A stretch of 64,000 nt of DNA, taken from NCBI RefSeq assembly GCF_900141935.1, contig NZ_FQYX01000013.1:40152-104151 (forward strand), given 5' to 3'. The DNA comes from Arenibacter nanhaiticus. Its GTDB lineage: Bacteria > Bacteroidota > Bacteroidia > Flavobacteriales > Flavobacteriaceae. How positions within the stretch are numbered: the first letter of the stretch is position 1; each line of letters begins with the position of its first letter. The position numbers and the translations under genes were made by a program. Under the pieces are notes generated by a model that saw only the letters and a program-made list of their open reading frames with translations, was not told the origin of the DNA and searched no databases. Positions 1 through 64,000 of the stretch are shown here, one piece after another.

Positions 1-1
1 T

Positions 2-898
2 CCTGTTATGATTACCAAAACAGTTATAGACCGTCCGGAGTTTGCAGGAATTCACTATACAGGCTCTACTTTTGTATTTAAAGAATTGTGGAAACAAATT
101 GGAAATAACATCCATATTTATAATACTTACCCAAGAATAGTTGGTGAAACCGGAGGTAAAGATTTTATCCTTGCACACCCAACAGCCAATACGAAGCAAG
201 TAGCTACGGCTATTGTCAGAGGAGCCTTTGAGTTTCAAGGACAAAAATGTAGTGCTGCCTCAAGGGTATACTTGCCAAAATCGACGGCACAAGAAATCTT
301 GGAACATGTAAAGGCCGATTTAGCGTCTTTTAACAAACCGGGATCGCCTGAAGACATGAGCAATTTCATTACGGCGGTTATTCACGAAGCCTCTTTTGAC
401 AAACTTGCAAAATATATCGATCAGGCCAAAGCAGATACAAATGCTACCATTTTTGCCGGAGGCAATTACGATAAGTCGAGAGGTTACTTTATAGAACCTA
501 CCGTAATCGTAACAACTGATCCAAAATATACTACGATGGAAACGGAGCTTTTTGGCCCTGTTGTTACCGTTTATATATACGAGGATGCAGAATGGTCCAA
601 TACACTTACATTGATAGATCAAACTTCGGAATACGCCCTTACGGGAGCTGTTATTTCTGGAGACCGCTACACTATTGAAGAAGCGACTAAAGCCCTTCAA
701 AACTGTGCCGGTAACTTCTACATCAATGACAAACCAACCGGAGCTGTCGTAGGACAACAACCGTTTGGTGGTGCAAGAGCTTCAGGAACCAACGACAAGG
801 CTGGTTCTGCACAAAACTTATTGCGTTGGGTTTCTCCAAGACTAATAAAAGAAACCTTTGTTACTCCTGTAGATTACAGATATCCGTTCTTAGGGTAA
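2..898 (+). CDS. pruA: 1-pyrroline-5-carboxylate dehydrogenase, 3' part
   Basis: Oxidises glutamate semialdehyde/1-pyrroline-5-carboxylate to glutamate with NAD, the second step of proline breakdown, in the cytoplasm. The reading frame is open from the first bases, so the gene starts outside the window; the methionine at base 8 is internal. What is visible is the second half of an aldehyde dehydrogenase: the GETGGKD segment with the general-base Glu, the GQKCSAASR segment with the catalytic Cys, the ETELFGPV motif and the C-terminal PFGGARASGTNDKAG segment. The last two are typical of the long-chain P5C dehydrogenase family (about 540 residues), of which about 298 are seen. A strong terminator follows directly. 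Confidence 0.93.
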   Translation, partial: PVMITKTVIDRPEFAGIHYTGSTFVFKELWKQIGNNIHIYNTYPRIVGETGGKDFILAHPTANTKQVATAIVRGAFEFQGQKCSAASRVYLPKSTAQEILEHVKADLASFNKPGSPEDMSNFITAVIHEASFDKLAKYIDQAKADTNATIFAGGNYDKSRGYFIEPTVIVTTDPKYTTMETELFGPVVTVYIYEDAEWSNTLTLIDQTSEYALTGAVISGDRYTIEEATKALQNCAGNFYINDKPTGAVVGQQPFGGARASGTNDKAGSAQNLLRWVSPRLIKETFVTPVDYRYPFLG

Positions 899-918
899 CA
901 CTTAATAATATTTCAAAC

Positions 919-952
919 AAAAAAAAGGCTGCTCATTGAGCGGCCTTTTTTT
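919..952 (+). terminator. Rho-independent terminator of pruA
   Basis: Stem AAAAAAGGC-t-GCTC / GAGC-g-GCCTTTTTTT with a three-base ATT loop and a T run, 21 bases after the pruA stop. Confidence 0.85.
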
Positions 953-1325
953 ATTAATACTTATACTATGCCATGTTTCCTGAACTACGACTTAGAAAAA
1001 ATAGGAGTCGCATTTCTTTACGCTTTAGAATTAGAAGTAACACTGTTTTATAGTTGCTTTTCTCTAGTAACGCTTCCCCTATAAATTACAGTACAAATTG
1101 CCTAGATTAAATGTTTCCTATACTTTATTACTCAATAGTATTGATGAAAAAAATCTTCTGTCAGGAATCATACCCCTTTAATTTAGAAGTCAGCCCTAAT
1201 ACTCCATCATAAATACTGCAAACCCTCCTTGTACAGACTTTTTCTTACATTTTAACCGCTCCAGTGTAAAGTTTAGGTTAATTTTTTGTAAATTCAGCGT
1301 AAACTCAATTATAAAAATCTAAGAT
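953..1325. other. AT-rich intergenic stretch
   Basis: No convincing ORF, RNA gene or repeat is seen here. The last 60 bases are T-rich and probably hold the promoter of the small ORF that follows, but no clean TAnnTTTG box is present. Confidence 0.5.
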
Positions 1326-1454
1326 ATGAAAACAAAAAACCCAACATACCACCAAAAACAATCAAAACCTTTTTCCTTTAGTCTACTCTTTAAATATCTA
1401 AAAGACTACGCTAAAAGATGTAAAGAATCGTACTACCGAATGTTAAGTTTATAG
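1326..1454 (+). CDS. possible 42-residue basic protein
   Basis: An ATG-to-TAG frame of 42 codons. The product starts MKTKNPTYHQKQ and has a middle FSLLFKYLKDYAKRC segment that could form a basic amphipathic helix. It is rich in Lys, Tyr and Phe and has no signal peptide. Its stop lies two bases from the stop of the convergent rsmG gene, so it fills the space exactly. I do not recognise it. Codon choice looks normal for this genome. It could be a chance ORF; conservation of the frame in relatives would settle it. Confidence 0.45.
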   Translation: MKTKNPTYHQKQSKPFSFSLLFKYLKDYAKRCKESYYRMLSL

Positions 1455-1456
1455 TA

Positions 1457-2101
1457 TTATCCCTTAAACTTCATAGGAAGATATACTAGTTTTTTGGTTT
1501 CATAGAACTCCTCTTCATAAATATCGGACAGCTTATATATTTGCACCGTGCGGTACTCTTTTAATTCTTCTTCCAAGTCGCCTCCTTTTAGATAAAGAAT
1601 ACCGTTTTTACGGTCGTGCTCGGAGTTCTTTTTGATTCTGCCTTTTACCCAGTGCACAAAAGTAGGCATAGCGGCTACGGCCCTGCTTACAATAAAATCG
1701 AATTGTTCTTTAATTTCCTCTACCCGACAATTTTTTGCAGTTACATTGGTTATCCCGAGTCCGTCTACCACTTCTTGAACCACTTTTATTTTTTTCCCTA
1801 TAGCATCGACCAGCGTGAAATGGGTTTCAGGAAATAATATTGCCAAAGGGATACCAGGAAAACCTCCTCCGGTACCTACATCCATCACGGTGGAACCAGG
1901 CCTAAATTGTTGGAATTTAGCAATAGCCAGGGCGTGCAATACATGTCGCAAATACAGTTCATCTATATCCTTTCTGGACACCACGTTAATTTTAGTGTTC
2001 CAGTCTTGGTATAAAAACTGTAGTTTTTCAAACTGTTCTTTTTGCAATTCCGTTAGATCCGGAAAGTATTTATATATGATATCGATCCCCATAATTTTCA
2101 A
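1457..2101 (-). CDS. rsmG: 16S rRNA (guanine-527-N7)-methyltransferase RsmG
   Basis: Methylates N7 of G527 in 16S rRNA using S-adenosylmethionine. The 214-residue length is normal for the family. The SAM-binding motif VGTGGGFPGIPLA is near residue 75, preceded by the family segment NVVSRKDIDELYLRHVLHAL, and DFIVSRAVA follows near residue 135. Methionine 4 is an alternative start, nine bases downstream. The gene is single, divergent from the desaturase gene and convergent with the small ORF at 1326-1454. Confidence 0.95.
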   Translation of the reverse strand: MKIMGIDIIYKYFPDLTELQKEQFEKLQFLYQDWNTKINVVSRKDIDELYLRHVLHALAIAKFQQFRPGSTVMDVGTGGGFPGIPLAILFPETHFTLVDAIGKKIKVVQEVVDGLGITNVTAKNCRVEEIKEQFDFIVSRAVAAMPTFVHWVKGRIKKNSEHDRKNGILYLKGGDLEEELKEYRTVQIYKLSDIYEEEFYETKKLVYLPMKFKG

Positions 2102-2207
2102 AATATTAATTGCAAAAATAGTATTTTCGACGCCATTTGTTAACTTTTAACAAAGTAGATATATATAATAAAGTTATGAATTACCGTATCTTTACAAAAA
2201 ATTACGC

Positions 2208-3311
2208 ATGGATAATAAAACCGTAAGGTTTTCAAGAAAAGACTCCACTCAATTCTTCAAAACCTTAAACAAAAGAGTAAACGATTATTTTAAGGAAAAT
2301 AATATTAAGAAAACGGGGAACTGGAGATTGCATTTAAAGACTGCTATTATGTTCGCCTTATTTTTGGCACCCTATTTTTTAATTTTGACCCTTGGTCTCC
2401 CTAATTGGGCCAACCTGTTATTGACCATCGTTATGGGAATAGGAATGGCCGGAGTTGGCATGAACGTTATGCACGATGGCAACCACGGGTCCTACTCTAC
2501 CAAGAAATGGGTCAACAAGATCATGGGGGGCAGCATCTATATTCTTGCTGGAAACGTCTATAATTGGCAAGTACAGCACAATGTGTTACACCACACCTAC
2601 ACCAATATTCACGAGCACGATGAAGATTTGGAAGCCGGTAGGATCCTTAGATTTTCGAAACATGCCGAATGGAGAAAATACCATAAATTTCAGCATTTTT
2701 ACTCTATTTTCCTTTATGGACTTTTGACCTTTAACTGGGCTATTACTACAGATTTTCAACAAATGTACCGTTACACCAAACGAAAACTAGCTTATGGCAA
2801 ATTCCCAAATCCATTTATGAACTGGAGTATGTTGGTAGTGACTAAAATTATTTATATCACGATTTGGATTGTCCTTCCAATGTTATTTTTAGACATTCCG
2901 TGGTGGACGATTATTTTAGGATTTTTCATCATGCATTATGTTGCCGGGGTTATTCTAAGTGTTGTTTTTCAATTGGCACATGTGGTAAAAGATGCCGACA
3001 CCCCACTACCCCAGGAAGATGGTAGCATGAAAAACACCTGGGCTATTCACCAACTTTTCACCACGGTAAATTTTGGCACTAAAAACCGTATTATCAATTG
3101 GTTTACAGGAGGATTAAACCACCAGGTAGAGCATCACATTTTCCCTAACATCAGCCATGTACATTACACAAAAATTGCCAAAATTGTTAAAGAGACAGCA
3201 AATGAATTTAATTTGCCCTACAACGAATATAAAACTACTAGAAAAGCCATAATTTCGCACTTCAAGCATTTGAAAGAACTGGGCAAAAACCCTGAAATAC
3301 AATATCAGTAA
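2208..3311 (+). CDS. fatty acid desaturase (acyl-CoA/acyl-lipid type)
   Basis: Membrane di-iron desaturase that introduces a double bond into fatty acyl chains, probably to adjust membrane fluidity. The three histidine boxes are present: HDGNH at residues 89-93, QHNVLHH ending near residue 129, and HQVEHH near residue 304. Hydrophobic segments lie at about 45-85 and 205-250. The 367-residue length fits the linoleoyl-CoA/front-end-like bacterial desaturases. No fused cytochrome b5 domain is present, so the electron donor is encoded elsewhere. The aminotransferase gene starts 14 bases after the stop and is probably co-transcribed. Substrate position cannot be told from sequence. Confidence 0.9.
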   Translation: MDNKTVRFSRKDSTQFFKTLNKRVNDYFKENNIKKTGNWRLHLKTAIMFALFLAPYFLILTLGLPNWANLLLTIVMGIGMAGVGMNVMHDGNHGSYSTKKWVNKIMGGSIYILAGNVYNWQVQHNVLHHTYTNIHEHDEDLEAGRILRFSKHAEWRKYHKFQHFYSIFLYGLLTFNWAITTDFQQMYRYTKRKLAYGKFPNPFMNWSMLVVTKIIYITIWIVLPMLFLDIPWWTIILGFFIMHYVAGVILSVVFQLAHVVKDADTPLPQEDGSMKNTWAIHQLFTTVNFGTKNRIINWFTGGLNHQVEHHIFPNISHVHYTKIAKIVKETANEFNLPYNEYKTTRKAIISHFKHLKELGKNPEIQYQ

Positions 3312-3325
3312 ATTTAAACATCGAG

Positions 3326-4510
3326 ATGAAAAACCACTTATCCAATAGGATTAACTCAATGGCTACTTCGGCTACTTTAGCTATGGCCGCAAAAGCAAGA
3401 GAATTAAAAAGCGAAGGAAAAGATATCATTGGGCTTAGTTTAGGGGAGCCTGATTTTAACATTCCTGATTTTATCAAGGAAGCTGCCAAACAAGCCGTAG
3501 ATGACAACTACAGCAGCTACTCTCCTGTTGATGGATATGCAGACTTAAAGCAGGCAATAGCCAACAAATTCAAAAGAGACAATGGTCTAACCTACGGTCT
3601 TAACCAGATTGTGGTTTCTACTGGAGCGAAGCAATCTTTAGCCAACATTGCCATGGTAATGTTAAACCAAGGAGACGAGGTTATTTTACCTGCACCTTAC
3701 TGGGTAAGCTACAGCGATATTGTAAAACTTGCCGAAGGGGTTCCTGTAGAAGTTGCTACAAGTATTGATACCGATTTTAAAATGACCCCGGAACAATTGG
3801 AAAAAGCGATTACGCCAAAGACCAAAATGATTTGGTTTAGCTCTCCATGTAATCCAAGTGGATCTGTTTACAACGAAGAAGAATTGGAAGGTTTGGCCGT
3901 GGTTCTCAGAAAGCACCCAAATATTTTTGTTGTCTCCGATGAAATCTACGAGCACATAAACTTCAGAGGAGGCCATGTAAGCATCGCCAATATCGATGGA
4001 ATGTACGATCGTACCATCACTGTAAACGGTGTTTCCAAGGCATTTGCCATGACCGGATGGAGAATTGGATACATTGGTGCTCCTGAATGGATTGCCAAGG
4101 CATGTACCAAGTTCCAAGGCCAAATTACCAGTGGTGCCAATGCTATCGCCCAACGCGCTACCATCGCCGCGCTTGAGGCCCCTGTTTCTTCTATCAAATA
4201 CATGATCGACGAATTTCACAAAAGACGCGACCTTGTTTTAGCCCTTTTAGGCGAAATAAAAGGGTTTAACCTAAACGTTCCTGAAGGGGCTTTTTACGTA
4301 TTCCCGGACATTTCTGGTTTCTTCGGAAAAACTTTAAACGGTAGTCTCATTAACAATGCTTCTGACTTTTCATTATACCTGTTAGAACACGCCAATGTAG
4401 CAACCGTTACCGGAGAAGCTTTTGGCAACCCTAACTGTATCCGTATTTCATACGCAGCATCGGAAAAAGAACTAAGGGAAGCGATCGGCAGAATTAAGGC
4501 TGTTCTATAA
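3326..4510 (+). CDS. aspartate aminotransferase-like PLP enzyme (class I/II fold)
   Basis: Fold-type I aminotransferase, probably aspartate:2-oxoglutarate (subgroup Ib), cytoplasmic. The 394 residues include GEPDFNIPDF near residue 40, the SSPCNPSGSVY loop whose Asn and Pro contact PLP, DEIYEHI around residue 208, and SKAFAMTGWRIGY with the Schiff-base lysine at K238. The C-terminal RISYAAS segment supplies the Arg that binds the alpha-carboxylate. It follows the desaturase gene by 14 bases and ends at a strong terminator. Aromatic or broad-specificity activity cannot be excluded. Confidence 0.9.
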   Translation: MKNHLSNRINSMATSATLAMAAKARELKSEGKDIIGLSLGEPDFNIPDFIKEAAKQAVDDNYSSYSPVDGYADLKQAIANKFKRDNGLTYGLNQIVVSTGAKQSLANIAMVMLNQGDEVILPAPYWVSYSDIVKLAEGVPVEVATSIDTDFKMTPEQLEKAITPKTKMIWFSSPCNPSGSVYNEEELEGLAVVLRKHPNIFVVSDEIYEHINFRGGHVSIANIDGMYDRTITVNGVSKAFAMTGWRIGYIGAPEWIAKACTKFQGQITSGANAIAQRATIAALEAPVSSIKYMIDEFHKRRDLVLALLGEIKGFNLNVPEGAFYVFPDISGFFGKTLNGSLINNASDFSLYLLEHANVATVTGEAFGNPNCIRISYAASEKELREAIGRIKAVL

Positions 4511-4532
4511 CTTGTTTTTATATATATTTATA

Positions 4533-4568
4533 AATATGGCTGCCTTTAAAAGGCAGCCATATTTTTTT
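4533..4568 (+). terminator. terminator after the aminotransferase gene
   Basis: Perfect stem ATGGCTGCCTTT / AAAGGCAGCCAT with a very short loop, followed by eight T. The A-rich left flank makes it possibly bidirectional. Confidence 0.88.
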
Positions 4569-4728
4569 TAGTCCTCTTAGCCACTTCCTAAAAAAACCAT
4601 TAGCATTTCCCGAAGGTAGCACTGTTAAGCTATTTTCATAAATCACCTTGCTTGGTTACCCACAACTAGTCGTAACCATGGCAACCATTAAAATCGCAGT
4701 TTATAAAGTTCAATACGATCGTATTTTT

Positions 4729-4808
4729 GCGTTAGGGACCGCGGCGGCATCCCCGCAGCGGAGCAAGGGATACAGACAAGGGCCCGCCCGACGAAGGAGG
4801 GAACGCCC
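4729..4808 (+). repeat. dispersed 80-bp structured repeat, copy A
   Basis: Starts GCGTTAGGGACCGCGG and ends GAGGGAACGCCC, with flanking T's on the left and A's on the right. It contains ATCCC...GGGAT arms around a 13-base centre and a GC-rich right half, unlike the AT-rich surroundings. It sits in the 405-base space between the convergent aminotransferase and trkH genes, where I see no ORF. It is nearly identical to copies at 17864, 20430 and 52734 and related to 63359. Confidence 0.9.
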
Positions 4809-4915
4809 AAAATAACATGCCAAAATCTAAGGGTATTTAGAGTCAACTTTTCTTAATACCTATTCTATTTGATTTAGCACACAAAATCCAGCTGTTTCCC
4901 ATAGAAACTCAGTCA

Positions 4916-6406
4916 TTAGCTGGTTTTCCAAAAATATGGTGTACATAAAATAAGGACGGTAAACAGTTCTAATCTTCCCAACAACATTAAAAAACCACAC
5001 CACCATTTACCCAATTCCGGAAGACTATTATAATTGCTTACCGGATTTAGGCTCCCTAGGGCAGGCCCTACATTCCCCAAGGAAGAGGCTGCACCCCCAA
5101 TGGCACTGGTAAAATCGAGTCCTAGAGCACCCAGGCCGAGTGAACCAATTATAAACAACAACATATACAGCACAAAAAATCCGATGATGTTATATACGAT
5201 ATGCTCATCTACGGTCTTATTATTATACCTTACCGGAATAATGGCATTGTTATGAAGGGTACGCTTAAACTCTAACAAGCCATTCCTAATAATCAACAAA
5301 TGCCTCATCACCTTGATTCCCCCTGAAGTAGATCCGGCGGAACCACCTAGAAACATTAACCCAAAAAATAGCACCGTAAGAAAAGGAGCCCATGAGGTAA
5401 AATCGGCCGTCACAAAACCTGTGGTGGTAATTACAGAAACTACCTGAAACAAGGAATGTCTGAAGGCACTTTCTGCCTCTCCAAAGACCATAGGATGAAA
5501 ATCGGACATTGGCACATTGGCCTTTAAATAAACAACCAAGGCCGCGATTAGAGAAAAACTGATTATAAAAATGGAATACATTTTAAATTCTTCATCAAAA
5601 AGAACCTTTTGGATTTTCCCCTTAAAGGCATAATAACTCAATACAAAATTGCTCCCTGCCAAAAACATAAATAAAATAACTATATATTGAATCAAAGGCT
5701 GGTCGTTCCAATAGGCCATACTTAAATTCTTGGTAGAAAATCCGCCTGTAGATAAGGTTGCCAAGGAATGATTTATAGCGTCAAAAAAGGACATTCCCGC
5801 CAATTTCAACAGCAGGGTCTCTGCCACGGTATAGCCAAAATAAATCAGCCACAATCTCTTTGCTGTGTCCGTAATCCTAGGGTGTAGCTTATCGGTACTC
5901 GGACCCGGAGCCTCGGCCGCGAAAAGCTGCATGCCCCCGATTCCCAAAAGGGGCAAAATAGCAATAGCAAGGACTATAATCCCCATCCCCCCTATCCAAT
6001 GGGTCAGACTTCTCCAAAAAAGAATTCCTTCGGGAAGCGCTTCGATATCGTCGACAATACTAGCCCCTGTAGTGGTATACCCTGATATGGTTTCAAAAAA
6101 AGCGTTGGTAACACCTGGAATGGCTCCGGAAAAAAGATAAGGCAACATACCGGAGGCAGACATAACAAGCCACCCAAAAGTAACGATGATATACCCTTCC
6201 CTACGTTTTACCTCCTTCTTATGGGTACGTGTATAGAACATAGAAACGGTTCCTATGAGCATGGTAATAATCCCTGCCAAGGATATATCCAAAGTGACGC
6301 CATCGTCATAAATACCGCTTACTATGGCCGCTATAATCATAAAAAAGCCATTGCAAAGCAACAGCAATCCCATGAGGTGAAATATGATTTTTAAATTTAA
6401 TCGCAT
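4916..6406 (-). CDS. trkH: Trk-type potassium uptake channel subunit TrkH
   Basis: Inner-membrane K+ channel/transporter of the SKT superfamily. The 496 residues show repeated membrane helix-P-loop-helix units, with selectivity-filter-like segments TTGASI (near residue 112), STGGFST (near 220), TTTGFV (near 331) and a fourth near SSLGNVG. The length is normal for TrkH. It lies four bases after the trkA stop, so trkA-trkH is an operon whose products form one complex. It is convergent with the aminotransferase gene. Confidence 0.95.
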   Translation of the reverse strand: MRLNLKIIFHLMGLLLLCNGFFMIIAAIVSGIYDDGVTLDISLAGIITMLIGTVSMFYTRTHKKEVKRREGYIIVTFGWLVMSASGMLPYLFSGAIPGVTNAFFETISGYTTTGASIVDDIEALPEGILFWRSLTHWIGGMGIIVLAIAILPLLGIGGMQLFAAEAPGPSTDKLHPRITDTAKRLWLIYFGYTVAETLLLKLAGMSFFDAINHSLATLSTGGFSTKNLSMAYWNDQPLIQYIVILFMFLAGSNFVLSYYAFKGKIQKVLFDEEFKMYSIFIISFSLIAALVVYLKANVPMSDFHPMVFGEAESAFRHSLFQVVSVITTTGFVTADFTSWAPFLTVLFFGLMFLGGSAGSTSGGIKVMRHLLIIRNGLLEFKRTLHNNAIIPVRYNNKTVDEHIVYNIIGFFVLYMLLFIIGSLGLGALGLDFTSAIGGAASSLGNVGPALGSLNPVSNYNSLPELGKWWCGFLMLLGRLELFTVLILCTPYFWKTS

Positions 6407-6410
6407 GAAC

Positions 6411-7760
6411 CTAGAGAAATAACTTTTCTATTTTTTGAATCGCGCTAGGCAAACAACAGACTACCACTCGGTCTCCCTGAAGAATCTCAAATCCACCTAG
6501 TGCTATGATCCCTTTATTATCACGTATAACGCCACCGATGGTAGCCTCTCTAGGAAACTCTAATTCCCGTATCAATTTCCCGTTGACCCTAGAGGTTGGT
6601 TTTACCACAAATTCCAATATTTCGGCATTTAAATTATTCAACCTGGTCACTGCTACAACTTCTCCCTTACGGATATGCCTAAATATATTATTGGCCGCCA
6701 GCAGCTTTTTATTGAGTAGGGTATCTATTCCGATAGAATGCGAAAGCTGAAAATAATCCATGTTTTCGACCAAGGCTATCGTTTTTTTAACATTCTTTGA
6801 TTTAGCGACCAAACAGGACATGATATTGGTTTCGGAATTTCCCGTCACCGCAACAAAAGCATCCATAGCCTCTAAATTCTCTTCTTCGAGCAATTCTACA
6901 TTTCTACCATCGCCATTAATAATTAAGGCATTGGGAAGCATATCGGCAAGATCGAAAGCTTTTTCTTTATCCTTTTCAATTAGCTTTACATTGAACTTAT
7001 TGACACAGAGATCACGAGCGGTTTTAAAGCCAACCTGACTCCCCCCTAGTATCATTACATTTTTTATTTCTTTACGCTCTGTACCGGTTAGTTTATGAAT
7101 TTCTTCGACACCTTCTTTGGAGATAATAAAATATACCTGATCTTTTTCCTTAAAAACCGTATCGCCTCGAGGCACGGTGGTATATTGAGTACCGCTTCGC
7201 TGAAGCGCTATGGGCATAAAGTGCAGTTCGGGAAAAATTTTCGCAGCATCTTTCACCATCTTCCCTACAAAGGGTGCCGTTTTTGGCATGCACACCCCCA
7301 CCATAATTAAGGCACCATCTTCAAATTCGTAGGTATTATTAAAACCCGATTGATTTAATAAAAGTTGTATCTCCGTAGCAGCCAATGCCTCTGGCGAAAT
7401 TAACTCATCTATTCCAAGATCGGAAAATTTAAGATCTTCTTTATTATGAATAAATTCTGCATTAGAAATCCTAGCAATGGTTCTTTTACTCCCCAATTGC
7501 TTTGCCAACATACACAAGGTAAGGTTAGTCGTCTCCGAAGACGTTACCGCAATAACTAAATCCGATTTTCCCACTTGGGCATCTTTTAACACTGCAATAG
7601 AAGTAGCATCTCCTCTGAGCACCCGTATATCCAAATGGCTATCGGCATAAGACAAGCTGTCTTTATTGCTGTCTATTAAAGTAATATCCTGGGATTCGTA
7701 AGAGAGCAATTTTGCCAAATGAAATCCTACTTCACCAGCCCCCGCAATAATAATTTTCAT
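6411..7760 (-). CDS. trkA: Trk potassium uptake regulatory subunit TrkA
   Basis: Peripheral cytoplasmic NAD(H)/nucleotide-binding subunit that gates TrkH. The 449 residues form two tandem RCK units: Rossmann motif GAGEVGFHLAKLL at residues 7-19 with DSNKDSL after strand 2, and a second one, GGSQVGFKTARDL, near residue 240. Each is followed by a TrkA-C domain (about 140-220 and 370-449). First gene of the trkA-trkH operon. Confidence 0.95.
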   Translation of the reverse strand: MKIIIAGAGEVGFHLAKLLSYESQDITLIDSNKDSLSYADSHLDIRVLRGDATSIAVLKDAQVGKSDLVIAVTSSETTNLTLCMLAKQLGSKRTIARISNAEFIHNKEDLKFSDLGIDELISPEALAATEIQLLLNQSGFNNTYEFEDGALIMVGVCMPKTAPFVGKMVKDAAKIFPELHFMPIALQRSGTQYTTVPRGDTVFKEKDQVYFIISKEGVEEIHKLTGTERKEIKNVMILGGSQVGFKTARDLCVNKFNVKLIEKDKEKAFDLADMLPNALIINGDGRNVELLEEENLEAMDAFVAVTGNSETNIMSCLVAKSKNVKKTIALVENMDYFQLSHSIGIDTLLNKKLLAANNIFRHIRKGEVVAVTRLNNLNAEILEFVVKPTSRVNGKLIRELEFPREATIGGVIRDNKGIIALGGFEILQGDRVVVCCLPSAIQKIEKLFL

Positions 7761-8152
7761 CTATTGAGTAAAAAGTTTTTCATAACATGAACCTACAATA
7801 TTAACCTGGAAATAAAAATAATTAAATTAACTATTTCGATTAATAGACTTGAAGGAAAAGCATGGCAAAACTACATAATTTTATTGTGTTGCCACTGTTT
7901 ATACCCGAGAGAAACTCTCCCATCCCACCTAAAGACAAAGATTTACAGGATATCCCTTCCCTTTTTATGGGTATTTTAAAGAAATAATAGCTAATTTATA
8001 TATCCTATGGAATCAAAACCCTTGGCATTAATTTTTTCAAGAAACACTGTACCTAAACCATTGGACATAAATTTTCGCTCCAGTCTAATATCTAAACCAA
8101 AGTTGCACCATAACTTTATGGTTAAATAGTATCTTTACCAAAAATTTTAAAA
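7761..8152. other. intergenic region between trkA and menG (divergent)
   Basis: Holds the outward-facing promoters of trkA and menG. A small inverted repeat GAGAG/CTCTC lies near 7907-7919. A 41-codon frame at 7862-7987 has no supporting feature and is not called. No RNA gene is recognised. Confidence 0.4.
8103..8137 (+). promoter_or_regulatory. candidate promoter of menG
   Basis: TTG at 8103-8105 and TATCTTTA at 8130-8137, 24 bases apart. This approximates the flavobacterial TTG-N17-23-TAnnTTTG promoter, but with slightly long spacing and A for G at the last base. It is 15 bases before the menG start. Confidence 0.4.
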
Positions 8153-8881
8153 ATGAACAAAAAAGTCACTCCATACAGCGATTCTAAACTTGGCAAAAAG
8201 GAGCAAGTAACACAAATGTTCGATAATATTTCTGGCGATTACGACGGACTTAATAGGGTTATTTCTTTTGGCATTGATATAAAATGGAGAAAACGGGTTG
8301 TAGCTATTATTGGCAAAACGAATCCCAAAAACATTTTAGATATTGCTACAGGCACGGGTGACCTTGCCATAAACATGGTTAAAACAGGCGCTAAAGAAAT
8401 CATTGGCTTAGATATTTCTCCTGGCATGTTGGCTATAGGAAAGAAAAAAATAGCGGATAAAAATCTAGATAAGACCATTAAAATGGTGGTCGGAGACAGT
8501 GAAAAATTACCGTTCCAAGACAACACTTTCGATGCCGTTACCGTAGCTTTTGGTGTGCGTAATTTTGAAAATCTTGAAGTAGGGTTATCAGAAATATATA
8601 GAGTTCTTAAGCCCACGGGCACATTTGTGGTATTAGAAACTTCAGTACCAACAAAAACACCTTACAGACAGGGTTACAAAATATACACCAAATATATTTT
8701 ACCTACCATCGGACGTTTATTTTCCAAAGATCGTAGCGCTTATTCTTATCTTTCGGAATCGGCTGCTTCTTTTCCACACGGACAGGCCTTCAACAATATT
8801 TTACAAAAAACAGGGTTTATAAAGGTAGAGAACAAACCTCAAACCATGGGTGTTGCCACTATTTACGTTGCTACAAAATAA
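8153..8881 (+). CDS. menG: demethylmenaquinone methyltransferase (UbiE/MenG)
   Basis: SAM-dependent C-methyltransferase for the last step of menaquinone synthesis. In Bacteroidota, where menaquinone is the usual quinone, this is its likely only role. The 242 residues contain the family segments [17 protein letters not shown] (about 19-35), SAM motif [11 protein letters not shown] (about 63-72), LDISPGML, and [14 protein letters not shown] (about 127-140). porT starts three bases after the stop, so the two are probably co-transcribed. Confidence 0.95.
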
Positions 8882-8884
8882 CAG

Positions 8885-9586
8885 ATGAAACAGATTCTTA
8901 TCCTTTTTACCGTTTTTGTGTTCCTAGGCCCTACCCTTAGGGCCCAGTTTAACGAAAAGCCTGTATTAAACCTCCAAAACGAGGATAAGGCTCTCTTAAA
9001 TTGGGGCTATTTCCTAGGTTTTAACCAATACGATTTTAAGTTTAACTACAAAGAAGACACAGAAGATATTTTGGTTCGCAAATCTATAGGCTTCAACGTG
9101 GGGCTTATTGGGGAATTGCGACTCAATAAGTTTATGGATCTACGTTTTGAACCCGGTCTCCATTACAATCAGCGCGATTTAGGATCTCGTAAGTTTTTCG
9201 AAGGCGAAGAAGACGAAGCTGTTCGAGAGATAAAATCGACTTACATCAATTTCCCCCTATTATTAAAGGTAAGTACCAAAAGGTTGGGCAACTTTAAACC
9301 TTTTATCATTGGGGGAGCATCGACCTCTTTAAACCTTGGGAGCAACGAAAAAAGCGTAGAAGATAACGCAAGTGGTACCTTCCGCATGAAAAAGAACACC
9401 CACTACTACGAACTGGGCTTTGGCATCGATTTTTATTTGGAATACTTTAAATTTAGTCCGTCTATCCGGGGCGTTTTTGCCATCAACGACGAATTAATTC
9501 GCGACAAGGACCCTAATAGTAGGTGGACAGGAAATATAGACACCATGAAAACCAGAGGGCTTTTTGTGAATTTTACTTTTGAATAA
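8885..9586 (+). CDS. porT: PorT/SprT-like outer membrane protein of type IX secretion
   Basis: The 233-residue product has a Sec signal peptide (hydrophobic LILFTVFVFLGPTLRA, cleavage before QFNEK) and alternating beta strands typical of a small outer-membrane barrel (PorT family, outer membrane protein beta-barrel). PorT is required for type IX secretion and gliding in Bacteroidota. Its position directly behind menG supports the assignment, because I recall the same ubiE-porT linkage in other members of the phylum. The exact role of PorT in the secretion machine is not settled. No PUL enzyme in this window has an evident type IX C-terminal signal. Confidence 0.78.
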   Translation: MKQILILFTVFVFLGPTLRAQFNEKPVLNLQNEDKALLNWGYFLGFNQYDFKFNYKEDTEDILVRKSIGFNVGLIGELRLNKFMDLRFEPGLHYNQRDLGSRKFFEGEEDEAVREIKSTYINFPLLLKVSTKRLGNFKPFIIGGASTSLNLGSNEKSVEDNASGTFRMKKNTHYYELGFGIDFYLEYFKFSPSIRGVFAINDELIRDKDPNSRWTGNIDTMKTRGLFVNFTFE

Positions 9587-9592
9587 ACCTAC

Positions 9593-10315
9593 TTAGCTTC
9601 TTCTAATTTCGTTTAATAGAATTGCGGTAGCCGTAGCCACATTAAGGCTTTCTGTGGCAGTGGTACCAAACTGGGGAATACTAATTTTTTTGGCAACCAA
9701 GGCTTCTATACTTTTAGAAACCCCATTGGCCTCGTTCCCCATAACCAAAATTCCGGTTTCTGGCATTTTTTCGCCGTAGACCAACTTTCCTTCCATAAAA
9801 GCTCCGTACACAGGAACCTTTACCTCTTGAAGAACGCTGTGCAAATTAGCATACACGATATTCACACGGGTAATAGAGCCCATGGTTGCCTGTAGCGTTT
9901 TAGGATTATAGCAATCGACCGTTGCCGAAGAACAAAGCAGCGTTGGAATGCCGAACCAATCGCAAAGACGGATGATGGTCCCTAAATTTCCAGGGTCTCT
10001 AACATCGTCCAGTGCCACCACCCAATTAGAAAAATCTATTTCTTTCTCTTCGGGCATGTGAAAAACCCCTAAAACCTTATTAGGAGTGGTTAAACTGCTC
10101 ATTTTTTTCAGATCGCCTTCGGCAACCAATGTCATTCCTTCCGTATTTGGAGGCAATACAGAAGGATCGCTCACATAAACTTGGTAGTTTTTTAAGCGAG
10201 AAGCTAATAGCTCTTTTACGGTTTTTACCCCTTCAACCACAAACAACTTATGTAGTGCTCGGTATTTTTTTTGCTGTAAGCTTTTTATAAATTTTATTTG
10301 GCTTTTACCAACCAT
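9593..10315 (-). CDS. TrmH/SpoU family RNA 2'-O-methyltransferase
   Basis: Cytoplasmic SPOUT-fold RNA ribose methyltransferase. The 240 residues comprise an N-terminal SpoU substrate-binding domain (about 1-85) and the knotted catalytic domain with motif 1 DDVRDPGNLGTIIR (about 109-122), motif 2 LVMGNEANGVS (near 190) and motif 3 IPQFGTTATESLNVATATAI (near 212-231). The closest relatives modify 23S rRNA (RlmB/AviRb/YsgA group), but the target base cannot be read from sequence. Its start faces tamL and lies about 40 bases from it. Confidence 0.9.
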   Translation of the reverse strand: MVGKSQIKFIKSLQQKKYRALHKLFVVEGVKTVKELLASRLKNYQVYVSDPSVLPPNTEGMTLVAEGDLKKMSSLTTPNKVLGVFHMPEEKEIDFSNWVVALDDVRDPGNLGTIIRLCDWFGIPTLLCSSATVDCYNPKTLQATMGSITRVNIVYANLHSVLQEVKVPVYGAFMEGKLVYGEKMPETGILVMGNEANGVSKSIEALVAKKISIPQFGTTATESLNVATATAILLNEIRRS

Positions 10316-10357
10316 TCAAATAACGTATTTTTGACTCCTATGAGGACCCGATTGTCT

Positions 10358-12928
10358 ATGATTAAAAACTTCCCAAAAATAAGCTTAATATTCCTAGCAA
10401 TTGCAATCACCTCTTGTAATGCTTTAAAAAGGGTTGGAAAGGACGAACTGTTACTTTCCAAAAACACTCTGTATGCCGACGATAAAAAAATTACCGACGA
10501 GGACATCCATAGTTTAATTGTTCAAAAACCAAATAGCAGAGTGTTAGGATACCCCCTGCGCCTAAACTTGTACAACCTTGCAAAAAAAGACCCCGACTCT
10601 TCTTTCCAGACCTGGTTGCAGAAAAAAGAAAAAAGGGAACAACGCCTCATTAATTTTTTATCGGAAAAGCAGGTAAACCGCTTAGGGGAGTCCTTTCTTG
10701 TGAAAGGAGCCAGCATTTGGTTAAAAAATATTGGCGAGGCCCCAGTGGTTATAGACACCGCAAAAACCAACAAATCCCTCCGAAGATTAAATGCCTATTA
10801 TAAAAGCAAGGGGTATTTTAATAACAATACCACTTTTGTTATAGACAGTAACAAACAGAGAGGCCGCATCACTTATAAACTAGACTTGGGCGCCCCGTTC
10901 CTTATCGATTCTGTATCGGACAAAATCGCTTCCAAAGCATTGGATTCCATCTACCATTCGGAGAAAAGGAATTCTTTAATTAAAAAGGGACAAAAAATAG
11001 ATTTGGACAATTTAAACAACGAAAGGGAAAGACTGACAAATTTATTTAGGAATACCGGGGTACATAATTTTCAAGAAAGCTCTATCTCTTATGATTTAAT
11101 TGGCGACACGACAAAAGTTAGTGGCAATCAGAAATTGGATATTCTGTTAAACATTGATAACCTTCGAAAAAGAACCGACAATAATATTACTACTACGGAG
11201 TATAAGGTGTATAGATTTAAAGATATTAATATCTACACAGACTATCTTTTTAATTCCGACACGGATAGCTTGCAATCTATCACCTATAATGACTTTACCA
11301 TATATTATAAGGACAAATTACGATACAAACCAAAAGCCATCACCGACGCTGTCTTTCTAAAAAAGGATAGTATTTATAGGGAAATTGACAGAATTAGGAC
11401 ATATAGGCAGATCAACAATTTGAATTCTTTTAAATATCCCAACATCGAATTTAAAGAAGACAGCATTCAACCTTATTTAACCACCAATATATACCTGGCC
11501 CCAAGGCCTAAATACTCGTTGGGAACAGACTTGGACATTACCCATTCTAACATACAATTTTTAGGCTTGGGCTTTAGCCCATCCTTGCAAGCTAGAAACT
11601 TATTTAAAGGTGCCGAACATCTCAGTATCTCTGGAAGGATCAACCTAGGAGCTTCTAAAGACCCAAAAATAACGGACAACCGTTTTTTCAACATTTTAGA
11701 ATTTGGAGGCGACGTCAACTTAAACATCCCAAGGATTTGGTTTCCGTTAGTAAACACCAATAAGATTATCCCCAACTATATGTTACCACAGACAAAAGTG
11801 TCTATTGGTACAATGTTTCAGCAAAATATAGGTTTGGACAAGCAAACTTTTAATGCTGTCTTTGGATACAATTGGTCGCCTACAGATTTCAAGAAAAACA
11901 ATATAGAATTGTTAAATGTACAATTTGTACGCAATGTAAACCCCAACAGGTTTTTTATGGTATATCAAAATACCTATAATAAATTAGACAATATAGCGGA
12001 CAATTATCAGGACAATGCAGCCCTTGCCGAATACTTCGAAACTTTGGAAGGGGAAACCGAACCAACGCTCATTATCCCGGAAGGCACCACAGGTTTTACC
12101 AACGCTATTTTAAACAGACAAGTGGCATCTTCTTCCCAAGACTACACCGAAATCAGCAGTATTGAGGAAAGAAGGAAAAGGCTTTCTGAAAATAATTTAA
12201 TCTTTGCCAGCAACTATACCTATAACAAAACCAGTAAAAAAAGCATTACTGATAACAATTTTTATCAATTTAGATTCAAATTAGAAAGCGCTGGAAGTCT
12301 CCTAACGGGTTTATCAAAATTAATCGACTTTAATAAAAACGAAGAAGACAAAGCCTTAGTGTTCAAAGTTCCGTATTCCCAATACTTAAAAACGGAATTA
12401 GACTTTATAAAGCACTTCACCATTTCAGGTTCTGACGTACTGGCCTTTAGAAGCTTTTTTGGCATCGCTATCCCTTACGGCAATTCGGACAACATTCCTT
12501 TTGTAAGGAGTTATTTTGCAGGAGGCTCTAACGACAATCGCGCTTGGCTGCCGTATTCCCTTGGCCCTGGCGCTACCAAGGATTTAAATGACTTTAATGA
12601 GGCAAACTTAAAAATAGCCTTTAACCTAGAGTACAGATTTCCTATCGTTGGCAATATCAAAGGAGCGCTATTTGCCGACGCTGGCAACATTTGGAATGCC
12701 ATGGACAACGTTCAGGACAGCGCTGCCACTTTCAACGATTTTAGCTCTTTGGCCGAAATAGCTTTAGGGACCGGCATAGGTTTAAGATATGATTTTACAT
12801 ACTTTGTTTTTAGGCTAGATATGGGGCTAAAGACCTATAATCCTGCTGAAGAAGCGGCAAAAAGATGGTTCAGAGATTACAACTTAGCGAACGCTGTCTT
12901 CAATATAGGGATAAATTATCCTTTTTAG
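10358..12928 (+). CDS. tamL: TamL-type outer membrane lipoprotein, TamA/BamA (Omp85) family
   Basis: Outer-membrane Omp85 protein thought to act with TamB in envelope biogenesis. From the chosen ATG the product begins MIKNFPKISLIF and has a lipobox ITSC with Cys20, the lipidation that distinguishes TamL of Bacteroidota from TamA. An earlier in-frame ATG at 10340 is possible; the frame open from 10298 would overlap the SpoU gene. Residues about 30-350 contain POTRA-like repeats (for example the NAYYKSKGYFNNN segment) and the C-terminal half is a 16-stranded barrel domain ending in NIGINYPF. No tamB gene is adjacent. A TATTTTTG box at 10326-10333 fits a start at 10358. Confidence 0.85.
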   Translation: MIKNFPKISLIFLAIAITSCNALKRVGKDELLLSKNTLYADDKKITDEDIHSLIVQKPNSRVLGYPLRLNLYNLAKKDPDSSFQTWLQKKEKREQRLINFLSEKQVNRLGESFLVKGASIWLKNIGEAPVVIDTAKTNKSLRRLNAYYKSKGYFNNNTTFVIDSNKQRGRITYKLDLGAPFLIDSVSDKIASKALDSIYHSEKRNSLIKKGQKIDLDNLNNERERLTNLFRNTGVHNFQESSISYDLIGDTTKVSGNQKLDILLNIDNLRKRTDNNITTTEYKVYRFKDINIYTDYLFNSDTDSLQSITYNDFTIYYKDKLRYKPKAITDAVFLKKDSIYREIDRIRTYRQINNLNSFKYPNIEFKEDSIQPYLTTNIYLAPRPKYSLGTDLDITHSNIQFLGLGFSPSLQARNLFKGAEHLSISGRINLGASKDPKITDNRFFNILEFGGDVNLNIPRIWFPLVNTNKIIPNYMLPQTKVSIGTMFQQNIGLDKQTFNAVFGYNWSPTDFKKNNIELLNVQFVRNVNPNRFFMVYQNTYNKLDNIADNYQDNAALAEYFETLEGETEPTLIIPEGTTGFTNAILNRQVASSSQDYTEISSIEERRKRLSENNLIFASNYTYNKTSKKSITDNNFYQFRFKLESAGSLLTGLSKLIDFNKNEEDKALVFKVPYSQYLKTELDFIKHFTISGSDVLAFRSFFGIAIPYGNSDNIPFVRSYFAGGSNDNRAWLPYSLGPGATKDLNDFNEANLKIAFNLEYRFPIVGNIKGALFADAGNIWNAMDNVQDSAATFNDFSSLAEIALGTGIGLRYDFTYFVFRLDMGLKTYNPAEEAAKRWFRDYNLANAVFNIGINYPF

Positions 12929-12943
12929 AGCTAATTATTTTAT

Positions 12944-12951
12944 TACTTTTG
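12944..12951 (+). promoter_or_regulatory. -7 box of fbaA
   Basis: TACTTTTG matches the TAnnTTTG consensus exactly, 34 bases before the fbaA start. No well-spaced TTG is seen upstream. Confidence 0.5.
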
Positions 12952-12985
12952 TCAATCTTTTAATTAACTACACTAAAGTAAGATT

Positions 12986-14053
12986 ATGGCACACGAGATT
13001 AAACCAGGAGTTGCAACCGGAGATGAAGTACAGGCAATTTTTAAATATGCGAAAGAAAAAGGATTTGCCCTTCCTGCTGTAAACGTTATTGGTTCTGACA
13101 CCATTAATGGGGTTTTGGAAACTGCTGCAAGTTTAAATGCACCGGTTATTATTCAGTTCTCCAATGGCGGCGCACAATTTAACGCTGGGAAAGGATTATC
13201 TAACGACGGACAACAAGCGGCCATTCAAGGAGCTATCGCTGGGGCCAAGCATGTACACCAATTAGCAGAAGCTTATGGAGCTAGCGTAATTTTACATACA
13301 GACCACTGTGCAAAAAAATTATTGCCTTGGATCGATGGTTTATTAGAAGCTAGTGAAAAGCATTTTGCAGAAACAGGAAAGCCTTTGTTCAGCTCTCATA
13401 TGATCGATTTATCGGAAGAGCCCTTAGAGGAGAATATTGCCATCTGTAAAGAATATCTTGCTAGAATGAGCAAAATGGGCATGACCCTAGAAATTGAACT
13501 GGGAATCACAGGTGGTGAAGAAGACGGTGTGGACAATACCGACGTTGACGATTCTAAACTGTACACCCAACCAGAAGAAGTTGCTTATGCTTATGAGGAA
13601 CTTTCTAAAATAAGCCCTAAATTTACAATTGCCGCTGCTTTCGGTAATGTACACGGTGTTTACAAGCCTGGAAATGTTAAATTGACTCCGAAAATCTTAA
13701 AGAACTCTCAAGAGTTTATTTCTGAAAAATACGGGGTTGAAGAAAACCATATCGATTTTGTATTCCACGGAGGTTCTGGATCAACTATTGAAGAGATTCG
13801 TGAAGCTATCGGTTATGGTGTTATTAAAATGAATATCGATACAGATCTACAATATGCTTTCTTATCTGGAATCAGAGATTATATTCAAGATAAAAAAGAC
13901 TATTTACAAGGACAAATTGGCAATCCAAATGGAGCCGATGAGCCTAACAAAAAGTATTACGACCCACGTGTTTGGTTAAGAGAAGGTGAAAAAACTTTTA
14001 TCGAGCGTTTAAAGAAAGCCTTCGAAGACCTTAACAACGTAAATACTTTATAA
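12986..14053 (+). CDS. fbaA: class II fructose-bisphosphate aldolase
   Basis: Zinc-dependent cleavage of fructose 1,6-bisphosphate to glyceraldehyde 3-phosphate and dihydroxyacetone phosphate, reversible, in glycolysis and gluconeogenesis. The 355 residues match the long (class IIA, E. coli FbaA) form. Motif LHTDHC carries the catalytic Asp106 and zinc ligand His107; GNVHGVYKPG and FVFHGGSGS supply the other metal-ligand histidines. accD begins 24 bases downstream and may share the transcript. Confidence 0.97.
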   Translation: MAHEIKPGVATGDEVQAIFKYAKEKGFALPAVNVIGSDTINGVLETAASLNAPVIIQFSNGGAQFNAGKGLSNDGQQAAIQGAIAGAKHVHQLAEAYGASVILHTDHCAKKLLPWIDGLLEASEKHFAETGKPLFSSHMIDLSEEPLEENIAICKEYLARMSKMGMTLEIELGITGGEEDGVDNTDVDDSKLYTQPEEVAYAYEELSKISPKFTIAAAFGNVHGVYKPGNVKLTPKILKNSQEFISEKYGVEENHIDFVFHGGSGSTIEEIREAIGYGVIKMNIDTDLQYAFLSGIRDYIQDKKDYLQGQIGNPNGADEPNKKYYDPRVWLREGEKTFIERLKKAFEDLNNVNTL

Positions 14054-14077
14054 TCCGCAAACCTTAATACAACATTT

Positions 14078-14938
14078 ATGTCATCTTGGTTCAAAAGAAA
14101 GGAAAAAGGTATACAAACTGCCACAGATCAAAAAAAGGACACTCCTAAAGGCCTTTGGTATAAATCCCCTACGGGAAAAATTGTAGAAGCCGATGAATTG
14201 GCCAAAAACTTTTATGTAAGCCCCGAGGACGATTACCATGTTCGCATCGGCAGTAAAGAATATTTTGAAATTCTTTTCGATAATAATGAGTTTAAAGAGC
14301 TAGATGCAAAGCTTACGTCCAAGGACCCTTTAAAGTTCGAGGATACTAAAAAATATGTTGACCGTTTAAAAGCGGCCGAGAAGAAAACAGGATTAAAAGA
14401 TGCTGTAAGAACCGGCGTTGGAAAATCACTGGGCAAGGAAATAGTCATCTCATGTATGGACTTTAGCTTTATTGGCGGGTCTATGGGAAGTGTCGTTGGC
14501 GAAAAAATCGCAAGAGGTATAGATTATGCGATCAAAAACAAACTACCATTTGTTATGATCTCAAAATCTGGTGGTGCCCGTATGATGGAAGCTGCCCTAT
14601 CCTTGATGCAATTAGCCAAAACATCGGCTAAATTGGCTCAACTTGCAGAGGCTGGATTGCCGTATATTTCCTTATGTACGGACCCTACCACTGGAGGAAC
14701 CACCGCTTCTTATGCCATGTTGGGAGATATTAATATTTCCGAACCAGGTGCTCTTATCGGTTTTGCCGGACCACGAGTGGTAAAAGAAGCTACTGGAAAA
14801 GAATTGCCAGAAGATTTTCAAACAGCAGAGTTTTTGCAAGAACACGGTTTTTTAGATTTTATAGTTCACCGTAGAGATCTTAAAAAGAAAATTAATCTTT
14901 ATATAGATCTAATCGAAAACAAGCCTGTTAGGGCCTAA
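14078..14938 (+). CDS. accD: acetyl-CoA carboxylase carboxyltransferase subunit beta, no zinc ribbon
   Basis: Beta subunit of the carboxyltransferase that moves the carboxyl group from biotin to acetyl-CoA, first step of fatty acid synthesis. The crotonase-fold core is clear: [12 protein letters not shown] (about 129-140), SGGARMMEA (about 165-173), [15 protein letters not shown] and IGFAGPRVV. Oddly, the N-terminal zinc-ribbon region (residues 24-50) reads YKSPTGK and YVSPEDDYH where AccD of E. coli has CxxC pairs, so all four zinc cysteines are missing while the flanking sequence is kept. I believe this is shared by other flavobacteria. The alpha subunit gene is not in this window. Confidence 0.95.
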
Positions 14939-14985
14939 TAATTTTCTGTTTGTCAATTATCGGCAGACTATAAAAAAAATAATCG

Positions 14986-14993
14986 TATATTTG
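14986..14993 (+). promoter_or_regulatory. -7 box of rpsO
   Basis: TATATTTG, an exact TAnnTTTG match, 54 bases before the rpsO start, leaving room for a leader of about 50 bases. Confidence 0.55.
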
Positions 14994-15047
14994 CGCCCTT
15001 GACCGAATTTCGGTCATGTACATAAAAATCATTAAAACAATATTGGA

Positions 15048-15317
15048 ATGTATTTAACTAAAGAAGTAAAAGCTGAGATTTTTCAGAAGCATGGTGGTGA
15101 AGCAGTAAACACAGGTTCTGCCGAAGGACAAATTGCTTTGTTCACTTACAGAATCAACCACTTAACAGAGCACTTAAAAAAGAATCGCAAAGATTTTAAC
15201 ACTGAGCGTTCTCTAGTAAAATTGGTAGGTAAGAGAAGATCTCTTCTAGATTATTTAATTAAGAAAGATATTACTAGATATCGTGCTATAATTAAAGAAT
15301 TAGGAATTAGAAAATAA
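15048..15317 (+). CDS. rpsO: 30S ribosomal protein S15
   Basis: Primary 16S rRNA-binding protein of the small subunit. The 89 residues show the S15 signature around LTEHLKKNRKDFNTERSLV (residues 37-55) and GKRRSLLDYL. It stands alone with its own -7 box and terminator, followed after about 230 bases by pnp. This is the widely kept rpsO-pnp neighbourhood, here separated by a terminator. Confidence 0.98.
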   Translation: MYLTKEVKAEIFQKHGGEAVNTGSAEGQIALFTYRINHLTEHLKKNRKDFNTERSLVKLVGKRRSLLDYLIKKDITRYRAIIKELGIRK

Positions 15318-15322
15318 TTCAC

Positions 15323-15356
15323 GAAAAGGGGGAAAGTTGTACTTTCCCCCTTTTTT
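15323..15356 (+). terminator. terminator of rpsO
   Basis: Perfect 14-bp stem AAAAGGGGGAAAGT / ACTTTCCCCCTTTT (15324-15337 and 15341-15354), 3-base loop and a T run. Confidence 0.92.
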
Positions 15357-15511
15357 ACAATACCCATAACGTTGATTATCAATTCTATGGCAAAGCCCTT
15401 AGGATCCCTTAAGGCAAAACAAAAAGCTTACTTATAGTTTTTCATTGGTCCACAACACACAACTACAACACAACAACTTCGTTTCTACAAGGCGAAAGAC
15501 CATTGTTTAAC

Positions 15512-15533
15512 AAACCTATAAAGAGATAGGTTT
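15512..15533 (+). promoter_or_regulatory. hairpin in the pnp leader
   Basis: Perfect 8-bp stem AAACCTAT / ATAGGTTT with loop AAAGAG and a following T, ending 12 bases before the pnp ATG. It may be an RNA-processing or translational control element, or a weak attenuator. In E. coli, pnp is autoregulated through a leader stem, but the structure here is not homologous in sequence. Confidence 0.45.
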
Positions 15534-15545
15534 TAATTCGTATTT

Positions 15546-17765
15546 ATGATACCAAAAGTATTTAAAGAGGTCATTGACCTAGGTGACGGTAGGGAAATTT
15601 CTATCGAAACCGGAAAATTGGCTAAGCAGGCCCATGGTTCTGTTGTTGTTCAATCAGGCGACTGTATGTTATTGTGTACCGTTGTTTCTAACTACAAGGC
15701 CAGTGATGTAGATTTTCTACCTTTGACGGTAGATTACCGTGAAAAATTTGCCGCTGCCGGACGTTACCCAGGTGGATTCTTTAAAAGAGAAGCCAGACCT
15801 AGTGACGGTGAAGTATTGACTATGAGATTGGTAGACCGCGTTTTACGTCCACTTTTCCCAAAAGACTATCATTCAGAAACTCAAGTGATGATTCAGTTAA
15901 TGTCTCATGACGACAATGTAATGCCAGAAGCTATGGCTGGTTTGGCTGCTTCTGCTGCCATTCAGTTATCTGACTTCCCATTTGAATGTGCCATTTCTGA
16001 AGTACGTGTAGGACGTATTGATGGTAAATTTATCCTTAACCCAACTAGAGAACAATTAGAGTTGTCTGACATCGATATGATGATCGGAGCCTCTGCAGAT
16101 TCTGTAATGATGGTAGAAGGTGAGATGAAAGAAATCTCAGAAGAAGAAATGGTAGAAGCCATTGAGTTTGCCCATGAAGCTATAAAAGTTCAATGTGCCG
16201 CCCAGTTGCGTTTGGCCGAAGCTTTCGGTAAAAAAGAAGTACGCGAGTACACCCCAGAAAAAGAAGACGAGGCCTTAGCTAAGAGAATTCACGATATGGC
16301 TTACGACAAAGTATATGCCATTGCAAAAGCCGGATCGTCTAAAAAAGAAAGAACTACTGCCTTTGCTGAAATAAAAGAGGAGATCAAAGCTTCTTTTTCT
16401 GAAGAGGAAAATGCCGAATTTGGAGACTTGGTTTCCAAGTACTACTACCAAGCAGAAAAAGCTGCCGTTAGAGACCTTACCTTAAACGAAGGATTACGTC
16501 TAGACGGTAGAAAAACAGATGAGATTCGTCCTATCTGGTGCGAGGTTAACTACCTGCCTTCTACCCACGGTTCTGCAATCTTTACAAGAGGAGAAACTCA
16601 GGCCTTGGCCACGGTAACCCTAGGAACTTCTAGAGAAGCCAACAAAATAGACATGCCGTCTTTTGAAGGTGAGGAAAAATTCTATCTACATTATAACTTC
16701 CCTCCTTTCTCAACTGGTGAAGCTAAACCAATCAGAGGTACTTCACGTAGAGAGGTAGGACACGGAAACTTGGCACAACGTGCCTTAAAAGGAATGATCC
16801 CCGAAGATTGCCCTTATACTGTAAGAGTGGTTTCGGAAGTATTAGAATCTAACGGTTCTTCTTCTATGGCTACCGTATGTAGTGGTACTATGGCCCTTAT
16901 GGATGCCGGTGTTCAAATGATCAAACCGGTTTCGGGTATTGCTATGGGATTGATCTCTGATAGCGAAAGCGGTAAATACGCCGTTTTATCGGATATCTTA
17001 GGTGATGAAGATCACTTGGGAGATATGGACTTTAAGGTTACCGGAACCGCAGATGGTATTACTGCCTGTCAGATGGATATTAAAGTAAAAGGTCTTTCTT
17101 ATGAAATTTTGGTGAACGCTTTAAAACAAGCAAGAGCCGGACGTTTACATATCTTGGAAAAAATTACCGAAACTATCGCTACACCTAACCAAGATGTAAA
17201 AGCACACGCTCCTAAAATGGTTACAAGAACTATTCCTGGACAATTTATCGGTGCTTTGATCGGACCTGGTGGAAAAGTTATCCAAGAATTACAGAAAGCT
17301 ACCGATACTACTATCGTTATCAACGAAGATCCTGTTACCGAAGAAGGTATTGTAGAAATTTTAGGTACTAATCAGGACGGAATCGATATGGTATTGGCCA
17401 AAATAGACTCCTTAATGTTTAAACCAGAGTTAGGTGGTGCTTATGAAGTTAAAGTAATTAAAATGCTCGATTTTGGTGCGGTAGTAGAATATACCGAAGC
17501 GCCAGGAAATGAAGTATTGCTTCACGTATCCGAACTAGCTTGGGAACGTACCGAGAATGTATCCGATGTCGTAAAGATGGGTGATGTTTTTGACGTGAAA
17601 TATTTTGGTCTTGATCCAAGGACTAAAAAAGAAAAAGTATCTCGCAAAGCGTTACTTCCAAAACCTGAAGGATTTGTTGAAAGACCTCCAAGGGATAACA
17701 AAGGTAGCGGAAGAGATAACCGTGGCCGCGACAACCGCAGAGACGATAGAAAACCAAGAGACTAA
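15546..17765 (+). CDS. pnp: polyribonucleotide nucleotidyltransferase (PNPase)
   Basis: 3'-5' phosphorolytic exoribonuclease of RNA turnover, a homotrimer in the cytoplasm. The 739 residues show two RNase PH domains (about 10-145 and 320-540, the second with [13 protein letters not shown] and GSSSMATVC), a helical linker, a KH domain with [10 protein letters not shown] near 580, and an S1 domain (about 630-700). The tail beyond residue 710 is rich in Arg, Gly and Asp ([13 protein letters not shown]), a common flavobacterial PNPase ending that may bind RNA or partners. Confidence 0.97.
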
Positions 17766-17792
17766 TCTTTCAGTCTTTTAAATACATTAAAG

Positions 17793-17823
17793 CCTATTCA
17801 TTCAGATGGATAGGTTTTTTTTG
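17793..17823 (+). terminator. terminator of pnp
   Basis: Stem CCTATTC / GGATAGG with an eight-base loop, then eight T's, about 30 bases after the pnp stop. Confidence 0.75.
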
Positions 17824-17863
17824 TTACCCCCTACTTCAAAATTTACAATGGCCATATTGCTTT

Positions 17864-17943
17864 GGGCGTTCCCTCCTTCGTCGGGCGGGCCCTTGGCTAT
17901 ATCCCTTGCTACGCTGCGGGGATGCCGCCGCGGTCCCTAACGC
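17864..17943 (-). repeat. dispersed 80-bp structured repeat, copy B
   Basis: Read on the minus strand it begins GCGTTAGGGACCGCGG and ends GAGGGAACGCCC. It differs from copy A at only a few positions, mainly in the central loop and just right of it. It sits in the 452-base pnp-rpoD gap. The remaining 270 bases before rpoD hold no ORF and presumably its promoter and leader. Confidence 0.9.
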
Positions 17944-18217
17944 ATCATTACCTCTCCATGCTAATACGCTCTCAAAAGCAACCAATCTGCCATCTATGCG
18001 GCTTTTAAAAAAATATAGATAAAGACAAGAAGAATTACTAAATCCTTCTATACCATAAAGCTAGCCCTGCTCAAAAGGTGTTAAATCAAGCTTTTTTTCC
18101 TGTTTTTTCGTTATTATGTAAAAAAAAATAATTAAATTGTAACATTTTAGTCGCTTCGAACGTATAACCTAATGCAGCCCATGCTTACTGCACTTAATTT
18201 AGAAAGGAAAAACTTCG

Positions 18218-19081
18218 ATGAGACAGCTAAAAATTACAAAACAGGTTACCAATAGAGAAACCGCTTCTTTAGATAAATATTTGCAAGAAATTGGAAAAGT
18301 TGATCTTATTACTGCGGATGAAGAGGTTGAATTGGCACAAAGGATCAAGGCGGGCGATCAGGTTGCCCTAGAGAAATTGACAAAAGCCAATTTGCGATTT
18401 GTGGTTTCCGTAGCAAAGCAATACCAAAACCAAGGCTTAACCCTACCCGATTTAATTAACGAAGGCAACCTTGGACTTATTAAGGCTGCCCAACGTTTTG
18501 ACGAAACCCGTGGATTTAAATTTATCTCCTATGCCGTATGGTGGATTCGTCAATCGATCCTTCAGGCGTTGGCAGAGCAATCTCGTATTGTTAGACTTCC
18601 TTTAAACAAGATTGGATCTATCAATAAGATCAACAAGACATTCGCCTTCTTGGAGCAAGCACACGAAAGACAGCCTTCCGCAGAAGAAATTGCCAAGGAA
18701 TTGGATATGACTGTTGAAGACGTAAAACAATCCCTAAAAAACTCTGGACGCCACGTATCCATGGATGCCCCTTTGATCGACGGGGAAGATTCTAACCTCT
18801 ACGATGTATTGCGAAGTGGAGAATCGCCAAACCCAGATAGGGAATTATTACACGAGTCTCTTAGAACAGAAATAGAAAGAGCTTTAGAAACCTTAACCCC
18901 AAGAGAAGCCGATGTTATCCGTTTATATTTCGGATTGGCAGGACAGCACTCTATGACCTTGGAAGAAATTGGAGAAACTTTTGACCTTACAAGAGAAAGA
19001 GTACGTCAAATTAAGGAAAAAGCCATCAGAAGGTTAAAACATACTTCTAGAAGTAAAATTCTAAAAACTTATTTAGGATAA
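18218..19081 (+). CDS. rpoD: primary RNA polymerase sigma factor (RpoD/SigA)
   Basis: Housekeeping sigma-70. At 287 residues it is the short Bacteroidota form: a region 1.2 start ([16 protein letters not shown]), no acidic region 1.1 and no large non-conserved insertion. Region 2 includes [18 protein letters not shown] and [10 protein letters not shown]; region 3 follows, and region 4.2 has the helix-turn-helix [20 protein letters not shown]. This protein is the one expected to read the TTG/TAnnTTTG promoters seen in the window. The gene is monocistronic with a terminator. Confidence 0.97.
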
Positions 19082-19199
19082 ACCCATACATGTATTCATT
19101 ACCTGCAACAACATCGTATTTGGAAAGTTGTTGTTAAAATAATACATTGTGAACCGTAACAACAGTTATCATGACTGTTCGTTTTTTGATTGATGAATA

Positions 19200-19230
19200 A
19201 ACTCCGGCTGATTACCGGAGTTTTTTTTTA
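19200..19230 (+). terminator. terminator of rpoD
   Basis: ACTCCGG-ctgatta-CCGGAGT stem and loop followed by nine T's, about 120 bases after the rpoD stop. Confidence 0.88.
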
Positions 19231-19243
19231 AAACCCCTCATTA

Positions 19244-19699
19244 ATGCCCTACAATATTGTTCTTATAGAACCCGAAATTCCGATGAATACCGGAAACATC
19301 GGTAGATTAAGTTTAGCCACCGGAGCAAACCTTCACCTGGTAAAACCCTTTGGTTTTGAATTGGATGACAAACGAGTTAAACGTGCCGGCCTGGATTACT
19401 GGCAACATATTTCGCTTTTTATCTATGAAAGTACCGAGGATTTTTTTGCCACTCATAAAGACAAGGAAATGGCATTCTTCTCTAGTCATGGTGAAAAGGA
19501 CCATTGGTCAATAGACTTTAAGGAAGACATGTTTTTTGTTTTTGGCAAGGAATCCAAGGGGCTCTCAAACGAAATCACGGACAACAACCAAGACAAATTA
19601 TATAAAATTCCCTTATACAGTCCACATATACGCAGCTTAAATTTAGCCAATGCGGTGAGTATTGTCATGTATGAAGGCCTAAGAAGTCTTCGCAGCTAA
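19244..19699 (+). CDS. trmL: tRNA (cytidine(34)-2'-O)-methyltransferase TrmL
   Basis: SPOUT-family enzyme that methylates the ribose of the wobble base in some leucine tRNAs. The 151 residues are the minimal catalytic domain: start PYNIVLIEPEIPMNTGNIGR, middle FVFGKESKGLS near residue 103, and end IPLYSPHIRSLNLANAVSIV, all family signatures. The gene starts 14 bases after the rpoD terminator. Confidence 0.93.
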   Translation: MPYNIVLIEPEIPMNTGNIGRLSLATGANLHLVKPFGFELDDKRVKRAGLDYWQHISLFIYESTEDFFATHKDKEMAFFSSHGEKDHWSIDFKEDMFFVFGKESKGLSNEITDNNQDKLYKIPLYSPHIRSLNLANAVSIVMYEGLRSLRS

Positions 19700-19774
19700 G
19701 ATTTTTTTAGATCCAGCATCCTGCTACCAACCGCTATTCCTTTAGGAGATGTAAGGTATGCTTTGGCATTTTAC

Positions 19775-19782
19775 TATATTTG
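19775..19782 (+). promoter_or_regulatory. -7 box of the FKBP lipoprotein gene
   Basis: TATATTTG, an exact TAnnTTTG match, 25 bases before the ATG. Confidence 0.5.
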
Positions 19783-19807
19783 TGCCGTTTTAAAATAATA
19801 GAACCTT

Positions 19808-20266
19808 ATGAAGTATACCTTTTTTGCACTAGTATTTGCCCTGTTTATTTCGTGTGATGACGATAAGAAAGCAGAGGATATAGATTATGTTGCCAAGAAT
19901 GAATTGGAAATTACCGAGTATATTAAAGACAACAGCCTAAACGCCCAAAAAGGTGAAAATGGCCTGTATTATGTCATCGATGAACCGGGAGAGGGAAAAC
20001 AACCTACTGCCTCTTCGCAAGTAACCGTTGCCTATAAGGGAACTTTTATCAACGGAAAAAAATTCGATGAAAGTGGTGCAGAGGGCATAACTTTTGGCTT
20101 AAACCAAGTGATTAGTGGTTGGACCATGGGCATCCCTTATTTTAAAGAAGGTGGTAGCGGTATGCTTTTAGTACCGGCACATTTAGGATATGGAAATAGA
20201 GATTACGGGCCAATCCCTGGCGGTTCTGTGCTTATTTTTGATGTAAAACTCATCGCTGTCAATTAA
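19808..20266 (+). CDS. FKBP-type peptidyl-prolyl isomerase lipoprotein
   Basis: Folding catalyst anchored to the envelope. The 152 residues begin with a lipoprotein signal (FALVFALFISC, Cys16) followed by an Asp/Lys-rich linker. An FKBP domain follows from about residue 60: VTVAYKGTFINGKKFDES, the VISGWTMGIPYFKEGGSG segment and LVPAHLGYGNRDYGPIPGGS, with the usual aromatic pocket. The acidic residues after the Cys (DDDK) suggest possible surface export, as described for Bacteroidota lipoproteins. Substrates are unknown. Confidence 0.9.
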   Translation: MKYTFFALVFALFISCDDDKKAEDIDYVAKNELEITEYIKDNSLNAQKGENGLYYVIDEPGEGKQPTASSQVTVAYKGTFINGKKFDESGAEGITFGLNQVISGWTMGIPYFKEGGSGMLLVPAHLGYGNRDYGPIPGGSVLIFDVKLIAVN

Positions 20267-20331
20267 CATCAATACTATGGTACTCAGTTTATAAATTAGG
20301 AATAAGTGCCATTAAAGCGCAATCCAAAAAG

Positions 20332-20357
20332 AAAAAGCCCTTTAATGGGCTTTTTTT
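20332..20357 (+). terminator. terminator of the FKBP gene
   Basis: AAAAAGCCC-tttaat-GGGCTTTTT stem with a T tail, about 65 bases after the stop. Confidence 0.82.
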
Positions 20358-20429
20358 GGGGCTATGTTTTAGTGTTTAAGTCCTTTCTTCCACAACTCTT
20401 ATTAATATTGATTTAGAGAGCTTTAGTTT

Positions 20430-20509
20430 GCGTTAGGGACCGAGGCGGCATCCCCGCAGCGTAGCAAGGGATACAGCCAAGGGCCCGCCCGACGAAGGAG
20501 GGAACGCCC
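20430..20509 (+). repeat. dispersed 80-bp structured repeat, copy C
   Basis: Begins GCGTTAGGGACCGAGG and ends GAGGGAACGCCC. It differs from copy A by one base in the left arm, one in the central loop and one near position 47. It sits between the FKBP terminator and the radical SAM promoter. Confidence 0.9.
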
Positions 20510-20677
20510 AAATAAAAATAATAAGACCGTTTATACTTTGTAATACCTTATTTGGACTCCAGCTATTAAGGTGCTAGGGAAAATAATGGAGGGGAAATTA
20601 ATATACATTGCCTTGGCCTTCCGAACCTCAAGGCTAAACCTCTTGTTAAAAAGCCTATTATTCCTTAAAATTTCATT

Positions 20678-20685
20678 TATTTTTG
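20678..20685 (+). promoter_or_regulatory. -7 box of the radical SAM gene
   Basis: TATTTTTG, an exact TAnnTTTG match, 53 bases before the TTG start codon. Confidence 0.45.
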
Positions 20686-20738
20686 CACAGACTTTAGACC
20701 TTGTAACCTATCCTGTCTATTGGTAAAACCCAAAACTT

Positions 20739-22937
20739 TTGAAAGACATTCTCCTTCTTACGCCTCCCTTTACCCAATTAAACACCCCTTATCCGGCAAC
20801 CGCCTATTTAAAAGGGTTCTTAAACACCAAAAACATTGGGAGTTTTCAGATAGATTTGGGCATTGAGGTTATTTTGGCCATTTTTTCAAAAAAAGGACTG
20901 GAAAACATATTTGCATTGGCCGAAAAAAACCAACGGATAGTGACAGCGAATGCAGGGCGTATTTTTGCTTTACAACACCACTATTTAAAGACCATAGATC
21001 CTGTTATTTCTTTTTTACAGGGCCATAATGCTACCCTGGCCAGACAGATATGTACTGATGATTTTTTGCCACAGGCTTCTAGATTTCATCAGTTGGACGA
21101 TATGGAATGGGCATTTGGCGCTATGGGCACCCAAGACAAGGCCAAACATTTGGCTACGCTGTACTTAGAAGATCTCTCCGATTTTATCGTGGAATGTATA
21201 GACGAAAATTTTGGTTTTAGCCGCTATGCAGAACGCTTGGGAAGAAGTGCCAATTCTTTTGACGAACTGTATCAGCATTTACAAAAGGAGCCTACCTATA
21301 TAGACCGTATTACCCTAAATATTTTGGAACAACGCCTAAAAACCGTGCAACCAAAACTGGTCTGTATTTCTGTTCCCTTCCCTGGCAATTTATACAGCGC
21401 CTTTAAATGCGCGCAGTTCATTAAAGCGCATTATCCCGGAATTAAAACTTCTATGGGCGGCGGATTTCCAAATACGGAATTGCGATCGCTCACCGATACC
21501 AGGGTTTTCGAATTCTTTGATTTTATTACCCTAGACGACGGAGAGCTTCCTATAGAGCTTTTGGTATCGCATATTACCAATACCGAGCCAGCGCAAGAAC
21601 AGCCGGAATTTAAACGGACCTATGTCCTTGAACACGGAGCGGTATCGTACCATAACTCCTCCCCAAGGCCAGACTACAAACAAAGTCAGGTAGGCACCCC
21701 AGACTATTCGGATCTGCTTTTGGACAAGTATATTTCCGTTATAGAAATTGCCAATCCCATGCACAGCCTTTGGAGCGATGGCCGATGGAACAAGCTTACT
21801 ATGGCCCACGGTTGTTATTGGGGAAAATGTACTTTTTGCGATATCTCCCTAGATTATATAAAAATCTACGAACCTATTGCTGCCAAACTTTTGGTAGACA
21901 GAATGGAAGAGCTCATAGAAACCACCGGGGAAAGAGGTTTTCATTTTGTAGATGAGGCGGCTCCCCCGGCCCTTATGCGTGCTTTGGCGCTCGAAATTAT
22001 AAAACGGAAATTAACCGTTACCTGGTGGACCAATATCCGATTTGAGAAAAGTTTTAGCCGCGACCTATGCGTGTTGTTAAAAACATCGGGCTGCATTGCT
22101 ATTTCGGGCGGATTGGAAGTGGCATCGGACCGATTATTGGCCTTGATAAAAAAAGGGGTTACCGTTACCCAAGTAGCCCAAGTAACCAGAAACTTAACAG
22201 AGTCGGGAATCATGGTACACGCTTACCTTATGTACGGGTATCCTACCCAAACTGTTCAGGAGACCGTAGATAGCCTTGAAATGGTTCGACAAATGTTTGA
22301 GCTTGGAGTATTACAATCGGGCTTCTGGCATCAATTTGCCCTTACGGCCCACAGTCCTATTGGCTTAAATCCGTCGGAATACAAAATAGTCCCACAATAC
22401 GAAGAAATAAGCTTTGCCAACAATGATGTGCAGTTTATTGACAAAACCGGTATCGATCATGAACAATTTAGTTATGGGCTTAAAAAATCGCTCTTCAATT
22501 TTATGCACGGCATTTGCTTTGACTATCCCTTGCAGGACTGGTTCGATTTTAAAATCCCAAAAACTACTATCGCCCCCAATTTTATCGAAACAGCACTAAA
22601 CGCGGAACCTGTGTTTACCAATAAACAAAATGCCAAAATTGTCTGGTTGGGAAACCCACCATTGGTACAAACCCTGACAAAATCGAAAAAAGGACAAAGT
22701 TGGGAACTATTAAAACTAAGCTTTCATGACAAAACAGAAACGGTCACTATTTCGGTCGACAAGGAAAAAGGAGCATGGCTTTTGGATACTTTAGGCAAAA
22801 TATCGCCTTATAAAGATAAAACCCTTACTTTTTCTCAATTAAAAGCAGATTTTGAAACTTCTTTTGATGACTTCGAGCTTTTTTGGTATTCAAAACCCTT
22901 ATCGGTTTTAAAAAATCATGGCTTATTAGTACTTTAA
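20739..22937 (+). CDS. B12-binding-domain-like radical SAM protein
   Basis: A 732-residue radical SAM enzyme of unknown substrate. Residues 1-330 include a B12-binding-like Rossmann region (ITLNILEQRLKTVQPKLVCI, then GGGFPNTELRSL), but the cobalamin DxHxxG motif is not evident. The 4Fe-4S site is C359-YWGK-C364-TF-C367, so CX4CX2C rather than the usual CX3CX2C. HFVDEAAPPALMRALA and GGLEVASDRLLALI follow as in the radical SAM barrel. No ATG fits: an in-frame stop lies 15 bases upstream of TTG at 20739, so the gene appears to start with TTG. It is monocistronic between repeat copy C and a helicase gene. Confidence 0.8.
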   Translation: MKDILLLTPPFTQLNTPYPATAYLKGFLNTKNIGSFQIDLGIEVILAIFSKKGLENIFALAEKNQRIVTANAGRIFALQHHYLKTIDPVISFLQGHNATLARQICTDDFLPQASRFHQLDDMEWAFGAMGTQDKAKHLATLYLEDLSDFIVECIDENFGFSRYAERLGRSANSFDELYQHLQKEPTYIDRITLNILEQRLKTVQPKLVCISVPFPGNLYSAFKCAQFIKAHYPGIKTSMGGGFPNTELRSLTDTRVFEFFDFITLDDGELPIELLVSHITNTEPAQEQPEFKRTYVLEHGAVSYHNSSPRPDYKQSQVGTPDYSDLLLDKYISVIEIANPMHSLWSDGRWNKLTMAHGCYWGKCTFCDISLDYIKIYEPIAAKLLVDRMEELIETTGERGFHFVDEAAPPALMRALALEIIKRKLTVTWWTNIRFEKSFSRDLCVLLKTSGCIAISGGLEVASDRLLALIKKGVTVTQVAQVTRNLTESGIMVHAYLMYGYPTQTVQETVDSLEMVRQMFELGVLQSGFWHQFALTAHSPIGLNPSEYKIVPQYEEISFANNDVQFIDKTGIDHEQFSYGLKKSLFNFMHGICFDYPLQDWFDFKIPKTTIAPNFIETALNAEPVFTNKQNAKIVWLGNPPLVQTLTKSKKGQSWELLKLSFHDKTETVTISVDKEKGAWLLDTLGKISPYKDKTLTFSQLKADFETSFDDFELFWYSKPLSVLKNHGLLVL

Positions 22938-23111
22938 GATAAAAGAGGATTCCGTTTGAAGGAAGAGTATTTTAGTAACATTAACTACTCGCAGCAAACA
23001 TCTCTTTTTTTGTGATACCAAGTTTTTTTACCCAAGGTACTTTCCAGATTTATTTTGAAAAAAATTGGCTATAAGTTGGGTAGAAAAAAAAGGTAAACTA
23101 CGAATTTACCG

Positions 23112-23119
23112 TACCTTTG
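23112..23119 (+). promoter_or_regulatory. -7 box of the DEAD-box helicase gene
   Basis: TACCTTTG, an exact TAnnTTTG match, 27 bases before the chosen ATG. It overlaps the earlier in-frame ATG at 23117 and so argues against that start. Confidence 0.55.
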
Positions 23120-23146
23120 TACACATATTTTCGAAAATTAACATCC

Positions 23147-24382
23147 ATGAATTTTAAAGAGTTAAGGCTTAACAAACCTATCTTAAGAGCAATAGCTGAA
23201 AAAAATTACGACGCTCCTACTCCGGTCCAAGAAATGACTATTCCTCTTATCCTCGATGGGAAAGACGTTATTGCTTCGGCACAAACGGGTACTGGTAAAA
23301 CAGCAGCCTTTGCCTTACCTATTTTACAGCTTTTATTTGACAGACAGGACGCCTCTAAAAAAGGTAAAAAGATAAAGGCCTTAATCATAAGTCCAACCAG
23401 GGAGTTGGCCATGCAGATTCAGGATAACTTTAAAGATTACGCCCAATACACCAATCTTGTTTCGGCTGTTATATATGGAGGATCGGCTATAGAACCACAG
23501 ATAGAAACCCTAAAAAAAGGAGTCGATATCCTAGTGGCAACCCCCGGTAGGTTATTGGATTTGCACAAACAGGATGTTATTAATTTAGATTATATAGAGA
23601 CCTTGGTTTTGGACGAGGCAGATTTAATGTTGGATATGGGCTTTATTGACGATGTCAAGAAAATAGAACGTCTATGTCCAAAAGGAAAACAAATTTTATT
23701 GTTCTCTGCTACCATGCCTTTTAAAGTGGTTCAATTGGCTAATAGTATTTTAAAAGATGCCGAAAAGGTTGCCGTCACCCCTACCTCATCGGCGGCAGCC
23801 CGGGTTCATCAAATACTTTATTTTACGCCTAAACCCAAAAAAATAGAGCTGTGCCTTCACCTTTTAAGAAATACGATAAAAGGCAATATCCTTATCTTTA
23901 GGAGAACCAAACACGGTGTCGACAAACTCGAACAAACCCTTCTTAGAAACAATTATAAGGTAGATAGCATTCATGGCGCCAAAAGTCAGGAGGAAAGACA
24001 AGAAGCCTTAAACAGGTTTAAAAATAAGGAAACCAATATTCTAATAGCCACAGACGTTGCTGCAAGGGGTATTGATATCGATAACCTGGACAGTGTTGTA
24101 AACTTTGATTTACCCAACATTCCAGAAACCTATGTTCACCGAATCGGAAGAACGGGAAGAGCGGGCCAAAGCGGTACCTCGTACTCCTTTTGTTCTGCAG
24201 ACGAAAAGCAATATGTCATTAGCATTCAAAAATTGATGCAAAAACATATCGATGTAGAAGAAGACCACCCTTATCCATTAGATCCGAAAGCTCAGCCCGA
24301 AGTGCACAAAAGAAAAGGCAGTAAACACAGGAAAGGCAGAAAATCTGAAGGTTCAAAAAAGAAAAAGAAACGCTGGTATTAA
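23147..24382 (+). CDS. DEAD-box ATP-dependent RNA helicase
   Basis: RNA-remodelling ATPase. From the chosen start MNFKELRLNKP the Q motif (PTPVQEMTIP) is near residue 28, motif I SAQTGTGKTAA near 45, motif II LVLDEADLMLD near 150, motif III SAT near 182 and motif VI HRIGRTGRAGQ near 330. The tail (KRKGSKHRKGRKSEGSKKKK) is strongly basic and likely binds RNA nonspecifically, as in RhlE-type helicases. An ATG at 23117 is in frame but lies inside the -7 box. The physiological role cannot be deduced; RhlE-like proteins act in ribosome assembly or RNA decay. Confidence 0.93.
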   Translation: MNFKELRLNKPILRAIAEKNYDAPTPVQEMTIPLILDGKDVIASAQTGTGKTAAFALPILQLLFDRQDASKKGKKIKALIISPTRELAMQIQDNFKDYAQYTNLVSAVIYGGSAIEPQIETLKKGVDILVATPGRLLDLHKQDVINLDYIETLVLDEADLMLDMGFIDDVKKIERLCPKGKQILLFSATMPFKVVQLANSILKDAEKVAVTPTSSAAARVHQILYFTPKPKKIELCLHLLRNTIKGNILIFRRTKHGVDKLEQTLLRNNYKVDSIHGAKSQEERQEALNRFKNKETNILIATDVAARGIDIDNLDSVVNFDLPNIPETYVHRIGRTGRAGQSGTSYSFCSADEKQYVISIQKLMQKHIDVEEDHPYPLDPKAQPEVHKRKGSKHRKGRKSEGSKKKKKRWY

Positions 24383-24533
24383 TAACAGTGGCATTGCCCC
24401 TAATGCTATTAACACCCAATATGTTTTCCATAAATATGCAGGAATCATAGAATTCATCTACTAATGAAGAGATCGTTTTTTAGGAAACCTATCAAATTAT
24501 TATCTTTATACCATAAAATTATAGCGACTGAAA

Positions 24534-25193
24534 ATGGATAAAAAAATCATAGCACCTTCCCTGTTGGCTGCCGACTTTGCCAACCTACAACAAGATATAG
24601 AAATGGTAAACAACAGTGAGGCAGATTGGTTTCATATCGACATCATGGATGGTGTGTTTGTCCCTAATATATCCTTTGGCATGCCTGTTTTAAAAGCCAT
24701 TACGGCACATGCCCAGAAGACTATAGATGTACATTTAATGATTGTAGATCCAGACCGTTATATCAAAACCTTTGCCGATTTAGGAGCTCATAATTTGACG
24801 GTACATTATGAAGCTTGTACACATCTGCACCGAACCCTACAAGCCATAAAGGCCGAAGGGATGACAGCTGGAGTGGCCCTAAACCCACATACGAATATCA
24901 ATCTTTTGGAAGATATTATCAATGATATTGATCTAGTTTTGATAATGAGTGTAAACCCTGGGTTTGGCGGACAATCCTTTATTGAGAACACATACGATAA
25001 GGTCAAGGCTCTAAAAGAACTCATCAACCGTAAAGGGGCTCATACCATAATAGAGATCGATGGCGGTGTTAGTTCGGAAAATGCCAAAGAGCTTATCGAT
25101 GCCGGTGCCGATGTATTGGTGGCAGGGAGCTTTATTTTTCAGAGTGACAACCCTACCAAGACCATCAAAGAATTAAATGAATTAATTGGGTAA
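24534..25193 (+). CDS. rpe: ribulose-phosphate 3-epimerase
   Basis: Interconverts ribulose 5-phosphate and xylulose 5-phosphate in the pentose phosphate pathway. The 219-residue TIM barrel has APSLLAADFANL at the start, HIDIMDGVFVPNISFG (about 36-51) with metal-binding His and Asp, DVHLMI, MSVNPGFGGQSF (about 140-151), EIDGGV and VAGSFIF. Its stop overlaps the start of the next gene by one base (TAATG), implying coupled translation. Confidence 0.96.
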   Translation: MDKKIIAPSLLAADFANLQQDIEMVNNSEADWFHIDIMDGVFVPNISFGMPVLKAITAHAQKTIDVHLMIVDPDRYIKTFADLGAHNLTVHYEACTHLHRTLQAIKAEGMTAGVALNPHTNINLLEDIINDIDLVLIMSVNPGFGGQSFIENTYDKVKALKELINRKGAHTIIEIDGGVSSENAKELIDAGADVLVAGSFIFQSDNPTKTIKELNELIG

Positions 25194-26170
25194 TGAAGAA
25201 TTTTGATATTGTCATTGTTGGAGGAGGACCTATTGGTATTGCATGTGGCCTAGAAGCTAAAAAGAAAGGCCTTTCCTATGTTATTCTAGAAAAGGGATGT
25301 ATCGTCAATTCCCTTTACCATTACCCGCAGAACATGCAGTTCTTTTCTTCTTCGGAGAAATTAGAAATAGATAATATTCCCTTCATCAGTATTGAGGCCA
25401 AACCTAAAAGAAATGAAGCCTTAGAGTATTACAGACGCATTGTGACCAGCAATGAACTGAACATACAACTGTTTGAAAAGGTAGGATCCGTCCAAAAAAT
25501 GGACGGGTATTTTGAAATCCAAACAACAAAAAACACCTATCGTGCATCCAATGTTATTTTAGCAACCGGGTTTTATGACATCCCTAATAAGATGGATGTT
25601 CCTGGGGAAGACCTGGATAAGGTATCGCATTATTACAAGGATCCCCACTTTTATTCTAGCCAGAAAGTAGCCGTTATAGGCGCCAGCAATTCGTCTATAG
25701 ATGCTGCCTTGGAGTGCTACCGAAGAGGCGCCGATGTTACCCTTATCATTCGTGGCCCAGGGGTAGGAGAACGTGTAAAATATTGGGTAAGGCCCGATAT
25801 TATCAATAGAATTGAAGAAGGCAGTATAAAAGCCTACTATAATAGTACCGTAAAAGAAATTACCGAAGAGGAGATTATAATACAATCGTCCACAGAGACC
25901 ATAGCCTTGAAAAACGATTATGTATTGGCCCTTACGGGATATATGCCAAATTTTGGATTTTTGGAAAAGATAGGCATCCAACTATCAGAAGACGAAAAAA
26001 GACTTCCACAATACGACCCGGAAACGATGGAAACCAATGTAGAAGGTATTTATTTGGCTGGAGTTATTTGCGGGGGCATGGAAACCCATAAATGGTTTAT
26101 AGAAAACTCTAGGGTTCATGCCAACATGATCATAGGTTCTATACTCGAAAAAAGAACCGTAAACACCTAA
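25193..26170 (+). CDS. YpdA-family FAD-dependent thiol-disulfide reductase
   Basis: The 325 residues form a thioredoxin reductase-like flavoprotein: FAD motif GGGPIGIACGLEAKK at residues 10-24 and NADP motif IGASNSSIDAALEC near 160. It lacks the CxxC redox pair of thioredoxin reductase. This matches YpdA (Bdr), which reduces bacillithiol disulfide. Whether this organism makes bacillithiol cannot be told here. It overlaps rpe by one base, and a long hairpin separates it from the convergent PUL. Confidence 0.83.
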   Translation: MKNFDIVIVGGGPIGIACGLEAKKKGLSYVILEKGCIVNSLYHYPQNMQFFSSSEKLEIDNIPFISIEAKPKRNEALEYYRRIVTSNELNIQLFEKVGSVQKMDGYFEIQTTKNTYRASNVILATGFYDIPNKMDVPGEDLDKVSHYYKDPHFYSSQKVAVIGASNSSIDAALECYRRGADVTLIIRGPGVGERVKYWVRPDIINRIEEGSIKAYYNSTVKEITEEEIIIQSSTETIALKNDYVLALTGYMPNFGFLEKIGIQLSEDEKRLPQYDPETMETNVEGIYLAGVICGGMETHKWFIENSRVHANMIIGSILEKRTVNT

Positions 26171-26188
26171 GAAACGCCTTAAAATAAA

Positions 26189-26227
26189 AACCCAAGGAGA
26201 CACTATACGGAAGCGTCTTCTTGGGTT
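26189..26227. terminator. bidirectional terminator between the YpdA gene and the PUL
   Basis: Long imperfect stem: AACCCAAG and GAGAC pair with GTCTT and CTTGGGTT around a loop TATACGGAA. A-rich left flank and T-rich right flank serve both converging genes. Confidence 0.75.
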
Positions 26228-26243
26228 CTTTATTCAAGAATAC

Positions 26244-27758
26244 TTAATACGGTTTATCAAACAGCTCGCTCGATGAGATAGTGCTATTGGCAGGTAGTAT
26301 TACTTTTCTTAAAAACTTAGTGTCGTTGGTTTCCTTGCACCAATCGAGTAGCTTTTGACGATACACATCCAATTTTTCTGAATAGGTTGTAGAATTCACC
26401 AAATTATTCATTTCAAAGGGATCGTTTTCTAGATCAAATAACTGCTCTCTGTTTTTTCCCCAACTGTACAATACGTACTTGTATTTTTTACCGATCAACG
26501 CCCTACCTAAGGTTCCATAGGCCTGCTTTCCTTCAAATTTAGTCTCTACCACTACAAAGTCCCTTTCTTTACTTTTCTTTTTCCCTTCCAGTCGCGGTTT
26601 TATACTTTCTCCTCGCAACTCTTCTGGAATAGGAATTCGGGCATAATCACAAATAGTAGGGTACAGATCTAACCCATTACTGATCAAGCTTTGGTCTACC
26701 CCTTTCTTAAACCCTTTTTTTCCTTTGTAAGTCATAATAAAAGGCACTTTAACGCTTTCCTGAAAAAGGGCCGTTTTTTGGTTCCAACCATGGGAAGCAT
26801 TTCCGTCGCCATGGTCACTGGTAAATATAATCAGGGTATTGTCACTTAAGCCCATAGCATCAATGGCGTCTATAATCTTTCCTATCTCTCGGTCTACTTT
26901 TTCTACCAGCCTATAATAGGTATAGCGGTACTGTCTCCAATCTTCTTCGGTATAATTTTGGGTCGGGTACACCTTCTTATCTACGTCTTGCTCTATTTGC
27001 AAGGCTTCGGGAAAAGTTTCCGATTTCTTGAAATTAGGGGGCAGCCCTGGTGTTTCGCTAAGGGGAACCATGGGGATATTCCCATAAGGCAAGGGTTCGT
27101 TCCTCGCCCATTCGCATATATTATGCGGGTTGTCAAAAGAAGCTACCAAAAAGAAGGGCTTGTTGCCATCTTTTTTAGATGCCATATAGTCGATACATTT
27201 CTCTGCCAAAGGGATATCCCCAAAATCTGCGATCTTCTCAAAACCATTTCCTTCGGAGATAGCCGCCTCATGGGCATGCCATTTACCACCATAGGCACAG
27301 TCATACCCTGCCTGTTGCATGATATTCCCTAAGCCCATTTCCTTATTTTCAACGGACATGATATTATCACCAGAAACATTGGAATTAACCCCTAGGGTAT
27401 GTGGCATTTTCCCAGTAAACATACTGGATCTCGAAGGACTGCACAACGGAAAAGTAACATAGGCGTTGTGAAAGCGAACGCCATTTTTGGCCAATTTGTC
27501 TAAATTAGGGGTTTTTAAATCCGTATTCCCCGCTATACTCATTGCCGCTGCTTGGTGTTGATCGGTCATAATCAACACTATATTGGGTCTTTCCTTATCC
27601 TGAACCCCATCTGAAAGAGATTTTTGAGCCCAGCTTAGTTGGCAGACCAACAACAAGCCTATTGTTAATAAGTTGTTTATTGCTGTTTTAAGTGTTCCCT
27701 TCGACCAATTCCCTGAATTGGCGACAATCACAATGTTCTGATTTGGTTCGATGTTCAT
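26244..27758 (-). CDS. formylglycine sulfatase (S1 family), exported
   Basis: Hydrolyses a sulfate ester of a glycan. The 504 residues have a long n-region, then a hydrophobic stretch ending in SWAQ (cleavage near residue 45). The active-site motif is LCSPSRSSMFTG with Cys106 to be converted to formylglycine. MTDQHQAAAMS supplies metal ligands, GKWHAHEAA follows, and TSDHGDGNASHGW is the second metal cluster. It resembles iduronate/choline-sulfatase-like members. It is the last gene of the minus-strand PUL block, behind another sulfatase by 115 bases. A glycosaminoglycan sulfate is the likely target by context; the position is not deducible. Confidence 0.9.
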   Translation of the reverse strand: MNIEPNQNIVIVANSGNWSKGTLKTAINNLLTIGLLLVCQLSWAQKSLSDGVQDKERPNIVLIMTDQHQAAAMSIAGNTDLKTPNLDKLAKNGVRFHNAYVTFPLCSPSRSSMFTGKMPHTLGVNSNVSGDNIMSVENKEMGLGNIMQQAGYDCAYGGKWHAHEAAISEGNGFEKIADFGDIPLAEKCIDYMASKKDGNKPFFLVASFDNPHNICEWARNEPLPYGNIPMVPLSETPGLPPNFKKSETFPEALQIEQDVDKKVYPTQNYTEEDWRQYRYTYYRLVEKVDREIGKIIDAIDAMGLSDNTLIIFTSDHGDGNASHGWNQKTALFQESVKVPFIMTYKGKKGFKKGVDQSLISNGLDLYPTICDYARIPIPEELRGESIKPRLEGKKKSKERDFVVVETKFEGKQAYGTLGRALIGKKYKYVLYSWGKNREQLFDLENDPFEMNNLVNSTTYSEKLDVYRQKLLDWCKETNDTKFLRKVILPANSTISSSELFDKPY

Positions 27759-27873
27759 AATTTCCCTTCAATTGATTTATGGCATATATCTAAGTCACTA
27801 AAATATCATATAAAGCGGTTCTATTTTTTTAATACTTTATAGCACTATGTATCGTTAACGATTCTTTGGTGTC

Positions 27874-29457
27874 CTACTCAACGATATTTACCTCGTGAAC
27901 ATTGACAAAGGAACCTTGTGTTACTATGCCCATTTTCTCTTGTAATTCGGCTACCTTTTCGGGCATCTCATTCGCTAGATTATCTTGTTCATTAGGATCT
28001 TCTACCAGATTATACAATTGCGGTTTAGTCTCAAACCCCGTCTCAATCTTAGGTCCCCATGGTACCATTTTAGGTCCATCGTGGGGCAGAATATATTTCC
28101 ACCCGTTCTCTATATAAGATAACGGACCTTGAAAGCTCTCGTGTATCAGGGATCCTCTACCGCTCTGGTCTTCGCCATTTAGGACAGCCAGCATATTTTG
28201 GCTATCTACCGCTTGGCCCTTATCCACATCAACACCTAGCAAAGTACTAAAGGACCTTAGAAAATCGACCTGACTAAACAGTGCGTTAGAAATGCTCCCC
28301 TTTCCTTTGGCATCGGGCCATCTGATGATCATGGGGATTTTTGCTCCACCATCATAAGAACTGTATTTACCTCCTCTTAAGCCGCCTGTAGGTTTATGGT
28401 CACCCACCAATTCTCTTGCTTGGTCGTGGTATCCGTCGTCTAAAACCGGACCGTTGTCACTCGAAAAAACAACTATGGTATTATCTAATAAATTTTGGGT
28501 TTCTAAAATTTTCATAATTTCCTTGACGGTCCAATCTAATTGAAGAATAACATCTCCCCTTGGGCCCATGCCACTTTTACCTTGGAACATTTTGTTGGCT
28601 ACTCTTGGCACATGTATGTCATGAGTCGATAGCAATAAGAAAAATGGTTGATCCTTACTAGAATTAATGAATTTTTTAGATTTATCTACCAATTCCATAG
28701 GGATGGTTTCATCATCCCATAAAGCGGCTTTACCACCCTCCATAAAACCAATTCTACTGATACCGTTTACAATAGTATTGTTATGGCCTTGCGAAGGTTT
28801 CATGGTTAATAACTCCGGATTTTCTTTCCCTGTAGGCCAATTTCCAATCTTCTCTTTGTAATTTACTTTTACAGGATCGCTAGGGTCCAAATTAACTATA
28901 TGATGATTTTCAACAAAAACACATGGTACTCTGTCGCCCGTTGCTGGAATTATATACGAATAATCAAACCCTATTTCTAAAGGTCCAGGACTAATTTTTC
29001 CGTTCCAATTTGGTCCATTTTCATCCCCTAGACCTAAATGCCATTTCCCTACAATACCAGTATTATAACCAGCAGTTTTTAATATACCTGGCAAAGTTGT
29101 TTTCCTGGTATCAATCAGAAGTGACTCATCTCCTGCAGCAACCCCAGTTCCTTTTTTACGCCACGCATAATCCCCTGTTAATAACGAATATCTTGAAGGG
29201 GTACAAGTAGCGGCCGTGGCATAAGCATTTGTAAATAGTATGCCATCCTTGGCCAAGGCATCAATATTAGGAGTACTAATGGTAGTGGCCCCATAGGAAC
29301 TGATATCCCCATATCCTAAGTCATCTGTGTATATAAAAACGATATTGGGTTTCTTTTTGTCCTGAACAACTTGGGCAGACTTTTCTTTTTGCTCTTTGCA
29401 GCCCACCATAGCAATACCCAGCAGTATTGCTATTATATAGCTTCTTTTTATGGTCAT
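27874..29457 (-). CDS. sulfatase lipoprotein (S1 family, GALNS/arylsulfatase A-like)
   Basis: The 527 residues begin with a lipoprotein signal (AILLGIAMVGC, Cys20). The catalytic motif TCTPSRYSLLTG has Cys85 as formylglycine precursor, YTDDLGYGDIS (about 43-53) supplies calcium ligands, VGKWHLGLG carries the conserved Lys and His, and FSSDNGPVLDDG is the second metal site. The overall pattern resembles arylsulfatase A and N-acetylgalactosamine-6-sulfatase, which would suit chondroitin 6-sulfate, but this is inference from context and general resemblance. It is likely periplasmic or surface-anchored. Confidence 0.9.
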   Translation of the reverse strand: MTIKRSYIIAILLGIAMVGCKEQKEKSAQVVQDKKKPNIVFIYTDDLGYGDISSYGATTISTPNIDALAKDGILFTNAYATAATCTPSRYSLLTGDYAWRKKGTGVAAGDESLLIDTRKTTLPGILKTAGYNTGIVGKWHLGLGDENGPNWNGKISPGPLEIGFDYSYIIPATGDRVPCVFVENHHIVNLDPSDPVKVNYKEKIGNWPTGKENPELLTMKPSQGHNNTIVNGISRIGFMEGGKAALWDDETIPMELVDKSKKFINSSKDQPFFLLLSTHDIHVPRVANKMFQGKSGMGPRGDVILQLDWTVKEIMKILETQNLLDNTIVVFSSDNGPVLDDGYHDQARELVGDHKPTGGLRGGKYSSYDGGAKIPMIIRWPDAKGKGSISNALFSQVDFLRSFSTLLGVDVDKGQAVDSQNMLAVLNGEDQSGRGSLIHESFQGPLSYIENGWKYILPHDGPKMVPWGPKIETGFETKPQLYNLVEDPNEQDNLANEMPEKVAELQEKMGIVTQGSFVNVHEVNIVE

Positions 29458-29569
29458 AATTATAAGTTTTATTGTCGTTATTTAAATATTTTATGTTTTT
29501 GCCCTCTATGCAAAGGAATAAACCCCTCATGGCTGTCCTTCTCTACTAACTAGCAGAAGCCACAGCGTT

Positions 29570-31195
29570 TTATTGCTGCCCAACCTTTTGCGAAGCCAAC
29601 TCCCTTTCTATTTTATACCATTCTTTTTGATACTTTTCAATCCATTCTGGGGGGTTCCCTAATCTGTATTTTAATTGTGCTTCGTATAAGGATTCAGGAA
29701 AAACGGCCTGTCCTAAACTTTCAAGATATCCGAGGTTTTCTTGAATGAAGCTTGTCCTTGAACCATGCATACCTACAACGGTAGGATTCACGACAGAAAA
29801 CCCCCAATACAAATGTTTTGGACCTGACAGTTTCCAGAAATCGTAATTATCTTGTGGTTCACCCACTCTTTTATAGTTCCATAAGGTTAATCCTTTTAAG
29901 TGATGCGGCTCATTCTTGTAATAACCACCGTGGCTGGTCATTTTTGAACCTTCGTACATATCCACCAAATTATTGATTGGAATGTCGGCATGGGAATCCC
30001 ATCCTTGTTTTGGCGTTTTTACGCGCCAAATTACAGATCCCGATGTTTTGTGAGACATAGATGCGCCATGGAATTGCCCGTTATTGGAAGCATCCTTAAT
30101 TAAACCCGTTAACACCCGTGTAGACTGTGTCACGTTCGTTAATTTATGTCCGCTGTTCCCTTCGACCCATAACATTAAAACAGAAGATGCATAACTTTTG
30201 CTAACAGAAACAGCTCCACTAACACTGCTAAACCGGCATCTTCTAACCCAAGAGTTTGCCACTCTTTGCATAGAAACCATAGACCAAGCATTGTCGTGCA
30301 AAAAATCTTTATGGTGCACAAATGTATCCTTAAAATTTGCTTTGAAGAAGATATCTTCTACACCCACATTTTCTAACGGATAAAAAGGTTTTGCTTGCCA
30401 ATTGTAATCGGTATTAATCGAATTTATCAACGGGTCTTTTAAGGTGATTTTATTCCCAGAAATACTTTTTATTTCATGGTTCTCAATAAATGTCACTCCT
30501 TCTTGTTGAATCTTTTCCCATTGTGGTCTTGGTTTCTTTCCTTCAAATGATTCTTTTGCAACAGTGACATTATAAGGCATTTGTAGTTGTATAAACTTTG
30601 TATCTTTAAAGATGTCTGCATTTTTCACAACAATGGTAAACGCTCCTTCATTTGCGTTTTCTGTGATCTTTGTTCGTTGTTTTTCTCCTTTTTTTGAGGA
30701 AAATGTAAACATATAACTCACTTTCCATTCAGGTTCATCGGGCGTTCGTTGCAACATGTGATCTTTCATATTAATCACCGTTCCATTTTTCCCCATGCCA
30801 CTTCCCTTTAAAATAATATTAGAAGATGATATTTCAATAGGATTTGTTTTTTTGGGTTTCACATTCACCATAAAATCTCCTGGCGGAAAAAACACAATGC
30901 CCCCCTTGTTTAATTCTGCTGCGTTTATAGCAGCCTGAATAGCCTCTTGGTCCGAAATACTATCATTGGGGATAGCGCCAAAATCTAACACATTAAAAAC
31001 CTTTAAACCCTTATGATTTTCGGGGATTCCTTTTTCACCAAGTTGATATCCGGCATAGGAATAATCAAATAGCAATGGAATTTCAGGGTCGTTTATTTCA
31101 CCTGTAAATTTTTTCCATATAACCGCTTCTTGAGCAAATGACGGGCCTATGTTAAATATGAAAGCTATAAAATAAGTAATAAAAAGTACACGCAT
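29570..31195 (-). CDS. secreted right-handed beta-helix protein, candidate polysaccharide lyase (PL29-like?)
   Basis: The 541 residues have a signal peptide (VLFITYFIAFIFNIGPSFAQ) and a pectate-lyase-type opening FNVLDFGAIPNDSISDQEAI with GGIVFFPPGDFMV, the mark of the pectate lyase superfamily beta-helix. Later turns include NSWVRRCRFSSVSGAVSVSK and MHGSRTSFIQENLG. The C-terminal third looks like the DUF4955-type extension of Bacteroidota proteins. I recall that the glycosaminoglycan lyase family PL29 (founded on a B. thetaiotaomicron chondroitin-locus protein) is of this general type, and the position 56 bases after a PL8 gene fits. The family assignment is not proven. An epimerase or a non-catalytic role remains possible. 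Confidence 0.65.
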   Translation of the reverse strand: MRVLFITYFIAFIFNIGPSFAQEAVIWKKFTGEINDPEIPLLFDYSYAGYQLGEKGIPENHKGLKVFNVLDFGAIPNDSISDQEAIQAAINAAELNKGGIVFFPPGDFMVNVKPKKTNPIEISSSNIILKGSGMGKNGTVINMKDHMLQRTPDEPEWKVSYMFTFSSKKGEKQRTKITENANEGAFTIVVKNADIFKDTKFIQLQMPYNVTVAKESFEGKKPRPQWEKIQQEGVTFIENHEIKSISGNKITLKDPLINSINTDYNWQAKPFYPLENVGVEDIFFKANFKDTFVHHKDFLHDNAWSMVSMQRVANSWVRRCRFSSVSGAVSVSKSYASSVLMLWVEGNSGHKLTNVTQSTRVLTGLIKDASNNGQFHGASMSHKTSGSVIWRVKTPKQGWDSHADIPINNLVDMYEGSKMTSHGGYYKNEPHHLKGLTLWNYKRVGEPQDNYDFWKLSGPKHLYWGFSVVNPTVVGMHGSRTSFIQENLGYLESLGQAVFPESLYEAQLKYRLGNPPEWIEKYQKEWYKIERELASQKVGQQ

Positions 31196-31251
31196 TGTTG
31201 TGGGTAATTTCTCTATTTAAAGACTTAGAAGCAACAGGATGCCTTCTTGGC

Positions 31252-34200
31252 CTAAGAACTTAATTTCATCATTTTAAACACCCTTGGAAATCCATCTTTA
31301 CACTCTAAACTAATGACGGTTTTCGTACCAGAATTATCGATAGCGGTTATAAAATCGGCTGGCAAGGCACTCCATTTCCCTTCTAAGGTAATGGTCAGTG
31401 TAACTGGGGTGCTGTAATTCCTATATTTATTCGGTTGGTATTCCGGAAAATTCAAATCGGGCTGCACAGCACTGATGGTTATATTTTTATCAGAATCCTT
31501 TCTCACCATAATTAATGCAGGTTCCGACACTTCTGATAAATAACCACTATCCAATTTTCTCTTTGCCTCAAAAACGGCGTATGCCGTGCTGTTCGACTTA
31601 TGGTCCGAAACAATATGAGCTGTACTATCGGCTCTAATAATGGTATAAGAATCATCGGCCTTTGCCTTTTTCTCGAATTTCTTTTGATCTTCCTCCTTCA
31701 GAAAGGGATAAATAACATATTGATAGTTGGCATTTTTAGGAGCCAATCCATGGTCTATCCAAGCAGCAGCATAATCGGCCTCGGTCTCTTTTGCTCCTTT
31801 GCCCTTGGCATTCATTCTCCCGGTATTGACCGAATACTTGTTGTGATAAGAATGTTGATGTTCCTTCTTTAATTGTACGGCGGTATTGGAAAGGATATAA
31901 TACCCATTCCCATAAGGATCTACCACCCAGTTATTCTTTTTCACATCAGAAGCCAATTCTGTTTTTACCGGAAACTTTGTTATAGTTTTATTAGATGTGT
32001 AGAGCGGAATTTTTGGATCTATTAACAAAGACTGAAAAAGATTGGTCTGTACAGGATTATTTTCGTCTACACTACAAATATTGGTTCCTATTACTATCAG
32101 CTTGTCACCAAATGAAAATACCGATTTCTTGGCATACAATTTTCCTGGAAATCCCACTTTCGTTTCTGGCCATTCCGAATTAGAGCCTTTGCCTTCATTT
32201 AAGATCATTCCAAAAACCCCGTTCCCGTCCAATTCCGTTGCCCCGGCAAAGGTTTCATTGGAACGGAACATTATTAGTGGCATTTTTGGTTCCAATTCTT
32301 CAAAAGGCAAGTTAATTACGGTAGCCCCTGGATATCGGTTCCAATCCCAACCCTCCTGAACAAAGCCGCTTCCTATTTCTCCATTTCGGTTTAACAGTTG
32401 TATGGTTCCGTTGGCAGGGTATCTACCATACCTATTTTCATCAACATAAATTTCAGATGCCCATACATATTTACTATACCCCTTAACAATGGCGGCCCAA
32501 TCGTTGCGCCTATGAATTGCCGTGGCTGCATAGGGCATGGTATGATAGCCTTCGAGCTGTTCTGGTTGTATTCCGTTAATTTCCCTAAAAAGGGTACTAT
32601 TGAGTTTATCTTCTTTTCCCCATAGTCTAAGATATGCAGCGGCTATCTCCTTATCAATTTTCTCGGTTCCCTCGGGATTTCCAGCATATGCCATTAAAAG
32701 ATACTCTTCTTTTAAGGATTTAATACTGTTGGCTTCCAAGGGATGTCGTCCTGCATTTCCAAATCCCCAATCGTACAGTTGACTATAAGCTCTAGTATTT
32801 AAAAAGGCCTTTTTAAAATTCTCATGTCCGTCCGTTTTTATTCGAAACCTAGTCCCTGACAAGGTTCTGATTACTTTAGGGACCGTTTTAAAGGCACCAT
32901 AGCCGTAAGCCGGATAGTGACCATTGTGATGCCATGCCGTACCATCTACCTTAAAGCCCCATTCTTCATTTTGTTGTGCTAGGGTTATAGAGATATAATT
33001 AGAATAAGCATGTAATAAGGCTGCTTGCTTTTCCTGGCTATCCATAAGGAAAATCAACATTAAATGATAATAGGATTGTGTGTTTAGGTAATCGATATTT
33101 ACATGAAAATTACTTTCATCGTCCAAAAGCATTCCTAAGTTAAACAACCAGTGCAAACTTGCGCCAATCTCATTTAACAAACCGTTGTCGTATAGCAATT
33201 GTCGCATGGTAAAAAATGCCTCGGTAATGTCCCTAACGTTATACCCAATATGATGCCTTGTACCGCCAGCGGCACCAGCCACCCAACCTTGATCTAAAAA
33301 GTATTTAGTCCCGGTCAAAAACATTTCCTCAATTTCCTGTTTCTGGGAGGTATCTGCCCTATCGTGAAAATTAGCCAGTTTTTTTAATACTTTCCCCAAA
33401 TCCGACACATCATTAACCTTTAATGGCCCATGTTGTTTCTCATCATAATACTCCTGCCTTATCATAAAAGTTAAAGGAGGCCCTATTACCGTCTCACCCG
33501 TATCCTTTATATTTAACTTTTGAAAATCTTCCCGTAAAGACTTTATATACACCTTGTATTTCTTATCGATCCTTAAATCTGCGTCAATTAATTTTTCGAA
33601 TTTTTGTAAATCCATCCTCACAGCCATAGAAATTGGGGATACCTCCAAATTCTTAATGCGTTCGTAATTGCTTATCAAAGGCATCCAATGATCACTTCCC
33701 AATTTAGTATCTGCCTTAATAAAGGGCACCAAAAGATCTGGGTATTGATGCCTGTCATCCTGGTATTGTGAAAAAACAATGTCGTCTAGATATAGTTTTC
33801 CCTTTTCTGCTGAAGTACTAATTCTAAAATAATCATAATCTACTTCTGCTCCCTTCTCTGGAGCATTTCCTTGCATTTCATAAAAAGGAACCCAAATTCG
33901 TCGCCATCCTTTAAAAGACAATGGAACATCAAACCAAACCGCTACTTTTCCTTCTTTTTCAAAGGAAATAGTTAGGGTATCGTTTTGTGGTGTCTCGTTG
34001 TAAAGGGAAATCGCTGTAGTGGGACTAGACGGAAAGTAATTTCCGTACCGCAATGGACTTTCTGCATGTGACAATATCCTAAAATTGGCAGTCCCTAGAC
34101 TACTTTGGCCTTGCCATTCCCATTTCAATGACGATTTTCCTAACCTCATACGATCAGTACTGATAGCCAAAGTGCTATTAGAATTTTGATATAACTCTAA

Positions 34201-34329
34201 TACGTTGCTGGACTCAAAAGATTCTAAGGCGGGTAGCTTCGTTTGTTGTGAAAAACCTATACCAGTGATTAAAAAAAGGACCATTTTAATTGGCATACGT
34301 TTTCTTGATTTATAAAATAATGATCTCAT
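31252..34329 (-). CDS. PL8 polysaccharide lyase, chondroitinase ABC type
   Basis: Beta-eliminative lyase that cleaves chondroitin/dermatan sulfate or hyaluronan to unsaturated oligosaccharides. An N-terminal jelly-roll domain (about 30-190) precedes the alpha/alpha toroid and C-terminal beta-sandwich domains, as in Proteus chondroitinase ABC I. Counting from the chosen start, the catalytic tetrad is complete: His468 and Tyr475 in TAWHHNGHYPAYGYGAF, Arg528 in NAGRHPL, and Glu626 in WASEIYVDENRYGRY, matching His501, Tyr508, Arg560 and Glu653 of the Proteus enzyme. The ATG at 34329 follows AAGGAAA and precedes a signal peptide; ATGs at 34356 and 34296 are alternatives. About 1025 residues. Confidence 0.93.
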   Translation of the reverse strand: MRSLFYKSRKRMPIKMVLFLITGIGFSQQTKLPALESFESSNVLELYQNSNSTLAISTDRMRLGKSSLKWEWQGQSSLGTANFRILSHAESPLRYGNYFPSSPTTAISLYNETPQNDTLTISFEKEGKVAVWFDVPLSFKGWRRIWVPFYEMQGNAPEKGAEVDYDYFRISTSAEKGKLYLDDIVFSQYQDDRHQYPDLLVPFIKADTKLGSDHWMPLISNYERIKNLEVSPISMAVRMDLQKFEKLIDADLRIDKKYKVYIKSLREDFQKLNIKDTGETVIGPPLTFMIRQEYYDEKQHGPLKVNDVSDLGKVLKKLANFHDRADTSQKQEIEEMFLTGTKYFLDQGWVAGAAGGTRHHIGYNVRDITEAFFTMRQLLYDNGLLNEIGASLHWLFNLGMLLDDESNFHVNIDYLNTQSYYHLMLIFLMDSQEKQAALLHAYSNYISITLAQQNEEWGFKVDGTAWHHNGHYPAYGYGAFKTVPKVIRTLSGTRFRIKTDGHENFKKAFLNTRAYSQLYDWGFGNAGRHPLEANSIKSLKEEYLLMAYAGNPEGTEKIDKEIAAAYLRLWGKEDKLNSTLFREINGIQPEQLEGYHTMPYAATAIHRRNDWAAIVKGYSKYVWASEIYVDENRYGRYPANGTIQLLNRNGEIGSGFVQEGWDWNRYPGATVINLPFEELEPKMPLIMFRSNETFAGATELDGNGVFGMILNEGKGSNSEWPETKVGFPGKLYAKKSVFSFGDKLIVIGTNICSVDENNPVQTNLFQSLLIDPKIPLYTSNKTITKFPVKTELASDVKKNNWVVDPYGNGYYILSNTAVQLKKEHQHSYHNKYSVNTGRMNAKGKGAKETEADYAAAWIDHGLAPKNANYQYVIYPFLKEEDQKKFEKKAKADDSYTIIRADSTAHIVSDHKSNSTAYAVFEAKRKLDSGYLSEVSEPALIMVRKDSDKNITISAVQPDLNFPEYQPNKYRNYSTPVTLTITLEGKWSALPADFITAIDNSGTKTVISLECKDGFPRVFKMMKLSS

Positions 34330-34391
34330 TAGTTTCCTTATATTTTTAATAGGCATATATCATGGCTTCTTTTGCCAAAACACCCTCATGA

Positions 34392-35096
34392 TTAATATAT
34401 TTTCCAATCTTTAAACCAAACACTTTTTGTAAAACTGCTTTGGTCTTTAGCATTGCTTTGAAAATTACTCACCAACGCCAAATCGCCCTTCCACCTTTCT
34501 ATAGCTACATGGTTCTTAGATATATTGGCCAATAATTTACCCGTGCTAATGTCGGAGATAGCAACATTTACCACATAGTTATTTGTCTCTGGCCTAAGTT
34601 GCACTTTTAGGTTCACTCCAGTAGGCAATGCTTTCATCACATTCTTATTTTTAGGATTAGGGCTTGGCGTTCCTATAAACAATACCCCGTTAGTACTGAC
34701 CCCTATATTTAAGCCTTTTCGATCCACCGCATGATCTGAACTTAGGTTATCGGCTCCCAAATTAAATCCGGCCCAATTCTTACTATTCCCAACCAAATCC
34801 CCATTATAAAAACCAACCTCAACTTCCATTTCAAAGGTTCCCTCTCTTAACTGAGGTGTTAACAGGTGAACTGTTCTATTTTCCCTACTGACCAAACATT
34901 CCAATTTCCCATTGGACACCTGCCAATCTTCCAATGGATAAGGCGTATACTCTGGCCCTACCCTTGAAGGTGTTGCAGTGCCTGTAAAATCACATTTAAA
35001 GACGATCTTATTTTCTATCTTGCCTTTACACCCCAGCAAGGTATAAAGCAAGATAATTAAGCATACAACTGTCCTATTAAAACTCCAGGCATTCAT
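34392..35096 (-). CDS. unrecognised PUL lipoprotein, beta-sandwich-like
   Basis: I do not recognise this protein. From the ATG at 35096 it has 234 residues, with a clear lipoprotein signal (VCLIILLYTLLGC). The frame extends 14 codons further upstream, but that start would overlap the sulfatase gene. The mature part is rich in beta strands (KIVFKCDFTG, GTFEMEVEVGFYNGDLVG, GLNIGVSTNGVLFIG) and ends SVWFKDWKIY. This resembles a concanavalin/laminin-G-like sandwich with no obvious catalytic cluster, so a glycan-binding or accessory role is possible. It lies 13 bases after the sulfatase stop and about 60 before the PL8 gene in the same transcription direction. Confidence 0.75.
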   Translation of the reverse strand: MNAWSFNRTVVCLIILLYTLLGCKGKIENKIVFKCDFTGTATPSRVGPEYTPYPLEDWQVSNGKLECLVSRENRTVHLLTPQLREGTFEMEVEVGFYNGDLVGNSKNWAGFNLGADNLSSDHAVDRKGLNIGVSTNGVLFIGTPSPNPKNKNVMKALPTGVNLKVQLRPETNNYVVNVAISDISTGKLLANISKNHVAIERWKGDLALVSNFQSNAKDQSSFTKSVWFKDWKIY

Positions 35097-35109
35097 TGGT
35101 CTCGATGGT

Positions 35110-36639
35110 TTACTTTGCTGGTACCGTTTCTGAATCATTTAACTTTTGGAATCGTTTAAACCAAGGGTCCTTTTTATCCTTTAATTGCTTTAAAAGTTTC
35201 TTTTTCAACCCGCTTTTCAATTCCGTATCCTTTTCGGCTATATTATGTTTTTGAAAAGGATCGTTTTTATTATCGTATAAAAATTCACGGGCTTGGTTTT
35301 GGTCATCCAAGGTGATCACATAAGTATGGGTGTGGGTCCTTATTCCACGGTGTCCCGATGCTGGCTGTCCTTCTTCTATATAGTAATACAAGACAGAACT
35401 TGGTCTTTTCCCTTCATTTTTTAAAATGATGGACGATAGGTCTTGGCCATCTACATTGGAAGGAATACCATCTGTAGTACCTAGCATATTTAGGATAGTC
35501 GGCATAATATCCGTAGCACCAATAAGCAGATCGTCTTTTTGGCCTCCCTTAATTTTAGCCGGCCATCTAATGATAAAAGGAACGTTTATAGCTTCTTCAT
35601 ACCATACATTTTTTGACATTAAAGCATGGCTACCCATCATTTCGCCATGATCTGAGGTAATGACTACTATAGTGTTATCTTCCAATCCCTCTTCTTCCAA
35701 GGCCTTTAACACTCTCCCTATTTGGTCGTCTACACCCGTCACCATAGCATAATAATTACGGATATGCTCTTTGGCCAATTCGGTTCTTTTCCTGGTTGCT
35801 CCCTTATGGAAGGCCAATTCTTGGGCCTCGCTATCCAAATCTAGATTTCCTCTATTGAGCAATTCCTCCAAGGATTTGTCCTTATAGGGTGCTATATATT
35901 TTTCAGGCACATATTGATATGGGGGATGGGGTGGATTTACTGACCAAAAAAGAGCAAAGGGCTTGTCTTTAGTCCTTGTTTTCTCGGAGGGGTTTTTAAT
36001 ATAATCGATGATCACATCTGCTTCGTGCTTGGCAGACCATTCGTTGATATACGTCAGCTCATCCTCCGCAGCATCGTTGATCCAATAATGAGGTGTGTTG
36101 TGCTCATCAAAAGTGCCATAAGCATACCAAAAATTAAACCCGTGCCGAAATTCCTTAGGGGTATAAGCATCCCATAACACCGTATCCTTATCCGCAACAG
36201 GCGGTGGAGAGGTTAAATGTAATTTCCCTACATAACCGGCATCATAACCGTTCTTTACCAAAACATCGGAAAAACTAATATCGTCTTTTTGCCATGAATT
36301 ATTGTACTTATACCTATTGGAGTTACTATTGGTCAGCACCGAATTATTATAAGGTAATTTTCCGGTCATCAACATAGCCCGGTAAGGGCTACACAGCGGA
36401 AAGTTACTTATAGCATCTGTAATCACCATTCCCTCTTTGGCCAGTTGATCCATATTAGGAGTCACCACCGGATCTTGTCCATTGATCCCAATAGCCGAAT
36501 TTCGCAATTGATCGGGAAAGATAAACAGCAAATTGGCTGCTTCCTTTTGCGAGGGTTTTAAGGTAGGCTTACAAGAAACCATAGTGGCGAACACCCAACT
36601 AAATAGCAACAAATACCGAATTACAAAATGCATGTTCAT
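35110..36639 (-). CDS. sulfatase lipoprotein (S1 family) with CSPYR active-site motif
   Basis: The 509 residues start with a lipoprotein signal (VFATMVSC, Cys23). The active-site motif is PLCSPYRAMLMTG, with Cys83 as the formylglycine precursor. Tyr replaces the usual Ser/Ala at the fourth position of CxPSR but Cys, Pro and Arg are kept. FPDQLRNSAIG supplies metal ligands; VGKLHLTSPP has Lys and His in the usual places; TSDHGEMMGSHALMSKN is the second metal cluster. It lies five bases after the GH88 stop, so desulfation and uronide cleavage are co-expressed. Probably it acts on a lyase-released oligosaccharide or the polymer; which sulfate is unknown. Confidence 0.88.
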   Translation of the reverse strand: MNMHFVIRYLLLFSWVFATMVSCKPTLKPSQKEAANLLFIFPDQLRNSAIGINGQDPVVTPNMDQLAKEGMVITDAISNFPLCSPYRAMLMTGKLPYNNSVLTNSNSNRYKYNNSWQKDDISFSDVLVKNGYDAGYVGKLHLTSPPPVADKDTVLWDAYTPKEFRHGFNFWYAYGTFDEHNTPHYWINDAAEDELTYINEWSAKHEADVIIDYIKNPSEKTRTKDKPFALFWSVNPPHPPYQYVPEKYIAPYKDKSLEELLNRGNLDLDSEAQELAFHKGATRKRTELAKEHIRNYYAMVTGVDDQIGRVLKALEEEGLEDNTIVVITSDHGEMMGSHALMSKNVWYEEAINVPFIIRWPAKIKGGQKDDLLIGATDIMPTILNMLGTTDGIPSNVDGQDLSSIILKNEGKRPSSVLYYYIEEGQPASGHRGIRTHTHTYVITLDDQNQAREFLYDNKNDPFQKHNIAEKDTELKSGLKKKLLKQLKDKKDPWFKRFQKLNDSETVPAK

Positions 36640-36644
36640 AATAC

Positions 36645-37874
36645 CTAGTTTACTGAATTCATTTTCTTTAATCTATCCAAAGCCTCAATATAATAATAAT
36701 CGGCATAGATCAGGGCAACGTCAATTTCGTGTCCCAATGATTTTGCACCTGTCGAATGAAGTAAAAAAGAATCGGCTTTCCCTACTCCCGAATATTTTTC
36801 GGAACTTAAAGAAGTTAACATGTTTAGGGCCGCGTTATAATATTTATTTTGCAATGCTTCGTCTTCCATGTACGTACTAAGCTCTAACAAACCAGAGGCG
36901 ACTATAGCGGCAGCAGAGGCATCCCTATCATCATCTTTTGTAGTGTCTATATCAAAATCCCAATGAGGTATGTAATCTTCTGGAAGTAGTTCTAAGTACT
37001 TATCGGCAATCTTTTGTGCAAAATCTAGAAACTTTTTGTCCTTTGTTTCCCTATACATCAAGGTATACCCATAAATCCCCCATGCCTGTCCTCTAGACCA
37101 ACGGCTATCATCGTGAAGACCTTGTTTGGTATGCTTGTTCAATACCTTTCCGTTTAAGGAATCGTATTCTACGACATGCCAAGAGGTGTAATCGTCCCTA
37201 AAATGATGTTCCATGGTCGTTTCCGCATGTTTCACGGCAATATCATAATGACTTTTATCCCCACCATTTTTAGCCGACCAGAACAGCAGTTCCAAATTTA
37301 ACATATTGTCTATAATGGTGATATGTTGTTGCCAACGTGGGTGCATTTTATTAGACCAAGACCTAATAGTTCCTACCTTAGGATTAAATCTACTGGCAAG
37401 CGAATTTGCCGAAGTCAATAAAATATCCTTATACTCCTTCTTGTCTCCAAAAAGGTACCCATTGCCATAAGCAGGAAACATCATAAATCCTATATCGTGG
37501 TGTTCGGTAATGGTTTTAAAATCTTCAAAAACTTCGGTTCTTTTGATAGCTTCTTGTTTCCATTTTTCATCCTTGGTAATTTCGTACATATACCAAAGTA
37601 TACCCGGGTAAAATCCGGAGGTCCACACCAATCTTCCGTTTGGTATTTCTTTCCATTCGGTTTCGTTTGTTTCTATTAGCCTAGGGTGCTTGGAAAGATC
37701 GGTTAACTTGGGTACGGCTATTTCCAATTGTGACTCGCAATCTTCAATGGCGCCATTCAAATCAAATGCCACGCTTTTTCCATTTAGGACTTGTGCCGTA
37801 GCAGTTTCTTTTTTCTTTTGTCCAGATTGGCAGCTTGCCAAGCAAAAAACTAGGGACAGTAATAATAATCTCAT
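36645..37874 (-). CDS. GH88 unsaturated glucuronyl hydrolase lipoprotein
   Basis: Removes the 4,5-unsaturated uronate that lyases leave at the non-reducing end of glycosaminoglycan oligosaccharides, releasing 4-deoxy-5-keto-uronate. The 409-residue alpha6/alpha6 barrel carries the two family aspartates: Asp127 in TEHHDIGFMMF and Asp189 in HITIIDNMLNLE. ETEWKEIPNGRLVWTSGFYPG and RWSRGQAWGIYGY are further GH88 signatures. The N-terminus is a lipoprotein signal (LVFCLASC, Cys15), so it is envelope-anchored, unlike cytoplasmic GH88 enzymes. It heads the enzyme block GH88-sulfatase-lipoprotein-PL8 and feeds KduI/KduD encoded on the other strand. Confidence 0.92.
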   Translation of the reverse strand: MRLLLLSLVFCLASCQSGQKKKETATAQVLNGKSVAFDLNGAIEDCESQLEIAVPKLTDLSKHPRLIETNETEWKEIPNGRLVWTSGFYPGILWYMYEITKDEKWKQEAIKRTEVFEDFKTITEHHDIGFMMFPAYGNGYLFGDKKEYKDILLTSANSLASRFNPKVGTIRSWSNKMHPRWQQHITIIDNMLNLELLFWSAKNGGDKSHYDIAVKHAETTMEHHFRDDYTSWHVVEYDSLNGKVLNKHTKQGLHDDSRWSRGQAWGIYGYTLMYRETKDKKFLDFAQKIADKYLELLPEDYIPHWDFDIDTTKDDDRDASAAAIVASGLLELSTYMEDEALQNKYYNAALNMLTSLSSEKYSGVGKADSFLLHSTGAKSLGHEIDVALIYADYYYIEALDRLKKMNSVN

Positions 37875-37939
37875 TCGTTTGCATTTTTATGTTAATACTT
37901 TACTTTTTAATCTTTGGTTTCCGTTAGATGATGATTGTA

Positions 37940-37988
37940 AAAAAAACACCCCACATATTTTTCTATGGACAATACGGGGATGTTCTAA
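37940..37988 (-). terminator. candidate terminator after the FG-GAP gene
   Basis: On the minus strand AACATCCCC pairs with GGGGTGTT (one bulged T) across a long AT-rich loop and is followed by eight T's. It lies 210 bases after the FG-GAP stop and just before the GH88 start. No gene is seen in 37875-38197. Confidence 0.5.
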
Positions 37989-38197
37989 ACTCAACTCAAT
38001 CAACTAACTTTTCAATGGTGCTTTGAGACCTATTTTACTTTTAGGTTTCAGGGCCTAAGACAAAGTTGCAGTATATTCATAAAAACTAGAGGGGCTAAAA
38101 GTTCAATAAGCGGGTGCTCACTGACCAAAGCCATCAAAAACACTTAAAATTCAATATTTTATAAAAACCCCACTTCTTCGCTTTCAAAGAATGGCGT

Positions 38198-41100
38198 TTA
38201 TTTTTTTAAAGGTTGATTGATCCTATAAATTTGAAGCGGGCCATTATTTTGGGCAAACACCATCAATTGATCCGAATCTCGTTGTGTCACTATTGCAATA
38301 TCACGAATTTCTCCATTCAAATAAAGTCCGCTTTCCAGATTGTTCACCGCCTTAAAGCTTCCTTTACCATCTCCTAAAAGTAAAAGCCCTCTATTGGCAT
38401 CATAACGCCCATATTTTACTCGTGTACCGAAAAAATTTCCTCCTAAAAGCAGATCTAAATTCCCATCCAGATCAAAGTCTTTGGCAACCATACCGTAAAT
38501 GGGACTAAATTGTGCTTCTTTTGGCAAGGGCGATAGCTTAAACCGGCCCTCCCCTAAATTTTCCATATAGCTAGTTTCAAAACTTCTAGCTTCCAAGACT
38601 GTAGCCTCCTTCAATTGATCGGGGGTAAAAATGTCGGTAATTTTTTCATCGGCATAATCTACATAATTAACGTACCTTGCTTTTAACTTGTTTAACTGCC
38701 CCAATAGATCGTCTTTAGAAAACACCGGATAACTTTCGTTCCCGATATAGGAACAAAGAATCGGATCTAAAGAACCATTGCCATCAAAATCGCTGACATA
38801 CAAACTCACCGGTTTTTCTTGGGATGCTTTTAATTGGGAGTTCAGTCCAAAATTTCCTATGACATAATCTATATCCCCATCTCCATCAAAATCTTCAGCT
38901 ATGATTTTGTTCCACCAGCCCTGTGAATTTTTAAGGCCAGAGTTATCTGCCAATTCTTCTAATTTTCCATTCTGACTACGGAAGGCGCGAATTCCCATAA
39001 ATTCGCCGACAAGAATAAGGTCGTAAGCTGCATCCCCATTAAAATCGCTCCATACAGCATCGGTAACCATCCCCGGATATTCTAGCAAAGGATTTACTTG
39101 GTTTGTAATATCTTTAAAATTCCCTTTTCCATCATTTTCAAGGACATAGCTACGGGCCGTATTTGGATATTTCCCTGGAACTAATCTCCCTCCAACAAAT
39201 AAATCCAAATCCCCATCATTATCCCAATCAGCAGCCTTTACACAAGAGCCACTATGTCTCATCGTGGGAATAGATTCGACCTTCTTTTTAAAATTCCCCT
39301 TCCCATCATTAAAATATATCCTATCCTGAAGTTGCGGTGAACCTGCATCGTACTCATTGCCCCCACTTACAACATACAAATCTTGGTCCCCATCATTATC
39401 GGCGTCAAAAAACAATGCGCCTATATCTTCACTGTCCTTATCTTGATCGAAGGATTTTTGATGCGACAAAGTGAATGTTCCAGATGTTGTCTGAGTATAA
39501 ATTTGTCCTGGACTATTCTTTGCGCCTCCAATAAACAGATCCTCCAAGCCATCACCATTAATATCGGCCTTGGTAATTTTAGGGCCTTGGGTAGATAATT
39601 TATGGGGCAGTAATTGTTCTCTTTTAAAATCGACATACCTATTTTCCCTATGTGTATAAGCCATCAAACTATCCTTGGTTAGCATAATAAAATACTTCTT
39701 AGTTGAAGCACTTATGGTCGCTAAATCAACTGCCTCAGCTTCCGTATGATTCAAGGTTACTGTTTCGTTTGCTTTTATATTATTTAATTGTTGAACCTTC
39801 CCATCTGGCCAGGTTATTGCTAGTTCATTTATATTTACAGCCTTCCCTAAACCGAACAAAAGGCCATAATCTACAGAAGACTGATAGCCTCGTGTAGGAA
39901 TCATTTCTTGAGTAAGAACCTCATTATTTATTTTTAAGGTTACCTTGGCCCCTACGCCAAAAACATTGCCTTTAGCTCCTTTCAGTTGTACTTTAAGGTA
40001 ATTGTTCTGTGTTATAAGTTCACTGTTGTTTCTATATATAAATGCTTCCTCGTCTATATTGTTTACTACAAGATCTAAATCCCCATCATTGTCCAGATCG
40101 GCATACGCGGCACCATTGGAGAGTGATTTTTGCCCCATTCCCCAATCACCATTCATCTTTTGAAAGCTAAGGTCGCCCTTATTCCTATAGATATAGTTTT
40201 CTTCAACAGTAGCAGGTATTTTTTCTATCAGCTCCATTAGGGCCTTAGATTGTCGGGTTTGATTTTCCTTTAGTTTTTCATTTACCGCATAGTTCATAAA
40301 GTCCATATTGGTATAATCGCGTTTATAGCCATTGGTAACAAAAAGATCTTTAAAACCATCGTTGTCAAAATCGGCAAAAAGGGATGCCCAACTCCAATCT
40401 GTATTTGATACGCCTGAAAACTGACCTATTTCGGAAAATGATTCTCCTTGATTGTTTAGCTGTAGCATATTTCGCATGGTCTGGTTGTAAAATCCAGAAT
40501 TCACTAAGAGTTGGTATTTGTCGTAGTTGTCAGGTCCAGAAATCATTTTTTGACGACTATTTCCTTCTGGCAGCATATCCAAGGTCATAATATCGGTAAA
40601 GCCATCATTATTTATATCGGCAATATCAGATCCCATGGAGAAAAGAGAAGTATGGCCAATAAACTGTTCCAAACTTTCTATAAACGATCCGTTTTGATCA
40701 TTGATATATAGATAATCCTGTTCATTATAATCATTGGAAATATAAATATCCAACCAACCGTCGTTATTTATATCTGAAACGGCAATTCCCAATCCAAACC
40801 CTAGCACATTTGAAACTAGACCAGCTTCTTGACTTGCCTCTTTATATTTCCCATGATCGTTTCTATAGAGCTTATCTGAATATGCGCTATTCTTTCTGTT
40901 TTTTAAGGAAGGGGTTATTTGTCCAAATCCTGCATAATCTTGGGTAGAATGGTTAAGGATATATAAATCTAAGTCTCCATCGCGATCATAGTCAAAAAAG
41001 GCCGCTTGAGTAGAATACCCATCATCGGCAATACCATATTCTTCTGCTTTTTCTGTGAAAGATGGCAGTTCGGAATTGGCTGTGGCTCCGTTATTAATAA

Positions 41101-41545
41101 ATAACAGGTTTTTTCTTTTATTGGGGTCCTTTGCTGCAGATCGACATATGTAGATATCTAAAAAGCCATCACCATTAACATCTGCCATGGTAACTCCAGT
41201 ATTCCACAAGCCCTCTGCGAATACGCCAGCTTCCTTGGCTACTTCCTTAAATTTAAAATCCCCTTGGTTGAGGTACAAATGGCTCCCCACCATGTTACCG
41301 GTAAAATAAATATCCGAAAGTCCATCATTGTTAACATCTCCTATAGCCACACCTCCCCCATTGTACAAATACCCATATTCCAATACATTGAATTCTTCCG
41401 TTTCTTGAAGTATGTTCTTAAAAGTTATTCCGGTAGTACTAGGCGATAACAGGCTAAACATTTTATCTCTGTCATTACCTCCACATGAAAACAATAAAAG
41501 AGCAAGGAGTATGGTTATGGTTGGTTTAATTTTAGGTATTTTCAT
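38198..41545 (-). CDS. FG-GAP/VCBS repeat lipoprotein with UnbV/ASPIC domain
   Basis: A 1115-residue surface-type lipoprotein (signal ILLALLLFSC, Cys21). Beta-propeller FG-GAP repeats with calcium-loop motifs such as DVNNDGLSDIY, DYDRDGDLDLY, DADNDGDQDLYVV and DFDGDGDIDYV flank a UnbV/ASPIC domain around residues 510-605 (GKAVNINELAITWPDGKVQQL). Proteins of this CRTAC1-like type often sit beside SusC/SusD genes in marine Bacteroidota; their role is not established, and glycan or protein binding at the surface is the usual guess. It lies between susD2 (after an attenuator-like element) and the GH88 gene. Confidence 0.85.
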   Translation of the reverse strand: MKIPKIKPTITILLALLLFSCGGNDRDKMFSLLSPSTTGITFKNILQETEEFNVLEYGYLYNGGGVAIGDVNNDGLSDIYFTGNMVGSHLYLNQGDFKFKEVAKEAGVFAEGLWNTGVTMADVNGDGFLDIYICRSAAKDPNKRKNLLFINNGATANSELPSFTEKAEEYGIADDGYSTQAAFFDYDRDGDLDLYILNHSTQDYAGFGQITPSLKNRKNSAYSDKLYRNDHGKYKEASQEAGLVSNVLGFGLGIAVSDINNDGWLDIYISNDYNEQDYLYINDQNGSFIESLEQFIGHTSLFSMGSDIADINNDGFTDIMTLDMLPEGNSRQKMISGPDNYDKYQLLVNSGFYNQTMRNMLQLNNQGESFSEIGQFSGVSNTDWSWASLFADFDNDGFKDLFVTNGYKRDYTNMDFMNYAVNEKLKENQTRQSKALMELIEKIPATVEENYIYRNKGDLSFQKMNGDWGMGQKSLSNGAAYADLDNDGDLDLVVNNIDEEAFIYRNNSELITQNNYLKVQLKGAKGNVFGVGAKVTLKINNEVLTQEMIPTRGYQSSVDYGLLFGLGKAVNINELAITWPDGKVQQLNNIKANETVTLNHTEAEAVDLATISASTKKYFIMLTKDSLMAYTHRENRYVDFKREQLLPHKLSTQGPKITKADINGDGLEDLFIGGAKNSPGQIYTQTTSGTFTLSHQKSFDQDKDSEDIGALFFDADNDGDQDLYVVSGGNEYDAGSPQLQDRIYFNDGKGNFKKKVESIPTMRHSGSCVKAADWDNDGDLDLFVGGRLVPGKYPNTARSYVLENDGKGNFKDITNQVNPLLEYPGMVTDAVWSDFNGDAAYDLILVGEFMGIRAFRSQNGKLEELADNSGLKNSQGWWNKIIAEDFDGDGDIDYVIGNFGLNSQLKASQEKPVSLYVSDFDGNGSLDPILCSYIGNESYPVFSKDDLLGQLNKLKARYVNYVDYADEKITDIFTPDQLKEATVLEARSFETSYMENLGEGRFKLSPLPKEAQFSPIYGMVAKDFDLDGNLDLLLGGNFFGTRVKYGRYDANRGLLLLGDGKGSFKAVNNLESGLYLNGEIRDIAIVTQRDSDQLMVFAQNNGPLQIYRINQPLKK

Positions 41546-41664
41546 ATGTGTTTTAATTATTGTTTTTAACAGTCATTTGAAATTCACATAGCTGAATTCG
41601 TAGTTGCGACCAGTTTTCGGTCATGCTCATTTCATAGATATATTGGTTAAAACAAATCAATTTA

Positions 41665-41727
41665 CGGTCTTTTTGTACGTATGACCAAAACAAATCAACA
41701 AAAAGACCGCACTAATGGCGGTCTTTT
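41665..41727 (-). promoter_or_regulatory. terminator after susD2 with an overlapping alternative hairpin
   Basis: On the minus strand, segment 1 AAAAGACCGC (41727-41718) pairs with segment 2 GCGGTCTTTTTG (41710-41699) to give a 10-bp terminator stem with T's. Segment 2 can instead pair with segment 3 CAAAAAGACCG (41675-41665) over 11 perfect base pairs. The two structures exclude each other, as in an attenuator. A 12-base direct repeat (plus strand AAAACAAATCAA at 41649 and 41687) flanks segment 3. It could set read-through from the susC2-susD2 operon into the FG-GAP gene. Confidence 0.6.
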
Positions 41728-41757
41728 ATCACTTCTTCATTAAACTATATCAACAGT

Positions 41758-43353
41758 TTAATTTTTCTTATCCCACCAAACTTTTGTAGTTCCATTGTCC
41801 GGACCCCCTAAAAGATTGCTCACAGCATTTTCTACAGCTGCACCATTATCTGAATATTCACTAGATACATAAGGCATCCTACGTGGAATTTCGTTCACAG
41901 GAATATCTGGATTAAGGGAATTTAACCTGTTGTATAAGGTTGGATATCCAGTCCTTCTACGTTCGGCATAGGCTTCTTCGCTGTCTGGGTATAGGGCGAT
42001 CCACTTTTGAGTAATAATTTGTTCGAGTTGTTTTTCCTTAGGGGCCAATAGGTCATAAGCCACTGGTATATTAGATACTGGTGGATTTGATGCATCCATA
42101 GCGGCTGGCACATTAGGACTACTCACATAATCATTCCCTGAAAGATCGGTTCCCGAATACCCATATTCGGTATGGGATGCGTTAATTCCACTCTCATAAA
42201 GGGCTAGTGCACTTCCACCCATATTCCAGCCTTCCAAAGCGCCTTCTGCTCTTAAGAAATAGGCTTCTGCAGCCCTTATGATACTATAAGCAGGCCCTGG
42301 ACTGTCCGCAATGGTATATGGTTCGGCCATATCGGAGGCAATTGTATTAAAACTAATTCCCTGTTTATCAGATTTTGTCTGCCCGTTGCGCATTCCTTCG
42401 TAATTAAATGTTACTCCCACAGGATCATCCGAAGTATCGGGACTTCCCGCTTCTGCAAAATAGTCCGCTACCCTAGGATCTTGGTATCCTTTAAGAATAC
42501 TTTCCATATCACCACTCATACGAAATTCACCCCATTGGGTAATAGTAGTATAAGGGTTTCTAAAATTGGTATTGGTTGCTATGGCTGCATTGTCGGCATT
42601 GGATTCCATGACTCCATCGGCAACCGCCTTTTCTGCTTGCGCTTGTGAAAGTGTTGGATTGGCATATTTAACTCTAATAGCCAAACGCAAACGCAGGGTA
42701 TTGGCAAATTTCAACCAGGAATCTGCCGATCCACCATAAATTACATCATTAGCGCCAAGAAATGATGTTGTACCTGCATTAGCTTTTAATACGGTAACGG
42801 CTTCATCCAAGGTGGTAAAAAAGTCGTTGTATATGTCCTCTTGTGAATCGTAAGGTACTTCCTTTTCTAAATTACCAAAATTTGAATACGGAATTGGCCC
42901 CCAAAGATCTGTAACTCTGTGATAAGCGTACACCCGCCACACTTTCATCATGGCATTTTCTAAATTAAAGCCAAGTTCCTCGGCAGTGTCTTCCGCAATC
43001 TTGATATTCGGTGCCGATCTGGTATAAAACCAACGGTAAGCACCATTTAACCATCTTCCTACCAGGATATATTGATCACTGTCAAAATTTGGTGCCGTAG
43101 TAGAAAAATAGTTTGCATATACATCCGTAAACAAAGAGTGTCCTAATTGAAATGGTCCTCTCCCTTCTGGATAAGGCAGGTTTGTAGGAGTATATAATGC
43201 CCTTTTAACAAATAAAGGGTATTCGGACTGGGTAACGGCATCCTGGGTAAAATTCTTGGGATCTGAGTTGATCTCGTCAAAATTGTCCGTACAACTTCCC
43301 AGCATTGCGGTAAGCGTTATCCCGAGACTAATTTTTACTAATATATTTTTCAT
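41758..43353 (-). CDS. SusD/RagB-like surface glycan-binding lipoprotein (SusD2)
   Basis: Outer-membrane lipoprotein that caps its SusC partner and binds the glycan. The 531 residues have signal LTAMLGSC (Cys21) followed by TDNFDEIN. TPR-like helices include WLNGAYRWFYTRSAPNIKIA and MKVWRVYAYHRVTDLWGPIPYS, and the RAAEAYFLRAEGALEGWNMG segment is typical of the SusD family, here of the SusD-like_2 branch. It ends with the WIALYPDSEEAYAERRRTG segment. It lies 27 bases after susC2 in the same operon. Confidence 0.93.
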   Translation of the reverse strand: MKNILVKISLGITLTAMLGSCTDNFDEINSDPKNFTQDAVTQSEYPLFVKRALYTPTNLPYPEGRGPFQLGHSLFTDVYANYFSTTAPNFDSDQYILVGRWLNGAYRWFYTRSAPNIKIAEDTAEELGFNLENAMMKVWRVYAYHRVTDLWGPIPYSNFGNLEKEVPYDSQEDIYNDFFTTLDEAVTVLKANAGTTSFLGANDVIYGGSADSWLKFANTLRLRLAIRVKYANPTLSQAQAEKAVADGVMESNADNAAIATNTNFRNPYTTITQWGEFRMSGDMESILKGYQDPRVADYFAEAGSPDTSDDPVGVTFNYEGMRNGQTKSDKQGISFNTIASDMAEPYTIADSPGPAYSIIRAAEAYFLRAEGALEGWNMGGSALALYESGINASHTEYGYSGTDLSGNDYVSSPNVPAAMDASNPPVSNIPVAYDLLAPKEKQLEQIITQKWIALYPDSEEAYAERRRTGYPTLYNRLNSLNPDIPVNEIPRRMPYVSSEYSDNGAAVENAVSNLLGGPDNGTTKVWWDKKN

Positions 43354-43380
43354 TTTTTTTCTTTTAAGGTTAGGAATAAT

Positions 43381-46300
43381 TTAGAATCCAAGATTTAGGG
43401 AAACTCCAAAAGTACGGGTCGTTGGTGGTGCAAATGCTTCCCTTCCTTCTGCTGAATTATCAACACTATTGACCGCTTCTGGATCTACGTTTTCCGCTTT
43501 ATTGGAGAAAAAGAATAGGTTTCTACCTACTAAAGAAACTCTGGCAGAGGTTAAAAATGTTTTTGAAAGAAATCTATCAGACACGGCATACCCTAATACA
43601 AGCTCTCGTAGTCTTATATTTGAAGCATCTCTGATAAAGGCTTCTCCTACTGGCGTATTTCTCCCCCCTACTCTGTTCCAAAGATCTTCGGAATTAACAG
43701 CGATATTATTAGAGGCTCCGGTTTCTGTTACCGCCGTTTCACCCTTATAAACATTTTCTCCGAACACCAAGGATCCATCACGACCTTGTGCAGTATAATC
43801 TAACTGCCCGTCTCCTGCAAGAATGGCCTCGGTAAAACTAGCTATAGTTCCTCCTTGACGGATATCGATCAGTGCACTCAATGAAAAGTCCTTGTAGCTA
43901 AAAGAATTTCTAATTCCGCCCAACCAGTCTGGATTAAAGTTGGCAATTTTCACATCAAGACCAGGGGTAATTTGAGGAAGCCCAAGAGCATCAACAACAA
44001 CCCTTCCTTGATCATCACGAAGAAATCCTCTCGAATAAACGTCACCAAATTCTCCACCTTTAACCAATTTATAAGATCTAATGAAGTCGGTACTAATCGT
44101 TAATTCATCAAAGCCATCGGCTATTTCTAAAACTTCACTATTGTTTTTGGCAAAGTTTATATCCAAGTCCCAAGAGAAATCGGATGATTCAATAATTGTA
44201 GCTCCCAAAACAATCTCCAACCCTGAATTCTGTACGTCGGCACCATTCTGAAATCTCGCCGCTATACCAGACCCGGTTGGTGTTGGGGTACTGAATATTT
44301 GATCGAAGGTATTAGACTTGTACCAAGTTAGGTCAAAACGAAATCTATTATCCATAAACCTAGTATCGAAACCTATTTCTGTTGATCTTGTCGATTCTGG
44401 TCTAAGATCTGGGTTAGGCAATACTGGGTTAATATCAAGTGTTCCATTTCTTATATCTGCTCGTCTAGATAAACTAAAAGCATTGGTATCATTACCTACT
44501 TCTGCCCATGATCCTCTTAACTTTAAAAAGCTAAAAAACTCAGGTAATTCTACCAAGTCACTAACCACGGCCGTTAAACCTACGGAAGGATAAAAATAAG
44601 ACCTATTAGCACTAGGAAGGGTTGAACTCCAATCATTCCTACCAGTAAGATTTAAAAACAATGCATTCTTATAAGATACTTCTGCAAGAGCGTACACCGA
44701 TTGAACCTCAAAGTTATCAAATGTTTCTGTGGCCGTTGGATCAGCAGTGTTACTCAAGGCAAAAAAGTTTTCTATTGTAAAAGTAGTTCCATCACCAATA
44801 AGGTCATTAGATTTAAATACCCTTTTATTAGCTCCAGCACTTAGATCTAGTGCGAAATCCTCAGAAATACCTTTTTTATAATTAATAAGCACATCCGTAT
44901 TCCAATCATAAGAATTATTTGCTCCTTTTAAGTACCTTCCATTAGGAGCTCTTGTATAGGTATCGTTATACCAAAGCCTTTCTTCGGACCTACTTGTCCT
45001 ATCCATGGTAGACCTTCCCATAATTGAAAGATCCACAGTAATATTGTACTGTAAAGACAATAGTCCCAATACCCTTTCATCTAATCGAGGATTAGTAATG
45101 TGATTGATGGACCAGTAAGGGTTACCACCACCGTTAAAATTAGGTCTAAAATAATGTTGTCTTAGTTTACCCTCATCGTTTAAAAACTTATAATGTGCTA
45201 TATCCTGGGTACGAATATTTCTTGGCAAAATATAAAGGTATCTCAGCGGATTATCGAAGTCTTCGCCAGAAGCCAGCACATTGGAAAAGTCGTCCCTTAT
45301 GTAATTTATTTTCGCATCTACTTTAAGTTTATCGGTAAGTTTGGTATTAATCCTCGCCGTTATATTATGTCTATTAAGGTTATTTCCAGGAATTATACCA
45401 CCGGCATCAGTATAAGTATACCCAAGAAAAGTATTTGTATCCTCACTGTTGATATTCACCCCGATATTAGTAGCCACGTTATATCCAGTCTTAAAAAAAT
45501 CCTTTACATTATCTGGTTGTGCCTCATAGGCATAGGTACTTCCAAATTCCGGGGAATTAGGGTCATTGGACCAATGTGCAACCTGACTTCCATCAAACTT
45601 TGGTCCCCAAGAAGTAACAGCATTGGGGGAATAATTCCCTGCTGATCCCTGACCATAATCATTCTGAAAACTAGTCAATAAAATAGGGTCTGCAAAAGTA
45701 GAGGTAAACCCTATATTGGTAGTCACTCCTTCTTTGGCTCCCTTTCCAGATTTGGTAGTAATTATAATGGCACCGTTATTGGCACGGCTTCCATAAAGGG
45801 CAGCTGCATTCGCACCTTTTAAAACGGATATTTCTTGTATATCGTCTGGACTTATGTTTGAAATATCTCCATTAAGCAAAATTCCATCTACCACGTAAAG
45901 CGGTTGACTACTACCATTTATAGAACGGTTTCCACGAAGAAGTACCTTGGAAGCTGAGCCTACTCCTGACCCTCCTGTTGTCACAGAAAGTCCGGCTACC
46001 TTACCACTGAGTCCTTCCACTACGTTTACCGATCTGGCCTGGGTAAGCTCTTCGGTTTCCACTTGTTGGGTAGCGTAGGTTAACGCCTTTTTTTGTTTTT
46101 GTAAGCCCAAGGCCGTAACCACAACCTCTTCTAATTGGCTAGCGTCTTCTTGCAACGAAACGTTATAAGTATTTGATGCTCCTACCGTTAAACTTTGACT
46201 TTTCATTCCTAAATAGGAAAATACCAAAACATCTCCGCTTTTGGCTTCTATAGCATAATTCCCGTCAAAATCTGTTTGGGTTCCTATGGTGGTTCCCCGT

Positions 46301-46440
46301 ACCAAAACGTTGACGCCAGGTAAAGGCAAACCGTCCTGTGCACCAGTAACGGTACCCGTAACTTTTTTATTTTGCGCCACTGCTACTTGCATAAAAAGCA
46401 GTACCGCCAATAATAAAAAGCAGTTTAGTTTTCTTTTCAT
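43381..46440 (-). CDS. SusC/RagA-family TonB-dependent transporter (SusC2)
   Basis: Outer-membrane importer of oligosaccharides, 1019 residues. A signal peptide (LLLAVLLFMQVAVAQ) is followed by a carboxypeptidase-regulatory-like domain (VTGTVTGAQDGLPLPGVNVL to about 110). A TonB box-like LEEVVVTALG and the plug domain (VLLRGNRSINGSSQPLYVVDG, IQEISVLKGANAAALYGSRA) come next, then the 22-strand barrel ending in TFGVSLNLGF. Paired with SusD2. Its promoter shares the putative HTCS operator with susC1. Confidence 0.96.
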   Translation of the reverse strand: MKRKLNCFLLLAVLLFMQVAVAQNKKVTGTVTGAQDGLPLPGVNVLVRGTTIGTQTDFDGNYAIEAKSGDVLVFSYLGMKSQSLTVGASNTYNVSLQEDASQLEEVVVTALGLQKQKKALTYATQQVETEELTQARSVNVVEGLSGKVAGLSVTTGGSGVGSASKVLLRGNRSINGSSQPLYVVDGILLNGDISNISPDDIQEISVLKGANAAALYGSRANNGAIIITTKSGKGAKEGVTTNIGFTSTFADPILLTSFQNDYGQGSAGNYSPNAVTSWGPKFDGSQVAHWSNDPNSPEFGSTYAYEAQPDNVKDFFKTGYNVATNIGVNINSEDTNTFLGYTYTDAGGIIPGNNLNRHNITARINTKLTDKLKVDAKINYIRDDFSNVLASGEDFDNPLRYLYILPRNIRTQDIAHYKFLNDEGKLRQHYFRPNFNGGGNPYWSINHITNPRLDERVLGLLSLQYNITVDLSIMGRSTMDRTSRSEERLWYNDTYTRAPNGRYLKGANNSYDWNTDVLINYKKGISEDFALDLSAGANKRVFKSNDLIGDGTTFTIENFFALSNTADPTATETFDNFEVQSVYALAEVSYKNALFLNLTGRNDWSSTLPSANRSYFYPSVGLTAVVSDLVELPEFFSFLKLRGSWAEVGNDTNAFSLSRRADIRNGTLDINPVLPNPDLRPESTRSTEIGFDTRFMDNRFRFDLTWYKSNTFDQIFSTPTPTGSGIAARFQNGADVQNSGLEIVLGATIIESSDFSWDLDINFAKNNSEVLEIADGFDELTISTDFIRSYKLVKGGEFGDVYSRGFLRDDQGRVVVDALGLPQITPGLDVKIANFNPDWLGGIRNSFSYKDFSLSALIDIRQGGTIASFTEAILAGDGQLDYTAQGRDGSLVFGENVYKGETAVTETGASNNIAVNSEDLWNRVGGRNTPVGEAFIRDASNIRLRELVLGYAVSDRFLSKTFLTSARVSLVGRNLFFFSNKAENVDPEAVNSVDNSAEGREAFAPPTTRTFGVSLNLGF

Positions 46441-46476
46441 AAGATTATAGTTTTTGTTGGTTTATTTAACAAGCTA

Positions 46477-46547
46477 CAAATTTTAACATATTTTAACAAG
46501 TTTTAGGGGGACTATCTGGTCTTTTAAAGGGGGGGGGCTGTTCAAAT
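46477..46547 (-). promoter_or_regulatory. putative HTCS operator and -7 box of susC2
   Basis: On the minus strand: ATTTGAACAG (46547-46538), 12 bases that include nine consecutive C's (nine G's on plus, 46529-46537), AAAAGACCAG (46525-46516), then 31 bases and AAAATTTG (46484-46477), a near match to TAnnTTTG. Repeat period (22) and distance to the -7 box (31) are identical to those before susC1. An AraC-type activator dimer is the expected ligand. Confidence 0.6.
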
Positions 46548-46591
46548 AATTCTATGAGCCCCTATATTTATTACTGTTTAGCCTACCCAAT

Positions 46592-46636
46592 AAAAAATCC
46601 CAACCAACACATGAAAATGCATCAATTGGGATTTTA
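46592..46636 (-). terminator. terminator of the susC1-susD1-DUF5017 operon
   Basis: AAAATCCCAA / TTGGGATTTT 10-bp stem around a 22-base loop, with T's on the minus-strand 3' side, 19 bases after the stop of the DUF5017-type gene. Confidence 0.7.
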
Positions 46637-46654
46637 ACAATTATTTATGATTAG

Positions 46655-47584
46655 CTATTCGGTGATGGTAATGGTCAATTCCTTTACCGTTTCTTGACTT
46701 CCATGAATGGTAGTATTTGTTCCTACCAAGGTTACAGTATAGGTCCCTGGAGTCTCATAGATATGAGTAAAAGATTCTAGCTTTTCAGAAAACGATTTTA
46801 AGGGTGTTCCTTTGTCCGGATTCACCTTTGTTAAATTAATAGCATTGGTAATCAACCAATCTTCATTGACTATCTTATGACTATTACCCCTCATTCTCCA
46901 ATGATCCTTTCCCCCATCAAAATACCATTTTGCGGCATTGAATGATGATTCTATTCCTAATACATCAACAGGAGTAAAACCCGGCTCCTTTTTTGAAGCG
47001 ACCGTAAGTGGTGCCGGAGCACCTTCTACATCCATGGTTATACTTAATTCATCAAAATACCATTCGGGTTGCCTATCTTCTGTATTATCAGAGAAATATT
47101 TAAATCCAAAATATATGGTATTCCCATCGGCTAGATCCGTAATATCGACAAGACCTGACTCCTGAAAAGTGAAATCATAAAGTGTCGAAATATTGAATCT
47201 CTCGGTTATTTCCGTCCAGGTTGCATTGCTTACGGCTTCTGGAGTACCAGAGCCATCATAGTCCCTAGAATACCATACTGATAAGGTCCCTGAAGCATTA
47301 CCTCCTAGGCCCCACTTTTGTGAATTTAAAAAGGACATTGTTACTGTTCCTTCTGCATTTGTTCTATTTCTATGTTTGTAAGTATGCCCAAAATCTCCGG
47401 CATAGAATTGTAGAAAATTAGGGGCATTATCGACCATAAATTCTACTGGCTCCCCGACTTTTGCAGTAGCGGTTTCTGGTGTTACCGTAAAATTAGGCAC
47501 TGTAACTTCTTCAAAGTCCTCACATCCTTGAAAAACGAAGGCGAAGAGCAGTAAGACTGACATTATATTTATTGATTTTTTCAT
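46655..47584 (-). CDS. DUF5017/PKD-like surface lipoprotein (candidate glycan-binding protein)
   Basis: A 309-residue lipoprotein (signal LLLFAFVFQGC, Cys20). The part after the signal (VPNFTVTPETATAKVGEPVEFMV) is an Ig/PKD-like opening. The middle resembles DUF5017 proteins that follow susD genes, and the C-terminus (FTHIYETPGTYTVTLVGTN) is a PKD motif. By position (third gene after susC1-susD1, 42 bases behind susD1) it is the surface glycan-binding protein of this SusCD system. Binding specificity is unknown. Confidence 0.75.
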   Translation of the reverse strand: MKKSINIMSVLLLFAFVFQGCEDFEEVTVPNFTVTPETATAKVGEPVEFMVDNAPNFLQFYAGDFGHTYKHRNRTNAEGTVTMSFLNSQKWGLGGNASGTLSVWYSRDYDGSGTPEAVSNATWTEITERFNISTLYDFTFQESGLVDITDLADGNTIYFGFKYFSDNTEDRQPEWYFDELSITMDVEGAPAPLTVASKKEPGFTPVDVLGIESSFNAAKWYFDGGKDHWRMRGNSHKIVNEDWLITNAINLTKVNPDKGTPLKSFSEKLESFTHIYETPGTYTVTLVGTNTTIHGSQETVKELTITITE

Positions 47585-47626
47585 AGTTGATTTTTATAAG
47601 GTTTATTATCAAGATGGGTATCTCTT

Positions 47627-49210
47627 TTACCAACCCGGGTTTTGCGTTATCAAATCATTAGCTCCTATTTCCTGTTCTGGAATTGGCAACAGTTGGTGTT
47701 TAGAATCTACATAATTATTATAGCCATCTAAATAATAATTTTCTGTAATGTTCGTCCTTGTTGCTGGACTACCACTTCCGTAGATTGGCCAATCAGTATT
47801 TTCACTTCCATCCGCGGCTTGTAGTGCAGCTTTGGTTTCATTTACTTTTTCCTCCAATATCCCCCATCGGATTAAATCGTACTTACGAAGTCCTTCAAAA
47901 CACAGTTCCAAACGGCGTTCTTCCTGAATTAATGCTTCTGTAATTGGGCCAACCAATGGTGTTGCCTTTGCTCTGTTCCTTACTTGGTTTACGGCATCCA
48001 ATGCCGCTGCGGATCCAGGATTCAGTTTATTTTCAGCTTCGGCATACATTAATAGCACGTCAGAATATCTTAAGACAGGAAAATGATGTGGCCCGTAGCT
48101 ACCGGTTCCCCCACTTTCTAGGAACCTGCGATATTTTGATGCAGGATAAGCTGTTTGGTTAAATTGTGTTCTAAACTCACAATTATTGTTGTTTGGCACA
48201 TAGTAAGGAGAGACATTCCAAAGACCTCTTTCATCGGAAGGATCGTTTCTATAGGCCTCTGTCAATGTTATAGCGGCAGAAATTAAACCGTACCCTCTGT
48301 TATTACAGGAGCCATCGTCTACCCTCATTCCTATCGTTGACCCCAATTTATTGGATTGGTTCTGGTCCTGATTCCCAAAATAAAAACCTATTTGAAACAA
48401 TACTTCTTTAGTATCGTACTGTTCTGTTGCCAATTTATTAAAAATATCCTCATAGCTAGGGTTCAACTCCTGATAGCCATTCTCCATTACTTTTTTGGCC
48501 CAATCCCTTGCTTTTGTATAATAGTCACCATCATTGGTAAAGGGAGCTCCCGCCCTGAACAAATTCACTCTGGCTAACAATGCTTGTGCGGCATCTTTAC
48601 TGGCTCTCCCTGCCGTAGCCTCCTGAATCCTCGGCAAATTTTGCTCGGCATATTCCAAATCGGCAATGATTTGCGCATACACATCTACCCCTTTTGTTCT
48701 TGGCAATAATTGTTTTAGGGTGTTTTCCGTTGGCAATGGTATTCCTTCTATTCCTCCAAAGTTCTTTTGTAGTTCAAATAGCAGATAAGATCTTAAAAAA
48801 CGTGCTTCGGCCTCAAAAACAGCCTTAGAGGTTTCGCTGATGCCCGTTGAGTTTTCCAACTCGGCCAACATAATATTCGCAGCATATACCCCTTCATATA
48901 ATAAGGTCCAACTATCTAGAATCTGTGCATTGTTACTCGCAAAGCTATTCTCTAAAAAGAATCGGTTTACACTTCTATTCTCAAAGCCCTCATCTGTTAC
49001 TGCACTCGGATACATAGCATTAAGGATAGATTCTCTATAGGCCGCAACAAACCTACTGTAAACACCAGAAAGTCCGGCTAAGGCTCCAGCATCATTTTGA
49101 TAAAGAGTAGCAGATCCTAGGCCATCTTCTGGCAAGATATCTAATTGATCGTCACAACTTTGAAGAAACAATAGACTCGATAGGGCAAATATTAATATTT
49201 TTGATTTCAT
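47627..49210 (-). CDS. SusD/RagB-family surface glycan-binding lipoprotein (SusD1)
   Basis: A 527-residue SusD homologue with lipobox FLQSC (Cys19) followed by DDQLDILPEDGLG. It shows the family segments EAEARFLRSYLLFELQKNFGGIP-like (RFLRSYLLFELQKNFGGIEG) near residue 130, LPRTKGVDVYAQIIADLEYA, and the C-terminal RysD pattern: PVLRYSDVLLMYAEAENKL, RRLELCFEGLRKYDLIRWG and LLPIPEQEIGAN. It lies 11 bases after susC1. Confidence 0.95.
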   Translation of the reverse strand: MKSKILIFALSSLLFLQSCDDQLDILPEDGLGSATLYQNDAGALAGLSGVYSRFVAAYRESILNAMYPSAVTDEGFENRSVNRFFLENSFASNNAQILDSWTLLYEGVYAANIMLAELENSTGISETSKAVFEAEARFLRSYLLFELQKNFGGIEGIPLPTENTLKQLLPRTKGVDVYAQIIADLEYAEQNLPRIQEATAGRASKDAAQALLARVNLFRAGAPFTNDGDYYTKARDWAKKVMENGYQELNPSYEDIFNKLATEQYDTKEVLFQIGFYFGNQDQNQSNKLGSTIGMRVDDGSCNNRGYGLISAAITLTEAYRNDPSDERGLWNVSPYYVPNNNNCEFRTQFNQTAYPASKYRRFLESGGTGSYGPHHFPVLRYSDVLLMYAEAENKLNPGSAAALDAVNQVRNRAKATPLVGPITEALIQEERRLELCFEGLRKYDLIRWGILEEKVNETKAALQAADGSENTDWPIYGSGSPATRTNITENYYLDGYNNYVDSKHQLLPIPEQEIGANDLITQNPGW

Positions 49211-49221
49211 GTGTCTTTTTT

Positions 49222-52200
49222 TTAAAATGTTATGTTTAATCCTAGGCTAAAGGTCCTACTTACAGGGTATGACGAATAATCGACCCCAGGCATAATAGCA
49301 GATCTATTCACCGAAACATCAGGATCGAAACCACTGTAATCCGTCCAAGTAATTAGGTTTTGGCCCGAAAGAAAAATCGATAAACTATTAACTTGTAGTT
49401 TATCCAATACTTTTTTAGAGAAGGCATAAGACAGATTCACTGTTTTTAAACGAATATAAGATCCGTCCTCAATGACTCTAGAAGAGACATCTTCAAATCC
49501 TCTTCCCAGAGCTCTAAACATATCGGTATCTTGATTGGTTGGTGTCCATCTATTTTTTACAGAGGCATACTGATTTTGTGCACTATGAGTCATTTCTTCA
49601 AAAATTAACCTATTGGCATTCATTACATCATTACCATAGGACCATTGAAAAAAGGCACTTAGTTCTAATCCTTTATAAGAAAATGTATTTCCCAGACCAC
49701 CAAAATGCTTTGGCAATCCATTTCCTATAATTGTTTTATCATCAGGGGTAATTTTTCCATCGCCGTTCAAATCCTTATATTTTTCATCTCCTGGTTGACG
49801 TATAGGGGAACCGCCGTCATAATCTGGCTGACCGGCAATTAAGGTGTGCGAGGCATCGTCTTCATTATAATTTGCAAAGTCTTCTGGTTGGTATACCCCA
49901 TCGGAAATATACCCGAACATATTCCCCAATGGCTTTCCTTCCTCTACAATATATTGGTTGGAAGCATACCTCCAATAATAATTAGGGTTTCCAAAAATCG
50001 GCTTCCCTTCTGGCAAGGACAACACTTTGTTCTGGTTAAATGAGATATTAAAATCTGTCGTCCATCTAAAATTCTTAGATTTTACATTGCTGGTACTCAG
50101 GGCTAACTCCAAACCTCTGTTTCTTACGGTACCGCTATTTTTCCAAACGCTACTAATCCCTAAAGAAGGTGGGGTATCTGCATTGATCAACAGATCATCG
50201 GTAGTCTTTTCATAGACTTCGGCGGTTATGGCAATCCGACCGTTAAACAGCCCTAAGTCTACCCCCGCATTATATTGGGAAGTAGTCTCCCATTCTATAT
50301 CGGGATTAGCACCGCTAGAGGTAGGACGCTGTCCCAAAACTTCTGAACCATTTAAAAAATAGGACGCTAAATTAGACGTAAACAAGTCGAACCTTGCATC
50401 CCCTGGAATTCTGTCGTTCCCTGTTTTTCCATAGCCTCCTTTAAATTTAAGCTGAGAAATGAAGCCAAGATTTTTTATGAATTCTTCTTCCTCTGCTTTC
50501 CAAGAAAGCGCCAAGGAAGGAAAATATCCAATATTATGTCCTGGCCCAAATTTGGAAGATCCATCTCGCCTTATAGAAGCCGTTAATAAATATTTGTTGT
50601 CATAAGCATAGGTCAATCTCCCTAAAAGCGACTGTATTCTTTCTTCAGAACTCCCAATCAAATCATCTGTGCTAGACAAAGTGCCCTCATCCATTGCGTT
50701 GATTCCCTGACTTTCGGCATATTTCGGAATTTGTATAGAACGTATAAAGGTTCTAGTAATTTTTCTACTGTTAAGCGAGCTACCTACCAATACGTTTAAA
50801 TTGTGTTTCCCAAAAGAATTTCGATACGTCAAGGTATTGATATTAGACAAAGTCTTGTAGTTCTGGTAATCCATGGTTCCGTTAATTCCATTAATAGGAT
50901 TTATTAACCTTCCATAAACGGTATTACTATTATTAAAAACTCCCGTTTGTCTAAAATCTCCGTTATATCCGCCCTTGGCCTCAAAATCTAAATTCCGTGT
51001 GATTCTATATTTTACAGAAAGATTGGCGATAAATTGATTTGTTTCTCTTTTTCGGTATTCATTGTTCAAGGACACTATTGGGTGCCAGTTAAAAATGTTA
51101 TTGACATCGAACTCATCTGGATTAATCCCGTACAAAGGATTGCTATCTCCATAATCCTTAAACTTGTTCACCACATTTGGATACGTTATAAGGTTTCTCA
51201 TAAATGAATAAGAAGAAGTTCCTTCGGTATCAAGCCCCAACCTTTCTGTATTGGCATATATAGTGTTTAAATTAAAGTCTAGTTTATCATTAACTTTATG
51301 TCTAAGGTTTAACCTACCGTTAATCTTCTTAAATTCGGATTTAAGCAAGGTTCCTTCGTCATTCACAAGATTAATCGAAGCGTCCAATTTTGTCGCTTCA
51401 CTTCCACTAGCCACCTTCATGGTATGCGATTTGGTATACGCCGTTTTAAAAGCTTCATCTTGCCAATTGGCTGTAGGAGCATTTAGATAATCTTCTACCC
51501 CACCAACAACGGCCCCGCTATCATCCCCGAAAAACTTTTCAGATGCTGAAGACGGATTGATCTCATCGGCCAATTTCACAAATTCATAAGCATCTAGTAC
51601 CTCTAGTTTATTGGCAACGTTTTTTACATCGAGCCTTGTTTCGTACGAGATTCTGGTTTTTCCAGATTTTGCCTGTTTGGTAGTAATCAGCACCACTCCG
51701 TTAGCACCCCGTGCCCCATAAATAGCAGTTGCAGAGGCATCTTTTAGGATATCGATGCTTTGGATATCCGTAGGGTTTAAAATACCGGGATTAAAATTTT
51801 CTATAATAAAACCATCCAAGACATACAGTGGGGAATTATCTCCATTAATAGTATTCCCTCCTCTAATGGTTATCTGAAGTCCAGCTCCAGGTTCTCCAGT
51901 ATCGGAACCCACCTGAACCCCTGTAACTCTACCTGCCAAAGCTTGGTCAAAGTTAGCTACAGGTGCCTCGGTCAACTTATCCATTTTCACGGAGGCGACC
52001 GAACCTGTCAAGTCTTTTTTCCGAACGGTCCCGAATCCTACCACAACCACATCGTCCAATTGTTGGAAATCTGGATCTAATCCTATATTATAGGTCGATT
52101 TTTCGCCTTGAATGAGTACCACCTTTGTAGTATAGCCAACATAACTAATAGTTATGGAAGCTCCCTGATTGACCTGAATGGTATAGTTCCCATCAAAATC

Positions 52201-52401
52201 TGAAGTGACCCCATTTTTTGTTCCTGTCTCCATTACGGTTGCGCCCGGTAGTGGAATCCCTACCTCATCGGAAATGACCCCCTGAATGGTTTTTACCTGG
52301 GCCTGAGCCGAAAAGCTGCACAAGACCCCACATAGAATCATCAGAAAAACGAGTAGATCGCTTTTCCGTTTCTTAATAAAAAGTGTCAATTGATTTTTCA
52401 T
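49222..52401 (-). CDS. SusC/RagA-family TonB-dependent transporter (SusC1)
   Basis: A 1059-residue outer-membrane importer. The signal peptide (FLMILCGVLCSFSAQA) follows a basic n-region. A regulatory-like domain (IQGVISDEVGIPLPGATVME) leads to the TonB-box region DDVVVVGFGTVRKKDLTGS, the plug (ITIRGGNTINGDNSPLYVLD, IQSIDILKDASATAIYGARG) and a barrel ending in TFSLGLNITF. First gene of the susC1-susD1-DUF5017 operon, with the putative HTCS operator just upstream. It is clearly different in sequence from SusC2, suggesting different oligosaccharides or sulfation states. Confidence 0.96.
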   Translation of the reverse strand: MKNQLTLFIKKRKSDLLVFLMILCGVLCSFSAQAQVKTIQGVISDEVGIPLPGATVMETGTKNGVTSDFDGNYTIQVNQGASITISYVGYTTKVVLIQGEKSTYNIGLDPDFQQLDDVVVVGFGTVRKKDLTGSVASVKMDKLTEAPVANFDQALAGRVTGVQVGSDTGEPGAGLQITIRGGNTINGDNSPLYVLDGFIIENFNPGILNPTDIQSIDILKDASATAIYGARGANGVVLITTKQAKSGKTRISYETRLDVKNVANKLEVLDAYEFVKLADEINPSSASEKFFGDDSGAVVGGVEDYLNAPTANWQDEAFKTAYTKSHTMKVASGSEATKLDASINLVNDEGTLLKSEFKKINGRLNLRHKVNDKLDFNLNTIYANTERLGLDTEGTSSYSFMRNLITYPNVVNKFKDYGDSNPLYGINPDEFDVNNIFNWHPIVSLNNEYRKRETNQFIANLSVKYRITRNLDFEAKGGYNGDFRQTGVFNNSNTVYGRLINPINGINGTMDYQNYKTLSNINTLTYRNSFGKHNLNVLVGSSLNSRKITRTFIRSIQIPKYAESQGINAMDEGTLSSTDDLIGSSEERIQSLLGRLTYAYDNKYLLTASIRRDGSSKFGPGHNIGYFPSLALSWKAEEEEFIKNLGFISQLKFKGGYGKTGNDRIPGDARFDLFTSNLASYFLNGSEVLGQRPTSSGANPDIEWETTSQYNAGVDLGLFNGRIAITAEVYEKTTDDLLINADTPPSLGISSVWKNSGTVRNRGLELALSTSNVKSKNFRWTTDFNISFNQNKVLSLPEGKPIFGNPNYYWRYASNQYIVEEGKPLGNMFGYISDGVYQPEDFANYNEDDASHTLIAGQPDYDGGSPIRQPGDEKYKDLNGDGKITPDDKTIIGNGLPKHFGGLGNTFSYKGLELSAFFQWSYGNDVMNANRLIFEEMTHSAQNQYASVKNRWTPTNQDTDMFRALGRGFEDVSSRVIEDGSYIRLKTVNLSYAFSKKVLDKLQVNSLSIFLSGQNLITWTDYSGFDPDVSVNRSAIMPGVDYSSYPVSRTFSLGLNITF

Positions 52402-52444
52402 TTTTATTTTGGTTTGATTTTAGTTTGGTTATTAATTTCAAGTA

Positions 52445-52515
52445 TAAAATTATAGAGATGCTCGATGAAAAATGAGGGGGTTTGGGTTCATTTGGGAGGG
52501 GTCTAGTGTTCATTT
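52445..52515 (-). promoter_or_regulatory. putative HTCS operator and -7 box of susC1
   Basis: On the minus strand: AAATGAACAC (52515-52506), 12 bases, AAATGAACCC (52493-52484), then 31 bases and TAATTTTA (52452-52445), a TAnnTTTR -7 box about 43 bases before the ATG. The 22-bp period puts both repeats on one face of the helix. The same layout precedes susC2. Confidence 0.65.
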
Positions 52516-52733
52516 CACCTGAAAAGTTGATTTTTAACACCCTAAATACCTATAAACCAATAATTCATTAACATTTGACGCAACCAATACGGCGCACATT
52601 AAATTTTGATAAATATTAGATTTGACGGTTTCAGAAGAGAAACGTACTTAAGGCAACATCTTTTGATTCCTATTGCCCTCTGATTCTATATCTAGAAAAG
52701 GGACTGGGAACCATTATTTTGTTCATATTTTTT

Positions 52734-52813
52734 GCGTTAGGGACCGCGGCGGCATCCCCGCAGCAAAGCAAGGGATATAGACAAGGGCCCGCCCGACGAA
52801 GGAGGGAACGCCC
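52734..52813 (+). repeat. dispersed 80-bp structured repeat, copy D
   Basis: Begins GCGTTAGGGACCGCGG and ends GAGGGAACGCCC. Its central loop reads GCAAAGCAA where copy A has GCGGAGCAA. It sits in the 658-base gap between the susC1 promoter and the HTCS stop. The stretches 52516-52733 and 52814-53059 hold nothing else that I can recognise. Confidence 0.9.
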
Positions 52814-53059
52814 AAAATACAACAACATGAACTATTGATTTTTAAAGGCGAACCGACTTCAACACGAACAATTGGAAAATAAAACATCCTACCTATTAGT
52901 GTTTTAAAAAAAGAGGACAGTCCAAATCATATTTAGAAAGCCCTATTCCTTTTTTATATAAAAATTTCAATATTTTCTAACTTAAAAAAGGACATCGTTC
53001 TTTTCGCTCCTTTCTTCAAGATTACCTAGACAATAATTGCCTCCGAAAGATGGAACCTA

Positions 53060-56000
53060 TTAACTAATATGGCTTTTTTCTGTCTTACGCTCACTGTGGT
53101 TCAACCGGTACTCCGAAGGCAACTCATTGAACACTTTTTGAAACGACTTTCTAAAGTGCTTCAAATCATTAAAGCCAAGGTCAAAGGCAATTTCAGAAAT
53201 ATTCAATTGCGATTGCAAGATCAGTTGCCCCGCTCTTTTAAGTTTCACCGTTCTAATAAATTCCGTTATCGACTGGTTGGTGAGCGCCTTCAGTTTTCTG
53301 TATAGGGCAGAGCGACTCATATTCATCTCCATTATAAAGTCATTGATCGTAAACTCTTGGTTCGATATATTTTCTTCTACTAATTTAATCGCCTTTTGCA
53401 AAAACAATTCGTCGGGTGAGGTAGCCGTTAATTCCTTAGGTTCTAGAATAATATCTTTTTTGAATTTGTCAATTAGAAATTTCCTAGAATTAAGTATGTT
53501 ATTTACGCGTAACTCCAATAAGTTTGCATCGAAAGGCTTGGTGATATAAGCATCGGCACCCGTGGTAAAACCAGTTTTCTGGGCCTCTTCCGAGGTTTTT
53601 GCAGTTAACAAGAGGACCGGAATGTGACTGGTGGTAATATTTGATTTAATCCTATTACATAATTCTACCCCATCCATAACGGGCATCATGACATCGCTAA
53701 TTATTAAATCTACCTTTTGGTTATTCGCTATTTCTACAGCGCTAGCGCCATTTTCAGCCTCTAAGATATTATAATTACTTTCAAAAATAGTTTTGATGAA
53801 CGCCCGTACTTCCATATTATCCTCAACTAAAAGAATGGTTGCAGAAACGGTATCAACAGTAGTGCTTGCTTCTTCCTCTTTTATTTCTTCCTCGATCAAT
53901 TCGTTCACCAAAAAACTTGGCTTATTAAAATATTGAGAGCTGGAGCCCAACTCTTCTTCGGTATTGGATATGATTTGATCTTCGTTTAAATGATCTTTTC
54001 CCATAGGTAACAATACTACGAATGCCGTTCCTTGTCCTACCTTGCTTTTGGCTTTTATAGTTCCTTGGTGAAGTTCAACAAGACTCTTGGTAAGGGCCAG
54101 CCCTATTCCCGTTCCAGAGCGTGTATTCTCATCTTGCCCCAACTGAAAAAATCGATCAAAAATAAATTTCTGATTTTTTTTAGGAATCCCTTTCCCATTA
54201 TCCTCTACCACCAGCTTTAAAAATTCTGTCGGAGTACCTTTGCGTTTTCTTTTGGTAACCAGGCTAAGGGTTATTGTTATTTTTCCCTTGTCAGGCGTAA
54301 ATTTAAAAGCATTGGACAAGAGGTTGAAAATTATTTTTTTCAAATTTATTTTATCAAACCACAGCTCAATAGTATCGGAAAATGGCTCAAAGGAATACTC
54401 TATTTCCCTTATTCTTGCCAATTCTTCGAACGACAGTTTAATATTTTCTATAAATGGAACAATATTCTCCTTGGATGCCTGCAACTGTAATTTCCCGGAA
54501 TCGCTTTTTCTAAAATCCAATAATTGATTGATTAGCTGCAACAGGACACTAGCGTTTCTATGCATTATCTCGTGCTGTCGTTGCACGAAGGAATCCCCAG
54601 ATTTATTGCTCAACATTCGCTCCAAGGGCCCAATAATCAAGGTTAAAGGCGTTCTAAAATCATGGGAAATATTAGTAAACAACCGCAATTTCATTTGATT
54701 TATTTCTTCTATCCGCTCTTTTTCCAAGCGTTCTTGCTTTAGTTCATTTTTCTCGTGCATCCTTATGAGACTATATCTTCTTATGGCCAAAATAGCGGCC
54801 ACCAATAAAATAGCATAAATGAGATAGGCCCACCAGGTTTCCCAAGGTGCAGGTAATATTTTTATTATTATGGAGGTTCCCTTTTCATTCCATAAACCAT
54901 CACTATTTGAAGCTTTTACTTTAAAAACATAATCTCCATGATCTAAATTGGTATATGTTGCCGACCGATTATTCCCAATATAGATCCATTCCTCATCAAA
55001 GCCTTCCAATTTATAGGCATATTGGTTTTTACTAGGCTGAGAATAACTGAGGGCCACAAAGTTGAAGTTAAAATCATTTTGATTATACTTTAACTTTATA
55101 GACTCTCTGCTAAAATCGCCATCTACAAACGGTTTATTATTAACATGCATCGCAGTTATCTTCACCGGGGGTATAAAGGCATTTTCTACCAGATCGTCCG
55201 GATTAAAGTAATTAAGTCCGTTGGTCCCGCCAAACACAAGATCTTCATTCGCTAATTTCGTATAGGATCCATAGTTAAATTCGTTCCCTAAGAGCCCGTC
55301 CGAAACATCGAAATTTTTAAACTGAAACGATGCTAGGTTTAATCTGCTTAGACCGTTATTGGTACTCACCCATAAATTATTCAGGTCATCGGGCAGTATA
55401 CCGTACACAACCTCATTGGGCAATCCGCTTGTACGTCCGTATTTAACGCTCCTTTTGATTTCGGCATCGTAATAGTACAATCCATCGCCCTCGGTACCAA
55501 TCCAAATATTGTTCTTTGGATCTTGGTAAACACTAAGAACGGCACTTATATTATAAGCGTCTTGCTCGTCTTTCTTATATATCACCGGAACTATGGTTTG
55601 ACTCAGGAGATTAATTTTTGCCAAGCCGTTACTCCCACCGACCAGCAGCACGTCCTTATCGGAAGTTTTGGCAATGGTGTATATAATGGTCCCTAGGACA
55701 TCATCGGAATCTTTAATCCTGTGAAAGGACTTTTTCTGGTTATCAAAAACATTTAAGCCCCCTCCCGAGGTACCTATCCAAATATTGTTCTTGTGGTCCT
55801 CGAAAAGGGAAATCACCCTGTTGTTACTTAAACTAGTACTATCTCCAGGTATATTTTTATATTTTTTAAAATTGAAAGGTTTCTTTTTTGGGTCCAGAAA
55901 ATTAAGTCCGCCGTCGTGGGTGCCGATCCAAAAATTCCCAGATCGAGTTTGGATCATAGCTTTAACATTATCTGTACTAAGGCTTCTAGGATCTTTTTCG

Positions 56001-57223
56001 TTATGCTTATAATAGGTAAAAAGTCCGGTTTCCCTATTCATAAAATTAATTCCCCCTCCTTCGGTAGCGATCCACAGATTTTGTTCCTCATCTTCAATGA
56101 TAGAGCTGGTTACCTTATAATTAAGCTTTGTTCTATTAGCTCCAGAAGAGATGCCCTTAAAAAGGTCATAGCTCCGATCATAATAATTTATCCCTCCGGC
56201 ATAGGTCCCTATCCAAAGATCTCCTTTCGTGTCCTGTAAAATTTTATAGATAGAATTCTGACTTAAACTTGTGGGATCGTTTTCGTCGTGTACGTAATGA
56301 GAGATTAGGTTTAGGTCCTTATTAATTACATAGAGTCCGTTATAGGTACCCACCCATAAATTCCCCAAATAATCCTGCTCCAAACTTCTAATTTCATCGG
56401 TGATTTGGTTTAATCCGGAAGACGCGATGCGAAATGATTCAAACTTATCGCGTTCTTTATTAAACAGAGAAAGACCATTATTATCTCCCAGCCAAAGATT
56501 TTTGTTTTGATCTTCAAAAAGCACCGGGATATAATTCATGTTTATTTCAGTTTTCTTATCCTTGGGATAATAGTACTTTTTAAAATGGTTTGTTTCCGAA
56601 TTGTAAACATCAATATTATTCAAGTTACATATCCAAAGCGTTCCATCGGTTGTTACTAGTAACGACCTGATTTTAGTAATTGTATTCTCCTTAAAATTGT
56701 TTTTTTCGGTTTGAAAAGAAACAAACTCCCCGCTATTGACATTAAATTTCTCTAGGCCGTAGTTGGTACCCAACCATAAATTCCCGTTCCCATCAGAAAC
56801 AATGTCCCAAATTTCAGTATTGGCAACACTACTTCTATTGGAAGGCAAAGAAATTCTTTCGAACCGGTCCTCCTCTGAAAGATATTTATTTAAACCATAA
56901 TTAGTACCTACCCATAGCGTTCCTTCCTCATCTTGGAATAGGGACCTTATATAACTATTGCTAATACTATATGGATCTACGGAATTATGCCTGTAGGTTT
57001 TAAAAGAATGTCCATCATATTTATTCAGTCCATCCCTAGTGCCAAACCACAAAAACCCCTTATTATCCTGCAAAATCTCCAATACGGAACTTTGCGACAA
57101 GCCTTCGGCAATAGAGAAGTGTTTAAATTTTAATGTTTTTTGTTCTCTGCTCTCAATTTGACCAAAAACTGAGGATATTATTAAATTAAAAAAAAGAAAT
57201 AATAAGTGATTTCTTAACTTCAT
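53060..57223 (-). CDS. hybrid two-component system regulator (HTCS), PUL activator
   Basis: One-protein sensor and transcription factor of 1387 residues in the inner membrane. Order: signal peptide (to about 22); two seven-bladed Reg_prop propellers (about 30-690, repeats like LWVGTNYGLNKY); Y_Y_Y domain (about 715-785); membrane helix (WWAYLIYAILLVAAILAI, about 795-815). The histidine kinase has His854 in NISHDFRTPL and the N, G1 and G2 boxes NLLSNAFKF, EDNGKGIP and GTGIGLALTKS. A receiver has Asp1177 in ISDVMMPVMDG and Lys in ITKPF, and the AraC-type helix-turn-helix domain is about 1285-1380. By family knowledge it binds a lyase-released oligosaccharide in the periplasm and activates susC transcription. 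It lies 57 bases after the LacI gene, same strand. Confidence 0.96.
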   Translation of the reverse strand: MKLRNHLLFLFFNLIISSVFGQIESREQKTLKFKHFSIAEGLSQSSVLEILQDNKGFLWFGTRDGLNKYDGHSFKTYRHNSVDPYSISNSYIRSLFQDEEGTLWVGTNYGLNKYLSEEDRFERISLPSNRSSVANTEIWDIVSDGNGNLWLGTNYGLEKFNVNSGEFVSFQTEKNNFKENTITKIRSLLVTTDGTLWICNLNNIDVYNSETNHFKKYYYPKDKKTEINMNYIPVLFEDQNKNLWLGDNNGLSLFNKERDKFESFRIASSGLNQITDEIRSLEQDYLGNLWVGTYNGLYVINKDLNLISHYVHDENDPTSLSQNSIYKILQDTKGDLWIGTYAGGINYYDRSYDLFKGISSGANRTKLNYKVTSSIIEDEEQNLWIATEGGGINFMNRETGLFTYYKHNEKDPRSLSTDNVKAMIQTRSGNFWIGTHDGGLNFLDPKKKPFNFKKYKNIPGDSTSLSNNRVISLFEDHKNNIWIGTSGGGLNVFDNQKKSFHRIKDSDDVLGTIIYTIAKTSDKDVLLVGGSNGLAKINLLSQTIVPVIYKKDEQDAYNISAVLSVYQDPKNNIWIGTEGDGLYYYDAEIKRSVKYGRTSGLPNEVVYGILPDDLNNLWVSTNNGLSRLNLASFQFKNFDVSDGLLGNEFNYGSYTKLANEDLVFGGTNGLNYFNPDDLVENAFIPPVKITAMHVNNKPFVDGDFSRESIKLKYNQNDFNFNFVALSYSQPSKNQYAYKLEGFDEEWIYIGNNRSATYTNLDHGDYVFKVKASNSDGLWNEKGTSIIIKILPAPWETWWAYLIYAILLVAAILAIRRYSLIRMHEKNELKQERLEKERIEEINQMKLRLFTNISHDFRTPLTLIIGPLERMLSNKSGDSFVQRQHEIMHRNASVLLQLINQLLDFRKSDSGKLQLQASKENIVPFIENIKLSFEELARIREIEYSFEPFSDTIELWFDKINLKKIIFNLLSNAFKFTPDKGKITITLSLVTKRKRKGTPTEFLKLVVEDNGKGIPKKNQKFIFDRFFQLGQDENTRSGTGIGLALTKSLVELHQGTIKAKSKVGQGTAFVVLLPMGKDHLNEDQIISNTEEELGSSSQYFNKPSFLVNELIEEEIKEEEASTTVDTVSATILLVEDNMEVRAFIKTIFESNYNILEAENGASAVEIANNQKVDLIISDVMMPVMDGVELCNRIKSNITTSHIPVLLLTAKTSEEAQKTGFTTGADAYITKPFDANLLELRVNNILNSRKFLIDKFKKDIILEPKELTATSPDELFLQKAIKLVEENISNQEFTINDFIMEMNMSRSALYRKLKALTNQSITEFIRTVKLKRAGQLILQSQLNISEIAFDLGFNDLKHFRKSFQKVFNELPSEYRLNHSERKTEKSHIS

Positions 57224-57280
57224 TTGGTTGGTATTTTAAATGCAAAAAATGTAATAATTATTGCTTGCACTAAAGCTACT

Positions 57281-58300
57281 TTATTTGATTGACGATCTTC
57301 GTTCTATCAAACTTGGCTTTAATACAATGGTCTCCTTCATAATCTCTTTAGCCTTATTTTCTATTTGGGAAACCAACAGGTTGGTTGCCAACCTACCCAT
57401 CTCAAAACCAGGCTGATCAATAGTAGTTAAGGATGGTTCCATGATCCCTGAAATAGGTTCGTTACTAAAACCTACGATCGCAATATCATGGGGAATTTTA
57501 ATTCCTTTCTCCTTAAAATATTGCATCGCTCCAATCGCGGCAACGTCATTGGCCGAAAATAAGCCGTCGACCTTGGTGTTAAGAGCAAGAATAGATTTCG
57601 CACTTTCAGCACCATCCTTCTCCATCAATCTAGAACTAAACACCATTTCTTCTTTAAAGGGGATATGATATTTCTCTAAGGCTTTTTGATATCCCTTAAA
57701 TCTATTCTTATAAATTTCTACATTCTGAGGCCCGGATAAATGGGCTATATTTTTACATCCTTGCACAATTAGGTGCTCCGTTGCCTCAAATCCAGCTCGG
57801 AAATCATCGATCAATACCGTGTTATAACCGGGAATATCACAATGTCTATCAAAAAACACCAAAGGCACCCCCCTATTTTTTAATCCTTGAAAATGGTCGT
57901 AATTTTCTGTTTCCATCGATATAGAAACCATAACGCCATCTACTCGGTTGGCCAAAAGAGTGTTGACTAAATTTTGTTCGCGTTCTAACTGCTCCAAGGA
58001 TTGACAAATAAAGACATGATATCCGGCCTCATAGGCAGTTTCCTCTATTCCTGCAATCGCGGAAGAAAAGAAATGACGCGAAATCCTAGGAACTATTATA
58101 CCGATAGTATGCGTTCTACTGGTACGTAAACTAGATGCCAAAAGATTTCTCTGGTACCCCATTTCATTAGCAGCAGCAATAATTTTGTCCTTGGTCTTCT
58201 GCGTAACCCTTGGACTATTGTTTAATGCCCTAGATACCGTAGAACTATTAATATTTAGTTTTTTGGCGATATCATGTATCGTTATTTTATTGTTTTCCAT
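57281..58300 (-). CDS. LacI-family transcriptional regulator
   Basis: The 339 residues have an N-terminal helix-turn-helix (TIHDIAKKLNINSSTVSRAL, residues 7-26) with hinge helix (NLLASSLRTSRT, about 52-63). The periplasmic-binding-like effector domain has GIIVPRISRHFF near 68 and ends with the typical TTIDQPGFEMGRLATNLL segment. It is divergent from kduI, with a perfect palindrome centred on AATCGATT between them. The simplest reading is a repressor of kduI-kduD-DUF4861 responding to a uronate catabolite. It is probably co-transcribed with the HTCS gene. Confidence 0.95.
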   Translation of the reverse strand: MENNKITIHDIAKKLNINSSTVSRALNNSPRVTQKTKDKIIAAANEMGYQRNLLASSLRTSRTHTIGIIVPRISRHFFSSAIAGIEETAYEAGYHVFICQSLEQLEREQNLVNTLLANRVDGVMVSISMETENYDHFQGLKNRGVPLVFFDRHCDIPGYNTVLIDDFRAGFEATEHLIVQGCKNIAHLSGPQNVEIYKNRFKGYQKALEKYHIPFKEEMVFSSRLMEKDGAESAKSILALNTKVDGLFSANDVAAIGAMQYFKEKGIKIPHDIAIVGFSNEPISGIMEPSLTTIDQPGFEMGRLATNLLVSQIENKAKEIMKETIVLKPSLIERRSSIK

Positions 58301-58632
58301 TGTTTAACGCTATTATAAAAAGCTTCCCTTTGCATGAATCAAACTTCTTAAAAGAAGGTGTTCTACAAATATATATATACTGTCCTGATAATTTCTTTAA
58401 CCACAGTAGTAAGGGTCGTATACTATCAGATCTTTCCTTCTTTTTCACCTCCTCATCCTCACCTAAAAGCAGACCAATGGCAGACTTGATTTTTAGAATA
58501 TACAAAGAGATTCTTTACGGCTTGTATTTCCCTATGCCCCTAGGAGATAGAATCATTTACCATCCCTTAATGTATTTGGTATGATCCTCTTTTTTGTCTT
58601 TAAATAGCCCCATAATCTTCTAACAAATATAC
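58301..58632. other. intergenic region between lacI-type gene and operator
   Basis: A 94-codon frame on the plus strand (58300-58584) overlaps the repressor start and has no protein-like features, so it is not called. The region should hold the promoter of the lacI-HTCS unit near 58301-58370. No other structure is evident. Confidence 0.4.
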
Positions 58633-58668
58633 AATTATCAAAATACAATCGATTGTATTTTGATAATT
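58633..58668. promoter_or_regulatory. perfect 36-bp palindrome, putative LacI-family operator
   Basis: Each 18-base half is the exact reverse complement of the other; the core is ATACAATCGATTGTAT with the central CG typical of LacI-family operators. The right half contains the TTG of the kduI promoter, so bound repressor would block RNA polymerase. Confidence 0.8.
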
Positions 58669-58681
58669 ATTATTACATTTA
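58653..58681 (+). promoter_or_regulatory. promoter of kduI-kduD-DUF4861
   Basis: TTG at 58653-58655, an 18-base spacer, and TACATTTA at 58674-58681. This fits the flavobacterial TTG-N17-23-TAnnTTTG rule except for the last base. The implied start near 58688 leaves a leader of about 60 bases before the kduI ATG at 58750. Confidence 0.65.
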
Positions 58682-58749
58682 CATCAAATGAAAAGGAAAA
58701 ACCTGTTCTAAGACACCTCTTAAAAATCAATAATCAAACATATATAATC

Positions 58750-59592
58750 ATGAAAAATCAATTCCAAGTAAGATATGCCTGCTCTCCTAGAGAGACAAAA
58801 GAACTAACCACAGAAGGGTTACGAAAGGAATTTTTAATTCAAAATTTAATGGAGGCCGATACCGTAAATTTAGTTTACACCCATTTTGACAGATATATAG
58901 TAGGCGGTGCGGTCCCGGTTACGACCTCCCTAAAATTAACCACCATAGCCCCATTAAAATCCGATTATTTTTTAGAGAGAAGAGAGCTCGGTATTATCAA
59001 TGTTGGCGGTGCCGGCAGTGTTACGGTAAATGGCGAAAAGTATCCATTGGCCTATAAGGAAGCCCTTTATATAGGCAGGGAGAACAAAGATGTGGTATTC
59101 TCTAGCGACAATGCAAAAACCCCGGCCATGTTTTATTTAAATTCTACACCGGCACACAAGGTACTGCCTACCAAAAAAATCAGTCAGGGCGATGCGGAGG
59201 TAGTAGAACTCGGTGCTATGGAAACTGCCAACGCCCGAACCATTAGGAAATTAATTGTGAACAGCGTGGTAGAAACCTGCCAAGTACAAATGGGAATGAC
59301 CGAATTAAAAACCGGCAGTGTTTGGAACACTATGCCTGCCCATGTTCACGACAGAAGGATGGAAGTTTACTTTTACTTTGAAATCCCCCAAGATCAGGCC
59401 GTTTGTCATTTTATGGGACAACCACAAGAGACCAGACATATATGGATGGGCAATAATGAAGCTGTAATCTCACCGCCATGGTCTATTCATTCGGGTTCAG
59501 GAACCAGCAACTATACGTTTATCTGGGGAATGGCCGGAGAAAACTTAGACTATAGCGATATGGACCATTGCAAAATAACCGATTTAAAATAA
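58750..59592 (+). CDS. kduI: 5-dehydro-4-deoxy-D-glucuronate isomerase KduI
   Basis: Isomerises 4-deoxy-5-keto-uronate (from GH88 cleavage) to 2,5-diketo-3-deoxygluconate in the cytoplasm. From MKNQFQVRYACSPRE it has 280 residues, the family length. The zinc ligands are all present: His198, His200 and Glu205 in PAHVHDRRMEVY, and His247 in PPWSIHSGSG. The frame is open from an ATG at 58660, but that lies inside the operator and upstream of the predicted transcription start, so 58750 is chosen. First gene of the plus-strand catabolic operon. Confidence 0.97.
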   Translation: MKNQFQVRYACSPRETKELTTEGLRKEFLIQNLMEADTVNLVYTHFDRYIVGGAVPVTTSLKLTTIAPLKSDYFLERRELGIINVGGAGSVTVNGEKYPLAYKEALYIGRENKDVVFSSDNAKTPAMFYLNSTPAHKVLPTKKISQGDAEVVELGAMETANARTIRKLIVNSVVETCQVQMGMTELKTGSVWNTMPAHVHDRRMEVYFYFEIPQDQAVCHFMGQPQETRHIWMGNNEAVISPPWSIHSGSGTSNYTFIWGMAGENLDYSDMDHCKITDLK

Positions 59593-59610
59593 CCTTTTAA
59601 CCCCATCACG

Positions 59611-60405
59611 ATGTCTACAAAATTATTTGATTTATCAGGAAAAACTGCCCTTATTACCGGTGCCACCCATGGCCTAGGTATGGCTATGGCCATAGGGCTG
59701 GGCAAAGCCGGCGCTACCTTAATTATCAACGGTGCTTCTTCCCAAAAAAAATTAAACAATGCCCTGGCAGAATACAAGGCTTTGGGATTAAAGGCACATG
59801 CTTACCTTTTTGATGTAACCGACGAAAAGCAAGTCATAGAAAATATCGCTAAAATTGAAAAGGAGGTCGGCCAAATCGATATTTTAGTAAATAATGCCGG
59901 TATTATAAAAAGAACTCCTTTGGAAGATATGGAGGTTGTCGATTTTGAACAAGTGATCAAGGTCGATTTAGTGAGTCCTTTCATTGTTTCCAAGCATGTT
60001 GTCAAGGGTATGATCGCCAGAAAAGAGGGCAAAATTATTAACATCTGCTCTATGATGACCGAATTAGGCCGTAACACGGTTGGCGCTTATGCTGCTGCCA
60101 AAGGCGGCCTAAAAATGTTGACCAAAAACATGGCCACCGAATGGGCCAAGCACAATATCCAGGTCAACGGTATTGGTCCAGGCTACTTTGCTACCAGCCA
60201 AACAGCTCCCATACGTGTCGACGGGCACCCTTTTAATGATTTTATAGTGGGCAGGACGCCTGCCGGACGCTGGGGAGATCCCGACGATTTACAGGGAGCA
60301 GCCATTTTCTTAAGCGCTAAGGCCAGCAACTTTGTCAACGGACAAATCATTTATGTGGACGGCGGAATTTTGGCCACTATAGGAAAACCATCCAACGAGT
60401 CTTAA
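59611..60405 (+). CDS. kduD: 2-dehydro-3-deoxy-D-gluconate 5-dehydrogenase KduD (SDR family)
   Basis: NAD(P)H-dependent reduction of 2,5-diketo-3-deoxygluconate to 2-keto-3-deoxygluconate (KDG). The 264-residue short-chain dehydrogenase has TGATHGLGMAMA (about 14-25), NNAG near 91, and the catalytic Ser147, Tyr160 and Lys164 (YAAAKGG). The VNGIGPGYFAT and NGQIIYVDGGILATI segments are typical of KduD. It lies 18 bases after kduI. The next enzymes, KDG kinase and KDPG aldolase, are not in this window. Confidence 0.95.
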   Translation: MSTKLFDLSGKTALITGATHGLGMAMAIGLGKAGATLIINGASSQKKLNNALAEYKALGLKAHAYLFDVTDEKQVIENIAKIEKEVGQIDILVNNAGIIKRTPLEDMEVVDFEQVIKVDLVSPFIVSKHVVKGMIARKEGKIINICSMMTELGRNTVGAYAAAKGGLKMLTKNMATEWAKHNIQVNGIGPGYFATSQTAPIRVDGHPFNDFIVGRTPAGRWGDPDDLQGAAIFLSAKASNFVNGQIIYVDGGILATIGKPSNES

Positions 60406-60424
60406 CTCCTCTAAACCGGAAACC

Positions 60425-61600
60425 ATGAACACTCTTAAAACCTTAGGGATATTAGCCGGCATTAGCTTGCTGACCGCTTGTTCCGAACCAAAAAAAGAAA
60501 CTACCATTCTTGTTACAAACAAACTCGATAAAGAAAGGACTTTCGAAACAGTAAGCGTAACAAAAGATTTCTTAAAGGTCGATGATTTGACGGGACTGGG
60601 CATTCGCGAATTAAAATCGGGAACACTTCTAGTCACACAAAGCGTAGACAATGATGGGGACGGTATTTTGGACGAACTATTGTTTCAACCTACCATCGCT
60701 CCTAATTCCGAACAGAAATATGAAATAGTCCCTATTGACAAGGAGGCGCAACCAACGGCTCCCGAGTATTGTTATTCGCGTTTTGTACCAGAGCGCACCG
60801 ATGATTATACCTGGGAAAACAACAGGGTTGCCTTTAGGGTCTATGGGCCAACGGCTCAAAAAATGATCGAAGACAAAGTTCCTGGAGGAACCTTATCCAG
60901 CGGGGTCGATGCTTGGTTAAAAAAAGTTGAATACCCCATTATTAACAAATGGTACAAAGAAACCTTGGACGGAACCGGAAATTACCATGAGGACACTGGG
61001 GAAGGCCTCGATGATTTTCACGTAGGGGTCAGTAGAGGTGTCGGCGGAATGGCCGTAAGACAAGATACCGCATACCACCTGTCCAAAAATTACACCACAT
61101 GGCGTACTATTACCACAGGCCCCATCCGTACTAGTTTTTATTTAGAATATGAAAATTGGGATGCAGGAGGAAAACTTATAAAAGAATCGAAAATCATTAG
61201 CTTAGACTTGGGAAACAACTTTTCAAAATTTGACGTTTCCCTAGAAGGAAGCAATGAAGTTTCGGCCGGACTCACATTACATGAAAAAGATGGTGAAGTT
61301 ACTGGAAACCCTGATAAAGGTTGGGTGAGCTATTGGCAGCCACACGGCGATTCCGAACTTGGAACCGCCATAGTTGCCCCTAAAAGTACTTTTATCGGTT
61401 TTGAGAAGTACGATATCGAGACCAAGGATCTAAGCAACGCCTACGCTCATTTAAAGGTAGAAAACAACAAGACGGTGTACTATGCCGGATTTGGATGGAA
61501 AGAAAGCGGACAGTTCAGTTCTCAACAAGAATGGGAAGCTTATTTGGACGAGTTTTCGACAAAGATCAATAATCCTTTAGTCGTTACGCTAACACCCTAA
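60425..61600 (+). CDS. DUF4861 lipoprotein, function unknown
   Basis: A 391-residue lipoprotein (signal LAGISLLTAC, Cys20). It matches what I know as the DUF4861 family, found in uronate-degrading loci of Bacteroidota: DGDGILDELLFQPTIAPNSEQKYEI early, then YCYSRFVPERTDDYTWENNRVAFRVYGP and a conserved centre GEGLDDFHVGVSRGVGGMAV. The beta-rich sequence with conserved His, Asp and Arg suggests a carbohydrate-active fold, but no activity is established to my knowledge. It lies 19 bases after kduD, so it is under the same LacI operator, yet it is exported while KduI and KduD are cytoplasmic. Confidence 0.85.
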   Translation: MNTLKTLGILAGISLLTACSEPKKETTILVTNKLDKERTFETVSVTKDFLKVDDLTGLGIRELKSGTLLVTQSVDNDGDGILDELLFQPTIAPNSEQKYEIVPIDKEAQPTAPEYCYSRFVPERTDDYTWENNRVAFRVYGPTAQKMIEDKVPGGTLSSGVDAWLKKVEYPIINKWYKETLDGTGNYHEDTGEGLDDFHVGVSRGVGGMAVRQDTAYHLSKNYTTWRTITTGPIRTSFYLEYENWDAGGKLIKESKIISLDLGNNFSKFDVSLEGSNEVSAGLTLHEKDGEVTGNPDKGWVSYWQPHGDSELGTAIVAPKSTFIGFEKYDIETKDLSNAYAHLKVENNKTVYYAGFGWKESGQFSSQQEWEAYLDEFSTKINNPLVVTLTP

Positions 61601-61629
61601 GAAACGCCCCTTTTCATATACAAAATACT

Positions 61630-61673
61630 GCAATACCCCAATTCATACACATGTCTTGGGGTATTGCTTTTTT
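61630..61673 (+). terminator. terminator of the kduI operon
   Basis: GCAATACCCCAA / TTGGGGTATTGC 12-bp perfect stem, 14-base loop, six T's; 30 bases after the DUF4861 stop. It marks the right border of the PUL. Confidence 0.9.
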
Positions 61674-61805
61674 AGGAGTATTTTTTTTGTTCTCTCCGTT
61701 TCTCTACAGCCATTTATCGGCTTTAATTTCGTATTTTTAAGCAACCAATATTCCCCTGAAATAGGGAATGAAAACTTCATGTTACCATTTTTAAACTGAT
61801 GAGAT

Positions 61806-63347
61806 ATGACCTTGGAAAAACTAGAAAAGGAACTCGAAAAAATTCATGATCAACTCCTAAAACAAGAACCTGTTGCCAATGCTATTGCTTCTTCCGTGCA
61901 CCCTGAATATAGGGCAAGCGCCAAAAACTTATACCGCTATTTACAATTGCGAAATACAGATATTAGGGCTATCCAAGATGGCTTAGCAGAACTTGGCATA
62001 TCTTCTTTGGGAAGTGGTGCCGGTTACGTCTATGAAAATATTTCCAGTGCCCTTAAGCTTGTAAAAGTACTCAACAACAAAACCTGGGAGAAAAACAAGG
62101 ATATTGAATCCATCGGCTTTACTGGCAGTAAAAAGTTATTGGTTCAACATGCCAATATGCTTTTTAAAACCACTAGTAAAGTTCACGATACGGAAATTAT
62201 GGTGACCATGCCCGATGAAGCCGCAACAGATAAAAAGCTGATCCGAAAACTGCGAAAGGCAGGCATGGGGATCGCCCGTATAAATCTTAGCCATGGCAAG
62301 GAGAAATTGTGGACAAAGATCCTTAAAAAGTCGCACAGTGTTGCCCAAGAAATTCAACAACCCATAAAGATCTATATGGATCTTCCCGGCCCAAAAATTA
62401 GGGTCGCCAATATTTACATCAAAAAAGAGGATGACACCTCGTTTTCGGCCACTCCATTTATACCCATCGCTAAAAAATCCCAATTGTTGTTGGTAAAAAA
62501 CAACTCCCCTTACCTCTCCAAAGGTAAAAAGAAGGAAAAAACCCCTTCGGACATTCCCTTGATTGAAGTAAGTATTCCTCAAATCATAGATAATTTAAAG
62601 GTCGGACAGCAGGTATTTTTTGATGATGGCGCTATAGAAGCCAAGGTGCTCTCCTTAGGCAACAACACGGCCTCTTTGGTCATTAAAAATGCTTATAAGA
62701 AAAAATTACGCACTGAAAAAGGCATTAATCTACCCAATACGCAATTAGATCTGCCATCACTGACCAAGGAAGATCTTTCGCTCTTGCCGTTTATTACCTC
62801 ACATGCCGATCTAATGGGCTATTCTTTTGTCAGCAATGCAGAAGATGTATCTATGCTTTACAAGGAATTACAAACCCTAGGCGATACCGATACGGGGATT
62901 GTTTTTAAGATAGAGAACAAGGAGGCTTTTGAGAATTTACCGGCGATTCTTTTTAGGGCCATGAAAAGACCTAATATTGGCGTGATGATAGCCCGAGGGG
63001 ATTTAGCTGTAGAGATAGGCTTTGAACGTATTTCAGAGGTGCAAAATGAAATCTTATGGCTATGCGAGGCTGCCCAGATACCGGTAGTATGGGCTACCCA
63101 AGTGCTCGATCATATGGCAAAAAAGGGAATGGCGACCAGGGCCGAAATCTCGGATGCCACCATCAGCGCACAGGCAGAATGTGTGATGCTCAACAAAGGT
63201 CCTTATATCGTAGAAGCCACCAAAACCTTAAAGAATGTGCTTTTGCGGATGGAAGCCCATTCACAGAAATCAAAGAATACCCTAAGAGCGCTTAAAGTTG
63301 CGAAAAAAGGACTGAGGAATATCCACAAGGAATTTACTAAAAAATAG
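61806..63347 (+). CDS. pyruvate kinase-like protein with N-terminal extension and no C-terminal domain
   Basis: The 513 residues contain a pyruvate kinase barrel from about 130 to 480: ARINLSHG (about 158-165), IYMDLPGPKIR (about 191-201), VFKIEN with the catalytic Lys (near 365), GVMIARGDLAVEIG (about 390-403) and TRAEISDATIS. Differences from ordinary pyruvate kinase are a helical 120-residue N-terminal extension with a conserved-looking SSLGSGAGYVYENIS segment, MLNKGPYI where MLSGETA is usual, and no allosteric C-terminal domain. It may make pyruvate and ATP from phosphoenolpyruvate or have another role. It is monocistronic, outside the kdu terminator. Confidence 0.8.
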   Translation: MTLEKLEKELEKIHDQLLKQEPVANAIASSVHPEYRASAKNLYRYLQLRNTDIRAIQDGLAELGISSLGSGAGYVYENISSALKLVKVLNNKTWEKNKDIESIGFTGSKKLLVQHANMLFKTTSKVHDTEIMVTMPDEAATDKKLIRKLRKAGMGIARINLSHGKEKLWTKILKKSHSVAQEIQQPIKIYMDLPGPKIRVANIYIKKEDDTSFSATPFIPIAKKSQLLLVKNNSPYLSKGKKKEKTPSDIPLIEVSIPQIIDNLKVGQQVFFDDGAIEAKVLSLGNNTASLVIKNAYKKKLRTEKGINLPNTQLDLPSLTKEDLSLLPFITSHADLMGYSFVSNAEDVSMLYKELQTLGDTDTGIVFKIENKEAFENLPAILFRAMKRPNIGVMIARGDLAVEIGFERISEVQNEILWLCEAAQIPVVWATQVLDHMAKKGMATRAEISDATISAQAECVMLNKGPYIVEATKTLKNVLLRMEAHSQKSKNTLRALKVAKKGLRNIHKEFTKK

Positions 63348-63358
63348 CACGATTATTG

Positions 63359-63447
63359 GGGCGTTCCCCTAGCGGGTCGCGCTTTCCGCTGTATCTTTTT
63401 TAACCGGCCCAGCCGTTAAAAAAGGATGCCGCTGCAATCCCTAACGC
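63359..63447 (-). repeat. diverged copy E of the dispersed repeat (89 bp)
   Basis: On the minus strand it begins GCGTTAGGGATTGCAGCGG and ends GGGGAACGCCC, sharing the ends, GCGGCATCC and GATACAGC with copies A-D. The centre is replaced by a different, longer hairpin (TTTTTTAAC / GTTAAAAAA arms with inner GGC/GCC). It sits between the convergent pyruvate kinase-like and rpsT genes. Confidence 0.8.
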
Positions 63448-63543
63448 GAGAATCAACCAATACCCGTCAAGGAAGTACATGTAAAAAGAAAAAAGACCCG
63501 CTATCAACCCTAGAACTTGCTACTACAAGATAGGAATCATTAA

Positions 63544-63580
63544 AAATAAAAAAAGGCTGTCTACGATAGACAGCCTTTTA
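63544..63580 (-). terminator. terminator of rpsT (possibly bidirectional)
   Basis: Perfect 13-bp stem AAAAGGCTGTCTA / TAGACAGCCTTTT (63551-63563 and 63567-63579) with loop CGA, and seven T's on the minus-strand side. Confidence 0.9.
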
Positions 63581-63603
63581 TTATAATATATTTTGATTAA
63601 AGC

Positions 63604-63855
63604 CTATAGCGATGCTACTTGCTTAGTAAGCTTGCTTTTTAAGTTTGCAGCTTTGTTATTATGGATAATGTTACGCTTTGCTAACCTATCGATCATGCTA
63701 AACACACTTGGCAATAAAGTCTCAGCAGCCTTCTTATCTTCCTCAGCACGCAATCTTTTTATCGCGTTACGAGTCGTTTTGTGCTGATATCTGTTACGCA
63801 AACGCACTTCTTCGTTTCTTCTAATCCTCTTTAATGCTGACTTATGATTTGCCAT
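63604..63855 (-). CDS. rpsT: 30S ribosomal protein S20
   Basis: Small, basic, helical protein that binds the 5' domain of 16S rRNA. The 83 residues begin MANHKSALKRIRRNEEVRLR and contain RNRYQHKTTRNAIKRL and MIDRLAKRNIIHNNKAANLKS, the S20 signature regions. A TATATTTA box on the minus strand (63902-63895) may be its -7 element. The tRNA gene lies 52 bases upstream on the same strand, so processing from a common transcript is also possible. Confidence 0.96.
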   Translation of the reverse strand: MANHKSALKRIRRNEEVRLRNRYQHKTTRNAIKRLRAEEDKKAAETLLPSVFSMIDRLAKRNIIHNNKAANLKSKLTKQVASL

Positions 63856-63907
63856 TTCTATTTAATTTTGTTTTTTTTAATCGAGATAAACTCCTAAATA
63901 TACTATG

Positions 63908-63979
63908 TAGTCCGTAGGGGAATCGAACCCCTGTTACCAGGATGAAAACCTGGCGTCCTAACCCCTAGACGAACGGACC
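63908..63979 (-). tRNA. tRNA-Glu (anticodon UUC)
   Basis: Read on the minus strand: acceptor GGTCCGT pairs with ACGGACT (one G-U pair), D arm TCTAGGGGTTAGGA, anticodon arm CCAGG-TTTTCAT-CCTGG with anticodon TTC, T arm AGGGG-TTCGATT-CCCCT, discriminator A. 72 bases; CCA is not encoded. Confidence 0.96.
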
Positions 63980-64000
63980 ATTAATTGATTTTGAGAACGT

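Follow-up and report, generated by a model that had tools for sequence, protein, structure and literature searches.

What is the short, near-identical repeat that recurs between genes of Arenibacter nanhaiticus, and what keeps it in place? Five copies lie in a stretch of 64,000 nucleotides (the window), and we weighed the following possibilities: the repeat could be a structured RNA, a repeat moved by a transposase of the RAYT type, inert mobile DNA made uniform by gene conversion, or an element acting as DNA. The reading we favour, at a probability just short of even, is the last one, that is, a multi-copy intergenic three-way-junction element, of which one strand is predicted to fold and to be recognised by a putative protein.

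Copies in the window and their pairing pattern

All five copies reported by the initial annotation were confirmed in place, the element spanning 83 to 92 nt. Below, G000 is the genome of the window and G012 that of a sister species; P1, P2 and P3 denote the paired segments.

4729..4811, plus strand: type B copy, with P1 at 4729-4733/4802-4806, the P2 arm at 4735-4785 and the P3 hairpin at 4787-4801 (pair counts from the alignment)
4812..4838, plus strand: place of a decayed 3' tail of ~27 nt downstream of the type B copy, a tail that emerges only from the consensus of 59 copies
17861..17943, minus strand: type B copy between genes matching polyribonucleotide nucleotidyltransferase and a sigma-70 factor; its G012 ortholog has paired changes in P2
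20430..20512, plus strand: type B copy downstream of an FKBP-like gene, with an ortholog in G012
52734..52816, plus strand: type B copy flanked on one side by a TonB-dependent receptor gene and on the other by a hybrid two-component gene; its ortholog is 99% identical
63356..63447, minus strand: type A copy, that is, Rfam Flavo-1 (50.8 bits), in the gap that separates the pyruvate kinase gene from that of ribosomal protein S20; its apical arm differs from that of type B

The conserved type B unit is 83 nt long (GCGTTA...GCCCAAA) and the type A copy 92 nt. The four type B copies are near-identical and differ in five columns of alignment A3, in agreement with the approximately five differing positions described before; the type A copy has both ends as in type B and a different central arm. 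None of the five copies overlaps an ORF of at least 80 aa in the window; the description of the copies as intergenic and interrupting no gene holds. The genes between 17943 and 20430 match the sigma-70, SpoU and FKBP families, and the reading of this interval as cargo was therefore dropped.

Covariation supports a three-way junction formed by P1 (GCGTT/AACGC, the inverted repeat already noticed at the ends), the long arm P2 and the short hairpin P3. For a set of 30 copies the covariation score was 0.158 as compared to at most 0.067 for slid partners, and for the 83 type B sequences of alignment A3 (74 of the 94 distinct in-frame copies and nine from relatives) it was 0.058 as compared to at most 0.020. 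In the hemE set the score was 0.057, but a slide of -3 was nearly equal (0.055). The numbers of pairs changed on both sides and of pair types in alignment A1 were as in shuffles (354/500 and 482/500, respectively), and the same was observed for pair types in alignment A3 (74/500). P1 is perfectly paired, in six sequence versions, in all 26 loci of relatives, these loci being found with a P1-containing model, and the pattern of conserved columns is in line with the junction. In the apex of type A, pairing barely exceeded that of shuffles (246 vs. mean 233, maximum 248), and apical-arm covariation was set aside as main evidence, being too weak.

The minimum energy of type B was not below that of shuffles on either strand, whether folded as DNA or as RNA (z from -1.3 to +0.7), while type A as DNA folded somewhat better than shuffles on both strands (z = -1.8; opposite strand, -2.4). 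Energy-based folding was dropped as structural evidence, since type B did no better than shuffles; neither strand was favoured. The proposal of a structured element is upheld by covariation, but not by single-copy folding energies of type B. The further suggestion of selection for structure agrees with the compensatory changes relative to slid controls, with the pairing of P1 and with the conservation of the core over the flanks at orthologous sites (see below).

Copy number, gene context and retention

A genome-wide covariance model search, one of the checks named in the initial annotation, yielded at least 150 matches in the window's genome, and 149 of the listed matches have E <= 3.8e-9, far beyond chance. 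Each of the two sister genomes has at least 150 copies, as opposed to 5-12 in the 11 other congeners compared, which indirectly supports the mobility part of the earlier idea of a non-autonomous mobile element. Of 154 copies, 7 extend for more than 30 nt into an ORF, the ORFs being called mechanically. No type B match was found in plasmids and no type A match in phages, the only two combinations searched, and the reading of a plasmid or phage carrier was dropped on these grounds.

Type B copies are frequent in convergent gaps (25/58 vs. 64 of 325 gaps, p = 3e-4; second genome, 19/53 vs. 57/372, p = 8e-4) and avoid divergent gene pairs (5/58 vs. 84/325, p = 0.004; second genome, 2/53 vs. 88/372, p = 3e-4). 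Type A copies showed no preference for convergent gaps in the two genomes (6/23 and 3/20). Tandem gene gaps contain copies in sense and antisense orientation equally often (20/21 and 23/23 in two genomes that have sites in common and hence are not independent). No leading/lagging preference was seen (type B, 57/52; type A, 18/26; skew is a rough proxy here), unlike the IS200-type ssDNA elements, which do show such a preference. The count of head-to-head A/B pairs was 22/22 (15 in G000, 7 in G012), the G000 part being biased, since one set of G000 stretches was picked around known -/+ pairs (the other stretches mostly tile contigs without that choice), and some of the pairs being mutually orthologous.

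For 40 of 84 G000 copies orthologous flanks are present in the examined part of G012, and all 40 of these sites are occupied, 39 by a copy of the same type and orientation and one by an A/B swap. Over the 39 pairs, identity is 94.2% in the element, 69.4% in the 5' non-ORF flank and 78.9% in the 3' non-ORF flank. The swap site is 63356-63447, with type A in G000 and type B, in the same orientation, in G012, so that the swapped centre described from the window is seen between orthologs as well; a second likely swap is G000 C36:80760 vs. G012 C59:220725. Several P2 changes between orthologs equal variants found in other copies, and the uniformity of the copies could partly reflect gene conversion.

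At positions 4-30 after CCC the 3' tail holds 5.52 bits of information (500 shuffles reached 1.75 at most), and its median match to the consensus is 0.48 vs. 0.96 for the core. A common 3' tail of low-copy copies was set aside as proof of transposition, since several of the compared copies are orthologous or have longer flanks in common. Neither a clean empty site nor a target duplication was found, the single candidate site lying in a replaced region.

All 18 genus genomes searched have a copy in the spacer that separates hemE from its neighbour, and in each of them it lies antisense to the operon. This copy forms a distinct variant, with a long P3 of its own and with paired changes at three positions over the 18 genomes; this copy is ancient, single-locus and vertically inherited.

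Alternative readings of the element

The look-alikes in other flavobacteria mentioned in the initial annotation turned out to be the Flavo-1 RNA motif described by Weinberg et al. 2010 (PMC2864571). The corresponding Rfam model RF01705 has 64 matches in the window's genome, including the type A copy 63356-63447 (50.8 bits, gathering 42), while the four type B copies are unmatched even at E up to 1. The two types can be aligned along a common P2 core. In the Rfam model the first 8 and the last 8 positions are unpaired, so that it has no pairs for P1 or P3, and it misses the GC-rich type B copies. The filing in Rfam implies a structured RNA, either a small RNA or a 3' UTR element, a reading that we consider unlikely. 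It agrees with the type A score and with the presence of covariation, and also with the frequent G-T at one P2 position (GU 68, GC 13 of 83); in the type A apex, vice versa, there are 26 G-T pairs, fewer than in all 500 shuffles (minimum 30; the copies are related). Most P3 loops are of the form GNNA or GNA and not RNA-type GNRA, as judged by the rules for DNA loops: in type B, GNA was found in 91 of 101 (113 matches less 12 out of frame), and in type A (the 51 of 54 distinct apices with a P3 fitting the pattern) the first base was G in 47, the last A in 49 and the third T or C in 49, leaving a GNRA third purine in just 2/51. In the account of RNA mapping in F. psychrophilum, Flavo-1 hits fall together with several 5' transcribed regions, but the hits are sense or antisense alike and many lie outside transcribed regions (PMC9723704). 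The equal sense and antisense numbers in tandem gaps, taken as a proxy for the strand of action, and the invariably antisense hemE copy likewise argue against an RNA; the evidence on the element points to DNA.

The repeat could also be REP-like and have a RAYT (Y1 transposase) as its mover. This RAYT might belong to the Bacteroidetes-specific subclass 2.6, for which atypical flanking structures with genomic copies are described (PMC6006769); we consider this reading slightly less probable than that of an RNA. Such a mover would fit the copy-number jump, the extragenic positions and the paired inverted copies, and in G012 there is an open RAYT-like frame inside one head-to-head A/B pair and a broken RAYT 757 nt from a divergent copy. 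We retain this alternative because 3 of 5 RAYT genes in the examined G012 and G000 stretches have a copy within 1.5 kb, where about one would be expected from a density of some 1 copy per 16 kb. The RAYT association suggested in the initial annotation, nevertheless, did not extend to a set of 45 Y1/RAYT loci, some of them shortened by contig ends and the enclosed frame and broken gene of G012 not being among them: in only two is there a copy at a distance of up to 1.5 kb, and in neither case do copies flank the gene, one adjoining a RAYT with its own palindromes and the other being the vertically inherited hemE copy. Thus, a general RAYT/IS200 link is not supported. G002 and G010, with 11 and 12 copies, have no PF01797 match, a weak point, since PF01797 missed RAYT-like frames in G012 and G013; no common tetranucleotide was seen by eye at the 5' foot in the listed flanks. 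The interiors of the inspected head-to-head pairs varied (genes reading like a toxin-antitoxin pair, a RAYT-like frame, other repeats) with no common gene, and an autonomous transposon with these ends was rejected. No mover, parent transposon or binding protein was found. The least probable of the three alternatives is functionless mobile DNA kept uniform by conversion between copies. The A/B swap, the second likely one and the ortholog P2 changes equal to variants elsewhere are as expected from such exchange, but conversion from ordinary copies would erase the distinct hemE variant of 18 genomes, a site that already points to per-site conservation without same-sequence donors; the conserved columns that respect the junction and the 40/40 orthologous occupancy speak against it too.

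Possible origin, role and meaning for Flavo-1

REP/BIME repeats and RAYT-linked REPtrons, as characterised in PMC6006769 and PMC3733652, resemble the element in high copy number, extragenic location, hairpin structure, inverted pairs and a preference for gene 3' ends, here in type B; the element, however, is a three-way junction of 83-92 nt, and a REP is a single hairpin. Moreover, there is no GTAG tag in the flanks (by eye) and no general RAYT linkage. MITE-like and ERIC/NEMIS-type repeats are also short and non-coding, with complementary ends and copy bursts, whereas the complementary ends of the element measure 5 bp and belong to a folded core that is much better conserved than the tail, and no parent transposon or target duplication was found for it. 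In integron attC sites, too, the structure is conserved and the apical arm hypervariable, and GTT/AAC lie close to the ends. Their core boxes are ordered AAC ... GTT, and attC identity was rejected, since the element has GTT 5' and AAC 3' (consensus of the mixed and type B alignments).

Under the favoured reading of an element acting as DNA, one strand would fold, cruciform extrusion being one possible route, and a putative protein would recognise the fold. The element may have multiplied in the lineage leading to G000 and G012, probably in the form of a non-autonomous mobile unit that exceeded today's core in length and of which the decayed 3' tail would be a remnant; purifying selection would then have kept the core while the tail and flanks decayed. 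By analogy with REP/BIME, the element may function at gene 3' ends as a supercoil or junction-binding site, and exchange between copies can swap a whole arm in place, with A in one species and B in the other.

Flavo-1 has been in the RNA catalogue since 2010 with no function assigned, and it is named where a review deals with the most abundant small RNAs of bacteria (PMC9029176). It is conceivable, though at a probability clearly below even, that Flavo-1 is no RNA family but a new class of chromosomal DNA element: a one-strand three-way junction with exchangeable arms, present in hundreds per genome at gene ends and selected as a chromosomal landing or control site. If Flavo-1 is DNA, the small-RNA count and the search for an RNA function would be misdirected. 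Given two sister genomes with common sites, low-copy relatives and the hemE copy in 18/18 genomes, it can be tested directly what maintains a folded intergenic repeat.

Copies of the element and their spread

All five repeat copies reported in the initial annotation were located again in the window, and none of them overlaps an ORF of at least 80 aa, which bears out their intergenic placement. The four nearly identical copies are 83-mers of one form, here called type B; the remaining copy, 92 nt long, is called type A:

4729-4811, type B, 83 nt
17861-17943, type B, 83 nt
20430-20512, type B, 83 nt
52734-52816, type B, 83 nt
63356-63447, type A, 92 nt

The neighbour genes that were checked belong to ordinary families (polyribonucleotide nucleotidyltransferase, sigma-70 factor, FKBP, TrkH transporter, pyruvate kinase, S20). 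The window also carries an S15-Flavobacteria ribosomal protein leader (14986-15050, 69.8 bits) and, at the contig end (63906-64000), a tRNA-Glu stretch with three more near-identical matches in a row in the corresponding region of the high-copy sister genome G012; a tandem tRNA array probably ended the contig.

The type A copy matches the Rfam family Flavo-1 (RF01705, filed as RNA) above the gathering threshold (50.8 vs 42 bits), whereas type B copies lie outside the reach of that model, none of the four being found in a Flavo-1 search up to an E-value of 1. In its own genome Flavo-1 gives 64 matches at E ≤0.001, 46 of them above the cut-off, and a covariance model built from 30 copies (R1) gives at least 150. 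In the fetched stretches of this genome R1 yields 86 credible matches per 1.10 Mb (87 minus one at E 0.43; some stretches were picked for known copies), and in those of G012, 78 per 1.28 Mb, two of these being halves of one copy at a stretch border. The tiled contigs C36, C54 and C80 contain 22, 16 and 17 copies, approximately one per 14-17 kb. Among the 12 congeners of the first sample, G012 has at least 150 copies, compared with 5 to 12 in each of the other 11. The type B pattern occurs only in Arenibacter records among the matches listed (67 stretches), while Flavo-1 is present in 58 of 196 sampled genomes of the order, with 22 candidates scored per genome. Copy spacing is more even than random on G012 C11 (P 0.0015), G000 C36 (P 0.024; G000 is the own genome) and G012 C59 (P 0.029); on four other contigs of the two genomes evenness is not clear.

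A modelled three-way junction

We model the element as a three-way junction of arms P1, P2 and P3. P1 pairs GCGTT with AACGC. P2, the long arm, starts with outer pairs GGG/CCC, GCT/AGC or GCG/CGC, followed by a block TT/AA, CC/GG, TA/TA or TC/GA flanked by conserved A.G and G.A mismatches, with the apex beyond; P3 is a short hairpin. The genome-wide covariance model and alignment suggested in the initial annotation gave covariation above the slid controls: in 30 mixed copies 98.3% of cells are paired and covariation is 0.158, vs at most 0.067 for slid partners, and the type B set (83 copies) scores 0.058 vs at most 0.020. Other measures do not stand out from shuffles: pairs changed on both sides (354/500 as high) and the number of pair types (482/500) in the mixed alignment, and pair types in the type B alignment (74/500). 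Both kinds of control flatter the structure, as it was derived from related copies.

P1 is invariant within both sets. In the relatives it is fully paired in 26 of the 26 best loci, in six sequence versions (19/26 have the common one), these loci having been retrieved with a model that itself includes P1. RNAalifold on the mixed alignment prefers the GGG/CCC pairing over P1; we nevertheless favour P1 because it varies in relatives. For type B, whether folded as DNA or as RNA, neither strand has a minimum energy better than that of shuffles; type A as DNA folds somewhat better than shuffles (z -2.4 on the opposite strand, -1.8 on the modelled one).

Conservation of sites and genomic setting

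For 40 of 84 copies in G000, alignable orthologous flanks were available in the fetched part of G012. All 40 sites are occupied, 39 with the same type and orientation. The exception is the site of 63356-63447, type A in G000 and type B in G012 in identical orientation; thus the swapped centre noticed initially is seen at an orthologous site. G012 C59:220725 vs G000 C36:80760 is probably another A/B difference of this kind. In the reverse direction, 43 of 76 copies had orthologous flanks, and a copy is present at 41; the remaining two sites show a weak match (44.7 bits) in one case and a replaced region in the other. Hence the comparison of G000 and G012 gave no clean empty site, the sole unoccupied candidate being in that replaced region.

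Over 39 orthologous pairs, the element is 94.2% identical, compared with 69.4% for the 5' and 78.9% for the 3' non-ORF flank; it exceeds the 5' flank in 35/39 pairs and the 3' flank in 32 of the 35 with enough letters. These alignments suggest that the core is kept by selection. Type B copies share a faint 3' tail of about 27 nt (5.52 bits, the largest of 500 shuffles being 1.75), with a median match to consensus of 0.48, vs 0.96 in the core. The most economical interpretation is a formerly longer unit of which only the core has been retained.

The spacer that separates hemE (uroporphyrinogen decarboxylase, PF01208) from an EI24-family gene (PF07264) contains an old single-locus copy, a long-P3 variant found antisense to the operon in 18 of 18 genus genomes. 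In this set 96.9% of cells are paired, vs at most 65.9% when slid, and covariation is 0.057, a slide of -3 scoring 0.055. A covariance-model search of 30 hemE loci from the family, own locus included, detected a copy immediately past hemE in L295, L293 and L289 (E 0.008 for L289), which represent three other genera. L292 (E 0.59) and L290 (by eye only) are weaker cases, and the rest gave no match up to E 5. Among these five loci the P2 arm sequences differ radically between related genera, while P1 is recognisable in all and P3 in four. Judging from these loci, P2 arms behave as if they were exchangeable modules.

With genes called mechanically as ORFs of at least 90 aa, type B is enriched in convergent gaps (25/58 vs 64/325; 19/53 vs 57/372) and depleted in divergent ones (5/58 vs 84/325; 2/53 vs 88/372). 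Type A shows no gap preference (convergent 6 and divergent 4 of 23; 3 and 3 of 20), and the copies show no preference for the leading or lagging strand. In the set of copies compared, close pairs (<1.5 kb) are all head-to-head, one A with one B: 15 in G000, where some stretches were selected around such pairs, and 7 in G012. In several, the ends are conserved and the interior is turned over between the two genomes; one has an open RAYT-like frame inside in G012 and a shorter interior in G000. The B/A pair at L146 9887-11007 (G000 C36:279887-281007), with ends conserved in G012, surrounds two small frames reminiscent of a toxin-antitoxin pair. Other dispersed repeats occupy the pair interiors (L146-L159 and G012 stretches): AT-rich TTGNTNATTG arrays next to the 5' ends, one repeat with AAATGCAAATCGTTGCATTT and another with GGCACGAGCGTGACGCTCGCGCC.

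DNA or RNA, and a possible mover

Three observations point to action as DNA. Sense and antisense copies are balanced in tandem gene gaps (20/21 in G000, 23/23 in G012, many sites being common to both); the hemE copy is antisense throughout the genus; and the P3 loops fit DNA loops better than RNA ones. RNA GNRA loops require a purine at the third position, and GNNA and GNA are very stable DNA loops. Among type B copies in frame, 91 of 101 have a C(GNA)G loop in P3, and in 51 type A loops the first base is G in 47, the last is A in 49 and the third is a purine in only 2. At the type A apex 26 G-T pairs occur, below all 500 shuffles (minimum 30), in copies that are related. A F. psychrophilum transcriptome study describes Flavo-1 matches as sense or antisense indistinctly, many outside transcribed regions (PMC9723704).

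The element could instead be a REP-like repeat moved by a RAYT (Y1 transposase), perhaps of the Bacteroidetes-specific subclass 2.6, which we consider unlikely. The association with such genes, raised in the initial annotation, was not supported as a general rule over 45 Y1/RAYT loci: a copy lies at most 1.5 kb away in only two, in one case next to a RAYT that has palindromes of its own, while in the other it is the hemE copy. Of five RAYT genes measured in the stretches fetched from G012 and G000, three have a copy within that distance (about one expected from density), including one enclosed by an A/B pair. The low-copy congeners G002 and G010 carry copies without a PF01797 match, but RAYT-like frames in other genomes escaped that profile; subclass 2.6 is reportedly flanked by atypical structures (PMC6006769). 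We keep the RAYT mover as a rival because of these nearby copies, profile misses and structures. Searches of plasmids with type B and of phages with type A gave no match.

Two further arrangements were observed. In L093 (G012 C11), at about 1340-1930, a Y1 transposase gene lies between palindromes containing GTCGCCCCGCTGGGGCTAT, unrelated to the element. A rarer subtype with a AGTGAAAAGCCC...GGACTTGCAGCGG arm occurs at L192 9642-9727 (G012 C58:249642) and G000 C30:31871; a broken RAYT gene lies 757 nt from the G012 copy.

The element is real, strongly constrained, multi-copy and structured. The evidence favours its action as DNA; any partner protein, mover or benefit is at most putative. The portions of the open-licence PMC literature on Flavo-1 consulted gave no account of type B, of the three-way junction or of a function as DNA. 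Type B is a new GC-rich subtype of Flavo-1, and the junction is a fuller structure of this family.
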